From Arcuatula senhousia (lineage: Eukaryota; Mollusca; Bivalvia; Mytilida; Mytilidae): a DNA stretch of 64,000 bases. Each line of letters opens with the position of its first letter. The first letter of the stretch is position 1. Under the pieces are notes generated by a model. That model worked only from the letters and a program-made list of their open reading frames with translations. It was not told where the DNA came from and ran no database searches. This document shows, in pieces, positions 1 to 64,000 of the stretch. The position numbers and the translations under genes are program-made. The DNA lies in NCBI GenBank assembly GCA_963971305.1, contig OZ020314.1, positions 1,364,001 through 1,428,000 on the forward strand, given 5' to 3'.

Positions 1-1789
1 TTATTTTTTGCCTAGAAATTTTTACAATTTTCGTTTTATAATATTACTATTTTCAACATTTAGTTGCATTCAAAGCATGCGAAGATGTAAAAAAAATCGT
101 ACATTGTTATTTTGACTTTTTTCTAAGTGTGACCAAAAGGCAAACTGGACTCATCCTTTTTTTGTATTTTTAGTCTTGGGCCAATGCAAGATGGCGAGCA
201 GCGACTTATGGTCATGCTGAAGACTGCTGGCTGTTTTCCATTGTGATTTTTTAAATTCCCGTTTTTTTATGTTGGTTGTGTCACGTACAATTATTCCACA
301 TCTATTTATCGTCTACTTTAATGGTTATCATTTGTCAGATCAGCCTATGATTTTGAAGTATATACTATTATATGAAATAAGTTTAAACCCAATGTAGATC
401 TCATTATGAAAATTTGCAATGTACATGTATGCCTTTAGATTTTTTACGTTTAATAGCAATAAATTATATTATAACTCAAACAGGGCCAGATCCAGAATTT
501 TTTGAAAGGGGTTGGTCCACAGAAAGTCCGCTGTGGACGAATGACGAAAAGGGGGTGGTTCCAGACAAATTTTGCAGAATTCCTGCACGTTACTTGCGAA
601 ATTTTTTGCGGAAAGGAGGAAAATTCCAACCTCGAAACCCCTTCCCCCCCCCCCCCCGCATCCGCAACTGCTCAAATATTTTTGATTGTCACCTATTCAA
701 AGATTGTCCCTCCTTTATGATAGAGACTAAAACAAACTTATACAGGAACGTTGCAATCTATGTTCCGCACACAGGGGGTTGGATTCTCGTCATTTATATT
801 GACTTAAAAAAAAATCGACTCCCTACTCTATAATCCAAGCCCCTGTGGTTCCGCACAGTTAAAATTATTTTCTGACATGTTTGTAAGACAAGTGTGGCGA
901 CTTTGGTCTCTGTGTGGTGAATCGACAAAATTGTCAAGCAATGATAACATTTTCGAACAACCAATAACTTGTGACAAATAAGTTTATTTTTCCGGATCCC
1001 GCAATAGCTATGTGAGAAATACATAAAATTATTCATCCTTATTAAAATGACCTAGATCAAGACAGACGAATGACCCAATGTGGCTATTTTGTCATTTTCT
1101 AAAAATCAATAAAATGCTTGAATTGTGTGTGTCTGATTGACCTATATTTCTGTCTGTGATAATCACGTGGTGATAATAAACTATCTTCAATGAATTAACA
1201 TTTTGCAGTCAAAAATTTATAAAGAAAGTACGCTTAAACATGTGCACAACCTGATAAAGTACGCTACATGATCTAGTTGAATCGCATTGTTGCTTTAAAA
1301 CACCGCCAAATAAAAGCATGAAATACGAAGATGCTGTGTACAACTTTTTTGCATGATTAACTTATTTTTGGTGTCCGATTAGTATTTTTGTCCTTTAAAA
1401 CTTTATTCAATTAAGTAAATTTTCGCAATCCAAAATCAAATATCCATTTATACGCTAAAGTTACGCAAGATTTGCTACACTGACTAAAATATAATCCGAA
1501 GCGGAACACATAATCTACTGGTCGCGGCCATATTGTCTTGATGGGAAGTCGAAGATTGAGAATCCGAATATAGCCACCGAGTGAAAAGTGAAAGTATGTA
1601 CATTGCAAAGAGCTTTTGTAAATATAGAAACGACGGAAACAAACGACCTAATTGATGTATCGCTGACAATCTTTTTATAATAGGTAGTAATAAAGGTAAT
1701 TTTGGTAAGATTTGATCAAAACTGCTAATATTGTTTGCAAAAAATAATACTTATTTATTACCTTTGTAAACCCAAATGTTTGTTAACAG
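1..1789. other. Upstream intron or intergenic sequence
   Basis: AT-rich. 470-700 resembles an old interspersed repeat (AGATCCAGAATTTTTTGAAA to a run of C residues at about 643-657). Short frames here have no protein-like features. An upstream exon of the membrane-protein gene may be hidden but I could not identify it. Confidence 0.4.
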
Positions 1790-1902
1790 ATTGTTTAAAA
1801 ATGGAAATGGAGCAATTTCATTGGATGCAGCCAACTTTCACTGCATATATCAATCAGATGAGAGAATGTATGACCACAAAAATCCTTCTAGATCTGCCAA
1901 GG
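1790..1902 (+). CDS. Probable internal exon of a membrane-protein gene
   Basis: The acceptor TTTGTTAACAG ends at 1789 and a donor AAGG|GTGAAG at 1902. The open frame LFKNGNGAISLDAANFHCIY followed by QSDERMYDHKNPSRSAK has a protein-like composition and one Cys. It enters with one base left over and leaves in phase 1; its last G with AT of exon 7827 makes GAT (Asp), continuing directly into the membrane segment. If the donor is not used, the frame stops at TAG 1917-1919 after six more codons. No family was recognised. The call rests on phase match and composition alone. Confidence 0.5.
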
Positions 1903-2933
1903 GTGAAGATGAGAGATAGCGGTTCGTAACCCTTGGCTAGCGAAGATGGCTATGATTAAGCTTTTTATATCAAAAATAGGGGATGGTTGTGCCCTTTGAT
2001 TATTTCATTAGTACATATGCAATTATGTCTGCAGTTTGCTAATTAACCTAATTAATTAATCCGGAAACCCTGTATTCATCATCATTTCAGAATTACCCCC
2101 ATTTTTAGAAATGTTTGAAATTATTTCCCCTGTTTTCTGACAATTACAAAAAAAAACCCCACAAAACTTGATTGCGGTAACGAAGTGGACAAAAATACAA
2201 GATAGATTTAAACTAGATTGGATATTTGTTTAATTTACAGATTTAGTAATAAACAATAAAAGATAATAAACATAAAACTTATTTAGAGTTAAATATACCG
2301 TAGAAATATTAATTTGCCAATAGCATAACCATGAAAGGTCATACAAATTCAATATTTTTATTGTATGGTCTATTTTTTAAAGCAAAGCAACGATTGTATT
2401 TCCCGCGAATTCTGGTTTTTGTTTCTGGTGGTGTTTAATTTTCACAACTTATTCGATATGCCAGGGCTTGTACAAATTTTTCTGATTTTTGAGCAGAGCT
2501 CTATGTAGTCATAAAGCTATCTGATTTTTGAGTTTTTTTATCGTCTAGACAGGGATAATCGGTCAGACAATATTCCTACTAGAGGATCTATTAAAGAATA
2601 TTCATCGTGTATAATTATTGTTTCAATGTTTTAAATGTTATACAGGTTATCTTAACTAAGAGGTACATCTTTATACCCCTATAAATAAATACTATATAAA
2701 TGTGCATTACATTCATATATCGATACACTAAAGTTGGTGTACACTTTGGCATTGTTGACCTTTTACCTTTACTTTAATCAATACATCATATATATACAAA
2801 TGGATGGAGCTAAATTACGGATTTCATAACAAATGTTTAAGTAGACGGAGCCAATGAACAAAATTGATATGTTTCAAGTTGGTGAAAAACAGATCGTTCT
2901 TTATTTAAGTGCTAAAATTTAGCTCTGCTTTTT
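1903..2933. other. Intron sequence before the minisatellite
   Basis: AT-rich sequence with nothing recognised until the repeat-family hairpin at 2934. Confidence 0.5.
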
Positions 2934-2977
2934 AGCTCACCTGGACCGAAGGTCCATAAGAGCTATTGCCATCACAG
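2934..2977 (+). mobile_element. Isolated 5' end of a hairpin-ended element
   Basis: AGCTCACCTGGACCGAAGG begins the 5' hairpin (2934-2964, GGACC/GGTCC stem), followed by ATTGCCATCAC. After that, where other copies continue with TTGGC, the 76-bp minisatellite begins. No matching 3' hairpin lies at the far end of the array. Confidence 0.85.
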
Positions 2978-5900
2978 GGACTGTGGATCTATAACTTTCA
3001 GTCTACTTTAGGTCAGACGTTATCGTACAATGAGAATGTTTTTATTATTACAAGGACTGTGGATCTATAACTTTCAGTCTACATTAGGTCAGACGTTATC
3101 GTACAATGAGAATGTTTTTATTATTACAGGGACTGTGGATCTATAACTTTCAGTCTACATTAGATCAGACGTTATCGTACAATGAGAATGTTTTTATTAT
3201 TACAGGGACTGTGGATCTATAACTTTCAGTCTACATTAGATCAGATGTTATCGTACAATGAGAATGTTTTAATTATTACAGGGACTGTGGATCTATAACT
3301 TTCAGTTTACATTAGATCAGACGTTATCGTACAATGAGAATGTTTTTATTATTACAGGGACTGTGGATCTATAACTTTCAGTCTACATTAGATCAGACGT
3401 TATCGTACAATGAGAATGTTTTTATTATTACAGGGACTATGGATCTATAACTTTCAGTCTACATTAGATCAGACGTTATCGTACAATGAGAATGTTTTTT
3501 TATTACAGGGACTGTGGATCTATTACTTTCAGTCTACATTAGATCAGACGTTATCGTACAATGAGAATGTTTTTATTATTACAGGGACTGTGGATCTATA
3601 ACTTTCAGTCTACATTAGATCAGATGTTATCGTACAATGAGAATGTTTTTATTATTACAGGGACTATGGATCTATAACTTTCAGTCTACATTAGATCAGA
3701 TGTTATCGTACAATGAGAATGTTTTATTATTACAGGGACTGTGGATCTATAACTTTCAGTCTACATTAGATCAGACGTTATCGTACAATGAGAATGTTTT
3801 ATTATTACAAGGACTGTGGATCTATAACTTTCAGTCTACATTAGGTCAGACGTTATCGTAAAATGAGAATGTTTTTATTATTACAGGGACTATGGATCTA
3901 TAACTTTCAGTCTACATTAGGTCAGACGTTATCGTACAATGAGAATATTTTTATTATTACAGGGACTGTGGATCTATAACTTTCAGTCTACATTAGGTCA
4001 GACGTTATCGTACAATAAGAATGTTTTTATTATTACAGGAACTGTGGATCTATAACTTTCAGTCTACATTAGATCAGACGTTATCGTACCATGAGAATGT
4101 TTTTACTATTACAGGGACTGTGGATCTATAACTTTCAGTCTACATTAGATCAGATGTTATCGTACAATGAGAATGTTTTTATTATTACAGTGACTGTGGA
4201 TCTATAACTTTCAGTCTACATTAGGTCAGACATTATCGTACAATGAGAATGTTTTTATTATTACAGTGACTGTGGATCTATAACTTTCAGTCTACATTAG
4301 GTCAGACATTATCGTACAATGAGAATGTTTTTATTATTACAGGGACTCTGGATCTATAACTTTCAGTCTACATTAGATCAGACGTTATCGTACAATGAGA
4401 CTGTTTTTATTATTACAGGGACTGTGGATCTATAACTTTCAGTCTACTTTAGGTCAGACGTTATCGTACAATGAGAATGTTTTTATTATTACAAGGACTG
4501 TGGATCTATAACTTTCAGTCTACATTAGGTCCGACGTTATCGTACAATGAGAATGTTTTTATTATTACAGGGACTGTGGATCTATAACTTTCAGTCTACA
4601 TTAGATCAGACGTTATCGTACAATGAGAATGTTTTTATTATTACAGGGACTGTGGATCTATAACTTTCAGTCTACATTAGATCAGATGTTATCGTACAAT
4701 GAGAATGTTTTTATTATTACAGGGACTGTGGATCTATAACTTTCAGTTTACATTAGATCAGACGTTATCGTACAATGAGAATGTTTTTATTATTACAGGG
4801 ACTGTGGATCTATAACTTTCAGTCTACATTAGATCAGACGTTATCGTACAATGAGAATGTTTTTATTATTACAGGGACTATGGATCTATAACTTTCAGTC
4901 TACATTAGATCAGACGTTATCGTACAATGAGAATGTTTTTATTATTACAGGGACTGTGGATCTATTACTTTCAGTCTACATTAGATCAGACGTTATCGTA
5001 CAATGAGAATGTTTTTATTATTACAGGGACTGTGGATCTATAACTTTCAGTCTACATTAGATCAGACGTTATCGTACAATGAGAATGTTTTTATTATTAC
5101 AGGGACTGTGGATCTATAACTTTCAGTCTACATTAGATCAGACATTATCGTATAATGAGAATGTTTTTATTATAACAGGGACTGTGGATCTATAACTTTC
5201 AGTCTACATTAGATCAGATGTTATCGTACAATGAAAATGTTTTTATTATTACAGGGACTATGGATCTATAACTTTCAGTCTTCATTAGATCAGATGTTAT
5301 CGTACAATGAGAATGTTTTTTTATTACAGGGACTGTGGATCTATTACTTTCAGTCTACATTAGATCAGACGTTATCGTACAATGAGAATGTTTTTATTAT
5401 TACAGGGACTGTGGATCTATAACTTTCAGTCTACATTAGATCAGATGTTATCGTACAATGAGAATGTTTTTATTATTACAGGGACTATGGATCTATAACT
5501 TTCAGTCTACATTAGATCAGATGTTATCGTACAATGAGAATGTTTTTATTATTACAGGAACTGTGGATCTATAACTTTCAGTCTACATTAGATCAGACGT
5601 TATCGTACAATGAGAATGTTTTATTATTACAAGGACTGTGGATCTATAACTTTCAGTCTACATTAGGTCAGACGTTATCGTAAAATGAGAATGTTTTTAT
5701 TATTACAGGGACTATGGATCTATAACTTTCAGTCTACATTAGGTCAGACGTTATCGTACAATGAGAATATTTTTATTATTACAGGGACTGTGGATCTATA
5801 ACTTTCAGTCTACATTAGGTCAGACATTATCGTACAATGAGAATGTTTTTATTATTACAGGGACTCTGGATCTATAACTTTCAGTCTACATTAGATCAGA

Positions 5901-7820
5901 CGTTATCGTACAATGAGACTGTTTTTATTATTACAGGGACTGTGGATCTATAACTTTCAGTCTACATTAGGTCAGATGTTATCGTACAATGAGAATGTTT
6001 TTATTATTACAGGGACTGTGGATCTATAACTTTCAGTCTACATTAGGTCAGATGTTATCGTACAATGAGAATGTTTTTATTATTACAGGGACTGTAGATC
6101 TATAACTTTCAGTCTACATTAGGTCAGACATTATCGTACAATGAGAATGTTTTTATTATTACAGGGACTGTTGATCTATAACTTTCAGTCTACATTAGGT
6201 CAGACATTATCGTACAATGAGAATGTTTTTATTATTACAGGGACTGTGGATCTATAACTTTCAGTCTACATTAGATCAGATGTTATCGTACAATGAGAAT
6301 GTTTTTATTATTACAGTACTGTGGATCTATAACTTTCAGTCTACATTAGATCAGATGTTATCGTACAATGAGAATGTTTTCATTATTACAGGGACTGTGG
6401 ATCTATAACTTTCAGTCTACATTAGATCAGACATTATCGTACAATGAGAATGTTTTTATTATTACAGGGACTGTGGATCTATAACTTTCAGTCTACATTA
6501 GATCAGACATTATCGTACAATGAGAATGTTTTTATTATTACAGGGACTGTGGATCTATAACTTTCAGTCTACATTAGATCAGATGTTATCGTACAATGAG
6601 AATGTTTTCATTATTACAGGGACTGTGGATCTATAACTTTCATTCTACATTAGATCAGACGTTATCGTACAATGAGACTGTTTTTATTATTACAGGGACT
6701 CTGGATCTATAACTTTCAGTCTACATTAGATCAGACGTTATCGTACAATGAGAATGTTTTTATTATTACAGGGACTGTGGATCTATAACTTTCAGTCTAC
6801 ATTAGATCAGACGTTATCGTACAATGAGAATGTTTTTATTATCACAGGGACTGTTGATCTATAACTTTCAGTCTACATTAGATCAGACGTTATCGTACAA
6901 TGAGAATGTTTTTATTATTACAGGGACTGTGGATCTATAACTTTCAGTCTACATTAGATCAGATGTTATGGTACAATGAGAATGTTTTTATTATTACAGG
7001 AACTGTGGATCTATAACTTTCAGTCTACATTAGATCAGATGTTATTGTACAATGAGAATGTTTTTATTATTACAGTACTGTGGATCTATAACTTTCAGTC
7101 TACATTAGATCAGACGTTATCGTACAATGAGAATGTTTTTATTATTACAGGGACTGTGGATCTATAACTTTCAGTCTACATTAGATCAGACGTTATCGTA
7201 CAATGAGAATGTTTTTATTATTACAGGGACTGTGGATCTATAACTTTCAGTCTACATTAGGTCAGACGTTATCGTACAATGAGAATGTTTTATTATTACA
7301 GGGACTGTGGATCTATAACTTTCAGTCTACATTAGGTCAAACGTTATCGTACAATGAGAATGTTTTTATTATTACAGAGACTGTGGATCTATAACTTTCA
7401 GTCTACATTAGGTCAGACGTTATCGTACAATGAGAATGTTTTTATTATTACAGGGACTGTTGATCTATAACTTTCAGTCTACATTAGGTCAGACGTTATC
7501 GTACAATGAGAATGTTTTTATTATTACAGAGACTGTGGATCTATAACTTTCAGTCTATATTAGGTCAGACGTTATCGTACAATGAGAATGTTTTTATTAT
7601 TACAGGGACTGTTGATCTATAACTTTCAGTCTACATTAGATCAGACGTTATCGTACAATGAGAATGTTTTATTATTACAGGGACTGTGGATCTATAACTT
7701 TCAGTCTACATTAGATCAGACGTTATCGTACAATGACAATGTTTTTATTATTACAGGGACTGTGGATCTATAACTTTCAGTCTACATTAGGACAGACATT
7801 ATCGTACAATGAAAATGTTT
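2978..7820 (+). repeat. 76-bp minisatellite, about 64 units
   Basis: The unit runs GGGACTGTGGATCTATAACT, TTCAGTCTACATTAGATCAG, ACGTTATCGTACAATGAGAA, TGTTTTTATTATTACA. Common variants are GATCAG/GGTCAG, ACG/ATG/ACA before TTATCG, and a shorter T run. It lies wholly in the intron between exons 1790-1902 and 7827-7930. Diagnostic rare variants recur at a constant offset of 1441 bases, showing a block duplication. Short plus-strand frames of 63 residues are by-products. Confidence 0.97.
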
Positions 7821-7826
7821 TACAAG

Positions 7827-7930
7827 ATGTCTGGGTCTTGGTTAGTTGGATTGTTTCAGCCATTCCTTACATAGCAATTCCAGCTGCAGTTCTACATAGT
7901 TGTATGTCATATGATGGGTCGTGTAGCGAG
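7827..7930 (+). CDS. Exon encoding a transmembrane segment
   Basis: The acceptor TTTTACAAG ends at 7826 directly after the 76-bp array, and the donor GAG|GTATGT follows 7930. Read in phase 1-0 it encodes DVWVLVSWIVSAIPYIAIPA, then AVLHSCMSYDGSCSE: about 22 hydrophobic residues followed by a short Cys-bearing loop. The other two frames hit stops. It continues in phase 0 into exon 8443-8643. The two Cys here and one in the next exon could form disulfides if the loop is outside the cell; topology is not determined by the visible part. Confidence 0.65.
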
Positions 7931-8442
7931 GTATGTGATAAAAGGCTTTATTACATAATAGATATAAAAAATTGAGATTTTCAAGTGAAGAGACATTGTT
8001 AATATCAATCAGTGAAATAACTAATAATTCAGGACACTCCATTTACAGAAAGTGCTATTAACCATTTATGCCTAAAACTTGAATAATAATTATATATTTG
8101 GCGGAATCTCACTGAATGTAAAAGCTGGGTTATTAAATGGTGCGCGGTGGGCGGGCGGGCAGGCCGGCATGGAAGAAATTTGGGTAACAGTTTTCTCAGC
8201 AACTACTTATTACAGCCACTTGATATTTGGTATACAGCTTATGGGTGGTGTCATTATGCAGGATTCGATTTCAGGCCTGTGGCTCACATACTTTCTGTTA
8301 AACAAAATCTGGTCGTTTTTGACTTTGATAGTTTTTTTTCAGTTAATAGATACACTTGAGACAGTCAAACTTCCTGTTCTTCACAGTATTGAGATGGTCC
8401 CTATGTTTACATGTAATAAGGTGTTTTCTTGTATTTTGACAG
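7931..8442. other. Last intron of the membrane-protein gene
   Basis: GTATGT donor at 7931 and a pyrimidine-rich acceptor ending at 8442. It contains a short GC-rich stretch (8142-8170, GGTGGGCGGGCGGGCAGG). Open frames that cross it are not supported by phase. Confidence 0.6.
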
Positions 8443-8643
8443 AAAGTTCACTACCTGATGTGTGGCTCTGACGAAGACGACAGACGGGAGGACTATGATG
8501 GTTACTATCCCGCCCCAGAACCGACAGCTCCCCCCTACTACATGGACAACAATGATTACCTCTACCCAATGAATGATCTGGCTAAAAACTACGATCCCGA
8601 GCTGGAACCCCTAAATACAAATCTCAGACATACAAATATGTGA
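8443..8643 (+). CDS. Last exon: acidic, Tyr/Pro-rich C-terminal tail with a PPxY motif
   Basis: The acceptor TTGTATTTTGACAG ends at 8442 and the exon is in phase 0. It encodes 66 residues and a TGA at 8641-8643: KVHYLMCGSDEDDRREDYDG, then YYPAPEPTAPPYYMDNNDY, ending LNTNLRHTNM. APPYY fits PPxY, the usual ligand of WW domains such as those of Nedd4-type ubiquitin ligases. With the preceding exon this gives one membrane segment and a cytoplasm-like tail, a plan shared by several single-pass adaptor families such as the Shisa group; similarity to any of them was not established. The N-terminal part of the gene is not identified. Confidence 0.72.
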   Translation, partial: KVHYLMCGSDEDDRREDYDGYYPAPEPTAPPYYMDNNDYLYPMNDLAKNYDPELEPLNTNLRHTNM

Positions 8644-8663
8644 AAGTGAATTTATATCACTTA

Positions 8664-9065
8664 TTAAAAAGTGAAAGAAGAATCTACTTTGTCTATTATT
8701 GTAATTAAAAAGAAACTGTAATCGACTTTGTCTACCATTTACAATAAAGTAAAAGTAGGATCTATTATAAATAATTTAAGACAAACATGAAAGTAGAATT
8801 CAATATCCTATTACTTGGCCTAAAGTGAAAGAAGAGACTATTTTATAGTATATTTAAATCAAAAGTGAAAGTAGAGGCTACTTTTCAGTCTATTTACATT
8901 AAAGTGAAAGTAGAGACTACTTTTCAGTCTATTTACATTAAGGTGAAAGTAGAGACTACTTTTCAGTCTATTTACATTAAAGTGAAAGTAGAGACTACTT
9001 TTCAGTCTATTTTCATTAAGGTGAAAGTAGAGCCTTCTTTTCAGTCTATTTATATTACAGTGAAA
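8664..9065 (+). repeat. 39-bp tandem repeat in the 3' UTR
   Basis: The clearest units (about 8862-9060) follow AAAGTGAAAGTAGAGACTAC-TTTTCAGTCTATTTACATT. Further diverged units run back to about 8664, within 25 bases of the stop codon. About ten units in total. Since 39 is a multiple of three, short frames stay open through it on both strands; they are not genes. Confidence 0.85.
8743..8748 (+). promoter_or_regulatory. Candidate polyadenylation signal (proximal)
   Basis: AATAAA 100 bases after the stop codon of the membrane-protein gene, inside the diverged part of the 39-bp repeat. Using it would remove most of the repeat from the mRNA. Confidence 0.4.
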
Positions 9066-9368
9066 ATGAAAGTGAAACTGTACTGGTAGAAAGTGAAAAC
9101 AACATAACAAAGTCTTGAAAGTGAATGTTAATGTCTGCTGGTATCTTGGAAATAATTTTAGAGTTTTCAAGGAGTTAAAAATGTTATGAAACCTTTATAT
9201 GAAAGAAGATTTATAATCATGCAAATAATGAAATTGGATAGAGACAAAAATATAAAATTGGAACAAATTGATATTGCTTGATATTAAAATGTGAAAGTAA
9301 AATCTATTTATATTTCTGAAATATTAAAAGTAAAGATCTTGCATACATTGTCTATGAAACCTATCCCC

Positions 9369-9374
9369 AATAAA
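9369..9374 (+). promoter_or_regulatory. Candidate polyadenylation signal (distal)
   Basis: AATAAA followed within about ten bases by TTGTTGTTGTTG, a plausible GT-rich downstream element. Using it gives a 3' UTR of about 0.75 kb that contains the 39-bp repeats. Confidence 0.45.
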
Positions 9375-9755
9375 CATTTGTTGTTGTTGATAACCTTACC
9401 ATTACTTAAGATTTAAGTGAACTTTGTGATGTTCATTATATACATAGGGTATAAATGAGTAGGGTATAAATGAGTTCACCTAGAAATTTATGATTTTGTG
9501 TGTTATAAAAGTTTTAATAATGTGATGGAGCTACATGTTTATATATTTACAATGTCACAGAAATCTTTAAATCTAAGGAAAAATGTTCAGTAATTACAAA
9601 AGTTTGGTATATTATTAATACTGCGCTTTCATTTTTTTTCTTGGATTGTTAAATGTGTCATTCTGAATTTTGCACTATGTAAAGCAATGTACAATTTTTA
9701 TTTCATGGGGCAACACCACCCACAAAATTGATACGCCACGAAAAATTATTAATCA

Positions 9756-10040
9756 CAGGGTTCCCACGCCATCCTTGAATTCAAGGAAACCTGGAAAAGT
9801 CCTTGAATTTCATTTCAATGTTCAAAAAGCTGAAAAAATCCTTGAATTTTATCAAATATCCTTGAAAAACCCTGGAATTTTGTAATATGCAGATTTGTTG
9901 ATGTTGATAAAAAAGGCCGAAAAATATTGAATTTAAAAAAATTTTGAGGACTATTTTGATCCTTGAAAATGACCTCAATACCCTTGAAAAGTCCTGGAAA
10001 AACCCTTGAGTTTTGTGTCCAAAAAATAGTGGGAACCCTG
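9756..10040. mobile_element. MITE-like element with CAGGGTTCCCAC termini
   Basis: Perfect 12-base terminal inverted repeats (CAGGGTTCCCAC at 9756-9767, GTGGGAACCCTG at 10029-10040). The interior repeats CCTTGAA and its complement many times (GTCCTTGAATTTCATTTC, CCTTGAAAAGTCCTGG). No clear target-site duplication was seen. Elements of this appearance are widespread in animal genomes, from memory. Confidence 0.8.
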
Positions 10041-10139
10041 TAAACAGCAGTAGATGATTGTTTGTCTTTGTATTAAGATTTTTTTCTGACTTTTATGTTT
10101 ATTTACTATAAATACAGGTAGAGCTTGTGTAGATTCAAG

Positions 10140-11023
10140 TATTTGTATTTGGATGTTTGATAGTTTTTTTTGGTTTGTTTATCATTGATATTTGTATTTG
10201 GATGTTTGATAGTTTTTTTGTGGTTTGTTTATCATTGATATTTGTATTTGGATGTTTGATAGTTTTTTGTGGTTTGTTTATCATTGATATTTGTATTTGG
10301 ATGTTTGATAGTTTTTTGTGGTTTGTTTATCATTGATATTTGTATTTGGATGTTTGATAGTATTTTGTGGTTTGTTTATCATTGATATTTGTATTTGGAT
10401 GTTTGATAGTTTTTTGTGGTTTGTTTATCATTGATATTTGTATTTGGATGTTTGATAGTTTTTTGTGGTTTGTTTATCATTGATATTTGTATTTGGATGT
10501 TTGATAGTTTTTTGTGGTTTGTTTATCATTGATATTTGTATTTGGATGTTTGATAGTATTTTGTGGTTTGTTTATCATTGATATTTGTATTTGGATGTTT
10601 GATAGTATTTTGTGGTTTGTTTATCATTGATATTTGTATTTGGATGTTTGATAGTATTTTGTGGTTTGTTTATCATTGATATTTGTATTTGGATGTTTGA
10701 TAGTATTTTGTGGTTTGTTTATCATTGATATTTGTATTTGGATGTTTGATAGTATTTTGTGGTTTGTTTATCATTGATATTTGTATTTGGATGTTTGATA
10801 GTTTTTTGTGGTTTGTTTATCATTGATATTTGTATTTGGATGTTTGATAGTATTTTGTGGTTTGTTTATCATTGATATTTGTATTTGGATGTTTGATAGT
10901 ATTTTGTGGTTTGTTTATCATTGATATTTGTATTTGGATGTTTGATAGTTTTTTGTGGTTTGTTTATCATTGATATTTGTATTTGGATGTTTGATAGGTT
11001 TTTTTGTGGTTTGTTTATCATTG
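10140..11023 (+). repeat. 49-bp minisatellite, about 18 units
   Basis: The unit is TTTGTATTTGGATGTTTGAT, AG-T(5-7)-GTGGTTTG, TTTATCATTGATA. Length varies from 48 to 50 through the T run, and a GTATTTTG/GTTTTTTG variant groups in the middle of the array. One short minus-strand frame at its edge is a by-product. Confidence 0.95.
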
Positions 11024-11099
11024 ATTGATCACAAATAATAATAAGAATACAGTACTTTAAAGATTGTTGTCTCTTAAGAAGCATAATATGTATAAACTT

Positions 11100-11240
11100 T
11101 ATCTTCATGAAATCATAAAGAAATCACAAAGAAATCATAAAGAAAACATAAATAATAAAGAAATCGCATAGAAATCATGAAGAAATTACAAAGAAATCAT
11201 AAAGAATTCACAAATAAATCACTAAAATTAAAGAAATATT
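11100..11240 (+). repeat. Degenerate AAATCATAAAG repeat
   Basis: About a dozen imperfect copies of an 11-12-base word (AAATCATAAAG, AAATCACAAAG, AAATCGCATAG). Confidence 0.7.
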
Positions 11241-12484
11241 TTTAAAATCATAATGAAATATTTTAACCACCATAAATGCTTCCCACCTTAGTTTTTAGAC
11301 TTACTGTAATCAAACTTTGTTTTTTTGTGGTTTCATGATTTCACTTTCTGTTAAAGGAATGAATCGTCTCTAAACCCAAAATTATTCCATGTGTAAAAAG
11401 TAACAAGTTAATTTTTTCCACTAATTCCAACATTTACTCACTTTAATTCAAATCAGAAGAAAATCTAAAGTTTGTTTTCAAATATCCATTAAATCCTCAG
11501 CAATTCTAATTATAAAAATTATTGCAGTAAATTGAAAAACAACCTGATTTTATAATGTTTTATATATAAATTATATTGTAAACCATTGGAAAAAGTAACC
11601 TATCAACAAATCAATTTAAAACTACATTTTTCTTTCTAATTGCTATTAATTTTAGCTATGCTTATATGTTTTTGTACTTTTTCTTGTTTAAATAAAAAAA
11701 AAGGAACAAAAGTTTTTTTTTAACATGTTTGTTAATTATTGTTTTATTACAAATTTATTACAAATTTTCTTGAAATAATGAAAATGATGAAAACTTTTTT
11801 ATACATTTTTCTACAAGAATGTTTTAAATAAACATATAACTGATAAGGTACCCACAAAAATCACATTCACGAATATCTAGAATTTCCAAACAATTTTTAA
11901 AGTTGGGTTTAAAGGTCTATATAATCAGAAAAGGTCATAAAAAGTAGGGGTCAGTGTGCAAAAATTTGTTTCAGTAACTGAAGGTAAAATCTTGAGGAGT
12001 ACCGATATAAGACTGAAATTCTGAAACATGAAGAGTGACCATCCTTAATATCCAGTTACATTTATATTTGTATATATTCATCCAGAATTCATTATTATCC
12101 AAAACATTATAAGACAAATATTTTATTTTATTTATGTGTTAAATACTCATTCATTTTCTTTTTAAATGTTTTTTAATGTGTTTTATTTTAATCAAGTGTA
12201 ATAGAGTTTTACATCTCATTCTGTTAAGCTAACCCAGAAATATCTATTTGAGAGGTTGATAAATCAGATAAAAAATAGAGAAATTTTATTACATAATATT
12301 TCATGTTTCATACAATTATATTCTAGTCATGTGTTTTGATTGATAAATATTTTAGGTGTGTATTTAAATCAATTTATATAAAAAAATGTTTGTATTTTAG
12401 ATTTTAAGCTTTGTTCATGTTATTGAATGTATGCAGTTGTTTTATATGCAATTTTGTATATATACTTTATATTTTCATTTAAGT
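11241..12484. other. AT-rich sequence without recognised features
   Basis: No open frame, splice-flanked exon or structured repeat was recognised. Confidence 0.5.
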
Positions 12485-12785
12485 CAGGTTAAAAGTTTAA
12501 TTTAAGCAAGATTATGCTACATGTAAAATAATGTAAGGTTAAAGGTTTAGTTTAATTTAAGCAAGATAATTCTACATGTATAGCTAAGTAATGTTTAAGG
12601 TTAAGTATAATTTAAGCAAGATAATTCTACATGTAAAGTAAAATAAGGTTAAAGGTTTAAGTTTACATGGTTTAATTCAAGCAAGATATTGCTACATGTA
12701 AAATTATGTAAGGTTAAAGGTTAAGTTTTATTTAAAATGTTTAAGCAAGATAATGCTACATGTAAAGTTAAGTAAGGTTAATAAA
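12485..12785 (+). repeat. 50-65-bp tandem repeat, about five units
   Basis: Units share AAGGTTAAAGGTTTA, TTTAAGCAAGATAAT and CTACATGTAAAGTA. Unit starts at about 12486, 12536, 12595, 12647 and 12712 show irregular length. Confidence 0.8.
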
Positions 12786-13242
12786 GCATAAAAACTTTAA
12801 TTTTTATTAATTCCTTAAAAATTGTCTTAGAATGACACAGTCCAAAATGTAGTGATGGAAATGTTTCTGAAGCTGATGAAAGACCGGAACTATTACTCTG
12901 TTTTATTGACCGGGCTGGTCACGAGTCAATTATTTCGGACTTCTTCATTTAAATCCTACCTAATAGTCCGAGAAAATTAAGCTCCGCCCAACCTTGCGAA
13001 TAAAAAATAGTAATAGTAATTGATGGTTAATTTATACAAAACATATACAGTTGAAATCCTGAACTTAACTTCTTTGTGAGTGAAGAATTTATTTGGTAAC
13101 TCCAATTTAATGTATTTGATTTATTTTGTATGAAAATAATTAATAAATATTATCCCTTAGATTTTAAATAAATTATGATACACTTTAAAATAAACAAAGT
13201 GTATATGTTGTAGCCAAAGCATTAAGTTAAAGGAGCTAATCC

Positions 13243-13427
13243 ATTTTTATTGTGAACATAACATTTCTTTAATTATTCATATTTTATCTTATTGTGTACA
13301 TAACAATTCTTTAATTATTCATTTTTTATCTTATTGTGAACATAACATTTCTTTAATTATTCATATTTTATCTTATTGTGTACATAACAATTCTTTAATT
13401 ATTCATATTTTCTCTTATTGTGAACAT
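13243..13427 (+). repeat. 42-bp tandem repeat arranged as an alternating dimer
   Basis: About four and a half units of TTATTGTGAACATAACATTT-CTTTAATTATTCATATTTTATC. Units alternate between GTGAACATAACATTTC and GTGTACATAACAATTC, so the true period is an 84-base dimer. Confidence 0.85.
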
Positions 13428-13534
13428 TTAAAGCTGATCACTGTAAATAAATCACTATAGATATATTTTGTTTTGTTTTATAGATTTTGACAATGAACGC
13501 TATCTTGAAAATGTGTGTCCATTTTTAAAAGACG

Positions 13535-14545
13535 ATTTTAAGCTCATCTGACGTCGTCCGTCTGATCCTTTTTCCAAAATCTTCTTCTCTGAAACTACTG
13601 AAGGGAATTTTCAAAACTTGGTCAAAGTATTAATCAGGGCATGATGTTTGAAAATTGTATTCGGTTTTATGATTTGTCAACAATCATGGCCGCTGTTACT
13701 AAAATTAGAACATAGGGTAAAATCTTATTCAAAGGCTTATAACTTGAAAACTAGAACAGATAGAAAAAAATATAAAGGATCGTAGGCTGTTCCAAATCAA
13801 AAGCTCTACAAAAGTCTCCATTTGGTCTAAGTTGTCAGGTGACTCCTATTAAGGACTATGGCCCTTTAAAGATGACTTTTTTTTAGTTTTGGCCTTTAGA
13901 TCGAAAGCTATTGCAATTACAGAAAAGCTGTTGATTGCTTAAACCTTCAGCTCATTAAGCTCTACAAAAGTCCCCATAGGATCAATGTTGTCAAATGACC
14001 CCTTAGAGGGGTTACGGCACTTTAAAGGTGACAAATTGTGATTTTTTGTGTTTTCGGCCTATAGATTGAAAACTATTGCCGTTAGAGAATAGGTGTTACT
14101 TGCTAAAACCTTCAGCTCATTGAGGTCTACAAAAGTCTCCATTGGGTCAATGTTGTCTGATGACCCCTTAGAGGGATTTAGGTCCTTTAAAGGTCAAAAA
14201 TAGTTATTTTTCGTGTTTTTGGCCTATAGATTGAGAACTACTGCAATTAGAGAAAAGATGTTGCTTATTTAAACCTTCAGTTCATTGAGCTTTACAAAAG
14301 TCTGCATTGGTCAAAGTTGGTAAATGACTCCTTTAGAGGGGTTGTGGTCCCTTAAAGGTGAAAAAAGCGATTTTTTGTGTTTTTGGCCTATAGAGTGAAT
14401 ACTATTGCAGATAGAGAAAAGATATTGCGTACTAAAACCTTCAGCTCATTAAGCTCTTCAAAAGTCTCTATTTGGTTCAAAAATATCTATTAGGCTGAAG
14501 CTGTCAGATAACCCCCTATAAAAGTTATGGCCCCTAACTGTCATA
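13535..14545 (+). mobile_element. Degraded hairpin-ended element
   Basis: Begins TAAGCTCATCTGACGTCGTC, a damaged 5' end that has lost the hairpin stem, then CTTCTTCTCTGAAACTACTG and four modules with TGTCAGATGACCCC-like text and TTTTTGGCCTATAGATTGA. No 3' hairpin is seen. Its modules match those of the copy at 59394-60640. Confidence 0.7.
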
Positions 14546-15037
14546 AGGGCAGTGGTATGATGATTCTTTATCATGTTTATTGAGATTTCTGCCTCAAAAA
14601 TAATACATTTAAACATAGAATGATAAACAAAACCCTTTTTGACATCTAAGTTTCAAAATTAAAAGAGGTAATTAGAAAAAATTACAAGGTTATCAAGAAA
14701 CGGACACTTAGTGATCAGTGCGCCGGATTCTTTTAGAATCGATTTGCATTTTCATTGTAGTAAATAGATGACAAAAAACGTAAAGAAATAATAATAAAAA
14801 CCAAGCTATAAAGTAAAGAGGTCCCAGTGTGCAAAACTTAATCCCTACAAAGACAGCATATTAAAGTAGACACTTAAGATACAACAAAGCGACAAAACAC
14901 ACAGTACATTAAGTAACACATATTACGTTCCATTTCCAAAACAGCCGGCTTTAAACTTGCGTTTAAACAAGAATGAACTCATGTCTATGTAGTTCCTACT
15001 TGTTGCAACATAAATTCATCGTGTCGTCAACGATTCT
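14546..15037. other. Sequence without recognised features
   Basis: No exon or repeat structure was recognised here. Confidence 0.4.
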
Positions 15038-15300
15038 TAAGGGACGGAGCATTTTACTTGAAAGGGGGGGACTTGGTTTTTTTTTATCAGAAAATTTTTA
15101 TCCGCGCTATTTTTCGAAGGCGCGACAGAATATTATTTTTTCATGATCAGCATTATTTTTTATAGCAGAAATCCTTCTTCAGAATATTTTTTTTCTTACC
15201 CTGAGCTGCCAAAATATTTGTTTCATCAAAAATAATTTTCAGAATATTTTTTTAGGAAAAAAACAAGGCCCCCCTTCAAGTTAAATGGTCGGTCCCTAAA
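15038..15300 (+). mobile_element. MITE-like element with TTTAGGGACCGACC termini (copy 1)
   Basis: The left end TTAAGGGACGGAGCATTTTA and the right end, read on the minus strand as TTTAGGGACCGACCATTTAA, form imperfect inverted repeats of about 35 bases that include a purine-rich GGGGG run. The interior is AT-rich with repeated AGAATATTTTTT. A second copy lies at 19712-19917 in the other orientation. Confidence 0.75.
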
Positions 15301-16515
15301 GTGTTCTTCATCCGAAGACAACTACCGAGGGTCGATATAACCAAGCATTTTTTTGTTTTAGACGTTACGGTCCACCACGAAAATCATATATGGCCCCCAA
15401 GCCTAATTGTGATAGTTAAACACAATTAAACTAAATGTTGCGACACATAAATGGAAAGGTGGCGATTGGGAAGTCGTACTCTACAAATGAGTATAAACTT
15501 GCATGCATATGCATGGTGGTAATATGAATCAAAAAATTTTCTTCCCTTCCGAATGGCCGTACTCTTTTAATCATCGCAAATATTGCCAAGAAAAAGAGTT
15601 TAAAAAGTGTAAGCTTTGTCGAGGTTAGAATCACGGTCTTCTGGGAAGTGAAATGATCGTTATAGGGTTGGAAAAAAACTAACATACATGTACTCCATAG
15701 ATGAAATCAGTTCGTGAGCATGTAGGGGATCGGCTCACTTATACTGCTGTCATTTTCTCTTGAGTGGATTGCTGCTTTACGCCCTTGCGACACTATTTAG
15801 GCTACTGGTATTATATATTTAAGGTAATAAGATAAAATGAACATGTATTGATAATGATGAGAAATATGGGGGAATCAAAGAAAAACAGTAAATTTTTAGG
15901 ACCATATGAAATGGGGAGGACAATAATAAACCTATGTGGTGCACTTCTTGGCGGTCAACAAAGGGATCCGTAGTGCGGCGTGTCCCCTTTAATAAATGTA
16001 AAGTTGACCAGCAAAAAGCTTTATATTTGCATTCAGAAGTCATAGAAAAGGAATTTGATTACGATATATTTATGAAGTTTTATGTGGTAAAAAATCTGTA
16101 TGATATACGAATTAGTTTTTTTTGTCGCTTTATAAGTGGCGAGAATATATTGTGAATAAGTTCCGTTCGCGTTTTTTGTTTTTGTTTTTGGCTGTCACAA
16201 TGTTTGCATACGTTATAACCCTACTAAATTAACGAGCGCTAAAATTGTCGGTAAAAGTACACCACAAAGAGCGCAGAAAAGACTGTTTGTTCACAGAGCG
16301 ACTAGGATGTTTGAACGGGACAGCCATGTTATAATGAATGCTGGGGTCGTCAGGCTATAATGCAGAAAACATGTCACTTTCCATGCAGTTAAAGAATGGT
16401 CTCGATAAGAGTATGACTCGTACGATCCTCGTGCATGAGTCGTCCCATCCTTCGTTTTTCCACTGGCAGTCAAGACTCTCATTCACGATTCATTGCGTCC
16501 CCATTCATTGACAAT
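15301..16515. other. Sequence without recognised features
   Basis: Short frames on both strands (for example 15431-15685 minus and 15934-16155 plus) have no splice support or recognisable domain. Nothing else was identified. Confidence 0.4.
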
Positions 16516-16850
16516 AAGGGATCATAAATTTTATAAAGGGTCATCTGCCAGCTTCAGCCTAATGAATATTTTTGAAGAGGTAAAAAAACTAAATGATAAG
16601 CAAGTAACAGCTTTTCTCTAACTGCTATGGTTTTTAATTTTACAGGCCAAAAACATAAAAAAATTGCTATTTTTCACCTTTTAAGGTCCATTACTCGTAA
16701 AAGGGATCATCTGACAACTTAGACCCAATGAAGACTTTGAAGACTTTGTAGAGCTCAATGCGCTGAAAGTTTAAGCAAGCAACAGCTTTTGTCTTATGAT
16801 ATAGGTCAAAATATGAACAAACTTAATGCTCAATGAGCTGAAGGTTTGAG
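16516..16850 (-). mobile_element. Internal fragment of the hairpin-ended family, minus strand
   Basis: The reverse complement matches the modules at 13900-14400 (AACCTTCAGCTCATTGAG, GGCCTATA, TGTCAGATGATCCC). Both ends are missing. Confidence 0.65.
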
Positions 16851-16904
16851 CGAGGAAAGGTACCGAACTTGGAAAATCATGAGACAAGACGACAAAACAA
16901 GGAC

Positions 16905-17040
16905 GACATACCAAAAAAAAATTGAAGATCGCAATGGTCCAGACTTGGTTCAACCAGGTTTTTATGGCGTGCCAAATTTTCCCCTTCTATTGCGATCTTT
17001 CGGTCCGGTAGTTACAGAAAACATAACAGGTTTGTGAAGA
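16905..17040. repeat. Interspersed repeat with an inverted core
   Basis: Contains GATCGCAATGGTCCAGACTT and CTTCTATTGCGATCTTTC. A related copy lies at about 23850-23990 (GATCGCAATGGTCCTGACTT). The GATCGCAA/TTGCGATC ends are mutually inverted. Confidence 0.55.
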
Positions 17041-17384
17041 CATATTATGGATGCTGAGGTGATCATCTCAATACAACAACCAGCCAAACACGAATCAAAG
17101 CAAGAACTAACCATTTTGTCTAACATTATTTTGATTTTTTCACCAGTGGCTGATAACGATAGAAGGATTTTTTTAGGGATCGTATGAAACGTATTTTCTG
17201 ATAACCTAATAAAGTGTTCCCGTGCGTTTGTCAGTTTTATGTGAATGTTTTGGCGTGAAAGTTGTTTTCAGGTTTACGTTACTTCAATATAAAGCAGTAT
17301 GGTACCATCGTAAAAGAGGCAGCGAGCATCCGAATGTCAACATTCCGAAAGGGCAAAGACAAAACCATTAAACACCAACGAGAA

Positions 17385-18215
17385 GATGTTACTCCTTATA
17401 ATATGCATATAAAGCATGACCAAATGAACTGTTTCTTAACCCTATTTCGTATTGTATTTTGAAACCACTTGGTCGATAACCGCTGCTGGTGGACCAGAGG
17501 TCCTCGAGGGTATTTACAAGGCTGGTCGTCACATTTGTCTGACACGAATTTACCAATAAAATCTGATATTTTTGCCATTGTTTCCGATGTTAAATTCAAA
17601 ATTGTTTAAAACACTAGGTTTCTTTCCTTGTACTGCACATGGCAGATATGCTTGGTGCTGGATTTGTCTTCCCTGTACGATTTTTTATGTATGAGTACTT
17701 TTCGTCCAATATTTTTGGTTTTTGACCTTCCAATGTTTTGATTCAAATGCTGCTGATAAGAGGTTACTCCTTGAAATATGCATATACAGCATAACGAAAT
17801 TTACTGTTTTTATACCTGTTTTGGTATTGAATTTTGAAACCACTGGGTCAATAACCGCTGCTGGTGGACCAAAGGTCCCCGAGGGTAATTACAAGGCTGG
17901 TCGTCAGACTTGTCTGACACGAATCTACCAATAAAATCTTATATTTTTGTCATTGAAGTTTTCAATAATTATATTCAAAATTGTTTAAATCACCAGTTTT
18001 CTATTCTTGTACTGCACATGGTCGATATCCAAAGTACTACATTTGGCTTCCTTGCTCAAACATTTTTGGGTTTGAGTACTTTTCGTCCAATATTTTTGTT
18101 TTTTGACCTTCCAATGTTTTGATTCAAATGCTGCTGATGAGAGGTTACTCCTTGAATTATGCATATACAGCATAACGAAATTTACTGTTTTTATACCTGT
18201 TTTGGTATTGTATTC
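17385..18215. repeat. Tandem duplication of a ~378-bp interspersed repeat
   Basis: The phrase TTACTCCTT recurs at 17389, 17764 and 18145 (spacings 375 and 381). Each unit carries ATAACCGCTGCTGGTGGACC, GGTCC-(C/T)-CGAGGGTA and ACAAGGCTGGTCGTCA. Two full units and a partial third are present. No coding potential is visible. Confidence 0.75.
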
Positions 18216-19711
18216 TTAAGGGGGTCATACCCCATCCTCAAATGACACAATAGTTAAAAAAATGTTTAATTTCTTTTTTTTTTCATGTTGCTATTTGCAA
18301 ATTCTCCAAATTCAAAAAAATAGTTATTGGAGCTGTTTCTAAATGGATTTTCTACTATAATAAGTTTCTTTTAAGTTAGGAAATATTTGAATTTGTTGGT
18401 AGTTTAACATTATTCGAACATATGTGGTTTCAAAGTAACAATAATTTAAATCCATGTAAAATTTATAATGACGTCAAAATTTTCAAATATGGACAACTTT
18501 ATTATGACATCCATCTATTTTTTTTGTGGTTAAAATTATTTCATTAAAAAACCAATGAACTGTCAATCATGTAAAGAAACGTTCATACTTTTTAGCAGAG
18601 GGTTGGAGCAAGTTTACAAAACCTGACATGCGACCCATCACCCCCCGACCCCCTCGGAAATTTTGCATTCCAATTATCCATTTCTCAACAATCAATTATT
18701 TTAAAGATTTTGAGCTCAATAGTTAAATTCAAGGGGACACTGGCATAAGAAAATCTAAAATATATGTGAACGTATTGCAGTAGTTATGGCAATGATCCAG
18801 TTTAGGGTGGGGGGTAGGATCGATCCGGGGGAACCTGGCATGGGGGAAAGTGGCAATATAACACGGTCACCGGTACATGTACGAGTATATTAACATTAAG
18901 TAGCCGTCTCTGTAAGAATAATGCAAAACGAAAAAATAGTGGCATATGCATATTTTGGAAAACTGGTTCTTTTTATCGGAATTTGATCTTTATGATGAAA
19001 AATGAATGAAAATTAAATTTTAGCCCAATCGGTTCATTAGTTCTCGTTTAATACACAATACGAATTTGGTAACATTGTGTATAAAAAAAATAAGTACGGG
19101 AAAAGGTCCCGCCAATTTTTTTTTCTTAACAAACCAACTAAAAATATCACTTTAAGTATCCGACTGATATTTTTGTTGAAATTCAATTAGAATGGCCTAC
19201 TTTTTCAGTAAATATCAACAATTTTTACAGGCTCTTCCGAACTTTTGAGTAAAGAGGCCAAGAAAATTGGTTGGGTTGTGTATGAAAAATTAAGTTCGGG
19301 AATTTTTCCCGCCAAAAATTTTAATGTCAATTTGCAGATAGTCTAATGGACCAATTTCACTTAAGTTAATATTTTTCGCTTAAGTGGTCCAAGATGAATA
19401 ACTATATATAGCCAAAAAATTGTTAAAACCTAAGATTATACGTAAATCACCTTTTGCATGATTTTTATTGAGACAGGCTCTTTAAAAATTGTTGGTCCCG
19501 AAGAAGAAGAATATGTTTAACTTTAATTCAGGATGTTGGCAGGTGAGTTTTTAAAATGAAAAGAATCGGAATCATTGGGGTTTTACCATCAAAATGAAGC
19601 AAAATTTTTTTTACGATTGCTCAAAGTTGTCTTTTTTAAAATGTTTCCATTACATCATAAATATCTCTTTTACAATTAAAAAAAATCTTATCACCTTTTC
19701 ACATAACTATG
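18216..19711. other. Sequence without recognised features
   Basis: AT-rich with two short G/C runs (ACCCCCCGACCCCCTCGG near 18640 and GGGTGGGGGGTAGGATCGAT near 18805). No gene was recognised. Confidence 0.4.
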
Positions 19712-19917
19712 CTAAAGGACCGACCATTTAACTTGAGGGGGCCTTGGTATTTTCCTAGAAAAATATTCTGAAAATTGTTTTTGATGAAAACAAATATTTT
19801 GGCAGCAGAGGGTAAGAAAAAAAATATTATGAAGAAGGATTTCTGACATATAAAATAATAGTTATAATAAAATAAAATCCTGGACCCAAACGCCTGTGGG
19901 TCCGTCCCTAAAATTAA
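19712..19917 (-). mobile_element. MITE-like element with TTTAGGGACCGACC termini (copy 2)
   Basis: Starts TAAAGGACCGACCATTTAAC on the plus strand, which is the right end of copy 1 reversed, and continues with AAAATTGTTTTTGATGAAAA and GAAGAAGGATTTCTG in the reverse order of copy 1. The other end (CCGTCCCTAAA) is shorter. Confidence 0.7.
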
Positions 19918-20749
19918 AGCTTTGAGAAAGAACAGAGAAAACCTTTTCCGCAAGATTTTCAACTCTTATTATCAATATGGTGACCTATCAGCATTTTAAG
20001 CTACTTTGTCTTTTTAATAATTTCCTTTTTAGGCATCAATTTCAAAACCTCATAACTTTAAAGGCACCATTAAACATCCTTAAAGTTAAGGATTAAATTA
20101 TAATTTTCACATAAAAAATAATCAAACTATTTTTTGCCTCCTCAGTCCTCTGATTGTACTTCTACTTCAACAGGACGAAGAACCTAAAGGATATATCTCC
20201 TGGCTTATTTGTTTGCCAGATGGGCACGAGCACGGGATTTCTGTTCTTTAATTTAGGTTACAACTTTAATTATTTTTTGTCTCCCTTTCATTTTTGTTGC
20301 TGTTGGAAATGAATGACATAATTTAAACTAAAGGTATTAACACTTCAACAGTGAGATAAAGGTAATTTTTTATCAAAAGAAATTTGAATCCGTCTTAAGG
20401 AACATATTTCTTACACTGACAATGTCACTTTTTTCTGTTTATTGCTGTAATCAATCAAAAACAATCTACTTTCGTTTTCGATTTAAAATTTCCTGGTATA
20501 CTTAAAATGGGGTCCGATCGATAGTCTGACAGTCCGTTAGTCCGACAATTTAGTCCCACTGTTCGATAACCCAACAGTTGGATAGTCCGACTGTCCAATT
20601 ATTTTCACGTTGTCATATATTTGTCTATTGTTTTTGATATTTGAGATAAAATTAAAAAGCCATGAAAGCTATCATCGTTCAGTAACGTTCAGTATCTGTG
20701 TTGTTGTCTTTGTTGAAAACATCAGAAAGTGTCGAGGAAACCAGACTCA

Positions 20750-21060
20750 AAGGGGCGGGTGATAAGCTGACAAAGTTCCCTGTTTTGTCTTCCTTTACCG
20801 GATTTGACACGTACGCTGAATGGACTATTGGCAACGCAAGGGATGTGCTATAGCAAGCAGGAACTGCTTACTCTTCTGGAACACCTGAGTTCAATTTTGT
20901 TTCGACTGGAGTTAGCGTTGTTGATTGATATTCAGTTATTTTGTGTTTCCATGTTTTACATGTATGTTTTTGTCCCCTTCTTGTTGGTGTTTACTGGTTT
21001 TGTCTCTGCCCTTTCGGACTTTTGACATTCAGATGCCCCATTGGTACCTCTGCTATTTCC
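20750..21060 (-). repeat. Interspersed repeat (GCACCAATGGG family), minus strand
   Basis: The reverse complement carries GGTACCAATGGGGCATCTGA, AAAAGTCCGAAAGGGCAGAG, and at the other end AGAAGAGTAAGCAGTTCC. Same family as 42425-42730. Confidence 0.75.
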
Positions 21061-22880
21061 CATACTGTTCAGAAATGGTAAAAACAGTGGTATCAGCCTA
21101 TAGTTGCAAGTAATCAAGTACATAACCCAGTTTGGGTCTAAAGTTTTAAATTTCAAGTGGAAAGAGGTGCACCCAGTTTGTGCTATTGTTTTATTGTATT
21201 CATGTATATGCATGCAATTATGTTTCATGTATAGTCCCATTGGCTCTGCCAACCAATTTTAAAATACAGACTGGCTACAATTTCTCACCACAAGTAACAA
21301 TAATAATTTTTTATTGTTACTCGCACGACCTAAACAAGAATGGTTTCTGGATATTATATGGCACCTTTTTCAGTCCGGAATCTCACGAGTAACAGTAAAA
21401 AAAAAAATTAAGATTACTCGCCTTATAAGTACTTGCAAACTGAAAGAAATGAAAATTTCGCAAAGATAAAAGCATACTAAATTGTTGTACTTTTTATGGA
21501 CGAACATTTTTAAAGACATAGAACATGTAGAACCTATCAATTTCGTATTTTTTTCACATTGAATAAAAAGAACAATTATCAAAAGTAAACATTCTAAAAC
21601 TTTTCTTTACCGACATAAAAACTAATTTTTTTGCAGCTTTCTAAAAAATTATCTTATTTTAATATTAAGTATTGTCCATCATAAATATTTACTTTTGGTA
21701 AACCGTTATTCACGTGACCTTTACTGGGTACTGGTAAACTGCGAAACGAAATGAAACCAAAACAAGACGAAAACAAAACAAAATCCGTTAATTAAGAAAA
21801 CGACTGATATCGGGTAAAATCGATTCAATTTTCTCTTTTTTCCGAATTCCCTCGATTTCGTTTCCTATCTGTACAGATTTGGGTTGCTTAATTTACTATT
21901 TTCGTTTCCTACTTTATCATGTTTATCGATTTTGTTATCGCTCCGTTCCGTTTTGGTTAATATTTGTTTCTCAATTTACCGCACGCAAGTGTTTACATTT
22001 TATAATTAGTTTGTCCTCTTTTTTGACACTGCGTATTTTTATGCAGTTTTCTCTCAAAAAGAGCATTTTCTGGTAGTTTTTATAAAAACTAATAGTGTCT
22101 TTAAAGGTTTTACACTGTAATCTGTATTCTTCAAATACTGTGAATTTCATTATTTTTTAAAAATTGCGTAAATGATAGGTTCTATGTCTTTAAAGATATA
22201 TTTAACCAATTATATACTACCTGTAAGCTTTTGTTAAAAAGCCACATTTTATGAGTTAATGCATTTTTTCCTTGTGCATTTCAACATGTTCAATTGGTGT
22301 CGTAGTTATACATGTTTTAAAGTCTGTCCATCACACAAAATATATGCAACCTATAGCTCAAAAAGAATAACAACGTAACAGCCTTTAAACAGCGTGAATA
22401 AATGCATGTAGATGTGGATTAATTCTCTTTTTTTTTACGATATATAAAGGTTACAAAAAAATTTTGGTGGCAGTTTTCCGCTGAAATGTGAAGATGATGA
22501 TGCCTTTGGTTTTTTTCATGACCATGTTGAGTTGTTCAACATTGCTAAAGGATGGAGTAATTGTTAGAAACCTGTTGGCTGGCCTTGTTCTAGATTTAGA
22601 GACCAGTATTAAAGGCACCAACAACATTGGATGAAAACATTTAAATCAATAGGATAAAAAAATATTTTGCAAAAGTGTGGCGAGGTTGTCCACATTTACT
22701 CGGCAGTTGTCTCTGAAGAATGCTTGAAATGGCACCATTTAAAAACCTGAGACTTACAACACCACCCAAAACAGTGATGAAAGCGTCATAAAACATTAGA
22801 AATTGAATAAAAATTAAAATGTTAATGTAAAATAATGTGAAAGTGTTTATTATTCGTTTTGCTAACTTAAATGTGTACAC
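21061..22880. other. Sequence without recognised features
   Basis: AT-rich sequence. Some hydrophobic short frames exist (for example 21879-22076) but show no splice or start support. Confidence 0.4.
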
Positions 22881-23560
22881 AATATTCATAATATTCGTCG
22901 CAGGCGAGACATAAGTATTACTTTCTGCCGGAGGCAGCGGCTGCGTTAACTTTTTTGTATAAAGACTTTTATGAAAAATGAATTGCTTGAAACTCATGAA
23001 ACTGTGAAAAGTATTAATAGCTAGGCATCTTTGTAAGACTTTTGTGGAAAATAAATTGCTTAAAGAGTATAATAGCTAGGCATCTGATATTTGGTATACA
23101 AACAGTTTTGATTATGATCTACGCAACTGCCACCATGCCATGTGACCCTGACCCCATTTTCATGCTCCAGTAACTCTGTGAACTTAGGTCTTTTTCAGGC
23201 CAAAAACTTCTTTGTTAGACTTTTGTGAAAAATGAATTTCTTGAAAATTATAATAGCTTAGTATATACATCTGATATTTAGAATATTGATGAATTAAATT
23301 AGGGTTTGTGTGTCTGTCAACATGCCATCTTGCCTTGACCTCATTTTTACACTTAATGACTGTTAACATGGTTAATAATGGTTTTTTTTAAGTTTAGTCT
23401 TTTATGTTTAGTCTGTTTCTCAATGACTATGATATCTAGAATCATTTTAGTTAATCCACAGGAAAATGTAAATGAATTAATGAATGAATAGTTGAATAAC
23501 TAGGTATTCTGATGGTGCCGGCAGGTGAGACATACTTTAGTGTTAACTCTTGTTTCCTTT
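22881..23560 (+). repeat. Interspersed repeat family ending CTCTTGTTT
   Basis: Two successive modules share GAAAAATGAATT-(G/T)-CTTGAAA, AATAGCTAGGCATCTGATAT and CATGCCATGTGACCCTGACC or its variant. Near 22897 and 23515 the phrase (GCAGGCGAGACAT / GCAGGTGAGACATACTTT) appears, and the right end is TTAACTCTTGTTT. A terminal fragment also occurs at 60900-60955 and an internal one at 55105-55370. Confidence 0.7.
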
Positions 23561-24249
23561 GATCATTCAATTTTTCCTCAAATCTCACGCAAGCAGCTCA
23601 TAAAAACTTGACGGCCCTGTTACAGTGATCAAATATGTCAGTTTTGTGTGATGATATAGCACTTACGCTCATGGTCTATATTTTATTTTAAAGAACTTGC
23701 AGATATATACATGATATATTGGCGCTGATTGTCACCCGGTTTAATTAATATGATAACTGAAAATAAAGGTAATAACAAAACTACCGAACTTGAATGATCA
23801 ATCTCATAGTCCAGAGAAAATGACAAAAAAGAATCAGTCATACCGGAGAACTGGTGGATCGCAATGGTCCTGACTTGGTACAGGCATTTCAAACGAAATG
23901 GTGGGTTAAACCAGGTTTTATGGCGCCAAACCTCCCTCTTCCATTGCCATCTTAGGATCCGGTAATGACCATAGAACACAACATAACTGTGAGACACAAT
24001 AGGGATATTGAAGTAACCCTCAGTGCATTTCGTTGTTATCATAATCAAACATATTCCACTAAACTAGAAAAGCTTTGACCAGTAGCTCACATACTTGACA
24101 AAAAAGTATGACAAATCCTCCCCACTCCCCCATGTCCCCCCCAAAAAAAAAATCAATTGAAGATGGACATACATGATTGTATCTATTATATCTCAAAACT
24201 TGTTTGGAAATGCTATGATAGACCATTGCGGAAATTTTGAGGAGTGTAG

Positions 24250-24299
24250 GATAAGAGTTAACGGTCCGGACACACGGACTGACATCCCTACATGTAAAA
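24250..24299 (+). repeat. Diverged outermost unit of the 51-bp satellite
   Basis: ATAAGAGTTAACGGTCCGGA, then CACACGGACTGACATCCCT and ACATGTA, match the satellite unit but with a changed centre (GGTCCGG where other units have AGACA) and no TATTACT. It is separated from the main array by a MITE. Confidence 0.8.
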
Positions 24300-24851
24300 C
24301 AGTCAGAGATCTCACTTAAACAAGTAAACATAATTTTACTTCTTTAATTAAACAAAAATTTACTTGTTTGAGTAAAGTATTTTTCTCTTAGCAAATATTT
24401 ACCTATAAAAGTAAATTTGAAAAACTTTGAGCTCATTTTACTTGTTACACAATATTTTTACAATCAAACAGATAATTTTCTTGAAATGTTTACATCATCT
24501 GCTCTATGGTCCATTAAAAAATTCTGATGTGCATGGCTGTCTTCATGGTGCGCACGGCCTTTGAAAATTGCCCCCTTGGGACAATAAATGTTGATTATTT
24601 CTCAATTAACTGAAGATAACAGATAATCCCAGTCTGGTAAAGGTTGCTGATACTATTAGCCATATAGATAATCATGAATGAAAGTAAAATTCATGGCTAG
24701 ATAAAGACAATTATGAAAAGAATGATTTTCTATCATTTTACTTGTACAAGTAAATTAGAGAAAGTCAAAAAAAGGGAGACAATTTTAACTCTTAAAAGTT
24801 TACCTATGGAAGTTAAAATCCGTTTACTTGTTTAAGTGGGATCTCTGACTG
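24300..24851. mobile_element. MITE-like element inserted in the satellite edge
   Basis: The left end CAGTCAGAGATCTCACTTAA and the right end (minus strand CAGTCAGAGATCCCACTTAA) form inverted repeats that run on through ACAAGTAAAC with a single mismatch over 30 bases. The 552-base interior is full of TTTACTTG/CAAGTAAA words. The satellite sequence resumes at once on the right (TATAATATAAGAGTTAACAG). Confidence 0.85.
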
Positions 24852-27800
24852 TATAATATAAGAGTTAACAGACACACGGACTGATATCCCTATTACTACA
24901 TGTATAATATAAGAGTTAACAGACACACGGACTGACATCCCTATTACTACATGTATAATATAAGAGTTAACAGACACACGGACTGACTTCCCTATTACTA
25001 CATGTATAATATAAGAGTTAACAGACACACGGACTGACTTCCCTATTACTACATGTATAATATAAGAGTTAACAGACACACGGACTGACTTCCCTATTAC
25101 TACATGTATAATATAAGTGTTAACAGACACACGGACTGATATCCCTATTACTACATGTATAATATAAGAGTTAACAGACACACGGACTGATATCCCTATT
25201 ACTACATGTATAATATAAGAGTTAACAGACACACGGACTGACTTCCCTATTACTACATGTATAATATAAGAGTTAACAGACACACGGACTGACATCCCTA
25301 TTACTACATGTATAATATAAGTGTTAACAGACACACGGACTGACTTCCCTATTACTACATGTATAATATAAGAGTTAACAGACACACGGACTGACATCCC
25401 TATTACTACATGTATAATATAAGAGTTAACAGACACACGGACTGACTTCCCTATTACTACATGTATAATATAAGAGTTAACAGACACACGGACTGATATC
25501 CCTATTACTACATGTATAACATGTATAATATAAGAGTTAACAGACACACGGACTGATATCCCTATTACTACATGTATAACATGTATAATATAAGAGTTAG
25601 CAGACACACGGACTGACTTCCCTATTACTACATGTATAATATAAGAGTTAACAGACACACGGACTGACTTCCCTATTACTACATGTATAATATAAGAGTT
25701 AACAGACACACGGACTGACTTCCCTATTACTACATGTATAATATAAGAGTTAACAGACACACGGACTGACTTCCCTATTACTACATGTATAATATAAGAG
25801 TTAACAGACACACGGACTGATATCCCTATTACTACATGTATAACATGTATAATATAAGAGTTAGCAGACACACGGACTGACTTCCCTATTACTACATGTA
25901 TAATATAAGAGTTAACAGACACACGGACTGACTTCCCTATTACTACATGTATAATATAAGAGTTAACAGACACACGGACTGACTTCCCTATTACTACATG
26001 TATAATATAAGAGTTAACAGACACACGGACTGACTTCCCTATTACTACATGTATAATATAAGAGTTAACAGACACACGGACTGACTTCCCTATTACTACA
26101 TGTATAATATAAGTGTTAACAGACACATGGACTGATATCCCTATTACTACATGTATAATATAAGAGTTAACAGACACACGGACTGATATCCCTATTACTA
26201 CATGTATAATATAAGAGTTAACAGACACACGGACTGACTTCCCTATTACTACATGTATAATATAAGAGTTAACAGACACACGGACTGACTTCCCTATTAC
26301 TACATGTATAATATAAGAGTTAACAGACACACGGACTGACTTCCCTATTACTACATGTATAATATAAGTGTTAACAGACACACGGACTGACTTCCCTATT
26401 ACTACATGTATAATATAAGAGTTAACAGACACACGGACTGACTTCCCTATTACTACATGTATAATATAAGAGTTAACAGACACACGGACTGACTTCCCTT
26501 TTACTACATGTATAATATAAGAGTTGACAGACACACGGACTGACTTCCCTATTACTACATGTATAATATAAGAGTTAACAGACACACGGACTGACTTCCC
26601 TATTACTACATGTATAATATAAGAGTTAACAGACACACGGACTGACTTCCCTATTACTACATGTATAATATAAGAGTTAACAGACACACGGACTGACTTC
26701 CCTATTACTACATGTATAATATAAGAGTTAACAGACACACGGACTGACTTCCCTATTACTACATGTATAATATAAGAGTTAACAGACACACGGACTGATA
26801 TCCCTATTACTACATGTATAACATGTATAATATAAGAGTTAGCAGACACACGGACTGACTTCCCTATTACTACATGTATAATATAAGAGTTAACAGACAC
26901 ACGGACTGACTTCCCTATTACTACATGTATAATATAAGAGTTAACAGACACACGGACTGACTTCCCTATTACTACATGTATAATATAAGAGTTAACAGAC
27001 ACACGGACTGACATCCCTATTACTACATGTATAATATAAGAGTTAACAGACACACGGACTGACTTCCCTATTACTACATGTATAATATAAGAGTTAACAG
27101 ACACACAGACTGACTTCCCTATTACTACATGTATAATATAAGAGTTAACAGACACATGGACTGACTTCCCTATTACTACATGTATAATATAAGAGTTAAC
27201 AGACACACGGACTGACTTCCCTATTACTTCATGTATAATATAAGAGTTAGCAGACACACGGACTGACTTCCCTATTACTACATGTATAATATAAGAGTTA
27301 ACAGACACACGGACTGACTTCCCTATTACTACATGTATAATATAAGAGTTAACAGACACACGGACTGATATCCCTATTACTACATGTATAACATGTATAA
27401 TATAAGAGTTAGCAGACACACGGACTGACTTCCCTATTACTACATGTATAATATAAGAGTTAACAGACACACGGACTGACTTCCCTATTACTACATGTAT
27501 AATATAAGAGTTAACAGACACACGGACTGATATCCCTATTACTACATGTATAATATAAGAGTTAACAGACACACGGACTGACTTCCCTATTACTACATGT
27601 ATAATATAAGAGTTAACAGACACACGGACTGACATCCCTATTACTACATGTATAATATAAGAGTTAACAGACACACGGACTGACTTCCCTATTACTACAT
27701 GTATAATATAAGAGTTAACAGACACACGGACTGACTTCCCTATTACTACATGTATAATATAAGTGTTAACAGACACACGGACTGACTTCCCTTTACTACA

Positions 27801-30800
27801 TGTATAATATAAGAGTTAACAGACACACGGACTGACTTCCCTATTACTACATGTATAATATAAGAGTTAACAGACACACGGACTGACTTCCCTATTACTA
27901 CATGTATAATATAAGAGTTAACAGACACACGGACTGACTTCCCTATTACTACATGTATAATATAAGAGTTAACAGACACACGGACTGACTTCCCTATTAC
28001 TACATGTATAATATAAGAGTTAACAGACACACGGACTGACTTCCCTATTACTACATGTATAATATAAGTGTTAACAGACACACGGACTGATATCCCTATT
28101 ACTACATGTATAATATAAGAGTTAACAGACACACGGACTGATATCCCTATTACTACATGTATAATATAAGAGTTAACAGACACACGGACTGACTTCCCTA
28201 TTACTACATGTATAATATAAGAGTTAACAGACACACGGACTGACATCCCTATTACTACATGTATAATATAAGTGTTAATAGACACACGGACTGACTTCCC
28301 TATTACTACATGTATAATATAAGAGTTAACAGACACACGGACTGACATCCCTATTACTACATGTATAATATAAGAGTTAACAGACACACGGACTGACTTC
28401 CCTATTACTACATGTATAATATAAGAGTTAACAGACACACGGACTGACTTCCCTATTACTACATGTATAATATAAGAGTTAACAGACACACGGACTGATA
28501 TCCCTATTACTACATGTATAACATGTATAATATAAGAGTTAGCAGACACACGGACTGACTTCCCTATTACTACATGTATAATATAAGAGTTAACAGACAC
28601 ACGGACTGACTTCCCTATTACTACATGTATAATATAAGAGTTAAAAGACACACGGACTGACTTCCCTATTACTACATGTATAATATAAGAGTTAACAGAC
28701 ACACGGACTGACTTCCCTATTACTACATGTATAATATAAGAGTTAACAGACACACGGACTGATATCCCTATTACTACATGTATAACATGTATAATATAAG
28801 AGTTAGCAGACACACGGACTGACTTCCCTATTACTACATGTATAATATAAGAGTTAACAGACACACGGACTGACTTCCCTATTACTACATGTATAATATA
28901 AGAGTTAACAGACACACGGACTGACTTCCCTATTACTACATGTATAATATAAGAGTTAACAGACACACGGACTGACATCCCTATTACTACATGTATAATA
29001 TAAGAGTTAACAGACACACGGACTGACTTCCCTATTACTACATGTATAATATAAGAGTTAACAGACACACGGACTGACTTCCCTATTACTACATGTATAA
29101 TATAAGAGTTAACAGACACACGGACTGACTTCCCTATTACTACATGTATAATATAAGAGTTAACAGACACACGGACTGACTTCCCTATTACTACATGTAT
29201 AATATAAGAGTTAGCAGACACACGGACTGACTTCCCTATTACTACATGTATAATATAAGAGTTAACAGACACACGGACTGATATCCCTATTACTACATGT
29301 ATAACATGTATAATATAAGAGTTAGCAGACACACGGACTGACTTCCCTATTACTACATGTATAATATAAGAGTTAACAGACACACGGACTGACTTCCCTA
29401 TTACTACATGTATAATATAAGAGTTAACAGACACACGGACTGACTTCCCTATTACTACATGTATAATATAAGAGTTAACAGACACACGGACTGACTTCCC
29501 TATTACTACATGTATAATATAAGAGTTAACAGACACACGGACTGATATCCCTATTACTACATGTATAATATAAGAGTTAACAGACACACGGACTGATATC
29601 CCTATTACTACATGTATAATATAAGAGTTAACAGACACACGGACTGACTTCCCTATTACTACATGTATAATATAAGAGTTAACAGACACACGGACTGACA
29701 TCCCTATTACTACATGTATAATATAAGTGTTAACAGACACACGGACTGACTTCCCTATTACTACATGTATAATATAAGAGTTAACAGACACACGGACTGA
29801 CATCCCTATTACTACATGTATAATATAAGAGTTAACAGACACACGGACTGACTTCCCTATTACTACATGTATAATATAAGAGTTAGCAGACACACGGACT
29901 GACTTCCCTATTACTACATGTATAATATAAGAGTTAACAGACACACGGACTGACTTCCCTATTACTACATGTATAATATAAGAGTTAACAGACACACGGA
30001 CTGACTTCCCTATTACTACATGTATAATATAAGAGTTAACAGACACACGGACTGACATCCCTATTACTACATGTATAATATAAGAGTTAACAGACACACG
30101 GACTGACTTCCCTATTACTACATGTATAATATAAGAGTTAACAGACACACGGACTGACTTCCCTATTACTACATGTATAATATAAGAGTTAACAGACACA
30201 CGGACTGACTTCCCTATTACTACATGTATAATATAAGAGTTAACAGACACACGGACTGACTTCCCTATTACTACATGTATAATATAAGAGTTAGCAGACA
30301 CACGGACTGACTTCCCTATTACTACATGTATAATATAAGAGTTAACAGACACACGGACTGATATCCCTATTACTACATGTATAACATGTATAATATAAGA
30401 GTTAGCAGACACACGGACTGACTTCCCTATTACTACATGTATAATATAAGAGTTAACAGACACACGGACTGACTTCCCTATTACTACATGTATAATATAA
30501 GAGTTAACAGACACACGGACTGACTTCCCTATTACTACATGTATAATATAAGAGTTAACAGACACACGGACTGACTTCCCTATTACTACATGTATAATAT
30601 AAGAGTTAACAGACACACGGACTGATATCCCTATTACTACATGTATAATATAAGAGTTAACAGACACACGGACTGATATCCCTATTACTACATGTATAAT
30701 ATAAGAGTTAACAGACACACGGACTGACTTCCCTATTACTACATGTATAATATAAGAGTTAACAGACACACGGACTGACATCCCTATTACTACATGTATA

Positions 30801-33800
30801 ATATAAGTGTTAACAGACACACGGACTGACTTCCCTATTACTACATGTATAATATAAGAGTTAACAGACACACGGACTGACATCCCTATTACTACATGTA
30901 TAATATAAGAGTTAACAGACACACGGACTGACTTCCCTATTACTACATGTATAATATAAGAGTTAACAGACACACGGACTGATATCCCTATTACTACATG
31001 TATAACATGTATAATATAAGAGTTAGCAGACACACAGACTGACTTCCCTATTACTACATGTATAATATAAGAGTAAACAGACACACGGACTGACTTCCCT
31101 ATTACTACATGTATAATATAAGAGTTAACAGACACACGGACTGACTTCCCTATTACTACATGTATGATATAAGAGTTAACAGACACACGGACTGATATCC
31201 CTATTACTACATGTATAACATGTATAGTATAAGAGTTAGCAGACACACGGACTGACTTCCCTATTACTACATGTATAATATAAGAGTTAACAGACACACG
31301 GACTGACTTCCCTATTACTACATGTATAATATAAGAGTTAACAGACACACGGACTGACTTCCCTATTACTACATGTATAATATAAGAGTTAACAGACACA
31401 CGGACTGACATCCCTATTACTACATGTATAATATAAGAGTTAACAGACACACGGACTGACTTCCCTATTACTACATGTATAATATAAGAGTTAACAGACA
31501 CACGGACTGACTTCCCTATTACTACATGTAAAATATAAGAGTTAACAGACACACGGACTGACTTCCCTATTACTACATGTATAATATAAGAGTTAACAGA
31601 CACACGGACTGACTTCCCTATTACTACATGTATAAAATAAGAGTTAGCAGACACACGGACTGACTTCCCTATTACTACATGTATAATATAAGAGTTAACA
31701 GACACACGGACTGACTTCCCTATTACTACATGTATAATATAAGAGTTAACAGACACACGGACTGATATCCCTATTACTACATGTATAACATGTATAATAT
31801 AAGAGTTAGCAGACACACGGACTGACTTCCCTATTACTACATGTATAATATAAGAGTTAACAGACACACGGACTGACATCCCTATTACTACATGTATAAT
31901 ATAAGAGTTAACAGACACACGGACTGACTTCCCTATTACTACATGTATAATATAAGAGTTAACAGACACACGGACTGACATCCCTATTACTACATGTATA
32001 ATATAAGAGTTAACAGACACACGGACTGACTTCCCTATTACTACATGTATAATATAAGAGTTAACAGACACACGGACTGACTTCCCTATTACTACATGTA
32101 TAATATAAGAGTTAACAGACACACGGACTGACTTCCCTATTACTACATGTATAATATAAGAGTTAACAGACACACGGACTGATATCCCTATTACTACATG
32201 TATAACATGTATAATATAAGAGTTAGCAGACACACGGACTGACTTCCCTATTACTACATGTATAATATAAGAGTTAACAGACACACGGACTGACATCCCT
32301 ATTACTACATGTATAATATAAGAGTTAACAGACACACGGACTGACTTCCCTATTACTACATGTATAATATAAGAGTTAACAGACACACGGACTGACATCC
32401 CTATTACTACATGTATAATATAAGAGTTAACAGACACACGGACTGACTTCCCTATTACTACATGTATAATATAAGAGTTAACAGACACACGGACTGACTT
32501 CCCTATTACTACATGTATAATATAAGAGTTAACAGACACACGGACTGACTTCCCTATTACTACATGTATAATATAAGAGTTAACAGACACACGGACTGAC
32601 ATCCCTATTACTACATGTATAATATAAGAGTTAACAGACACATGGACTGACTTCCCTATTACTACATGTATAATATAAGAGTTAACAGACACACGGACTG
32701 ACATCCCTATTACTACATGTATAATATAAGAGTTAACAGACACACGGACTGACTAACCTATTACTACATGTATAATATAAGAGTTAACAGACACACGGAC
32801 TGACTTCCCTATTACTACATGTATAATATAAGTGTTAACAGACACACGGACTGATATCCCTATTACTACATGTATAATATAAGAGTTAACAGACACACGG
32901 ACTGATATCCCTATTACTACATGTATAATATAAGAGTTAACAGACACACGGACTGACTTCCCTATTACTACATGTATAATATAAGAGTTAACAGACACAC
33001 GGACTGACATCCCTATTACTACATGTATAATATAAGTGTTAATAGACACACGGACTGACTTCCCTATTACTACATGTATAATATAAGAGTTAACAGACCC
33101 ACGGACTGACATCCCTATTACTACATGTATAATATAAGAGTTAACAGACACACGGACTGACTTCCCTATTACTACATGTATAATATAAGAGTTAACAGAC
33201 ACATGGACTGACTTCCCTATTACTACATGTATAATATAAGAGTTAACAGACACACAGACTGATATCCCTATTACTACATGTATAACATGTATAATATAAG
33301 AGTTAGCAGACACACGGACTGACTTCCCTATTACTACATGTATAATATAAGAGTTAACAGACACACGGACTGACATCCCTATTACTACATGTATAATATA
33401 AGTGTTAATAGACACACGGACTGACTTCCCTATTACTACATGTATAATATAAGAGTTAACAGACCCACGGACTGACATCCCTATTACTACATGTATAATA
33501 TAAGAGTTAACAGACACACGGACTGACTTCCCTATTACTACATGTATAATATAAGAGTTAACAGACACATGGACTGACTTCCCTATTACTACATGTATAA
33601 TAAAAGAGTTAACAGACACACAGACTGATATCCCTATTACTACATGTATAACATGTATAATATAAGAGTTAGCAGACACACGGACTGACTTCCCTATTAC
33701 TACATGTATAATATAAGAGTTAACAGACACACGGACTGACTTCCCTATTACTACATGTATAATATAAGAGTTAACAGACACACGGACTGACTTCCCTATT

Positions 33801-36016
33801 ACTACATGTATAATATAAGAGTTAACAGACACACGGACTGACTTCCCTATTACTACATGTATAATATAAGAGTTAACAGACACACGGACTGATATCCCTA
33901 TTACTACATGTATAACATGTATAATATAAGAGTTAGCAGACACACGGACTGACTTCCCTATTACTACATGTATAATATAAGAGTTAACAGACACACGGAC
34001 TGACTTCCCTATTACTACATGTATAATATAAGAGTTAACAGACACACGGACTGACTTCCCTATTACTACATGTATAATATAAGAGTTAACAGACACACGG
34101 ACTGACATCCCTATTACTACATGTATAATATAAGAGTTAACAGACACACGGACTGACTTCCCTATTACTACATGTATAATATAAGAGTTAACAGACACAC
34201 GGACTGACTTCCCTATTACTACATGTATAATATAAGAGTTAACAGACACACGGACTGACTTCCCTATTACTACATGTATAATATAAGAGTGAACAGACAC
34301 ATGGACTGACTTCCCTATTACTACATGTATAATATAAGAGTTAACAGACACACGGACTGATATCCCTATTACTACATGTATAATATAAGAGTTAACAGAC
34401 ACACGGACTGACTTCCCTATTACTACATGTATAATATAAGAGTTAACAGACACACGGACTGATATCCCTATTACTACATGTATAACATGTATAATATAAG
34501 AGTTAGCAGACACACGGACTGACTTCCCTATTACTACATGTATAATATAAGAGTTAACAGACACACGGACTGACTTCCCTATTACTACATGTATAATATA
34601 AGAGTTAACAGACACACGGACTGACATCCCTATTACTACATGTATAATATAAGAGTTAACAGACACACGGACTGACTTCCCTATTACTACATGTATAATA
34701 TAAGAGTTAACAGACACACGGACTGACTTCCCTATTACTACATGTATAATATAAGAGTTAACAGACACACGGACTGACATCCCTATTACTACATGTATAA
34801 TATAAGAGTTGACAGACACACGGACTGACTTCCCTATTACTACATGTATAATATAAGAGTTAACAGACACACGGACTGATATCCCTATTACTACATGTAT
34901 AACATGTATAATATAAGAGTTAGCAGACACACGGACTGACTTCCCTATTACTACATGTATAATATAAGAGTTAACAGACACACGGACTGACTTCCCTATT
35001 ACTACATGTATAATATAAGAGTTAACAGACACACGGACTGACTTCCCTATTACTACATGTATAATATAAGAGTTAACAGACACACGGACTGATATCCCTA
35101 TTACTACATGTATAACATGTATAATATAAGAGTTAGCAGACACACGGACTGACTTCCCTATTACTACATGTATAATATAAGAGTTAACAGACACACGGAC
35201 TGACTTCCCTATTACTACATGTATAATATAAGAGTTAACAGACACACGGACTGACTTCCCTATTACTACATGTATAATATAAGAGTTAACAGACACACAG
35301 ACTGACTTCCCTATTACTACATGTATAATATAAGAGTTAACAGACACACGGACTGATATCCCTATTACTACATGTATAACATGTATAATATAAGAGTTAG
35401 CAGACACACGGACTGACTTCCCTATTACTACATGTATAATATAAGAGTTAACAGACACACGGACTGACTTCCCTATTACTACATGTATAATATAAGAGTT
35501 AACAGACACACGGACTGACTTCCCTATTACTACATGTATAATATAAGAGTTAACAGACACACGGACTGATATCCCTATTACTACATGTATAACATGTATA
35601 ATATAAGAGTTAGCAGACACACGGACTGACTTCCCTATTACTACATGTATAATATAAGAGTTAACAGACACACGGACTGACTTCCCTATTACTACATGTA
35701 TAATATAAGAGTTAACAGACACACGGACTGACTTCCCTATTACTACATGTATAATATAAGAGTTAACAGACACACGGACTGACTTCCCTATTACTACATG
35801 TATAATATAAGAGTTAACAGACACACGGACTGACATCCCTATTACTACATGTATAATATAAGAGTTAACAGACACACGGACTGACTTCCCTATTACTACA
35901 TGTATAATATAAGAGTTAACAGACACACGGACTGACTTCCCTATTACTACATGTATAATATAAGAGTTAACAGACACACGGACTGACTTCCCTATTACTA
36001 CATGTATAATATAAGT
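24852..36016 (+). repeat. 51-bp satellite, about 215 units (11.2 kb)
   Basis: The unit is TATTACTACATGTATAATAT, AAGAGTTAACAGACACACGG, ACTGACTTCCC. The main variants are a three-state site (CTTCCC/CATCCC/TATCCC), AGTT-(A/G)-ACAG or TTAGCAG, AAGTGTT, and a 60-base form with an extra ACATGTATA. On the minus strand one frame is open for nearly the full array, because 51 and 60 are multiples of three; it is broken by a nonsense substitution at about 32754 and a 2-base deletion near 27793. The 17-residue period is SVNSYIIHVVIGKSVRV. Most likely non-coding satellite. Confidence 0.97.
28801..30960 (+). repeat. Perfect 1080-bp tandem duplication inside the satellite
   Basis: 28801-29880 and 29881-30960 are identical in every base I compared line by line. 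Each block is 21 units (twenty of 51 and one of 60 bases) with the same order of variants. The identity stops outside these limits. Confidence 0.92.
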
Positions 36017-36113
36017 GTAAAATTTTTTACTATCACCAATTTTTAAAGCTGAAGGAGGGTATAAGAATTAGATTCGGTTTCAAAAAATATATCTGGTATA
36101 CTTGCTCTCATTT

Positions 36114-37929
36114 TTAGCTCTCCTGGACCGAAGGTCCATGCGAGCTATTACCATCACTTGGCATCCGTCCTCGTCGTCTGTAACCTTGCTGCAGGTCTCA
36201 GTAAAAGTAGGACCCGTAGGATCCCCATGCAGGAGGCTAAATTTCCTGACCCTACCCATCACTCCTTTTTCCAGTGGCAGTAAAACTCTGCTACCCGATT
36301 GGCCTTGTGTCCCCATTTCCTCCACTTCATCATTTCATGTTCATTGTATCACCACTTTCATCTGATGTTCATGTTCATCTCCCAGAAAAAGCTGAAATCG
36401 TGCTGCTTGGGAGTAAAGCAATAACTAACTTACTTACTAACTGTCATTGTTTGTGGTCCTTTAACAATTGGTGTGTCCTGAACCAAACTTGTGTTTCGAT
36501 TTTTATTTGTCAAAAAACATGGCCACCGTTACTAAAAATAGACCAGGGGGTCAGACTACTGTTTTTGGCCTGTAAATCCAAAAGTATGAGAGATAGATGA
36601 AATCTGATGCCACCCCACTGCTTCAGCATCAAAAGTTCTACAAAAGTCTCCATTAGGTCGAAGTTGTCAGATGATCCCTTATGACGTAAAACATGGCCCC
36701 TGTGGCTAAAAATAGAACATAGGGATAAATGGCAGTTTTTTGCAAATAACTCAAAAACGGTGACAGATTTTAAAATTTTGATTGGGAACAAAAGTGATCA
36801 GCACCTCAAGATCTACCAGCTCTGAATTTTTGAAGAAAATCCAACAACCCATGTAGGAGTTATTGTTCTTTTTGTGGATTTTTTCCAAATTTTGCACCTG
36901 TTTAGCTCAATATCTTGAAAACTATACAAGATATTTGAGAAATTTAAATTGCATATTATTTAGCACATCAAGATCTACAAAATATGTAATAGTCAACGTT
37001 GTAGGACCTTTCCTTTGAGGAGGTATTGCCCTTACATGTAGAACGTCAAAACTGAGCATTTTAACATCATTTCCTTGTTACATTGAAAACGTTAACTCCT
37101 CTGACACTCTAAGTCCACCTGGAACCAAACTTGGTTAGTTGTTTATTAGCATTATGTGTATAGAACTGATGTAGGGATTTTTGATTGGTCGTAAAACATG
37201 GCCGCTGTGGCTAAAAATAGAACATAGGGGAACATGGCAGCTTTTTGCAATTAACTCAAAAACAGTGACAGATTTTAAAACTTTGATTGGAACAAAAGTG
37301 ATTAGCACCTGAAGATCTACCAGCTCTGAAATTTTGAAGAAAATCCAACAACCCATGTAGGAGTTATTGTCCTTTTTGATGATTTTTTTTGCAAATTTTG
37401 CACCTGTTTAGCTCAATATCTTGAAAACTATACAAGATATTTGAGAAATTTAAATTGCATTTTGTTAAGTGCATCAAGATATACAAAATATGTAATAGTG
37501 TCAACATTGTAGGACCTTTCATTTTAGGAGTTATTGCCCTTAGAACGTCAAAATTGAGCATTTTATAAGCATTTCCTCATTACATTGGCTAAATAATAGA
37601 TCATTGGGGTAAACTGCTTTGTTTTGCTAATAACTCAAAAAGGGTGACATATTTTTTAATTTTGATTGAAGACAAAAGTTATCACCAGGTCTGAAATTTT
37701 GAAGATGAGAGGTTATTCCTCTTAATATGTTGAATGAAAGAAAATTATTAAAAGAATATTACTCTGTGCAATCATAACTACATTAAGTTAAATCATATTG
37801 TCAGATGACTTCCCTTATTAAACTTATGACCTTTTCAATGTCAAATAGATTTTGCCTTATAACCTTTTCTTCAGGCACATATCATGCATATGTCAGGTTA
37901 GCGATTCAGGCTCCTGGGAGCCTCTTGTT
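36114..37929 (+). mobile_element. Hairpin-ended element, full length
   Basis: The 5' hairpin is at 36116-36146 (GGACC/GGTCC stem) and the 3' hairpin GGCTCCTGGGAGCC at 37909-37922, followed by TCTTGTT. After the first 70 bases the text is replaced by a foreign segment (about 36190-36440), then the modules resume. Two ~490-base modules follow, with AAAACATGGCC-(C/G)-C and CATGTAGGAGTTATTG. Confidence 0.8.
36190..36440. repeat. Foreign segment inside the hairpin-ended element
   Basis: The stretch from GCAGGTCTCAGTAAAAG to TAACTTACTTACTAACTG is not part of the element in other copies. It ends in an ACTT-type repeat, as some SINE tails do, but no RNA polymerase III A or B box was recognised. Both strands are open for 80-90 codons; neither frame looks like a known protein. 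Confidence 0.5.
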
Positions 37930-38734
37930 TAATTTCTGGTTTGATTTTAATTTTTTTTACCATTATTGTTTTAAAGAGTAGAATACAAAATTGAAAATTC
38001 ATATTTTTACCCCTGGGTTGAAAGTCCATCAGAGAAGCATGTGTCAAAAACCTTTGTCAGTCAACCATGGGCTGCATGTGTCCAGAGCAATAGAGCTATC
38101 CATGTTGGGCCTAAAACGTACAGGGGTCGTATCATGCTGCGCTTGGCGAAGCTTTTTATTATGATTATAGCAAGAAAATGCTTAACATTAGAAGTTTAAG
38201 AAAAAACATAATTTAAACTTTCAAAAATGATGCCTGTTTTGGCAGGAAATTAAGTTTGTCACTAAAATAAGCAGCTAATAATGAACTATTTATGTTATTG
38301 AATAACATTACCTTGAAGAGAATCATTTGCTCTTTCTTCTGATGTTCAAAACGTATTTTTAGCAGTATTATTAAAGTTTTAAAATAAACATGCGTTGAAG
38401 ACATTGAAAGTCCACCAGAGAATGCATATGTGTGAAAAAAGCTTTGGGAGTCCAGCATTAGCTGCATGTGTCAAAAGCATTTGACAATCAATATTGGGCC
38501 TCCATTATGTTCAGGGTTCAACATGTTGCGGTTGTATAATGCTGTGCTAAACGTATAGAATTTAGATTTAATTTTGTGACAAATTTACTGTTAGGGACCA
38601 AAAGGGACTAAAAATGAAAGGTAGCATATATCCTTAATTAGGGGCCAAAAGGGTGAATATTTTTGTTGATCTGTCATTTATTTTTGATCTACTTTTGAAA
38701 GAAAATGAATTCCTTGTGACAGAGTGAAATGTGG
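37930..38734. other. Sequence between repeat elements
   Basis: AT-rich. Contains degraded relatives of the ~45-base repeat that follows (AAGTCCATCAGAGAAGCATG near 38023; AAAGTCCACCAGAGAATGCA near 38407). No gene was recognised. Confidence 0.5.
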
Positions 38735-38845
38735 GTGGTAGGTCCACCATGGGCTACATGTATAAAAATAACTTTGTCAGTCCACCAAAGGCTGCATGTG
38801 TCAAAAAAACTTTGTCAGTCCACCAAAGGCTACATGTGTCAAAAT
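38735..38845 (+). repeat. ~45-bp tandem repeat, about 2.5 units
   Basis: Units contain AACTTTGTCAGTCCACCAAA and GGCT-(G/A)-CATGTGTCAAAA. Diverged single units lie upstream near 38030 and 38400. Confidence 0.75.
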
Positions 38846-39360
38846 ATGGGGCATTCGAGTGTCAAAAGTCCGCAAGGGCAACGACAAAACCGGTAAACAT
38901 GAACAAGAAGAGCATGAGGAAACACAAAACACAAAATCAACCGAATAGAAATCAACAACGCAAACTCTAAGTTCAACTACAGAGCTGTCCGTCCATTTAA
39001 CTAAAATCTTGTCTGCTGTCAAAGAAGGTCAACAAGCATGCATACTGCGACACTATTTATAATCGTAGTGGAATCAACCATATATGGATTTTGAAGAACT
39101 CACAAGATTTGTTAGATTATTTTAAATCTAGATCATTTTCTGAGGTTCACTCTTTGAAAACGTTCGATTTTTCAACTTTATACACTACCTTGCCACGCGA
39201 AAAACTGAAACGTCGCCTGAAAAAAACTTCTCGAAAAAGCCTTTTCAAACTCTAGGAATTTTGTTGCTTTGGGTTATAAATCTACATTATTTTCCAAAAC
39301 ATCTCTCAAAGATAAAGTGTCAGGAAGAGTAAGTGGTTCCTGCCTGCTCTTAATATTAGA
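38846..39360 (+). repeat. Interspersed repeat (GCACCAATGGG family) split by a reverse-transcriptase fragment
   Basis: The left part has GGGGCATTCGAGTGTCAAAA and GTCCGCAAGGGCAACGACAA. The right part has GAAGAGTAAGTGGTTCCTGC near 39330, corresponding to the far end of the copy at 42425-42730. The middle is the RT fragment. Confidence 0.65.
38975..39240 (+). pseudogene. Reverse-transcriptase fragment
   Basis: Translation with one frameshift gives HLTKILSAVKEGQQA, then SGINHIWILKNSQDLLDYF and SEVHSLKTFDFSTLYTTLPR. FDFSTLYT is the first catalytic-Asp motif of a reverse-transcriptase palm as I remember it from retroelement proteins of bivalves and cnidarians, possibly Penelope-like. Only the fingers/early palm part is present; the later YxDD-type motif is absent. 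It is a decayed relic. Confidence 0.65.
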
Positions 39361-39489
39361 TTATAATTTATTAAATAGTGAATAGTCATAGGTATTACTT
39401 TCATTTAATATGTTGAATGAATTTTACCAAGAAGCAAAACACATTTATTATTTGAATGCATTTTAATTAAATAAAATCTTCATTGTCAG

Positions 39490-39602
39490 GAATATTGCTG
39501 TTATAATGGCAACAGATCATAAAAGGAAATTATCAGCAGAAAATGAGGATAGTCCTCCATCAAAACAGCCCAGAGTCCTCAGTGTTGGTACAAATACCTC
39601 AG
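39490..39602 (+). CDS. Exon 1 of the STAND gene (coding from 39506)
   Basis: The ATG at 39506 starts a 32-codon segment rich in Lys, Ser and Pro that ends at a good donor (CAG|GTCAGT, exon end 39602, phase 1). A pyrimidine-rich acceptor ending at 39489 (TTCATTGTCAG) suggests that 39490-39505 is untranslated sequence of a second exon, with a non-coding first exon further upstream that I could not locate. The leftover G joins AA of the next exon to make Glu33. The peptide has no hydrophobic stretch, so it is not a secretion signal; its two basic clusters (KRK and KQPR) suggest nuclear targeting. Confidence 0.72.
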
Positions 39603-42600
39603 GTCAGTAATACTATTTTATTTTATATTCTATGGAGTTTAGATCAAAATGTTAAACTGGCATATGATTTTTATGCCACATATGTACAAAAGGGTTATGT
39701 TCGACCGTCGATCCCAAATGTTGAGAGATGAGGCATCATTATGTCCATGATGTCTTCTGGACATATTTTTGTTTCAAGTTAAATTTACAAGTATTTAGTG
39801 TTAAGTATTGGTAAGAAATTTTATGGAACAGCCAGGGAATTCAGGATTTAAACCAATAAAACTGTTACAAAACTGTTATTTGGATTTTTGATTGGTTAAA
39901 AAACATGGCTGCCATGGTTGAAAAGAGAACATAGGGGTACAATCTGTTTTTATGCCCTGCCAACTTTGTCTGTTCGTCCATTCTTCCGTCCGTCACACTT
40001 TATTTTCTGCACTTTTTTCGACATTGACCATTTTAACCACCTTTCCTAATTGTATTGCAAACTGTAAAAGGTAGATAAAAAGTTTTAATTACAATATTGC
40101 CTAGCTAGTTTGATGGGAGACATATTGTTTTTGTCCTGTCCGTCCATCTGTTTGTCACAAAGTTTGTTAACACAACTCCTCTGAAACTACTGAACTGATT
40201 TCAACAAAACTTGGTATGTAGGAAGGAAACCATAAGGTGTCATGCATTTGATCAGGAAATTTTTATCCTCCAATTTTTGTGGGAGTAATGGCCCTTTGAA
40301 CTTAGAAATTTGGTGAAAATTCTCATTTATCATCTTGTCAGTACAACTCTGCTGGAACTACTGAACTGATTACAAGGAAACTTGATATGTAAGAAAGACA
40401 CCATATGTAGTTGTGCATATTACCAAGAAATTTTGATTGTCACTTTTTCGTGGGAGTTATGACCCTTTGAACTTAGTAATTTGCTTTAAGACTTCATTGA
40501 TCATCTTGTCAGCGCAACTCGGGTGGCATCTAAAACAACTGAACTGATTTCAAAGAAACTTGATATGTAGGAAATACAAATGACAACAAAGTTCCAGACA
40601 ATAAATTTTGCTACGCCTGACGCGCGTTTCGTCTATTCAAGACTCATCAGAGGCGCTCTACCAAAAATATTGAAAATGCCAAACACTATAGGATCATGAA
40701 GAGCATAGAACATTAAACCAAAAATATCAAACTGGGAAACCAAATTATTACTAAGATGATCAACCTATGTCTGGGTTAGGAAGAGCCTTAGGGTTTAGAC
40801 AACTTTGAAATTTAAAGGGTAATTTAAAGCTTTGATGTGTTCTCCAACACAAAAGTGTTGGTGCCGGAGCGGGCTAACCTCGGGGAATTAAAACTCCACC
40901 AGCAGTGCTAACCTTCACGTGTGTTCGAAATACAAATGACAACAAAGTTCCAGACAATAAAGTTAAAGACACCATATGTAGTTGTGCATATTACCAGGAA
41001 ATTTTTATCCTCAAATTTTTGTAGGAGTTATGGCCCTTTGAACTTAGAAATTTGCTGAAAATCCTCTTTAATAATCTAGTCAGGGCAACTCCTCTGAAAC
41101 TTTTTTCCTCCAATTTTTGTGGCAGTTTGGCCTTTTGAACTAAGAAATTTGCTGAAAATCCTCATTTAACATCTTGTCAGTACAACTCGTCTGAAACTAC
41201 TGAACCGATTTCAACTAAATTTGGTATGCAGGAAGGACACCACATGTAATTGTCACTGTGCATATTACCAGGAAATTTTGGTCCTCACATTTTTGTGGAG
41301 TTATTTAACCTTTGGAACTTAGAAAAAATTTGGGGAAGGGTGGAGACATCGTTATCAGTCAGGGGACTGACACATTCAAGTCAGAAATCATTTGACTTAA
41401 TAAAGTAAAAAAAGTTTAGAGTTGTAGCAGTCATTTTGTAGAAATGACACATTTAAGTCAGAAAAGTTCAGCTAGACCTGTTAAAGTCAAAAAGTTTTGA
41501 TCCAACATGTTCAAAGGAGTCCTTTAATTTTAATATGATCAGTATTCTCAATAATTTTCTGCTCTCACCTTTTAAAAATAATATTTTGTTTCCTTGGACA
41601 TTGTTGGTATTTATGACACTTGTTCATTTAAAAGTAAGTAATATTTTTCATATTAAATTATGGTGTCCGATTTTTTAGAGAGTAGTGATTATTTTTCTAT
41701 TCAATGTGCATGAAAATACTATTCATTCCAGGTGAAAATGTTTTGGCGCTTGACCTCATTGGCAGGGTGTGTGACTTTTCATGCATGTAAATTATATGAC
41801 TTCAAGAAGTCAGAAAATGTTTTATACATATTTATCATGTTTATATTACTGACTTGTATAAGTCGGATGAAAAAGGAAGACAACTCTTTTTTGCACTATA
41901 AATGACTTCTATAGTTCAGAAAAGAATTGACTTGCTAATGACTGGTTATTGCAGGCAAAAACAAATGTTTATTATTTAATTCATCTAATCACATGTTTTT
42001 CTTTATTTTCAGAACCAATAAAAGTTACAGTATCATCTGGGGAGACCACAGTCTTACAGGGAAGTTCACTGATCCTGACCTGTAACTTTAATGGAGAGTC
42101 TAAACCTTCAGCTGTTCTATGGACCAGATATAGAGGATCTGGGGAGGACATTCAGCTGACTCCAGACAAATATAGTGGTGGTACTGTAGATAATCCCTCT
42201 CTGACTGTCCATCATGTTGAAGCTGAAGACTCTGGAGTGTATGTCTGTAAATTAACATTTGATGGTGACCAAGTCTCCAGCAACTCACTGACAATCAATG
42301 TTGGTAGGTTTAAAACTTTGTATTAAGTTCATTGAAGTAGGTTTAAAAATGTGCTTTATATTAAGTACATTGAAACTTGCAGTATTCTTACAAAAGGCAG
42401 CAGTTTAAACTTTTTGTAAGGTTTTTGTGGAAATTACATGAAGCAGAGAGGCACCAATGGGTTATTTGAGTGTCAAAGGTCGGAAAGGGCAATGATAAAA
42501 CCAGTAAAGATAAACGAGAACAGCACAAAAAAAACCACAAACCATTTAAAAACACAAATCAACAATGTGAACTCAAGTCGTAACGAGAGTTTACTCAGGT

Positions 42601-45600
42601 GCTCCAGAAGAGTAAGCAGTTCTTGCTTGCTCTAGTACACCTGTCAAACTGCCAATGGTCACTTAGATGTGTCAAATCTGGTAAAGGAAGACAAGACAAA
42701 ATGTATGTCAAACCAGCATCTGCACTCATCTGAGAGATAGAATCCCATATTTGTTTATGAGCGCATGATGTCTCCCAAAAAATTTCTTGAATGAACCTAA
42801 CCTTGTGTTAGCAATTTTTGTGTCAGATGTGATGCTCTGCCAAGGAAACTGATGTAACTCTCGCAAGTCTGTAACCCAGATAATCCTGTCCTTTTTGTTA
42901 GCTCACCTGACCGGAAGGGTCATGTGAGCTATTGCCATCACTTGGCATGCATTCGTCTGTACGCAGTCTGTCGCCCATTAGCTTTTTTCAAACATCTTCT
43001 CTGAAACTGCTAAGCCAAATGCAGCCATACTTGATATGGTTGTTCCTTAGGGTATTGTGCAAAAAATTTGCATTGGGATTTTTGATATGTCAAAAAACAT
43101 GGCTGCTGTTACTAAAAATAGAACAGGGGGGTCAAAAACAGTTTTTTGCAATAACTCAAAAACGGTCAAAGATATCAAAATTCTGGCATGGGGGTAATAG
43201 TGATCAGCACCTCAAGATCTACCTGCCCAGGTGTTTTCAAAAAGATCCAACAACTGATGTAGGAGCCCTTTTTAGCTCACCTGACCCGAAGGGTCATGTG
43301 AGCTATTGTCATTACTTGGCGTCCTTCGTCCGTCCGTCGTCCGTCGTCCGTAAACTCTTTAAAACGTTAACTCCTCTGACACCATAAGTCCAATTACAAC
43401 CAAACTTGGTATAGTTGTTCATTAGCATTCGGTGCTTAGAACTGGTGTGGGGATTTTTGATTCGTCGTAAAACATGGCCGCCATGGCTAAAAATAGAACA
43501 GGGGTAAAATGCAGTTTTTTGCAAATAACTCAAAAACGGCTACAGATATCAAAATTCTGGCATAGGGTAAAAGTGATCAGCACCTCAAGATCTACCTACC
43601 CTGAAATTTTGAAGAAAATCCAATGACCCATGTAGGAGTTATTGCCCTTTTTGTGGATTTTTTGCAAAATTTGCACCTGTTTAGCTCAATATCTAGAAAA
43701 CCATACTAGATATTTGAGAAATTTAAATTGCATATTGTTAAGCACATCAAGATCTACAAAATATGTAACAGGGTCAATGTTGTAGAACCTTTCCTTTTAG
43801 GAGTTATTGCCCTTAGAACATCAAAATTTAGCATTTTAACAGCATTTCCTCATTACATTGAAAACGTTAACTCCTCTGACACTTTAAGTCCAAATGGAAC
43901 CAAACTTGGTATAGTTGTTTATTAACATTAGGTGTATAGAACTGATGTGGGGATTTTTGATTGGTCGTAAAACATGGCCGCTGTGGCTAAAAATAGAACA
44001 TAGAGGTAAATGGCAGTTTTTTGCAAATAACTCTAAAACGGTGACAGATTTCAAAATTTTTGATTGAGAACAAAAGTGATCAGCACCTCAAGATCTACCA
44101 GCTCTGAAATTTTGAAGAAAATCCGACAACCCATGTAGGAGTTATTGCCCTTTTTGTGGATTTTTTGCAAATTTTGCACCTGTTTAGCTCAATATCTTGA
44201 AAACTATACAAGATATTTGAGAAATTTAAATTGCATATTGTTAAGCGCATCAAGATCTACAAAATTTGTAGCAGGGTCAACGATGTAGGACCTTTTCTTT
44301 GAGGAGTTATTGCCCTTTGAACGTCAAAAGTGAGCATTTTAACTGCATTTCCTTATATTGAAAATGTTTACTCCTCTGACACTTTAAATCCAAATGGAAC
44401 CAAACTTGGTATTATTGTTTATTATTATTAGGTGTATAGAACTGTTGTGGGGATTTTTGATTGGTTGTAAAACATGGCCGCTGTGGCTAAAAATAGAACA
44501 TTAGGTTAAACTGCATTTTTTTGAAAATAACTCAAAAAGGGTGACAGATTTTTAGATTTTGATGAGAACAAAAGTGATCAGCACCTTAAGATCCACCATA
44601 TTGTCAGATAACCCTCTTATTAATCTTATGGCCCTTTCAACTTTAAATAGATTTTGCCTGATAACCTTTACTTCAGGCACATATGTCAGGTGAGCAATTC
44701 AGGCTCCTGGGAGCCTCTTGTTAGCTCACCCGGACCGAAGGTCCATGTGTGCTTATACCATCACTTGGCGTCCGTCGTTGTCGTCGTCTGTTTACAATTT
44801 TTCAAACGTTAAATTGTCTGACACCATAAGTCCAATTGCAACCAAGCTTGCTACAGTTGTTTAGTAGCATTATGTGTACAAAACTATCGTTCGGATTTTT
44901 GATTCGTAAAAAAACATGGCCGCCATGGCTAAAAATAGAACATAGGGGTAAATTGCAGTTTTTTGCTAATAACTCAAAAACCGTACCAGATATCAAAATT
45001 CTGGCATTTGGTAAAAGTAATCAGCACCTCCAGATCTACCTGCCCAGAAATTTTCAAGAAGATCTAAAAATCTATGTAGGAGTTATTGCCCTTTTTCTGG
45101 ATTTTTTCCAAATTTTGCACTTATTTAGCCCTAATTCTTGAAAACTATACAAGATATTTTAAAAATTCAAATTGCATATGATTAAGCACACCAAGATCTA
45201 CATTTCATGTAATTAGGTCAAAGCTGTAGAACCATTTCTTTTAGGAGTTATGGCCCTTAAAGCTTCAAGATTTACCATTTTTCATTACTTTTCCCCTGAA
45301 TTTCAAAGATTAACTTGTCTGACACCATACATCCAACTTCAACCAAACTTGGCACAGTTGTTTAATAGCATAAATGCTACAATTCCATTCGTCAAAAATA
45401 TGGCCTCCATACCTTAAAATAGAACATAGTGATAAATTGCAGTTTTTTGCTAATTACTCAAAAATATATACAGATATCAAAATTCTGATGAAAGACAAAA
45501 GTGATAAGCAATCCAAGATCTACCTGCTCTGAAATTTTCAAGAAGATCCAACAGCTGACAAAGGAGTTATTGCCCTTTTTCTGGATTTTTTCAAAAATTT

Positions 45601-48600
45601 TCACTTATTTAGCCCTGTATCTTGAAAACTATACAAGATATTTCAAAACTTCAAATTGCATATGATTAAGCACACATCAAGATCTACATTTCATGTTATT
45701 AGGTCAAAGCTGTAGAACCATTTCGTTTTGGAGTTATGGCCCTTAAAGCGTCAAAATTTACCATTTTTAATTACTTTTCCCCTGAATTTCAAAGATTAAC
45801 TTGTCTGAAACCGTAAGACCAACTGCATCTTAACATGGCACACTGTTTGATAGCTTATATGCTACAATTCTATGGTTCAGATTTTTTATTCGTAAAAAAA
45901 CATGGCCGCCATGGCTATAAATAGAACATAGGGGGAAATTGCATTTTTTTGCTAATAACTCTAAAATGGTTTCAGATATCAAAATTGGGCAAGAATCAAA
46001 GTGATGAGCATATTAAGATCTACCTGTCCTGAAATTTCAGAAAAGATCTGACTGCTGATGTGGGAGTTATTGTTCTTTTTCCTAATTTTTGCCAAATTTG
46101 CACTTATTAATTAAGCTAGCCAAGATATTTCAGAAATTTAAATCGCATATGGTTAAGCACAATAATATCTACAAATATATGTATCTGTGTAGTTCAGGTG
46201 AGCGATTCAAGCTCTTGGGAGCCCCTTGTTTTGTATTTTTTCAAAGTTTTGCAGTTATTTAGCCCTATATCTTGAAAACTATACAAGATATTTCAAAAAT
46301 TCAAATTGCATATGATTAAGCACACATCAAGATCTACATTTCATGTTATTAGGTCAAAGCTGTAGAACCATTCCTTTCAGGAGTTATTGCCCTTAGAAAT
46401 TAAAAATTTACCATTTTTCATTACTTTTCCCTTAATTTCAAAGAATAACTTGTCTGATACCATAAGACCATCTGCATTTAAACTTGGCACACTTGTTTAA
46501 TAGCATATATGCTACAATTCTATTGTTCAGATTTTAGATTTGTCAAAAAACATGGCCGCCATGGCTAAAAATAGAACTTAGGGGTAAATTGTAGTTTTTT
46601 GCTAATTACTCAAAAATGGTTACAGATATCAACATTGTGCAAGAATCAAAAGTGATCAGCTTATTAAGATTTACCTGTCCCGAAATTTTGAAAAAGATCC
46701 AACTGCTGACGTGGGAGTTATTGCCCTTTTTGATTTTTTTTTCTCAAAATTTTGCACTTATTTAGCCCTTTATCTTGAAAACTATACAAGATATTTCAAA
46801 AAATGAAATTGCATATGGTTAAGCACAATAATTTTAACAAAATATATGTATCTGTGTAGTTCAGGTGAGCGATTCAGGCACCTGGGAGCCTTTTGTTGAT
46901 GTACATTTTGGAGTGACTAGAGGTTGTGAAATATAACAGCTGAATTATTCGGCTTAGGATTATATATTGATTAACATGTAAATAAATAGTTTTGATAAAT
47001 GAAAAGATTAAAATGTCTTGATTTGAATTTAATTTGAATAAAAACAGGTGACCTATTACGTGAGAGTAAATTATTTAATTTTGTTAATTTGTTACCTATA
47101 AACTTAATGTGTCCTTTCAACGTTTTTCAATTTAATACTTTTCAAAATTGTTATAGCATGAATCAAGTTGATGTTTAAAATGCTAGAAAAACTGATGGCT
47201 CTTTACAGAAATGCAAATTGAAGTTTTCAAAGAATCTGAAAATGAAAAACTGACAAAATAAAAATAAATGCTGAAAAAAATGGGAGTTGGTAGAACTTAA
47301 ATAGATAAGTTAAATAGACATATGCAGAAAGAAGACAAATTGAAACAAATAAACAATATTTAACATGTTAAAAAGATATATACTCCTTCATCTACAAGAT
47401 CATATCCATACCTGAAATAAAAATTATCATACAAGATTAAATGATGCACTGATCCATGTTGGCAACAAAACTATGTAATGTATGTTTATCTTTATATAAT
47501 GGGCACCTGTCTATACAGGGTATATTTGCCTTTCTTATAAACAGGTTTTACTGTAGTACTCAGGTCCATAGCTATTGTTGATTTGTCATGATATGGCTAA
47601 AAATTAAACAGGTACAGATATTATATATATAAATTCAAAAGTGAAATCATTTTTCCCTCTTTTATTTAAAGTTGTTATTTGTAGTTTTATATTTTATTGA
47701 CTTTAAAATGTTCTTATACTTTCATTTTAGATACAACAAGCGCCGTTCTTTCTGAAGAAACAAACTATTTACGGATATATCTTTTGTGTTTGAACATTGG
47801 CACAAATTCTGTCCGCCATTATTTTGATAGCCATGTGCCACCAGGTTCATTACATGGCCATCTAAGCACACATGAACACAACTTAAGATATACACAACCA
47901 ATGAAATGTAACAAGGACCAGCTTAACTTACTCTTCCCAGGTAAATACATTAAATCAAATGAATTTTAGATCAATTGAAGCCTCCTTATATCTAACATTT
48001 TTATATTCCCCGCAAACAAAATTTGGGGTTGATATATAGGAATTACTCTGTGTGTCTTTTTGTCCGTCCATCCATTCGTCCGTCCCTAGATTAATTTCCT
48101 TCACAGATTTCTCAGCAACTACATGACCCAGAGGTTTGATATTTTGCATATAGTTTTATCCTATAGTACCGTGTGGTGTATACCAATTTTATGCTCCTAG
48201 GTCTAAGACTCTATGTTTACCACATACTTAGGTGTTTACACATATACAATGGAAAAGATTACAGATATAGAAAACCTTTTTAGCTCACCTGACCCGAAGG
48301 GTCATGTGAGCTATTGCCATCACTTTGCGTCCGTCGTCCGTCCGTCGTCCGTCGTCCGTCGTCCGTTAGCTTTTTTCAAACATCTTCTTCTCTGAAACTG
48401 CTTGGCTAATTGCAGCCAAACTTGATATGGTTGTTCCTTAGGGTATTGTGCAAAAAGTTTGCGTTGGGATTTTTGATACGTCAAAAAACATGGCCGCTGT
48501 TACTAAAAATAGAACAGGGGGGTCAAATATAGTTTTTTGCAAATAACTCAAAAACGGTCACAGATATCAAAATTCTGGCATAGGGTAAAAGTGATCAGCA

Positions 48601-51600
48601 CCTCAAGATCTACCTGCTTAGAAATTTTCAAAAAGATCCAACAACCGATGTAGGAGTTCAGTGTTCCAGCTAGGCTGTTTTCAGAGGGCGGTCCGCCCGC
48701 CTGCCTTTGCCTCCGCCCGATTGCCCTTTTCAGGATACCTGCCGGTTTTCATCTCCGCCCTGCCCTTTTTGATCGTACATTTGCCTTTTTCAGTCAATCG
48801 TACATAGTTTGTGTATTGAGAATGAAGCCATTTGAGATAATTGAATGGCATATATACAACCCCAAGCCAATTAACAAATTAAATAAACATGTGTTCTCTA
48901 GTCAATTAATTAAGGTATCTATTTTGATTAATCAATTTCAATTACAGGTAAGTTGTCCGATTGCACAGTAAATTTCTCTGCCACGGTAATGATAAAAACT
49001 AAACACGAACGCCGACCGGAATGGTACTAGATCTCCGGATTTTACTAGCAAATTCAATAAAAATCAAATGGGTTTTCTTATTTTTTTCTTGGGCTGACAT
49101 TCAAGCTTTTTAGCACATATGGAATGTATGAATGTAATGAAAAGCCTAAAGTCTTGTTAAAGAAACAAGAGACTCCCCTTAAGCCTATAAATGCATGTTT
49201 GTTTGTTAAAATGAATGTGTGTTGTATTTGATTGTTATTAGCTACATTTGTATGCCCTTTTGAAAGATGAAGTCAACGCATGAATGTGCCCTTTTTTAAA
49301 AATTCATCCCTGCCCTTTTCAAATCCTGGCTGGAACACTGGAGTTATTGCCCTTTTTGTGGATTTTTTCAAAATTTTGCACTTATTTAGCCCTATATCTT
49401 GAAAACTGTACAAGATATTTTAATAATTCAAATTACATATGATTAAGCACGTCAAGATCTACATTTCATGTCATTAGGTCAAAGCTGTAGAACCATTTCT
49501 TTTAGGAGTTATGGCCCTTAAAGCGTCAAAATTTACCATTTTTCATTACTTTTCCCCTGAATTTCAAAGATGAACTTGTCTGACACCATATATCCAACTT
49601 CAACCAAACTTGGCACAGTTGCTTAATAGCATAATTGCTACAATTCTATTATTCGGATTTTTGATTGGTAAAAAAATATGGCCGCCATGGCTAAAAATAG
49701 AACATAAGGGTAAATTGCAGTTTTTTGCTAATTACTCAAAAATAGTTACAGATATCACAATTCTGATGGGAGACAAAAGTGATCAGCATCTCAAGATCTA
49801 CCTGCTCTGAAATTTTCAAGAAGATCCAACAATCGACATAGGAGTTATTGCCCTTTTTCTGGATTTTTTTAAAAATTTTGCACTTATTTAGCCCTATATC
49901 TTGAAAACTATACAAGATAATTTAAAAATTCAAATTGCATATGATTAAGCACGTCAAAACCTTGTTTCATGTAATTAGGTCAAAGCTGTAGAACCCTTAC
50001 TTTTAGGAGTTATGGCCCTTAAAGCGTCAAAATTTACCATTTTTCATTACTTTTCCCCTGAATTTCAAAGATGAACTTGTCTGACACCATGCATCCAACT
50101 TCAACCAAACTTGGCACAGTTGCTTAATAGCATAATTGCTACAATTCTATTGTTCGGATTTTTGATTGGTAAAAAAATATGGCCGCCATGGCTAAAAATA
50201 GAACATAAGGGTAAATTGCAGTTTTTTGCTAATTACTCAAAAATAGTTACAGATATCACAATTCTGATGGAGACAAAAGTGATCAGCATCTCAAGATCTA
50301 CCTGCTCTGAAATTTTCAAGAAGATCCAACAATCGACATAGGAGTTATTGCCCTTTTTCTGGATTTTTTTAAAAAATTTTGCACTTATTTAGCCCTATAT
50401 CTTGAAAACTATACAAGATAATTTAAAAATTCAAATTGCATATGATTAAGCACGTCAAAACCTTGTTTCATGTAATTAGGTCAAAGCTGTAGAACCCTTA
50501 CTTTTAGGAGTTATGGCCCTTAAAGCGTCAAAATTTACCATTTTTCATTACTTTTCCCCTGAATTTCAAAGATGAACTTGTCTGACACCATGCATCCAAC
50601 TTCAACCAAACTTGGCACAGTTGCTTAATAGCATAATTGCTAAAATTCCATTGTTCAGATTTTGATTTGTCAAAAAATATGGCCGCCATGGCTAAAAATA
50701 GAACATAGGGGTAAATTGCAGTTTTTTGCTAATTACTCAAAAATAGTTACATATATCAAAATTCTGATGGGAGACAAAAGTGATCAGCATCTCAAGATCT
50801 ACCTGCTCAGAAATTTTCAAGAAGATCCAACAATCAACATAGGAGTTATTGCCCTTTTTCTGGATTTTTTGAAAATTTTGCACTTATTTAGCCCTATATC
50901 TTGAAAACTAAACAAGATATTTTAAAAATTAAAATTGCATATGATTAAGCATGTCAAGATCTACGTTTCATGTAATTAGGTCAAAGCTGTAGAACCATTT
51001 CTTTTAGGAGTTATGGCCCTTAAAGCGTCAAAATTTACCATTTTTCATTGTTTAATAGCTTATCTGCTACAACTCTATTGTCAGATTTTTTATTTGTAAA
51101 TAAACATGGCCACCATGGCTAAAAATAGAACATAGGGATAAATTGCATTTTTTTGCTAATAACTCTGATGTGGGAGTTATTGTTCTTTTTCCCAATTTTC
51201 GCCAAATTTGAACTTATTAAGCCCAATATCTTAAAAACTAACCAAGATATTTCAGAAATTTAAATCGCATATGGTTAAGCACAATAATATCTACAAATAT
51301 ATGTATCTGTGTAAATCAGGTGAGCGATTCAAGCTCTTGGGAGCCTCTTGTTAGCTTATAGCTCAAAAAGTATAAGAGATAGAGAAAATCCAAAGCAACA
51401 TTCTTCTTCAGCATTAAAAGCTCTACAAAACTCTCCATTGAGTCAAAGTTGTGGGATGACTCCTTATAGGAGTTATTTCCCCTTAATCATCAAAATTGAC
51501 CATTTTCACAGTTTTTGGACTTTATCTTGAAAACTGTAAGTGCTAGAGGAAAATTTAACATTGCCAAATTGTTCAGCTCATTGAGATCTACATAAATGAT

Positions 51601-54600
51601 TTCAGGGTCAAAATTGTCAAATCAATCGTTTAAGAGTTATCCCCCTTTAACTGATTTTTCTATCAATTTAAACTGATTTTTAAAAATCTTCTTCTCTTAA
51701 ACCACTGGTGGGATTACTTTGAAACTTTGTACACTTGATCTTTAGGATGTCCTCTACCAAGTTTGTGAAATTTATGAACGTTGACAAACCAACATGGCCG
51801 CCGTTACTAAAAATAGAACAGGGGGGTCAGACCATAGTTTTTAGCTTATAGCCCAAAAAGTATAAGAGATAGAGAAAATCCGAAGCAATTTCCTTCATTA
51901 ATCAAAAGCTCTAGAAAACTCTCCATTGAGTCAAAGTTGTGGGACGACTCTTTATAGAAGTTATTTCCCCTTAATCATCAAAATTGACCATTTTCACAGT
52001 TTTTGGACTTTATCTTGAAAACTGTAAGTGTTAGAGGAAAAGTTAGCATTGCAAAATTGTTATGCTTATTGAGATCTACAAAAATGATTTCAGGGTCAAA
52101 ATTGTCAGATCAACCACTTAAGAGTTATCCCCCTTTAACTGATTTTTCTATCAATTTTAACTGATTTTTGAAAATCTTCTCTGAAACCACTGGTGGGATT
52201 TCTTTAAAACTTTGTACACTTGATCTTTAGGATGTCCTCTACCAAGTTTGTGAATTTTGTAAAAGTTGACAAACCAACATGGCCGCCGTTTCTAAAAATA
52301 AAACGGGGGGGGGTCAGACCATAGGTTTTAGCTTATAGCTCAAAAAGTATAAGAGATAGAGAAAATCCGAAGCAATTTCCTTCTTCAGCATCAAAAGCTC
52401 TACAAATCTCTCCATTGAGTCAAAGTTGTGGGACGACCCCTAATAGGAGTTTTTTCCCCTTAATCGTCAAAATTGACCATTTTCATAGTTTTAGGACTAA
52501 ATCTTAAAAGCCATAAGAGTTAGAGGAATAGTTAGCCTTTCAAAATTGTTCAGCTCATTAAGATCTACAAAATGATTTCATGGTCAAAATTGTCAGATCA
52601 ACCTTTTAAGTGTTTTCAATCAATTTTAACTTAATATGGTTTTTTTTCCAACTGGAAAGCCTTGTAACTTTGTATTCTTGGTCTTAAAAGTGTTTTCTAT
52701 CCTAACTAGTTTCTTTAATGTTACTTTCCAAATATATGTAGACCATGTTGCACACTAGGTAAGAGGCTCAGGTGAGCGATTCAGGCTCCTGGGAGCCTCT
52801 AGTTTGTGCTTAAAAATACATGTTAAGAGGCTTTACAAAAGTGTCCAATAGAAGGAAGGGATTCCCCCTTTTAGTTTTGGGCTCATGAAATGTAAAACTT
52901 TTAATTTCCAGATAACGAAAAAAAAAATGCTGGCTAAAATGATTAACTTCAGAAGCTTCACAACCCTCTCCCTTCAGTTTACTCGAGTCTAATAGACTTT
53001 CTACCTACATGACAAAATTGTCAACTAGCAAATCTTTTAAAGTTTCTGCTTTGCCAAATGAAGATTTACAATTTGAACACACACAGAGAAAATAGAAAGA
53101 TCCAATATCACATTATGTTTTGTAGCTATACCAATGTTGCCTGCGTCATCAACATTTGATTTCTCCCTTCTCTATAAGTTGACCAGAAATACATTAAATG
53201 TCCCCCAACCAGCTCGAGGTTGGGGATTCCCTCCACAGGCCAGTGATATATCAGAAGAAGATGATGTGGAGCGTATCAGAAAGTATAGGAATCTCCTAGC
53301 TCATATTGAGCATTGCAAAATAGAGCAGAGTGTCTTCAGTACCATGTGGACTGAGCTCAGCCAGGTTAGTAACTAGTACAAATCAAAGTGCTAAAGTGTT
53401 TAAAGGCAAGCAATATTTATAAGTACTATAGTAGATTTATTCTCTGTTAAAGTTTGTTCTTCAAATATTTGCAAAATAAATGGTGAGCGAAGTAGGGATG
53501 GTCAAATGCAGATGCTCTCAACTTAAATGAACACAATACAAATATGGAATCGAGTGAAACATCCCTTCGATTAAAATGGACTTGTCCTATTGATGTGTAT
53601 TGTTTATTAAATTGTATGAATGAACCCAACAGAATCCTTGCATTGGCCAATCAAATAAGAGAAATAACCAATGAAGTAATAGATGAATACATGAAGTATA
53701 TTCTATCTCCTCTAACTAAATAGTTTGTCAAGTAAAATGCAAAGGAATAAACAAAACTTGTGCTGGTCATATAAAATGCCAATAAAAATAGAGATTTATA
53801 AAAGTGTGTTTCATGTTAACAAATATTGAAAAGTAATATAGAAAATAAAGCTTTTTGCCAGACTGGATACAGGAAAATCACCCCGTCTAGACTGAAAAAA
53901 AAACGTGAAAATCTTCACTACTCTATAGACTACATAAGGCTTTGCTGCGCTTGCCCAAAAATTGAAGCATTCAAGGTGTCATCGCGTAGTCCGTGCACCA
54001 CCCTAGGGGGAAGCTAGGTTTAGCAGTGCAAAGACCCATGGGACAATGTGGGCGTGGCGTGGCATTCTAATATCAGACAAAACAACAAGTTATAACAATT
54101 TATATGACAAATTCAATATTAAAAACAATAACAAAAATACTTTAAAGTTGAAGATTTCACAAAGTCCAAAGTTTAGAATTTCACAATAAAATTTTATTCA
54201 AAGTCCAAATGAAATATTTAAAAGTCCAAAGAATAAAAGTTAGCACAGTTTCGAAAGTCCAATAAATTTGAGTTGAATGCTGCTTGGAGGGTTGGTCCAG
54301 TCTTGTTCATGTCCTGAAGTGGCGACTTGTTCAGTTTGATGCTCACTCTTTGTCAGCAGCCAGAACATCAGACTGTGACCGCTGCCCCGTATAGCATGTG
54401 TGGAATCCTCAAGGTGTCATGTGTATGAACTTACTGCTGTTTCTTTGATTGGGTCATAAATTTATATGATCATGATGATAGACTCAAAATAGCTCATTTT
54501 GAAATATTTACCCTAATTTACAAAGTTTCATAAAAGTTTGAAATTAATACTCAACTCAATGTCAAATTACAAGAAAAATCAATTAACAAAAATCTATTCT

Positions 54601-57600
54601 ATAAAACCCTAATTAGATAGAAGTATCAATTAATAAGTAATTTTACTCAAGCTTATTTTGACACTTAATATAATTAGTTTAACTAAGTAAAAATAAAATC
54701 TAAATAAAAATTTGATTTTTTTAAAATTCAGAAAAATAAAGAATAAATTACATAATAATATTTTAACACAAACTGTCCCTATTACAAAGGTATAAAAACC
54801 CTATGTGTTAAGCCTAAAACATTTAGCTCATAGTCAGACAGAATAAAAGAGATGTAAAAAAATTAGACGTGATGATCCTTAACAGTGCTGTGAATTGTGA
54901 AATTTTGATGTAATATAACTTATCACAATAGGGATTTTCCTAATGCATTTTGGTTATTTGTCCCTAACCATTTTTAAAAAGGGGTAAAATGGACAGATCT
55001 GTTGTTGAAAAAGTGTACAAATCATGTCAAAGGGCAATAAAATGTCATAAATTTGGGCAAAAAAAACCCCAAGACATCACTGGTTGAGTGATGATAACCA
55101 AGGTAGGTCTGTCTACGTCATAAGCGCAACTCCTCTTATAGTGCTTGATGGATTTTGATGAAACTTGATGTGATCGTTTTGCAAGAGTTTAGTGGAATAT
55201 GAGTTACTTGAAAATTATAATAGCTCTGCATCAGATATTTAAGAAAAGATGAATTAAATTAGGGTTATTGCATCCGTCACTTGATATCTGACCTTGACCT
55301 CATTTTACACTCGATGACTGACAATATTGATTTGTGTTCAGTCTTTTATGTTTAGTCTGTTTCTCAATGACTATGATAGAAGCAAAGAGGCACCAAGGTA
55401 TCAAAAGTCAACAAGAACAGCACCAGAAATTAACTGAACAGAAATCAACAAGTGAACTCAAGTCATAACTAGAGTGAACTCAGGTGCGCCGTAGGAGTAA
55501 GCAGTTCCTGTCTGCTATAGCATATCGTCGCTTTGCATATTCTCAATTCAGTGTGTCAAATCCAGTAAAGGCAGACCGAACAAAACTGCATGACAAACCA
55601 AGATCTGCACTTATCTGCGAGATAGAAATCAATCAAGAATCACTTTGGTTGGTCCATAGGAAAATGCGCTCAGTCAATTACCAAATGACCTTGATATTTC
55701 TTTACCTTTGAATCTCAAAAGCATATCTTTGAAAATCCTCAAATAATTCATGCATTTAGATTTGCAATATCTTCAACAGGCAATACAGAGATTGAGCAAA
55801 GGATCCTTAACTACTGAAGTAAACGATTTAGAACACAAAAGACTGGACCAAGATATCAGAAGTCAAATGGTGGAAGATATCCTACAATTTAGGAAAGATG
55901 TAAAAGATTTACAACAAGAGGTTGAAGACATAATAAAAATTCAGAAAGACCAACAAGCAAGAATAGAAAGTCTGGAGGCTCGGCCAGTTCCACAACACAT
56001 ACCAAAACACATCAGAGGTAAGAATTATTGGTCCATAGGAGTGATGACGATTTGTTGTAATGGGAAATTTACATGTTCTAATGTGTGCGAGTGAAATGTT
56101 TCATCTTCCTGGAAAACAGTTTTTTTTCTGGTATGAATATTGAATTTTAAATCAACGTCATTTTGCAAAAACCATAAAAGCCCTGTAGTTTAACATTATT
56201 GTATAAACTAGTTGCTTTTCTTGAGTTGATGTTTCTAATTGCAAGAAGCTAAGGTGTACCAAAGGTGTACCAAAGGTGCAATCAAATATTGTTGTTAACT
56301 CTAATTCTGAAAAACAAACTTGGTACACATAAAATCATCAGAAAAAAACAAACAACACACACAACTACAAAACTATAATCATCAACACAAACCAAAGACA
56401 CGATTTGGTTATAATATTTTGTGTACCCCTCTTCAAAGAAGAGGAGGATATTCTGTTTTACCTGTGTCTGTCTGTAGTTCTGTGATTCCATAGTTTTACC
56501 TGTGTCCGTCTGTAGTTATGTGATTCCATAGTTTTACCTGTGTCTGTCTGTAGTTCTGTGATTCCATAGATCTACCTGTGTCCGTCTGTAGTTCTGTGAT
56601 TCCATAGTTCTGCCTGTGTCTGTCTGTAGTTATGTGATTCCATAGTTTTATCTGTGTCCGTCTGTAGTTCTGTGATTCCATAGTTTTACCTGTGTCTGTC
56701 TGTAGTTCTGTGATTCCATAGTTTTACCTGTGTCTGTCTGTAGTTCTGTGATTCCATAGTTCTGCCTGTGTCTGTCTGTAGTTATGTGATTCCATAGTTT
56801 TACCTGTGTCTGTCTGTAGTTATGTGATTCCATAGTTTTACCTGTGTCTGTCTGTAGTTATGTGATTCCATAGTTTTACCTGTGTCCGTCTGTAGTTATG
56901 TGATTCCATAGTTTTACCTGTGTCCGTCTGTAGTTCTGTGATTCCATAGTTTTACCTGTGTCCATCTGTAGTTCAGTGATTCCATAGTTTTACCTGTGTC
57001 TGTCTGTAGTTCTGTGATTCCATAGTTTTACCTGTGTCTGTCTGTAGTTATGTGATTCCATAGTTTTACTTGTGTCCGTCTGTAGTCCGTCTGTAGTTCT
57101 GTGATTCCATAGTTTTACCTGTGTCTGTCTGTAGTTCTGTGATTCCATAGTTTTACCTGTGTCTGTCTGTAGTTATGTGATTCCATAGTTTTACCTGTGT
57201 CTGTCTGTAGTTATGTGATTCCATAGTTTTACCTGTGTCTGTCTGTAGTTCTGTGATTCCATAGTTTTACCTGTGTCCGTCTGTAGTTATGTGATTCCAT
57301 AGTTTTACCTGTGTCCGTCTGTAGTTCTGTGATTCCATAGTTTTACCTGTGTCTGTCTGTAGTTCTGTGATTCCATAGTTTTACCTGTGTCCATCTGTAG
57401 TTCTGTGACTCCATAGTTTTACCTGTGTCCATCTGTAGTTATGTGATTCCATAGTTTTACCTGTGTCCGTCTGTAGTTCTGTGATTCCATAGTTTTACCT
57501 GTGTCTGTCTGTAGTTCTGTGATTCCATAGTGTCCATCTGTAGTTATGTGATTCCATAGTTTTACCTGTGTCTGTCTCTAGTTCTGTGATTCCATAGTTT

Positions 57601-60600
57601 TACCTGTGTCCGTCTGTAGTTCTGTGATTCCATAGTTTTACCTGTGTCTGTCTGTAGTTCTGTGATTCCATAGTTTTACCTGTGTCTGTCTGTAGTTATG
57701 TGATTCCATAGTTTTACCTGTGTCTGTCTGTAGTAATGTGATTCCATAGTTTTACCTGTGTCTGTCTGTAGTTCTGTGATTCCATAGTTTTCCCTGTGTC
57801 TGTCTGTAGTTCTGTGATTCCATAGTGTCCATCTGTAGTTATGTGATTCCATAGTTTTACCTGTGTCTGTCTCTAGTTCTGTGATTCCATAGTTTTACCT
57901 GTGTCCGTCTGTAGTTCTGCGATTCCATAGTTTTACCTGTGTCCGTCTGTAGTTCTGTGATTCCATAGTTTTACCTGTGTCTGTCTGTAGTTCTGTGATT
58001 CCATAGTTTTACCTGTGTCTGTCTGTAGTTCTGTGATTCCATAGTTTTACCTGTGTCTGTCTGTAGTTCTGTGATTCCATAGTTTTACCTGTGTCTGTCT
58101 GTAGTTCTGTGATTCCATAGTTTTACCTGTGTCTGTCTGTAGTTCTGTGATTCCATAGTTTTACCTGTGTCTGTCTGTAGTTCTGTGATTCCATAGTTTT
58201 ACCTGTGTCTGTCTGTAGTTCTGTGATTCCATAGTTCTGCCTGTGTCTGTCTGTAGTTATGTGATTCCATAGTTTTACCTGTGTCTGTCTGTAGTTATGT
58301 GATTCCATAGTTTTACCTGTGTCTGTCTGTAGTTCTGTGATTCCATAGTTTTACCTGTGTCCGTCTGTAGTTATGTGATTCCATAGTTTTACCTGTGTCC
58401 GTCTGTAATTCTGTGATTCCATAGTTTTACCTGTGTCCGTCTGTAGTTCTGTGATTCCATAGTTTTACCTGTGTCCGTCTGTAGTTCTGTGATTCCATAG
58501 TTTTACCTGTGTCTGTCTGTAGTTATATGATTCCATAGTTTTACCTGTGTCTGTCTGTAGTTCTGTGATTCCATAGTTTTACCTGTGTCTGTCTGTAGTT
58601 CTGTGATTCCATAGTTTTACCTGTGTCTGTCTGTAGTTATGTGATTCCATAGTTTTACCTGTGTCCGTCTGTAGTTATGTGATTCCATAGTTTTACCTGT
58701 GTCCGTCTGTAGTTCTGTGATTCCCTAGTTTTACCTGTGTCCGTCTGTAGTTCTGTGATTCCATAGTTTTACCTGTGTCCGTCTGTAGTTCTGTGATTCC
58801 ATAGTTTTACCTGTGTCCGTCTGTAGTTCTGTGATTCCATAGTTTTACCTGTGTCTGTCTGTAGTTCTGTGATTCCATAGTTTTACCTGTGTCTGTCTGT
58901 AGTTATGTGATTCCATAGTTTTACCTGTGTCTGTCTGTAGTTCTGTGATTCCATAGTTTTACCTGTGTCTGTCTGTAGTTCTGTGATTCCATAGTTTTAC
59001 CTGTGTCTGTCTGTTGTTCTGTGATTCCATAGTTTTACCTGTGTCCATCTGTAGTTATGTGATTCCATAGTTTTACCTGTGTCTGTCTCTAGTTCTGTGA
59101 TTCCATAGTTTTACCTGTGTCCGTCTGTAGTTCTGTGATTCCATAGTTTTACCTGTGTCTGTCTGTAGTTCTGTGATTCCATAGTTTTACCTGTGTCTGT
59201 CTGTAGTTATGTGATTCCATAGTTTTACCTGCTTTCTTACCCCCTTTTTGTTCACTCATAACTCATCTAATTTTTGTCACAAACTTGATATTGACATGAT
59301 GCATAGTGGGATATCTTTCTAGATCAATCAGATATTTACTTTCAGTTAAATAAAAACTTATTTTTTCCCTAAAGTTTAATTCCTTCCCATTTTTTAGCTC
59401 ACCTGGCCAAAGGCCATGTGAGCTTTTGCCATCACTTGCCATCCGTCGTTGTCGTCGTCCGTCGTTGTCGTCGTTTGTCGTCGTCGTTAACTTTACTTCA
59501 AACTTCTTCTCTTCTGAAACGGCTACACAGATTCAAACCAAATTTGGTCTGGTAGTACTTTAGGGTATCCCCCACAGAACTGATGTGGGGATTTTTGATT
59601 CGTTTAAATACATGGCCGCCGTTGCTAAAAATAGACCAGGGGGGTCAGACTACTGTTTTTGGCTTGTAAATCAAAAAGTACAAGAGATAGATGAAATCTG
59701 ATGCCACCTTACTGCTTCAGCATCAAAAGTTCTACTAACGTCTCCATTTGGTCGAAGTTGTCAGATGACCCCTTATAAGGGTTACGGCCCCTGAAATAAT
59801 GTTTTTTCATGTTTTGGCCTATGGAATGAAACCTATTGCAGATAGAAAGAAGCTGTTGCTTGCTTAAATGTGCAGCTAATTAAGCTGTACAAAAGTCTCC
59901 ATAGGGTCGAAGTTGTCAGATGACCCCTTATAGGGGTTACGGCCTCTAAAATGATGATTTTTCATGTTTTTGGCTTATAAAAAGAAAACTAGAGCAGATA
60001 GAGAAAAAGCTGTTGCTTGCTTAACATATACATTGCTATGATAAAGTCATTTATAAAATCACTATGTTTGATACAAGTTAATTAAGAATAGTGTTAAACG
60101 ATAACAAACACAATTAATAAGTTAATTAAGAGCTTTAAGTTATATGCTTGCTTAAATGTTCAGTTCATTTAGCTCTACAAAAGTCTCAATAGGATCGAAG
60201 TTGTCAGATGACCCTTTATAGGGGTTATGGCCTCTGAAATAACCTTTTTCATGTTTTTGGCCTAGAGAATGAATGTTCAGTTTATATAGCTCTACAAAAG
60301 TCTTAATAGGATCGAAGTTGTCAGATGACCCTTAATAGGGGTTACGGCCCCTAAAATAAACTTTTTCATGTTTTTGGCGTTTAGAATGAAAACTATAGCA
60401 GATAGAGAAAAGCCGTTGCTTGCTTAAATGTTCAGCGCATAAAGCTCTACAAAAGTGTCCATAGGGTCGAAGTTGTGAGATGACCCTTTTTAAGGGTAAG
60501 GGCCCCTAAAATAACGTTTTTTCATGTTTTTGGCCTATAGAATGAAAACTATAGTAGATAAAGAAAAACTGTTGCTCTACAAAATATAGGGTTGACATCA

Positions 60601-63426
60601 AGACCAGGTGAGCGATTTAGGCTCCTGGGAGCCTCCTGTTGTATGATTATAACTCTGCAACTATTACTCCTAGTTGGCATATTTGTCACAAGCTTGGTAT
60701 GTATACCATGTATAGTGAGATACATGTATGATTTAGGATCCATTACACATCTACTGCTTGTTTACCAAAAATGAAAAAAAATCTGTCACACTTTTCATTC
60801 ACTTAGTGTAGTATTCAGCAATTTATACGCCTAGGTTGCTGATATTTGGACAACTGAAAATCCATGTAAATTCATAATATAGTGGAAGTAAAAAAGAATA
60901 ATTCTTTCTGATGGTGCCAGCAGGCGAGATATACTTTAGTGTTAACTCTTGTTTAGATCTATCAGACATCTACTTCCTGTTAACCATTAACGGAATTTTT
61001 CTGTCGAACTATTGTTAAAATTCCATCACACTTTTCATACATAAACAGCAAAATATTTGCAAATGAATTATGATATGGTGTTGTTGTTTACATTGTCTGT
61101 TAACTTTGGTGTTCCTATAATAATCATATTTCTAGCCAGGTGATTGCTATCAACTTTATATTTAACTCATGGCATAGTTGTGGGGCAGCAAGCATTTATA
61201 TATTTTGCATTATTTTTCTCAGATGGCCAGATCACTCAGCTAGATGCATGGGCAGCAGAAGATTTGGTGTTCTATAGTGAAACAGCAGCTGTAAAAGAAG
61301 TTACAGACAAACTCAACCAACATCAGATTGTGACAATAGTAGGAGGTCCTGGAGCTGGGAAGACAAGTATTGCAAAACATATAGCACTGGAATACCAGAA
61401 ACGGAAATTTGAAGTAGTACCCATTTGTCAACCAGAGGACATTATTTATTTTGGTGACTATTCTGTGTCTCAGGTTTTTGTACTTGATGATGTGTTAGGT
61501 GTTTTTGCTCTTGATGTGTCATTATATAACAAATTGAATAACACAAAAACCAGTATTTTGTCAGCAATAGGTAAACAATCAAAACTAATTTGTACTAGCC
61601 GAAGATTGGTTTATAATCAAGCTAATGACATGGGGTGTTTTGTTTTAGAAAATTTTGTTAACATAGATAATGAGTTAATTCAGTTATCTGACTCTGACAA
61701 AATTAACATATTTCATAACCACTGTAAAAACAAAGATGTTAAGGAACAATTTGATAATCTATCATTTGAAAATTGTAATTTTATGTTTCCGTTGTTATGT
61801 AGAATTTTTGCAGCATCAGATAAGCATTTAAAGAATCCCAAAGCATTCTTTGATCACCCTGTGGATTGTGTTAAAGATGAACTCGACAAAATGGCGGAAA
61901 TGAAAAGAACACAGTATGCAGTTTTGGTCCTCTGTATGATGAACTCCAAGAAGATATCAAGCATGAACAAACCTTTGACATCCATCAACAAGGATTTAAT
62001 AAATGACATCTTTGACTCATGCAGTGATTGTGCAAACCCAACCAACAGTCAGATAAACCAAGCACTACAACATTTATCTGGAACATACCTCACTATATCT
62101 GGTGACCACTACACATTTATCCACGACTCCATTTATGAAATTGTTGCCTACCATTTTGGAAAACAACATGTAGAACTCATGATAGAATACATGTCCAGCA
62201 CCTTTGTTCGGAACAAACTTGTTATATCAGGAGCAGAATTAGTTGATCAGCTCAGTATTGAAGTCACAGAAGACATGTATCGAATTTTAGCTGACCGACT
62301 GTTGAAAGATATAAAAGATGGCAAGCTGTATGATGTATTTACCAACCCTACTCTGTCACATAGACAATTTGTTGATGTCTTCATGGATGTTCTAAAGAAC
62401 ACGTTGTCATATCAACATTTCAAAGAAATGTTCCTTACAGTAATGGAAGGTGATTTAGACCACATAACACAACAAAGTAAAAAGATGGCAGTAAACAAGG
62501 AAGAGGGGACTCGGAGTTATGATGAAAAAAATCGTCAGAGGCTGTTGTTAGGGTTAGCATCGATGTATGATGATGATGATGATGATGATGACTATAATTA
62601 TTATTCCATACTTATAATCAGCTTCATTATATACTATGGCCACAGTCACCTCTTACAGTGTATCATAGATTATGTCCTCAGTGAACATGATACATTGACA
62701 TCTGTTATTGGATCAGACCTATCAGAACAATCACGGTTACTTACCTTGGCAGTCTACAGTGGTAATGTAGATGTTTTACAGGTTTTATTGAAGTATACAG
62801 AAAGTAATGCTGTAAATGTATCAGCAGAGGGTGATGGTATGAATCCTTACTATAATGATCATAGATATCATACACCACTAACAGCAGCGTGTTATGTGGG
62901 TAACATGTCTGCTGTTAAGATTCTTTTAGAATTGAATGGAAAAGTTAACCCTGAAAATGAACCTTACTACAGACCTTTGGTAGAAGCAGCAAAGAAAGGA
63001 CACATTGATATTGTAATACACCTGGTAAACCATGGTGGGGATGTGAACCTCTCTACTGGTTATAAGGTATCACCTCTGTACACTGCAGCCAGGGGAGGAC
63101 ACCTTGATGTTGTGTCTTTCTTGGTTGAACATGGTGGGGATGTGAACCTCTGTACTGAGGATAATGAATCACCTCTGTATGCTGCAGCCAGGGGAGGACA
63201 CCTAGATATTGTTTCTTGCTTGGTTGAACATGGTGGGGATGTGAACCTCTGTACTAAGGATAATAGATCACCTCTGTGGGTTGCTTCATTGAGAGGACGT
63301 TATGACATAGTTAAATTCTTGCTTAAGAATGGAGCAAAAGTAAATCACGGGAACTCTCTAATTTATGTAGCATTTGGACATGAAGACATTGTAGAACTTT
63401 TACAAAATTACCAATCTGTCAATTGA
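39506..63426 (+). CDS. Ig-HEPN-coiled coil-STAND NTPase-ankyrin protein (six-exon gene, complete)
   Basis: Exons are 39506-39602, 42013-42303, 47731-47940, 53126-53364, 55780-56017 and 61223-63426. Donor phases are 1, 1, 1, 0 and 1 and each next acceptor matches; the sum is 3279 bases, 1092 residues plus stop. Residue map: 1-32 basic N terminus with KRKLSAENEDSPPSKQPR, resembling a bipartite nuclear signal; 33-129 Ig domain; about 135-279 HEPN of the DZIP3-like kind; 280-358 coiled coil; 359-about 800 STAND NTPase with Walker A GGPGAGKTS (399-407), Walker B VFVLDD (443-448) and CTSR (482-485); Asp run 808-815; ankyrin repeats from about 820 to the end. Known of the families: STAND proteins are NTP-driven switches that oligomerise on ligand binding, ankyrins bind ligands, many HEPN domains are RNases. 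Inferred: an intracellular NLR-like receptor. No signal peptide or convincing membrane anchor is seen, so the Ig domain should be cytosolic or nuclear. No transcript supports the joins here. Confidence 0.85.
39990..41340 (+). repeat. Degenerate ~180-bp modular repeat
   Basis: Successive modules share the phrases CTCCTCTGAAACTACTGAAC, AACTTGGTATGTAGGAAGG, CACCATATGTAGTTGTGCAT and GGGAGTTATGGCCCTTTGAA. About five imperfect modules are visible. The style resembles the internal modules of the hairpin-ended family elsewhere in the window, but the words differ, so it is probably a separate family. Its terminal structures were not found. Confidence 0.6.
40571..40961 (+). mobile_element. Short element with 35-bp terminal direct repeats
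   Basis: A 35-base sequence starting GAAATACAAATGACAACAAA occurs at 40571-40605 and, identically, at 40927-40961. It flanks a 321-base core with a CGCGCGTTTCGTCT segment that I associate with a very common mussel repeat. The surrounding modular repeat resumes cleanly on both sides (left flank TTGATATGTAG, right flank AAAGACACCATATG), so the unit looks inserted. The direct repeats are too long for a usual target-site duplication and are more likely part of the element. Class unknown. Confidence 0.6.
42013..42303 (+). CDS. Exon 2 of the STAND gene: single immunoglobulin domain
   Basis: A 291-base exon with acceptor TTATTTTCAG and donor TTG|GTAGGT, phase 1 at both ends. It encodes residues 33-129, exactly one Ig fold: B-strand Cys56 (LILTCNF), C-strand Trp69 (AVLWTRY) and the F-strand motif DSGVYVC with Cys111. 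The spacing fits a V- or I-set domain. Because the exon is symmetrical, skipping it would leave the frame intact and yield an Ig-less HEPN-STAND protein. Ig exons of phase 1-1 are classical exon-shuffling units. Unusual here is their place in a protein without a signal peptide. Confidence 0.88.
42425..42730 (+). repeat. Interspersed repeat (GCACCAATGGG / AAGGGCAATGA family)
   Basis: Begins AGAGAGGCACCAATGGG, continues through TGTCAAAGGTCGGAAAGG and later AGTAAGCAGTTCTTGCTTGC. Related copies occur at about 38846-39360 and 55383-55690 on the plus strand and 20750-21060 on the minus strand. It has no coding potential. The class is not evident from the ends. Confidence 0.7.
42898..43271 (+). mobile_element. 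Hairpin-ended element, 5' part only
   Basis: Starts with the 5' hairpin (42900-42930; GACC-GGAA-GGGTC type stem) and the CCATCACTTGGC segment, then internal-module text with AAACATGGCTGCTG. It is cut by the start of another copy at 43272, which suggests nesting or a copy joined within it. Confidence 0.75.
43272..44722 (+). mobile_element. Hairpin-ended element, full length
   Basis: The 5' hairpin is at 43274-43304 (GACCC/GGGTC stem with GAA loop, outer CTCAC/GTGAG pairs). The 3' hairpin GGCTCCTGGGAGCC is at 44702-44715, followed by TCTTGTT. In between lie about three internal modules of roughly 490 bases, each with an AAACATGGCCGC segment and AGTTATTGCCC. There is no open frame of note. The layout (5' structured end, 3' hairpin a few bases before CTTGT) recalls Helitron-type elements, but no terminal TC or transposase is seen, so the class stays open. 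Confidence 0.8.
44723..46230 (+). mobile_element. Hairpin-ended element joined head to tail to the previous one
   Basis: The 5' hairpin (44723-44753, GGACC/GGTCC) starts directly after the CTTGTT terminus of the preceding copy, with no bases between them. The 3' end is a weaker hairpin (AGCTCTTGGGAGC, 46210-46222) followed by CCCTTGTT. The interior again consists of diverged modules. Confidence 0.78.
46231..46897 (+). mobile_element. Hairpin-ended element, 5'-truncated copy
   Basis: Follows the previous terminus directly but begins in the middle of an internal module (TTTTTCAAAGTTTTGCAGTT). It ends with the hairpin GGCACCTGGGAGCC (46877-46890) and TTTTGTT. It could also be a continuation of the previous copy with an internal end-like hairpin. 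Confidence 0.7.
47731..47940 (+). CDS. Exon 3 of the STAND gene: N-terminal half of DZIP3-like HEPN
   Basis: A 210-base exon (residues 130-199) with acceptor TTTCATTTTAG and donor CCCAG|GTAAAT, phase 1 at both ends. The peptide contains ETNYLRIYLLCLNIGTNSVR, then HYFDSHVPPGSLHGHL and NKDQLNLLFP. From memory of the family, this is the first half of the HEPN domain found in DZIP3-like proteins of bivalves and cnidarians: a leading E-x-x-N-x-x-R helix, the F-D-x-x-x-P-P segment and a closing L-L-F-P. The helices carrying the R-x4-H motif lie in the next exon. Confidence 0.85.
48280..51352 (+). mobile_element. Hairpin-ended element, long form with tandem ~501-bp modules
   Basis: The 5' hairpin is at 48282-48312 (GACCC/GGGTC), followed by a short CGTCCGTCGTCCGTCGTCCG tract. 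The 3' hairpin lies at about 51332-51345 and is followed by TCTTGTT. The interior carries a nested MITE (48659-49340) and repeated modules. The phrase GCTTAATAGCATAATTGCTA starts at 49621 and 50122, with a near-identical copy at 50623, a spacing of 501 bases each time, and the flanking text is almost identical. Short frames in the modules (from 49610 and 50111) are by-products of the repetition. Confidence 0.78.
48659..49340. mobile_element. MITE-like element nested in a hairpin-ended element
   Basis: Perfect 12-base terminal inverted repeats CAGTGTTCCAGC / GCTGGAACACTG bound 682 bases with no coding capacity. It interrupts the module phrase GTAGGAGTTATTGCCC. The left flank ends GGAGTT and the right flank begins GAGTTATT, so GAGTT (5 bases) is duplicated. 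Superfamily not assigned. Confidence 0.85.
51353..52804 (+). mobile_element. Hairpin-ended element lacking the 5' hairpin
   Basis: Begins directly after the preceding CTTGTT terminus with AGCTTATAGCTCAAAAAG and holds about three modules of a subfamily marked by AGTATAAGAGATAGAGAAAA. The 3' hairpin GGCTCCTGGGAGCC is at 52784-52797, followed by TCTAGTT. The CTAGT at 52799-52803 equals the classical Helitron 3' terminus, while sister copies have CTTGT. Confidence 0.75.
53126..53364 (+). CDS. Exon 4 of the STAND gene: C-terminal half of HEPN with R-x4-H
   Basis: A 239-base exon (residues 200-279), acceptor TGTTTTGTAG, donor CCAG|GTTAGT, entering in phase 1 and leaving in phase 0. It encodes FDFSLLYKLTRN, an ARGWGFPP turn, then the acidic DISEEDDVERIRKYRNLLAH segment. 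R254-N255-x-x-x-H259 is the HEPN R-x4-H signature that forms the RNase site in active members of the superfamily. The segment ends W-T-E-L-S-Q, matching the usual end of this domain. Both catalytic residues are present, so the domain could be active; that is inference. Confidence 0.88.
53365..55779 (+). other. Intron 4 of the STAND gene
   Basis: Mostly AT-rich sequence. A GC-richer block at about 53930-54420 has two copies of TCAAGGTGTCAT (near 53973 and 54411) and may be an insertion of unknown type. 55105-55370 is a fragment of the family also seen at 22880-23560. 55383-55690 is a copy of the AAGGGCAA repeat family. No further exon was recognised. Confidence 0.6.
55105..55690 (+). repeat. 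Two adjoining interspersed repeat fragments
   Basis: 55105-55370 carries GAAAATTATAATAGCT, TCTGATATTT-like text and CTTGACCTCATTTTACAC, as at 22880-23560. 55383-55690 carries AGAGGCACCAAGG, GAACTCAAGTCATAACTAGA and GAGTAAGCAGTTCCTGTCTG, as at 42425-42730. Confidence 0.6.
55780..56017 (+). CDS. Exon 5 of the STAND gene: coiled-coil linker
   Basis: A 238-base exon (residues 280-358), acceptor CTTCAACAG, donor AGAG|GTAAGA, entering in phase 0 and leaving in phase 1. The product is charged and helical, with heptad-like hydrophobic spacing through DILQFRKDVKDLQQEVEDII and on to RIESLEARP, followed by a Pro/His-rich hinge (PVPQHIPKHIR). It joins HEPN to the NTPase and could mediate oligomerisation. 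Similar coiled segments follow the HEPN domain in related bivalve proteins, as I recall them. Confidence 0.82.
56456..59231 (+). repeat. 38-bp minisatellite, about 73 units
   Basis: The unit reads TAGTTTTACCTGTGTC-(C/T)-GTCTGTAGTT-(C/A)-TGTGATTCCA. Two binary sites (CCG/CTG and TTC/TTA) alternate along the array, and rare variants (TCTCTAG, a shortened unit near 57530 and 57826, an extra GTCTGTAGTCC near 57082) mark blocks that recur. Because 38 is not a multiple of three, short minus-strand frames cycle through a Q-T-D-T-G / N-Y-R motif; they are not genes. Confidence 0.95.
59394..60640 (+). mobile_element. Hairpin-ended element, full length
   Basis: The 5' hairpin is at 59396-59424, with a GGCC-AAA-GGCC stem and outer CTCAC/GTGAG. 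A GTCGTTGTCGTCGTCCG tract follows, then modules with ACCCCTTATAGGGGTTACGG and GTCGAAGTTGTCAGATGA. The 3' hairpin GGCTCCTGGGAGCC is at 60620-60633, followed by TCCTGTT. The interior modules belong to the subtype also seen at 13535-14545. Confidence 0.8.
61223..63426 (+). CDS. Exon 6 of the STAND gene: NTPase and ankyrin repeats, terminal exon
   Basis: A 2204-base terminal exon. The acceptor TATTTTTCTCAG ends at 61222, and AT completes GAT (Asp359) with the G left by exon 5. An in-frame ATG at 61144 lies before the acceptor and is not the likely start. NTPase motifs: GGPGAGKTS, VFVLDD, CTSRR, then a helical part ending YTFIHDSIYEIVAYHFG, typical of the novel STAND NTPases of bivalves. A (GAT)n run gives eight Asp residues at 62569-62592. 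Ankyrin repeats follow: one degenerate copy (IISFIIYYGHSHLLQCIIDY), one around LAVYSGNVDVLQVLLKY, then HTPLTAACYVGNMSAVKILL, four regular copies, and a partial copy ending at the TGA (63424-63426). Three copies share 99-base near-identical DNA. Confidence 0.92.
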
Positions 63427-64000
63427 ATATTCATAGCATAAAAATATTTTAGACTGAATATACAATTTAATCTTGATGTTAAGTTGTTTATTGCAAAAAT
63501 GAGAGGATAAAAACTGATTAAGGTATTGGAACATGATTTTTTTTTCTGATCGTTACAAACCTTAAATACTTTCATGTTACAAACCTTTAATACTTTCATG
63601 TTACACTTACATGATGTAAAGAAACTACACACCAAATCAAACACAGATTTATTGTCACATGTTTCTCATTCAGCATAAACTGAAATTATTGGTCACATTT
63701 TGATTATTTGAATTATTTATATTTTATGATTATATGAATGGTGTTAATCAATGACATACACTTATACACTTTTCTATTTTTTTTTTTCAAATACATATTT
63801 TGTACTTTATTCTAACAATGTCATGAATGTATGCATAAAGTTATAGTAATTGTATACATATGATGTACACATATCACACTTACTTGTAGCTATATTGTGT
63901 TACTTATTGTGACCTGTGATAGTCTGTGTGCTGTATTTAATGTAACAATATACTCATGGAAAAAGGAAATCAAATGTACCAAAATTTATTCTAATCAGAA
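63427..64000 (+). other. 3' flank / probable 3' UTR of the STAND gene
   Basis: AT-rich sequence after the TGA. A short direct repeat (GTTACAAACCTTAAATACTT and GTTACAAACCTTTAATACTT, 63554-63600) occurs here. I see no canonical AATAAA up to the window end, so polyadenylation uses a variant signal or lies beyond 64000. Confidence 0.5.

Follow-up and report, generated by a model that had tools for sequence, protein, structure and literature searches.

A stretch of 64,000 nucleotides from the bivalve Arcuatula senhousia (C12:1364001-1428000, hereafter the window) carries, one after another on the plus strand, exons for an Ig domain, a HEPN domain, a STAND NTPase and ankyrin repeats, which raises the question of whether they form one gene and, if so, what an Ig domain would do at the front of such a protein.

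Gene model and domain order

Six plus-strand exons (39506-63426) could be joined into one frame of 1092 residues followed by a stop codon. GT/AG borders were found in all six and the phases of the five junctions (1, 1, 1, 0 and 1) matched, as the initial annotation had claimed. A Pfam scan of the joined protein also returned the claimed order of Ig, HEPN, STAND NTPase and ankyrins (Ig_3 at residues 36-112, 4e-10; HEPN_DZIP3 at residues 167-307, 1.7e-28; nSTAND3 at residues 376-527, 7.9e-29; Ank_2 in the C-terminal part, 1e-55), with a hydrophilic tail ahead of the Ig and a coil between HEPN and nSTAND3. Exon 1 (39506-39602) supplies the start codon and a hydrophilic, basic tail of 32 amino acids (MATDHKRKLS...SVGTNTS) that ends in phase 1, and exon 2 (42013-42303; 291 nt, phase 1-1) encodes the Ig domain (Ig_3/V-set/I-set). 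The first and second halves of the HEPN_DZIP3 region are encoded by exon 3 (47731-47940) and exon 4 (53126-53364), the latter including the Rx4H motif of HEPN (R-N-L-L-A-H, residues 254-259; 53287-53304). Exon 5 (55780-56017) contains the end of HEPN and a predicted coil, in which the best 28-residue stretches were 0.88 hydrophobic at a/d positions by a simple heptad count, and exon 6 (61223-63426) encodes the nSTAND3 NTPase, a helical region and the ankyrin repeats up to the stop codon. Within exon 6, the nSTAND3 core (residues 376-527; 61273-61728) was recognized by both Pfam and PADLOC (PDC-S73) and contains Walker A (GGPGAGKT; 61342-61365) and Walker B (FVLDD; 61477-61491), and the ankyrin-repeat region was cut for searches at residues 861-1092 (62728-63423).

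Regarding the individual domains, the profile scores were well above the cut-offs for HEPN_DZIP3 (PF18738: 99.6 bits versus a curated cut-off of 27) and nSTAND3 (PF20720: 100.8 versus 27.2 bits), with Walker A and B intact, and above it for Ig_3 (40.5 versus 30 bits), with the two cysteines and the tryptophan of the window copy all present (in exon-product numbering, Cys24, Cys79 and Trp37). A single-sequence structure model of the Ig reached a pLDDT of only 37, so the evidence for an Ig fold comes from profile matches; among solved structures, the best sequence matches to the Ig were adhesion molecules. The structure model of the STAND-ankyrin exon had a mean pLDDT of 69, nearly all of the 50 Foldseek matches listed for it were ankyrin or designed-repeat chains, and the profile search results were likewise dominated by ankyrin proteins. 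When three exon products were submitted to PADLOC, only the STAND-ankyrin exon matched, best to PDC-M72A over the ankyrin part and second to PDC-S73, a candidate defence family, over the NTPase (4.4e-19). NACHT (PF05729) was not among the best 25 of 44 Pfam families of the joined protein, where unlisted families score worse than 0.02, and neither were an LRR family, ankyrins occupying the C-terminus instead, nor DED and TRADD-N. A strict NACHT-type NLR label was rejected, since the NTPase is nSTAND3 rather than NACHT and the repeats are ankyrins rather than LRRs. Judged from sequence, the gene model is real, the gene family is well supported and the combination of domains is unusual.

The window also contains three tandem arrays: one of 38 bp with ~73 copies in the intron ahead of the STAND exon (window 56455-59231), one of 76 bp with ~64 copies and 96% matches (window 2974-7821), and a 51-bp minisatellite with ~215 copies (window 24850-36015). 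Since the minisatellite unit is a multiple of three, it gives rise to minus-strand ORFs of 1000-1668 residues, which are unlikely to be genes; one of them has a Pfam LbH_EIF2B match (4e-25) that is probably repeat-driven.

Linkage of the Ig exon to HEPN across the genome

In the whole genome (1.04 Gb), 150 HEPN_DZIP3 matches out of 266 candidates were scored, which agrees with the expansion of DZIP3-like HEPN genes mentioned in the initial annotation and with bivalve and oyster expansions described in the text of PMC9646362 and PMC3710099. The Rx4H motif, intact in the window copy, was present in all 49 aligned HEPN copies, and HEPN is predicted to act as an RNase. Along the array, HEPN exon 4 falls into three intermixed clades, whose identity to the window is ~85-100%, 62-65% and 51-53%. 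In the gene of the 1310001 block, the first half is of the window type (94%) and the second half of type B (64%), a mixture that suggests exon exchange.

The Ig product had 62 close copies genome-wide, the window's included (E <= 5.4e-31), before E fell to 1.9e-12 at the next full match; 48 of the copies lie in the array (C12 0.23-3.21 Mb), and the other 14 make up a second group. For this count 150 of 631 candidates were scored; all weaker matches (E of 1.9e-12 or worse) were left out, as was a single incomplete copy from the array (C12:3067452, 49 residues), which contains a stop. A HEPN first-half exon followed on the same strand within 9.0 kb downstream in 57 of the 62 copies, at a distance of 343-620 bp in 18 of the 57, supporting the earlier assignment of the Ig exon to the HEPN-STAND gene. 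This same-strand linkage led us to reject the idea that the Ig exons are separate adjacent genes, joined in appearance only, which we regard as highly improbable. The introns of the window are indeed large (5.4 kb from the Ig to the HEPN exon) and five of the 62 copies have no first-half match downstream, but in three of these five a second half of HEPN lies farther downstream, at 9.9-12.2 kb, and the diverged second group keeps the order of Ig and HEPN at identities to the window of 61-70% and, for the HEPN first half, mostly 40-43%.

Counted from the HEPN side, 34 of 35 first-half exons of the window type (at least 91% identity, the window included) were accompanied by Ig exons (one in 24, two in 9, three in 1 and none in 1), as were 9 of the 26 further first-half matches that share these contigs, and the remaining 49 of all 110 first-half matches lie on contigs holding none of the 62 Ig copies. 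By HEPN second half, the 47 array loci divided into 13 with no Ig, 22 with one, 10 with two and 2 with three, a tally that uses nearest-HEPN assignment and includes one spurious Ig (54 kb off, locus 364515), for which reason the first-half linkage counts are preferred. When sorted by exon-4 type, an Ig was assigned to 27/28 loci of type A, 6/13 of type B and 1/6 of type C. The borders of the Ig exon were read in 51 of the 62 copies (48/48 in the array and 3/14 in the second group), and 50 of the 51 were uninterrupted, all 50 being open and ending at a G|GT donor. The acceptor was CAG or TAG in all 50 rows whose alignment starts at residue 1; in the remaining row it starts at residue 6 owing to an indel. 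Because the exon is of phase 1-1 throughout its size range (291-300 nt), gain or loss of an Ig copy leaves the reading frame intact.

The second Ig-HEPN group lies at C12:7.79-8.42 Mb, at 14.28 Mb of the same contig, and on C1536 and C1038. Identity to the window is mostly higher in its Ig than in its HEPN first half, opposite to what the array shows; the locus at 8.42 Mb has 70% for Ig and 91% for HEPN. At the far end of the array (C12:3.15-3.21 Mb), loci 3178884 (-) and 3209990 (+) are identical in Ig spacing and in aligned products, which points either to a recent duplication in inverted orientation or to an error of assembly. Near-identical loci such as these may be assembly duplicates; identical sequences were collapsed to one only for the pN/pS sets and the residue counts of unique copies given below.

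The exon products of the window were also used to search six blocks in its vicinity (20 stretches), and the exons present always stood in one order. Ig was found in five of the six (one, three, one, two and one copies), the tail in three, both HEPN halves in all, the coil in four, STAND in five, and ankyrins in four plus a 15-residue match in a fifth. Identity to the window was lowest in the ankyrins (56-71%, the 15-residue match left out), suggesting that these are the likelier sensor; the values were 74-87% for STAND, 72-96% for the coil, 82-92% for Ig, 94-97% for the HEPN first half (one copy 52%) and 78-91% for the second half (two copies 64-65%). The 1428001 block looks damaged, with one stop in HEPN and one in STAND, the 1501001 block has a frame break in STAND, and no STAND was found in the 10 kb read past HEPN in the 1724001 block. 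Two further upstream stretches contain one Ig each, one of which is interrupted.

Variation of the Ig domain and location of the protein

Among 45 unique Ig copies, Cys24 was replaced by Ser in 5 and Cys79 by Phe in 1, and Trp37 was kept in all 45. Occasional loss of a cysteine with the tryptophan kept would be expected if the disulfide of the Ig were dispensable; however, most copies keep both cysteines, as secreted Igs do, which counts against an intracellular reading. The pN/pS ratio was 0.66 (interval 0.47-0.97) for the Ig versus 0.24 (0.13-0.41) for HEPN exon 4 (codon bootstrap 0.001, the paralogues being non-independent). The Ig set consisted of 45 unique sequences out of 47 complete copies with at least 80% identity, identical sequences being counted once and three second-group copies and the interrupted one being left out, and the HEPN set of 25 unique out of 29 exon-4 copies with at least 84% identity, from a total of 49. 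In the first nine Ig copies, 49 nonsynonymous and 22 synonymous changes were counted, versus 32 and 44 in HEPN and coil together (Fisher p = 0.0015); with one Ig per gene the Ig counts were 31 and 15 (Fisher p = 0.009). STAND was intermediate, at 0.30 and 0.39 in two pairwise runs that left out copies below 75% and below 80% identity, respectively. Relaxed constraint could be an alternative cause of the raised Ig ratio.

The variation of the Ig was concentrated in residues 1-14, 25-34 and 40-52, which correspond to the first strand, the BC loop and the C-C' region (strand names assigned by eye, not from a structure), where mean entropy was 0.53-0.66 versus 0.19 in the FG loop. Antibody-like hypervariability was rejected in view of this nearly constant FG loop, whose conservation speaks against antigen-like binding. 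In genes with several Igs, a C-C' loop longer by one residue was present in 8 of 11 distal and none of 11 proximal Igs (Fisher p = 0.001; labels set by hand, with one near-identical gene pair counted twice), and the longer loop was also seen in one single-Ig gene of the array and in all three second-group copies read.

Counting the window's own, the genome has 15 copies of the tail exon, and an Ig exon lies 1.2-4.0 kb downstream of every one. In eight genes, the 9 to 15 kb ahead of the first Ig were scanned for candidate first exons with 43 or more coding bases and a good donor, so that shorter or weaker-donor exons would be missed. Only the hydrophilic tail was common to at least three of the eight genes (4/8); no hydrophobic candidate was shared to that extent within the range scanned, and unshared candidates with hydrophobic stretches do occur. 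The initial annotation's description of the protein as free of a signal peptide is upheld as far as shared first exons are concerned, but weakened by the unshared candidates. The other four genes have no recognizable tail within ~15 kb, and one of them has a head rich in S, T and P. Such alternative heads were seen as ORFs in the C12_1032001 block (285 residues; C12:1043567) and in the Ig-less C12_1428001 block (494 residues; C12:1442740), both with 51-53% S+T+P, a first Met in the context M-G/S-K-S-Q-S-K and a tail-like end, SVGTDTS; the MGKSQS form presumably resembles a myristoylation signal.

In the four tail-bearing genes, a conserved AG lies 16 nt before the ATG as a possible splice acceptor, and the frame is open across these 16 nt, so the transcript may include a further 5' exon. 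Two of these genes, neither of them in the window, have a tail frame that stays open farther upstream, across a moderately hydrophobic extension (peak 1.8 over 10 residues), as far as an earlier ATG. These features favour a reading in which an unseen 5' exon provides a signal peptide and the Ig faces outside, the protein being a membrane receptor with its NTPase inside, like AjNLRC4, whose surface Ig offers a precedent (PMC8699970, text); the retained cysteines, the adhesion molecules among the structural matches and the unshared hydrophobic candidates point the same way. We nevertheless consider it improbable. No clear membrane helix was found in the six-exon model by a simple scan, in which the best 19-residue hydropathy window reached 1.54, and the short Ig-to-HEPN gaps in 18 cases leave little room for a membrane exon. 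An A at -3 and a G at +4 mark a favourable start context; the ATG of exon 1 has both and opens a basic, hydrophilic exon. In addition, no hydrophobic first exon is shared by three or more genes, and the homology common to all four tail-bearing genes ends ~124 bp upstream of the ATG, short pieces that match several places being disregarded. A cytosolic or nuclear location is therefore likely for the protein as modelled.

Another alternative is that the Ig exon is a mostly skipped cassette and the working protein tail-HEPN-STAND-ankyrin, as in Ig-less relatives from Mytilus and Saccostrea. The phase of the Ig exon allows exon 1 to join exon 3 in frame, those relatives begin at HEPN, and 13 of the 47 array HEPN loci have no close Ig assigned, but the exon is uninterrupted in nearly all copies read and has been duplicated, and its pN/pS falls short of 1, albeit with an interval that comes close to it. 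On balance, predominant skipping appears possible but doubtful.

Proposed function and comparison with known systems

Taking the observed exon order, gene family, Ig copy number, conserved motifs and selection differences as a basis, we favour, with a probability of about 0.6, the reading that the gene belongs to a large tandem family of intracellular, NLR-like receptors with an RNase HEPN and a grafted, copy-variable Ig. The mechanism that we propose is modelled on RNase L and STAND receptors. The ankyrin repeats would sense a target and, once bound to it, free the nSTAND3 NTPase, which would exchange nucleotide and oligomerize; oligomerization would pair the HEPN domains, and the paired domains would cut RNA via the Rx4H site, leading to an RNase-L-like shut-down of infected cells. 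An immune role of this kind is our inference, as are the origin and the job of the Ig: the phase 1-1 exon was probably grafted ahead of HEPN from a gene for a cell-surface-type Ig and then copied up to three times, and the Ig would most likely serve as a cytosolic binding or assembly module, in contact with other Igs or with a partner, rather than as the main pathogen sensor. An RNase L analogy is drawn in PMC3710099 for another animal HEPN family, CXorf38, and bacterial HEPN-STAND proteins are noted in the same text.

If the preferred reading is true, three known ingredients, Ig grafting, a HEPN RNase and a STAND switch, come together in one tandem family, with the number of Ig exons as a simple natural dial. 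The role of an Ig domain inside the cell, as part of an immune receptor, would then become testable, and a single array would display how phase 1-1 exons remodel the fronts of receptors. A more far-reaching proposal, which we put forward tentatively and think rather unlikely, is a germline-diversified intracellular repertoire, in which zero to three tandem, exchangeable Ig exons and alternative heads are placed on a conserved HEPN-STAND core, and Ig number and C-C' loop type set the partner or the valency of assembly; an invertebrate would then be using Ig domains inside the cell in RNA-cutting immunity.

Among known systems, the DZIP3/hRUL138-like HEPN-NACHT proteins of Pinctada fucata (PMC9646362) and Cnidaria (PMC8260672; see also PMC3710099) likewise combine HEPN_DZIP3 with a STAND-class NTPase and have undergone tandem or lineage-specific expansion, but they have NACHT in place of nSTAND3, and their texts mention no Ig head. 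According to the same texts, Rx4-6H is found in 194 of 202 P. fucata proteins (PMC9646362), and the partners of HEPN include ankyrin, CARD, NACHT, DEATH and LRR, with an expansion in oyster (PMC3710099). The literature on HEPN-NACHT expansions and on Ig-headed and Ig-NACHT receptors also includes PMC9334734 and PMC7773633. The Mytilus edulis and Saccostrea cucullata proteins share the HEPN_DZIP3-nSTAND3-ankyrin core, with an identity of 27-29% in alignments that cover 81-82% of residues 30-600; they begin at HEPN and showed no Ig at E <= 0.01 in a Pfam scan. Protein searches, which depended on shared words and do not imply absence elsewhere, gave 34 different proteins, of which 5 list HEPN_DZIP3 and none lists Ig, and no description of an Ig-HEPN-nSTAND3-ankyrin protein was found in the text (without figures or supplements) of the open-licence literature.

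Ig domains have been described in three other kinds of immune-type protein. The HEPN-Ig-DED-TRADD-N protein of Crassostrea gigas (Kaur et al. 2021, PMC8195603) is an expanded bivalve protein of immune type that also pairs a HEPN RNase with Ig; in the text its order is HEPN, Ig repeats and DED-TRADD-N, followed by WD40 propellers or by a cGAS-like domain and TPRs, and nSTAND3-ankyrin is not stated there. The L4 type of lophotrochozoan RIG-I-like receptors (PMC8998645) gained N-terminal Igs on an intracellular receptor by exon gain, with four Igs in oyster CgiRLR6; as described in the text, it differs in being a helicase receptor without HEPN or STAND. Sea cucumber AjNLRC4 (PMC8699970) and AjNLR-new (PMC13133943) have Ig and a STAND-class (NACHT) NTPase in one protein, but with transmembrane segments and with no HEPN or ankyrins in the text, and their Ig lies outside in AjNLRC4 and is reported inside in AjNLR-new. 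The initial annotation was right in calling the Ig-headed form unusual as a combination, but its novelty is smaller than implied, as Ig-headed and Ig-bearing receptors are already in print: Ig add-ons on intracellular receptors are known, and what is new is the combination of Ig, HEPN, nSTAND3 and ankyrins.
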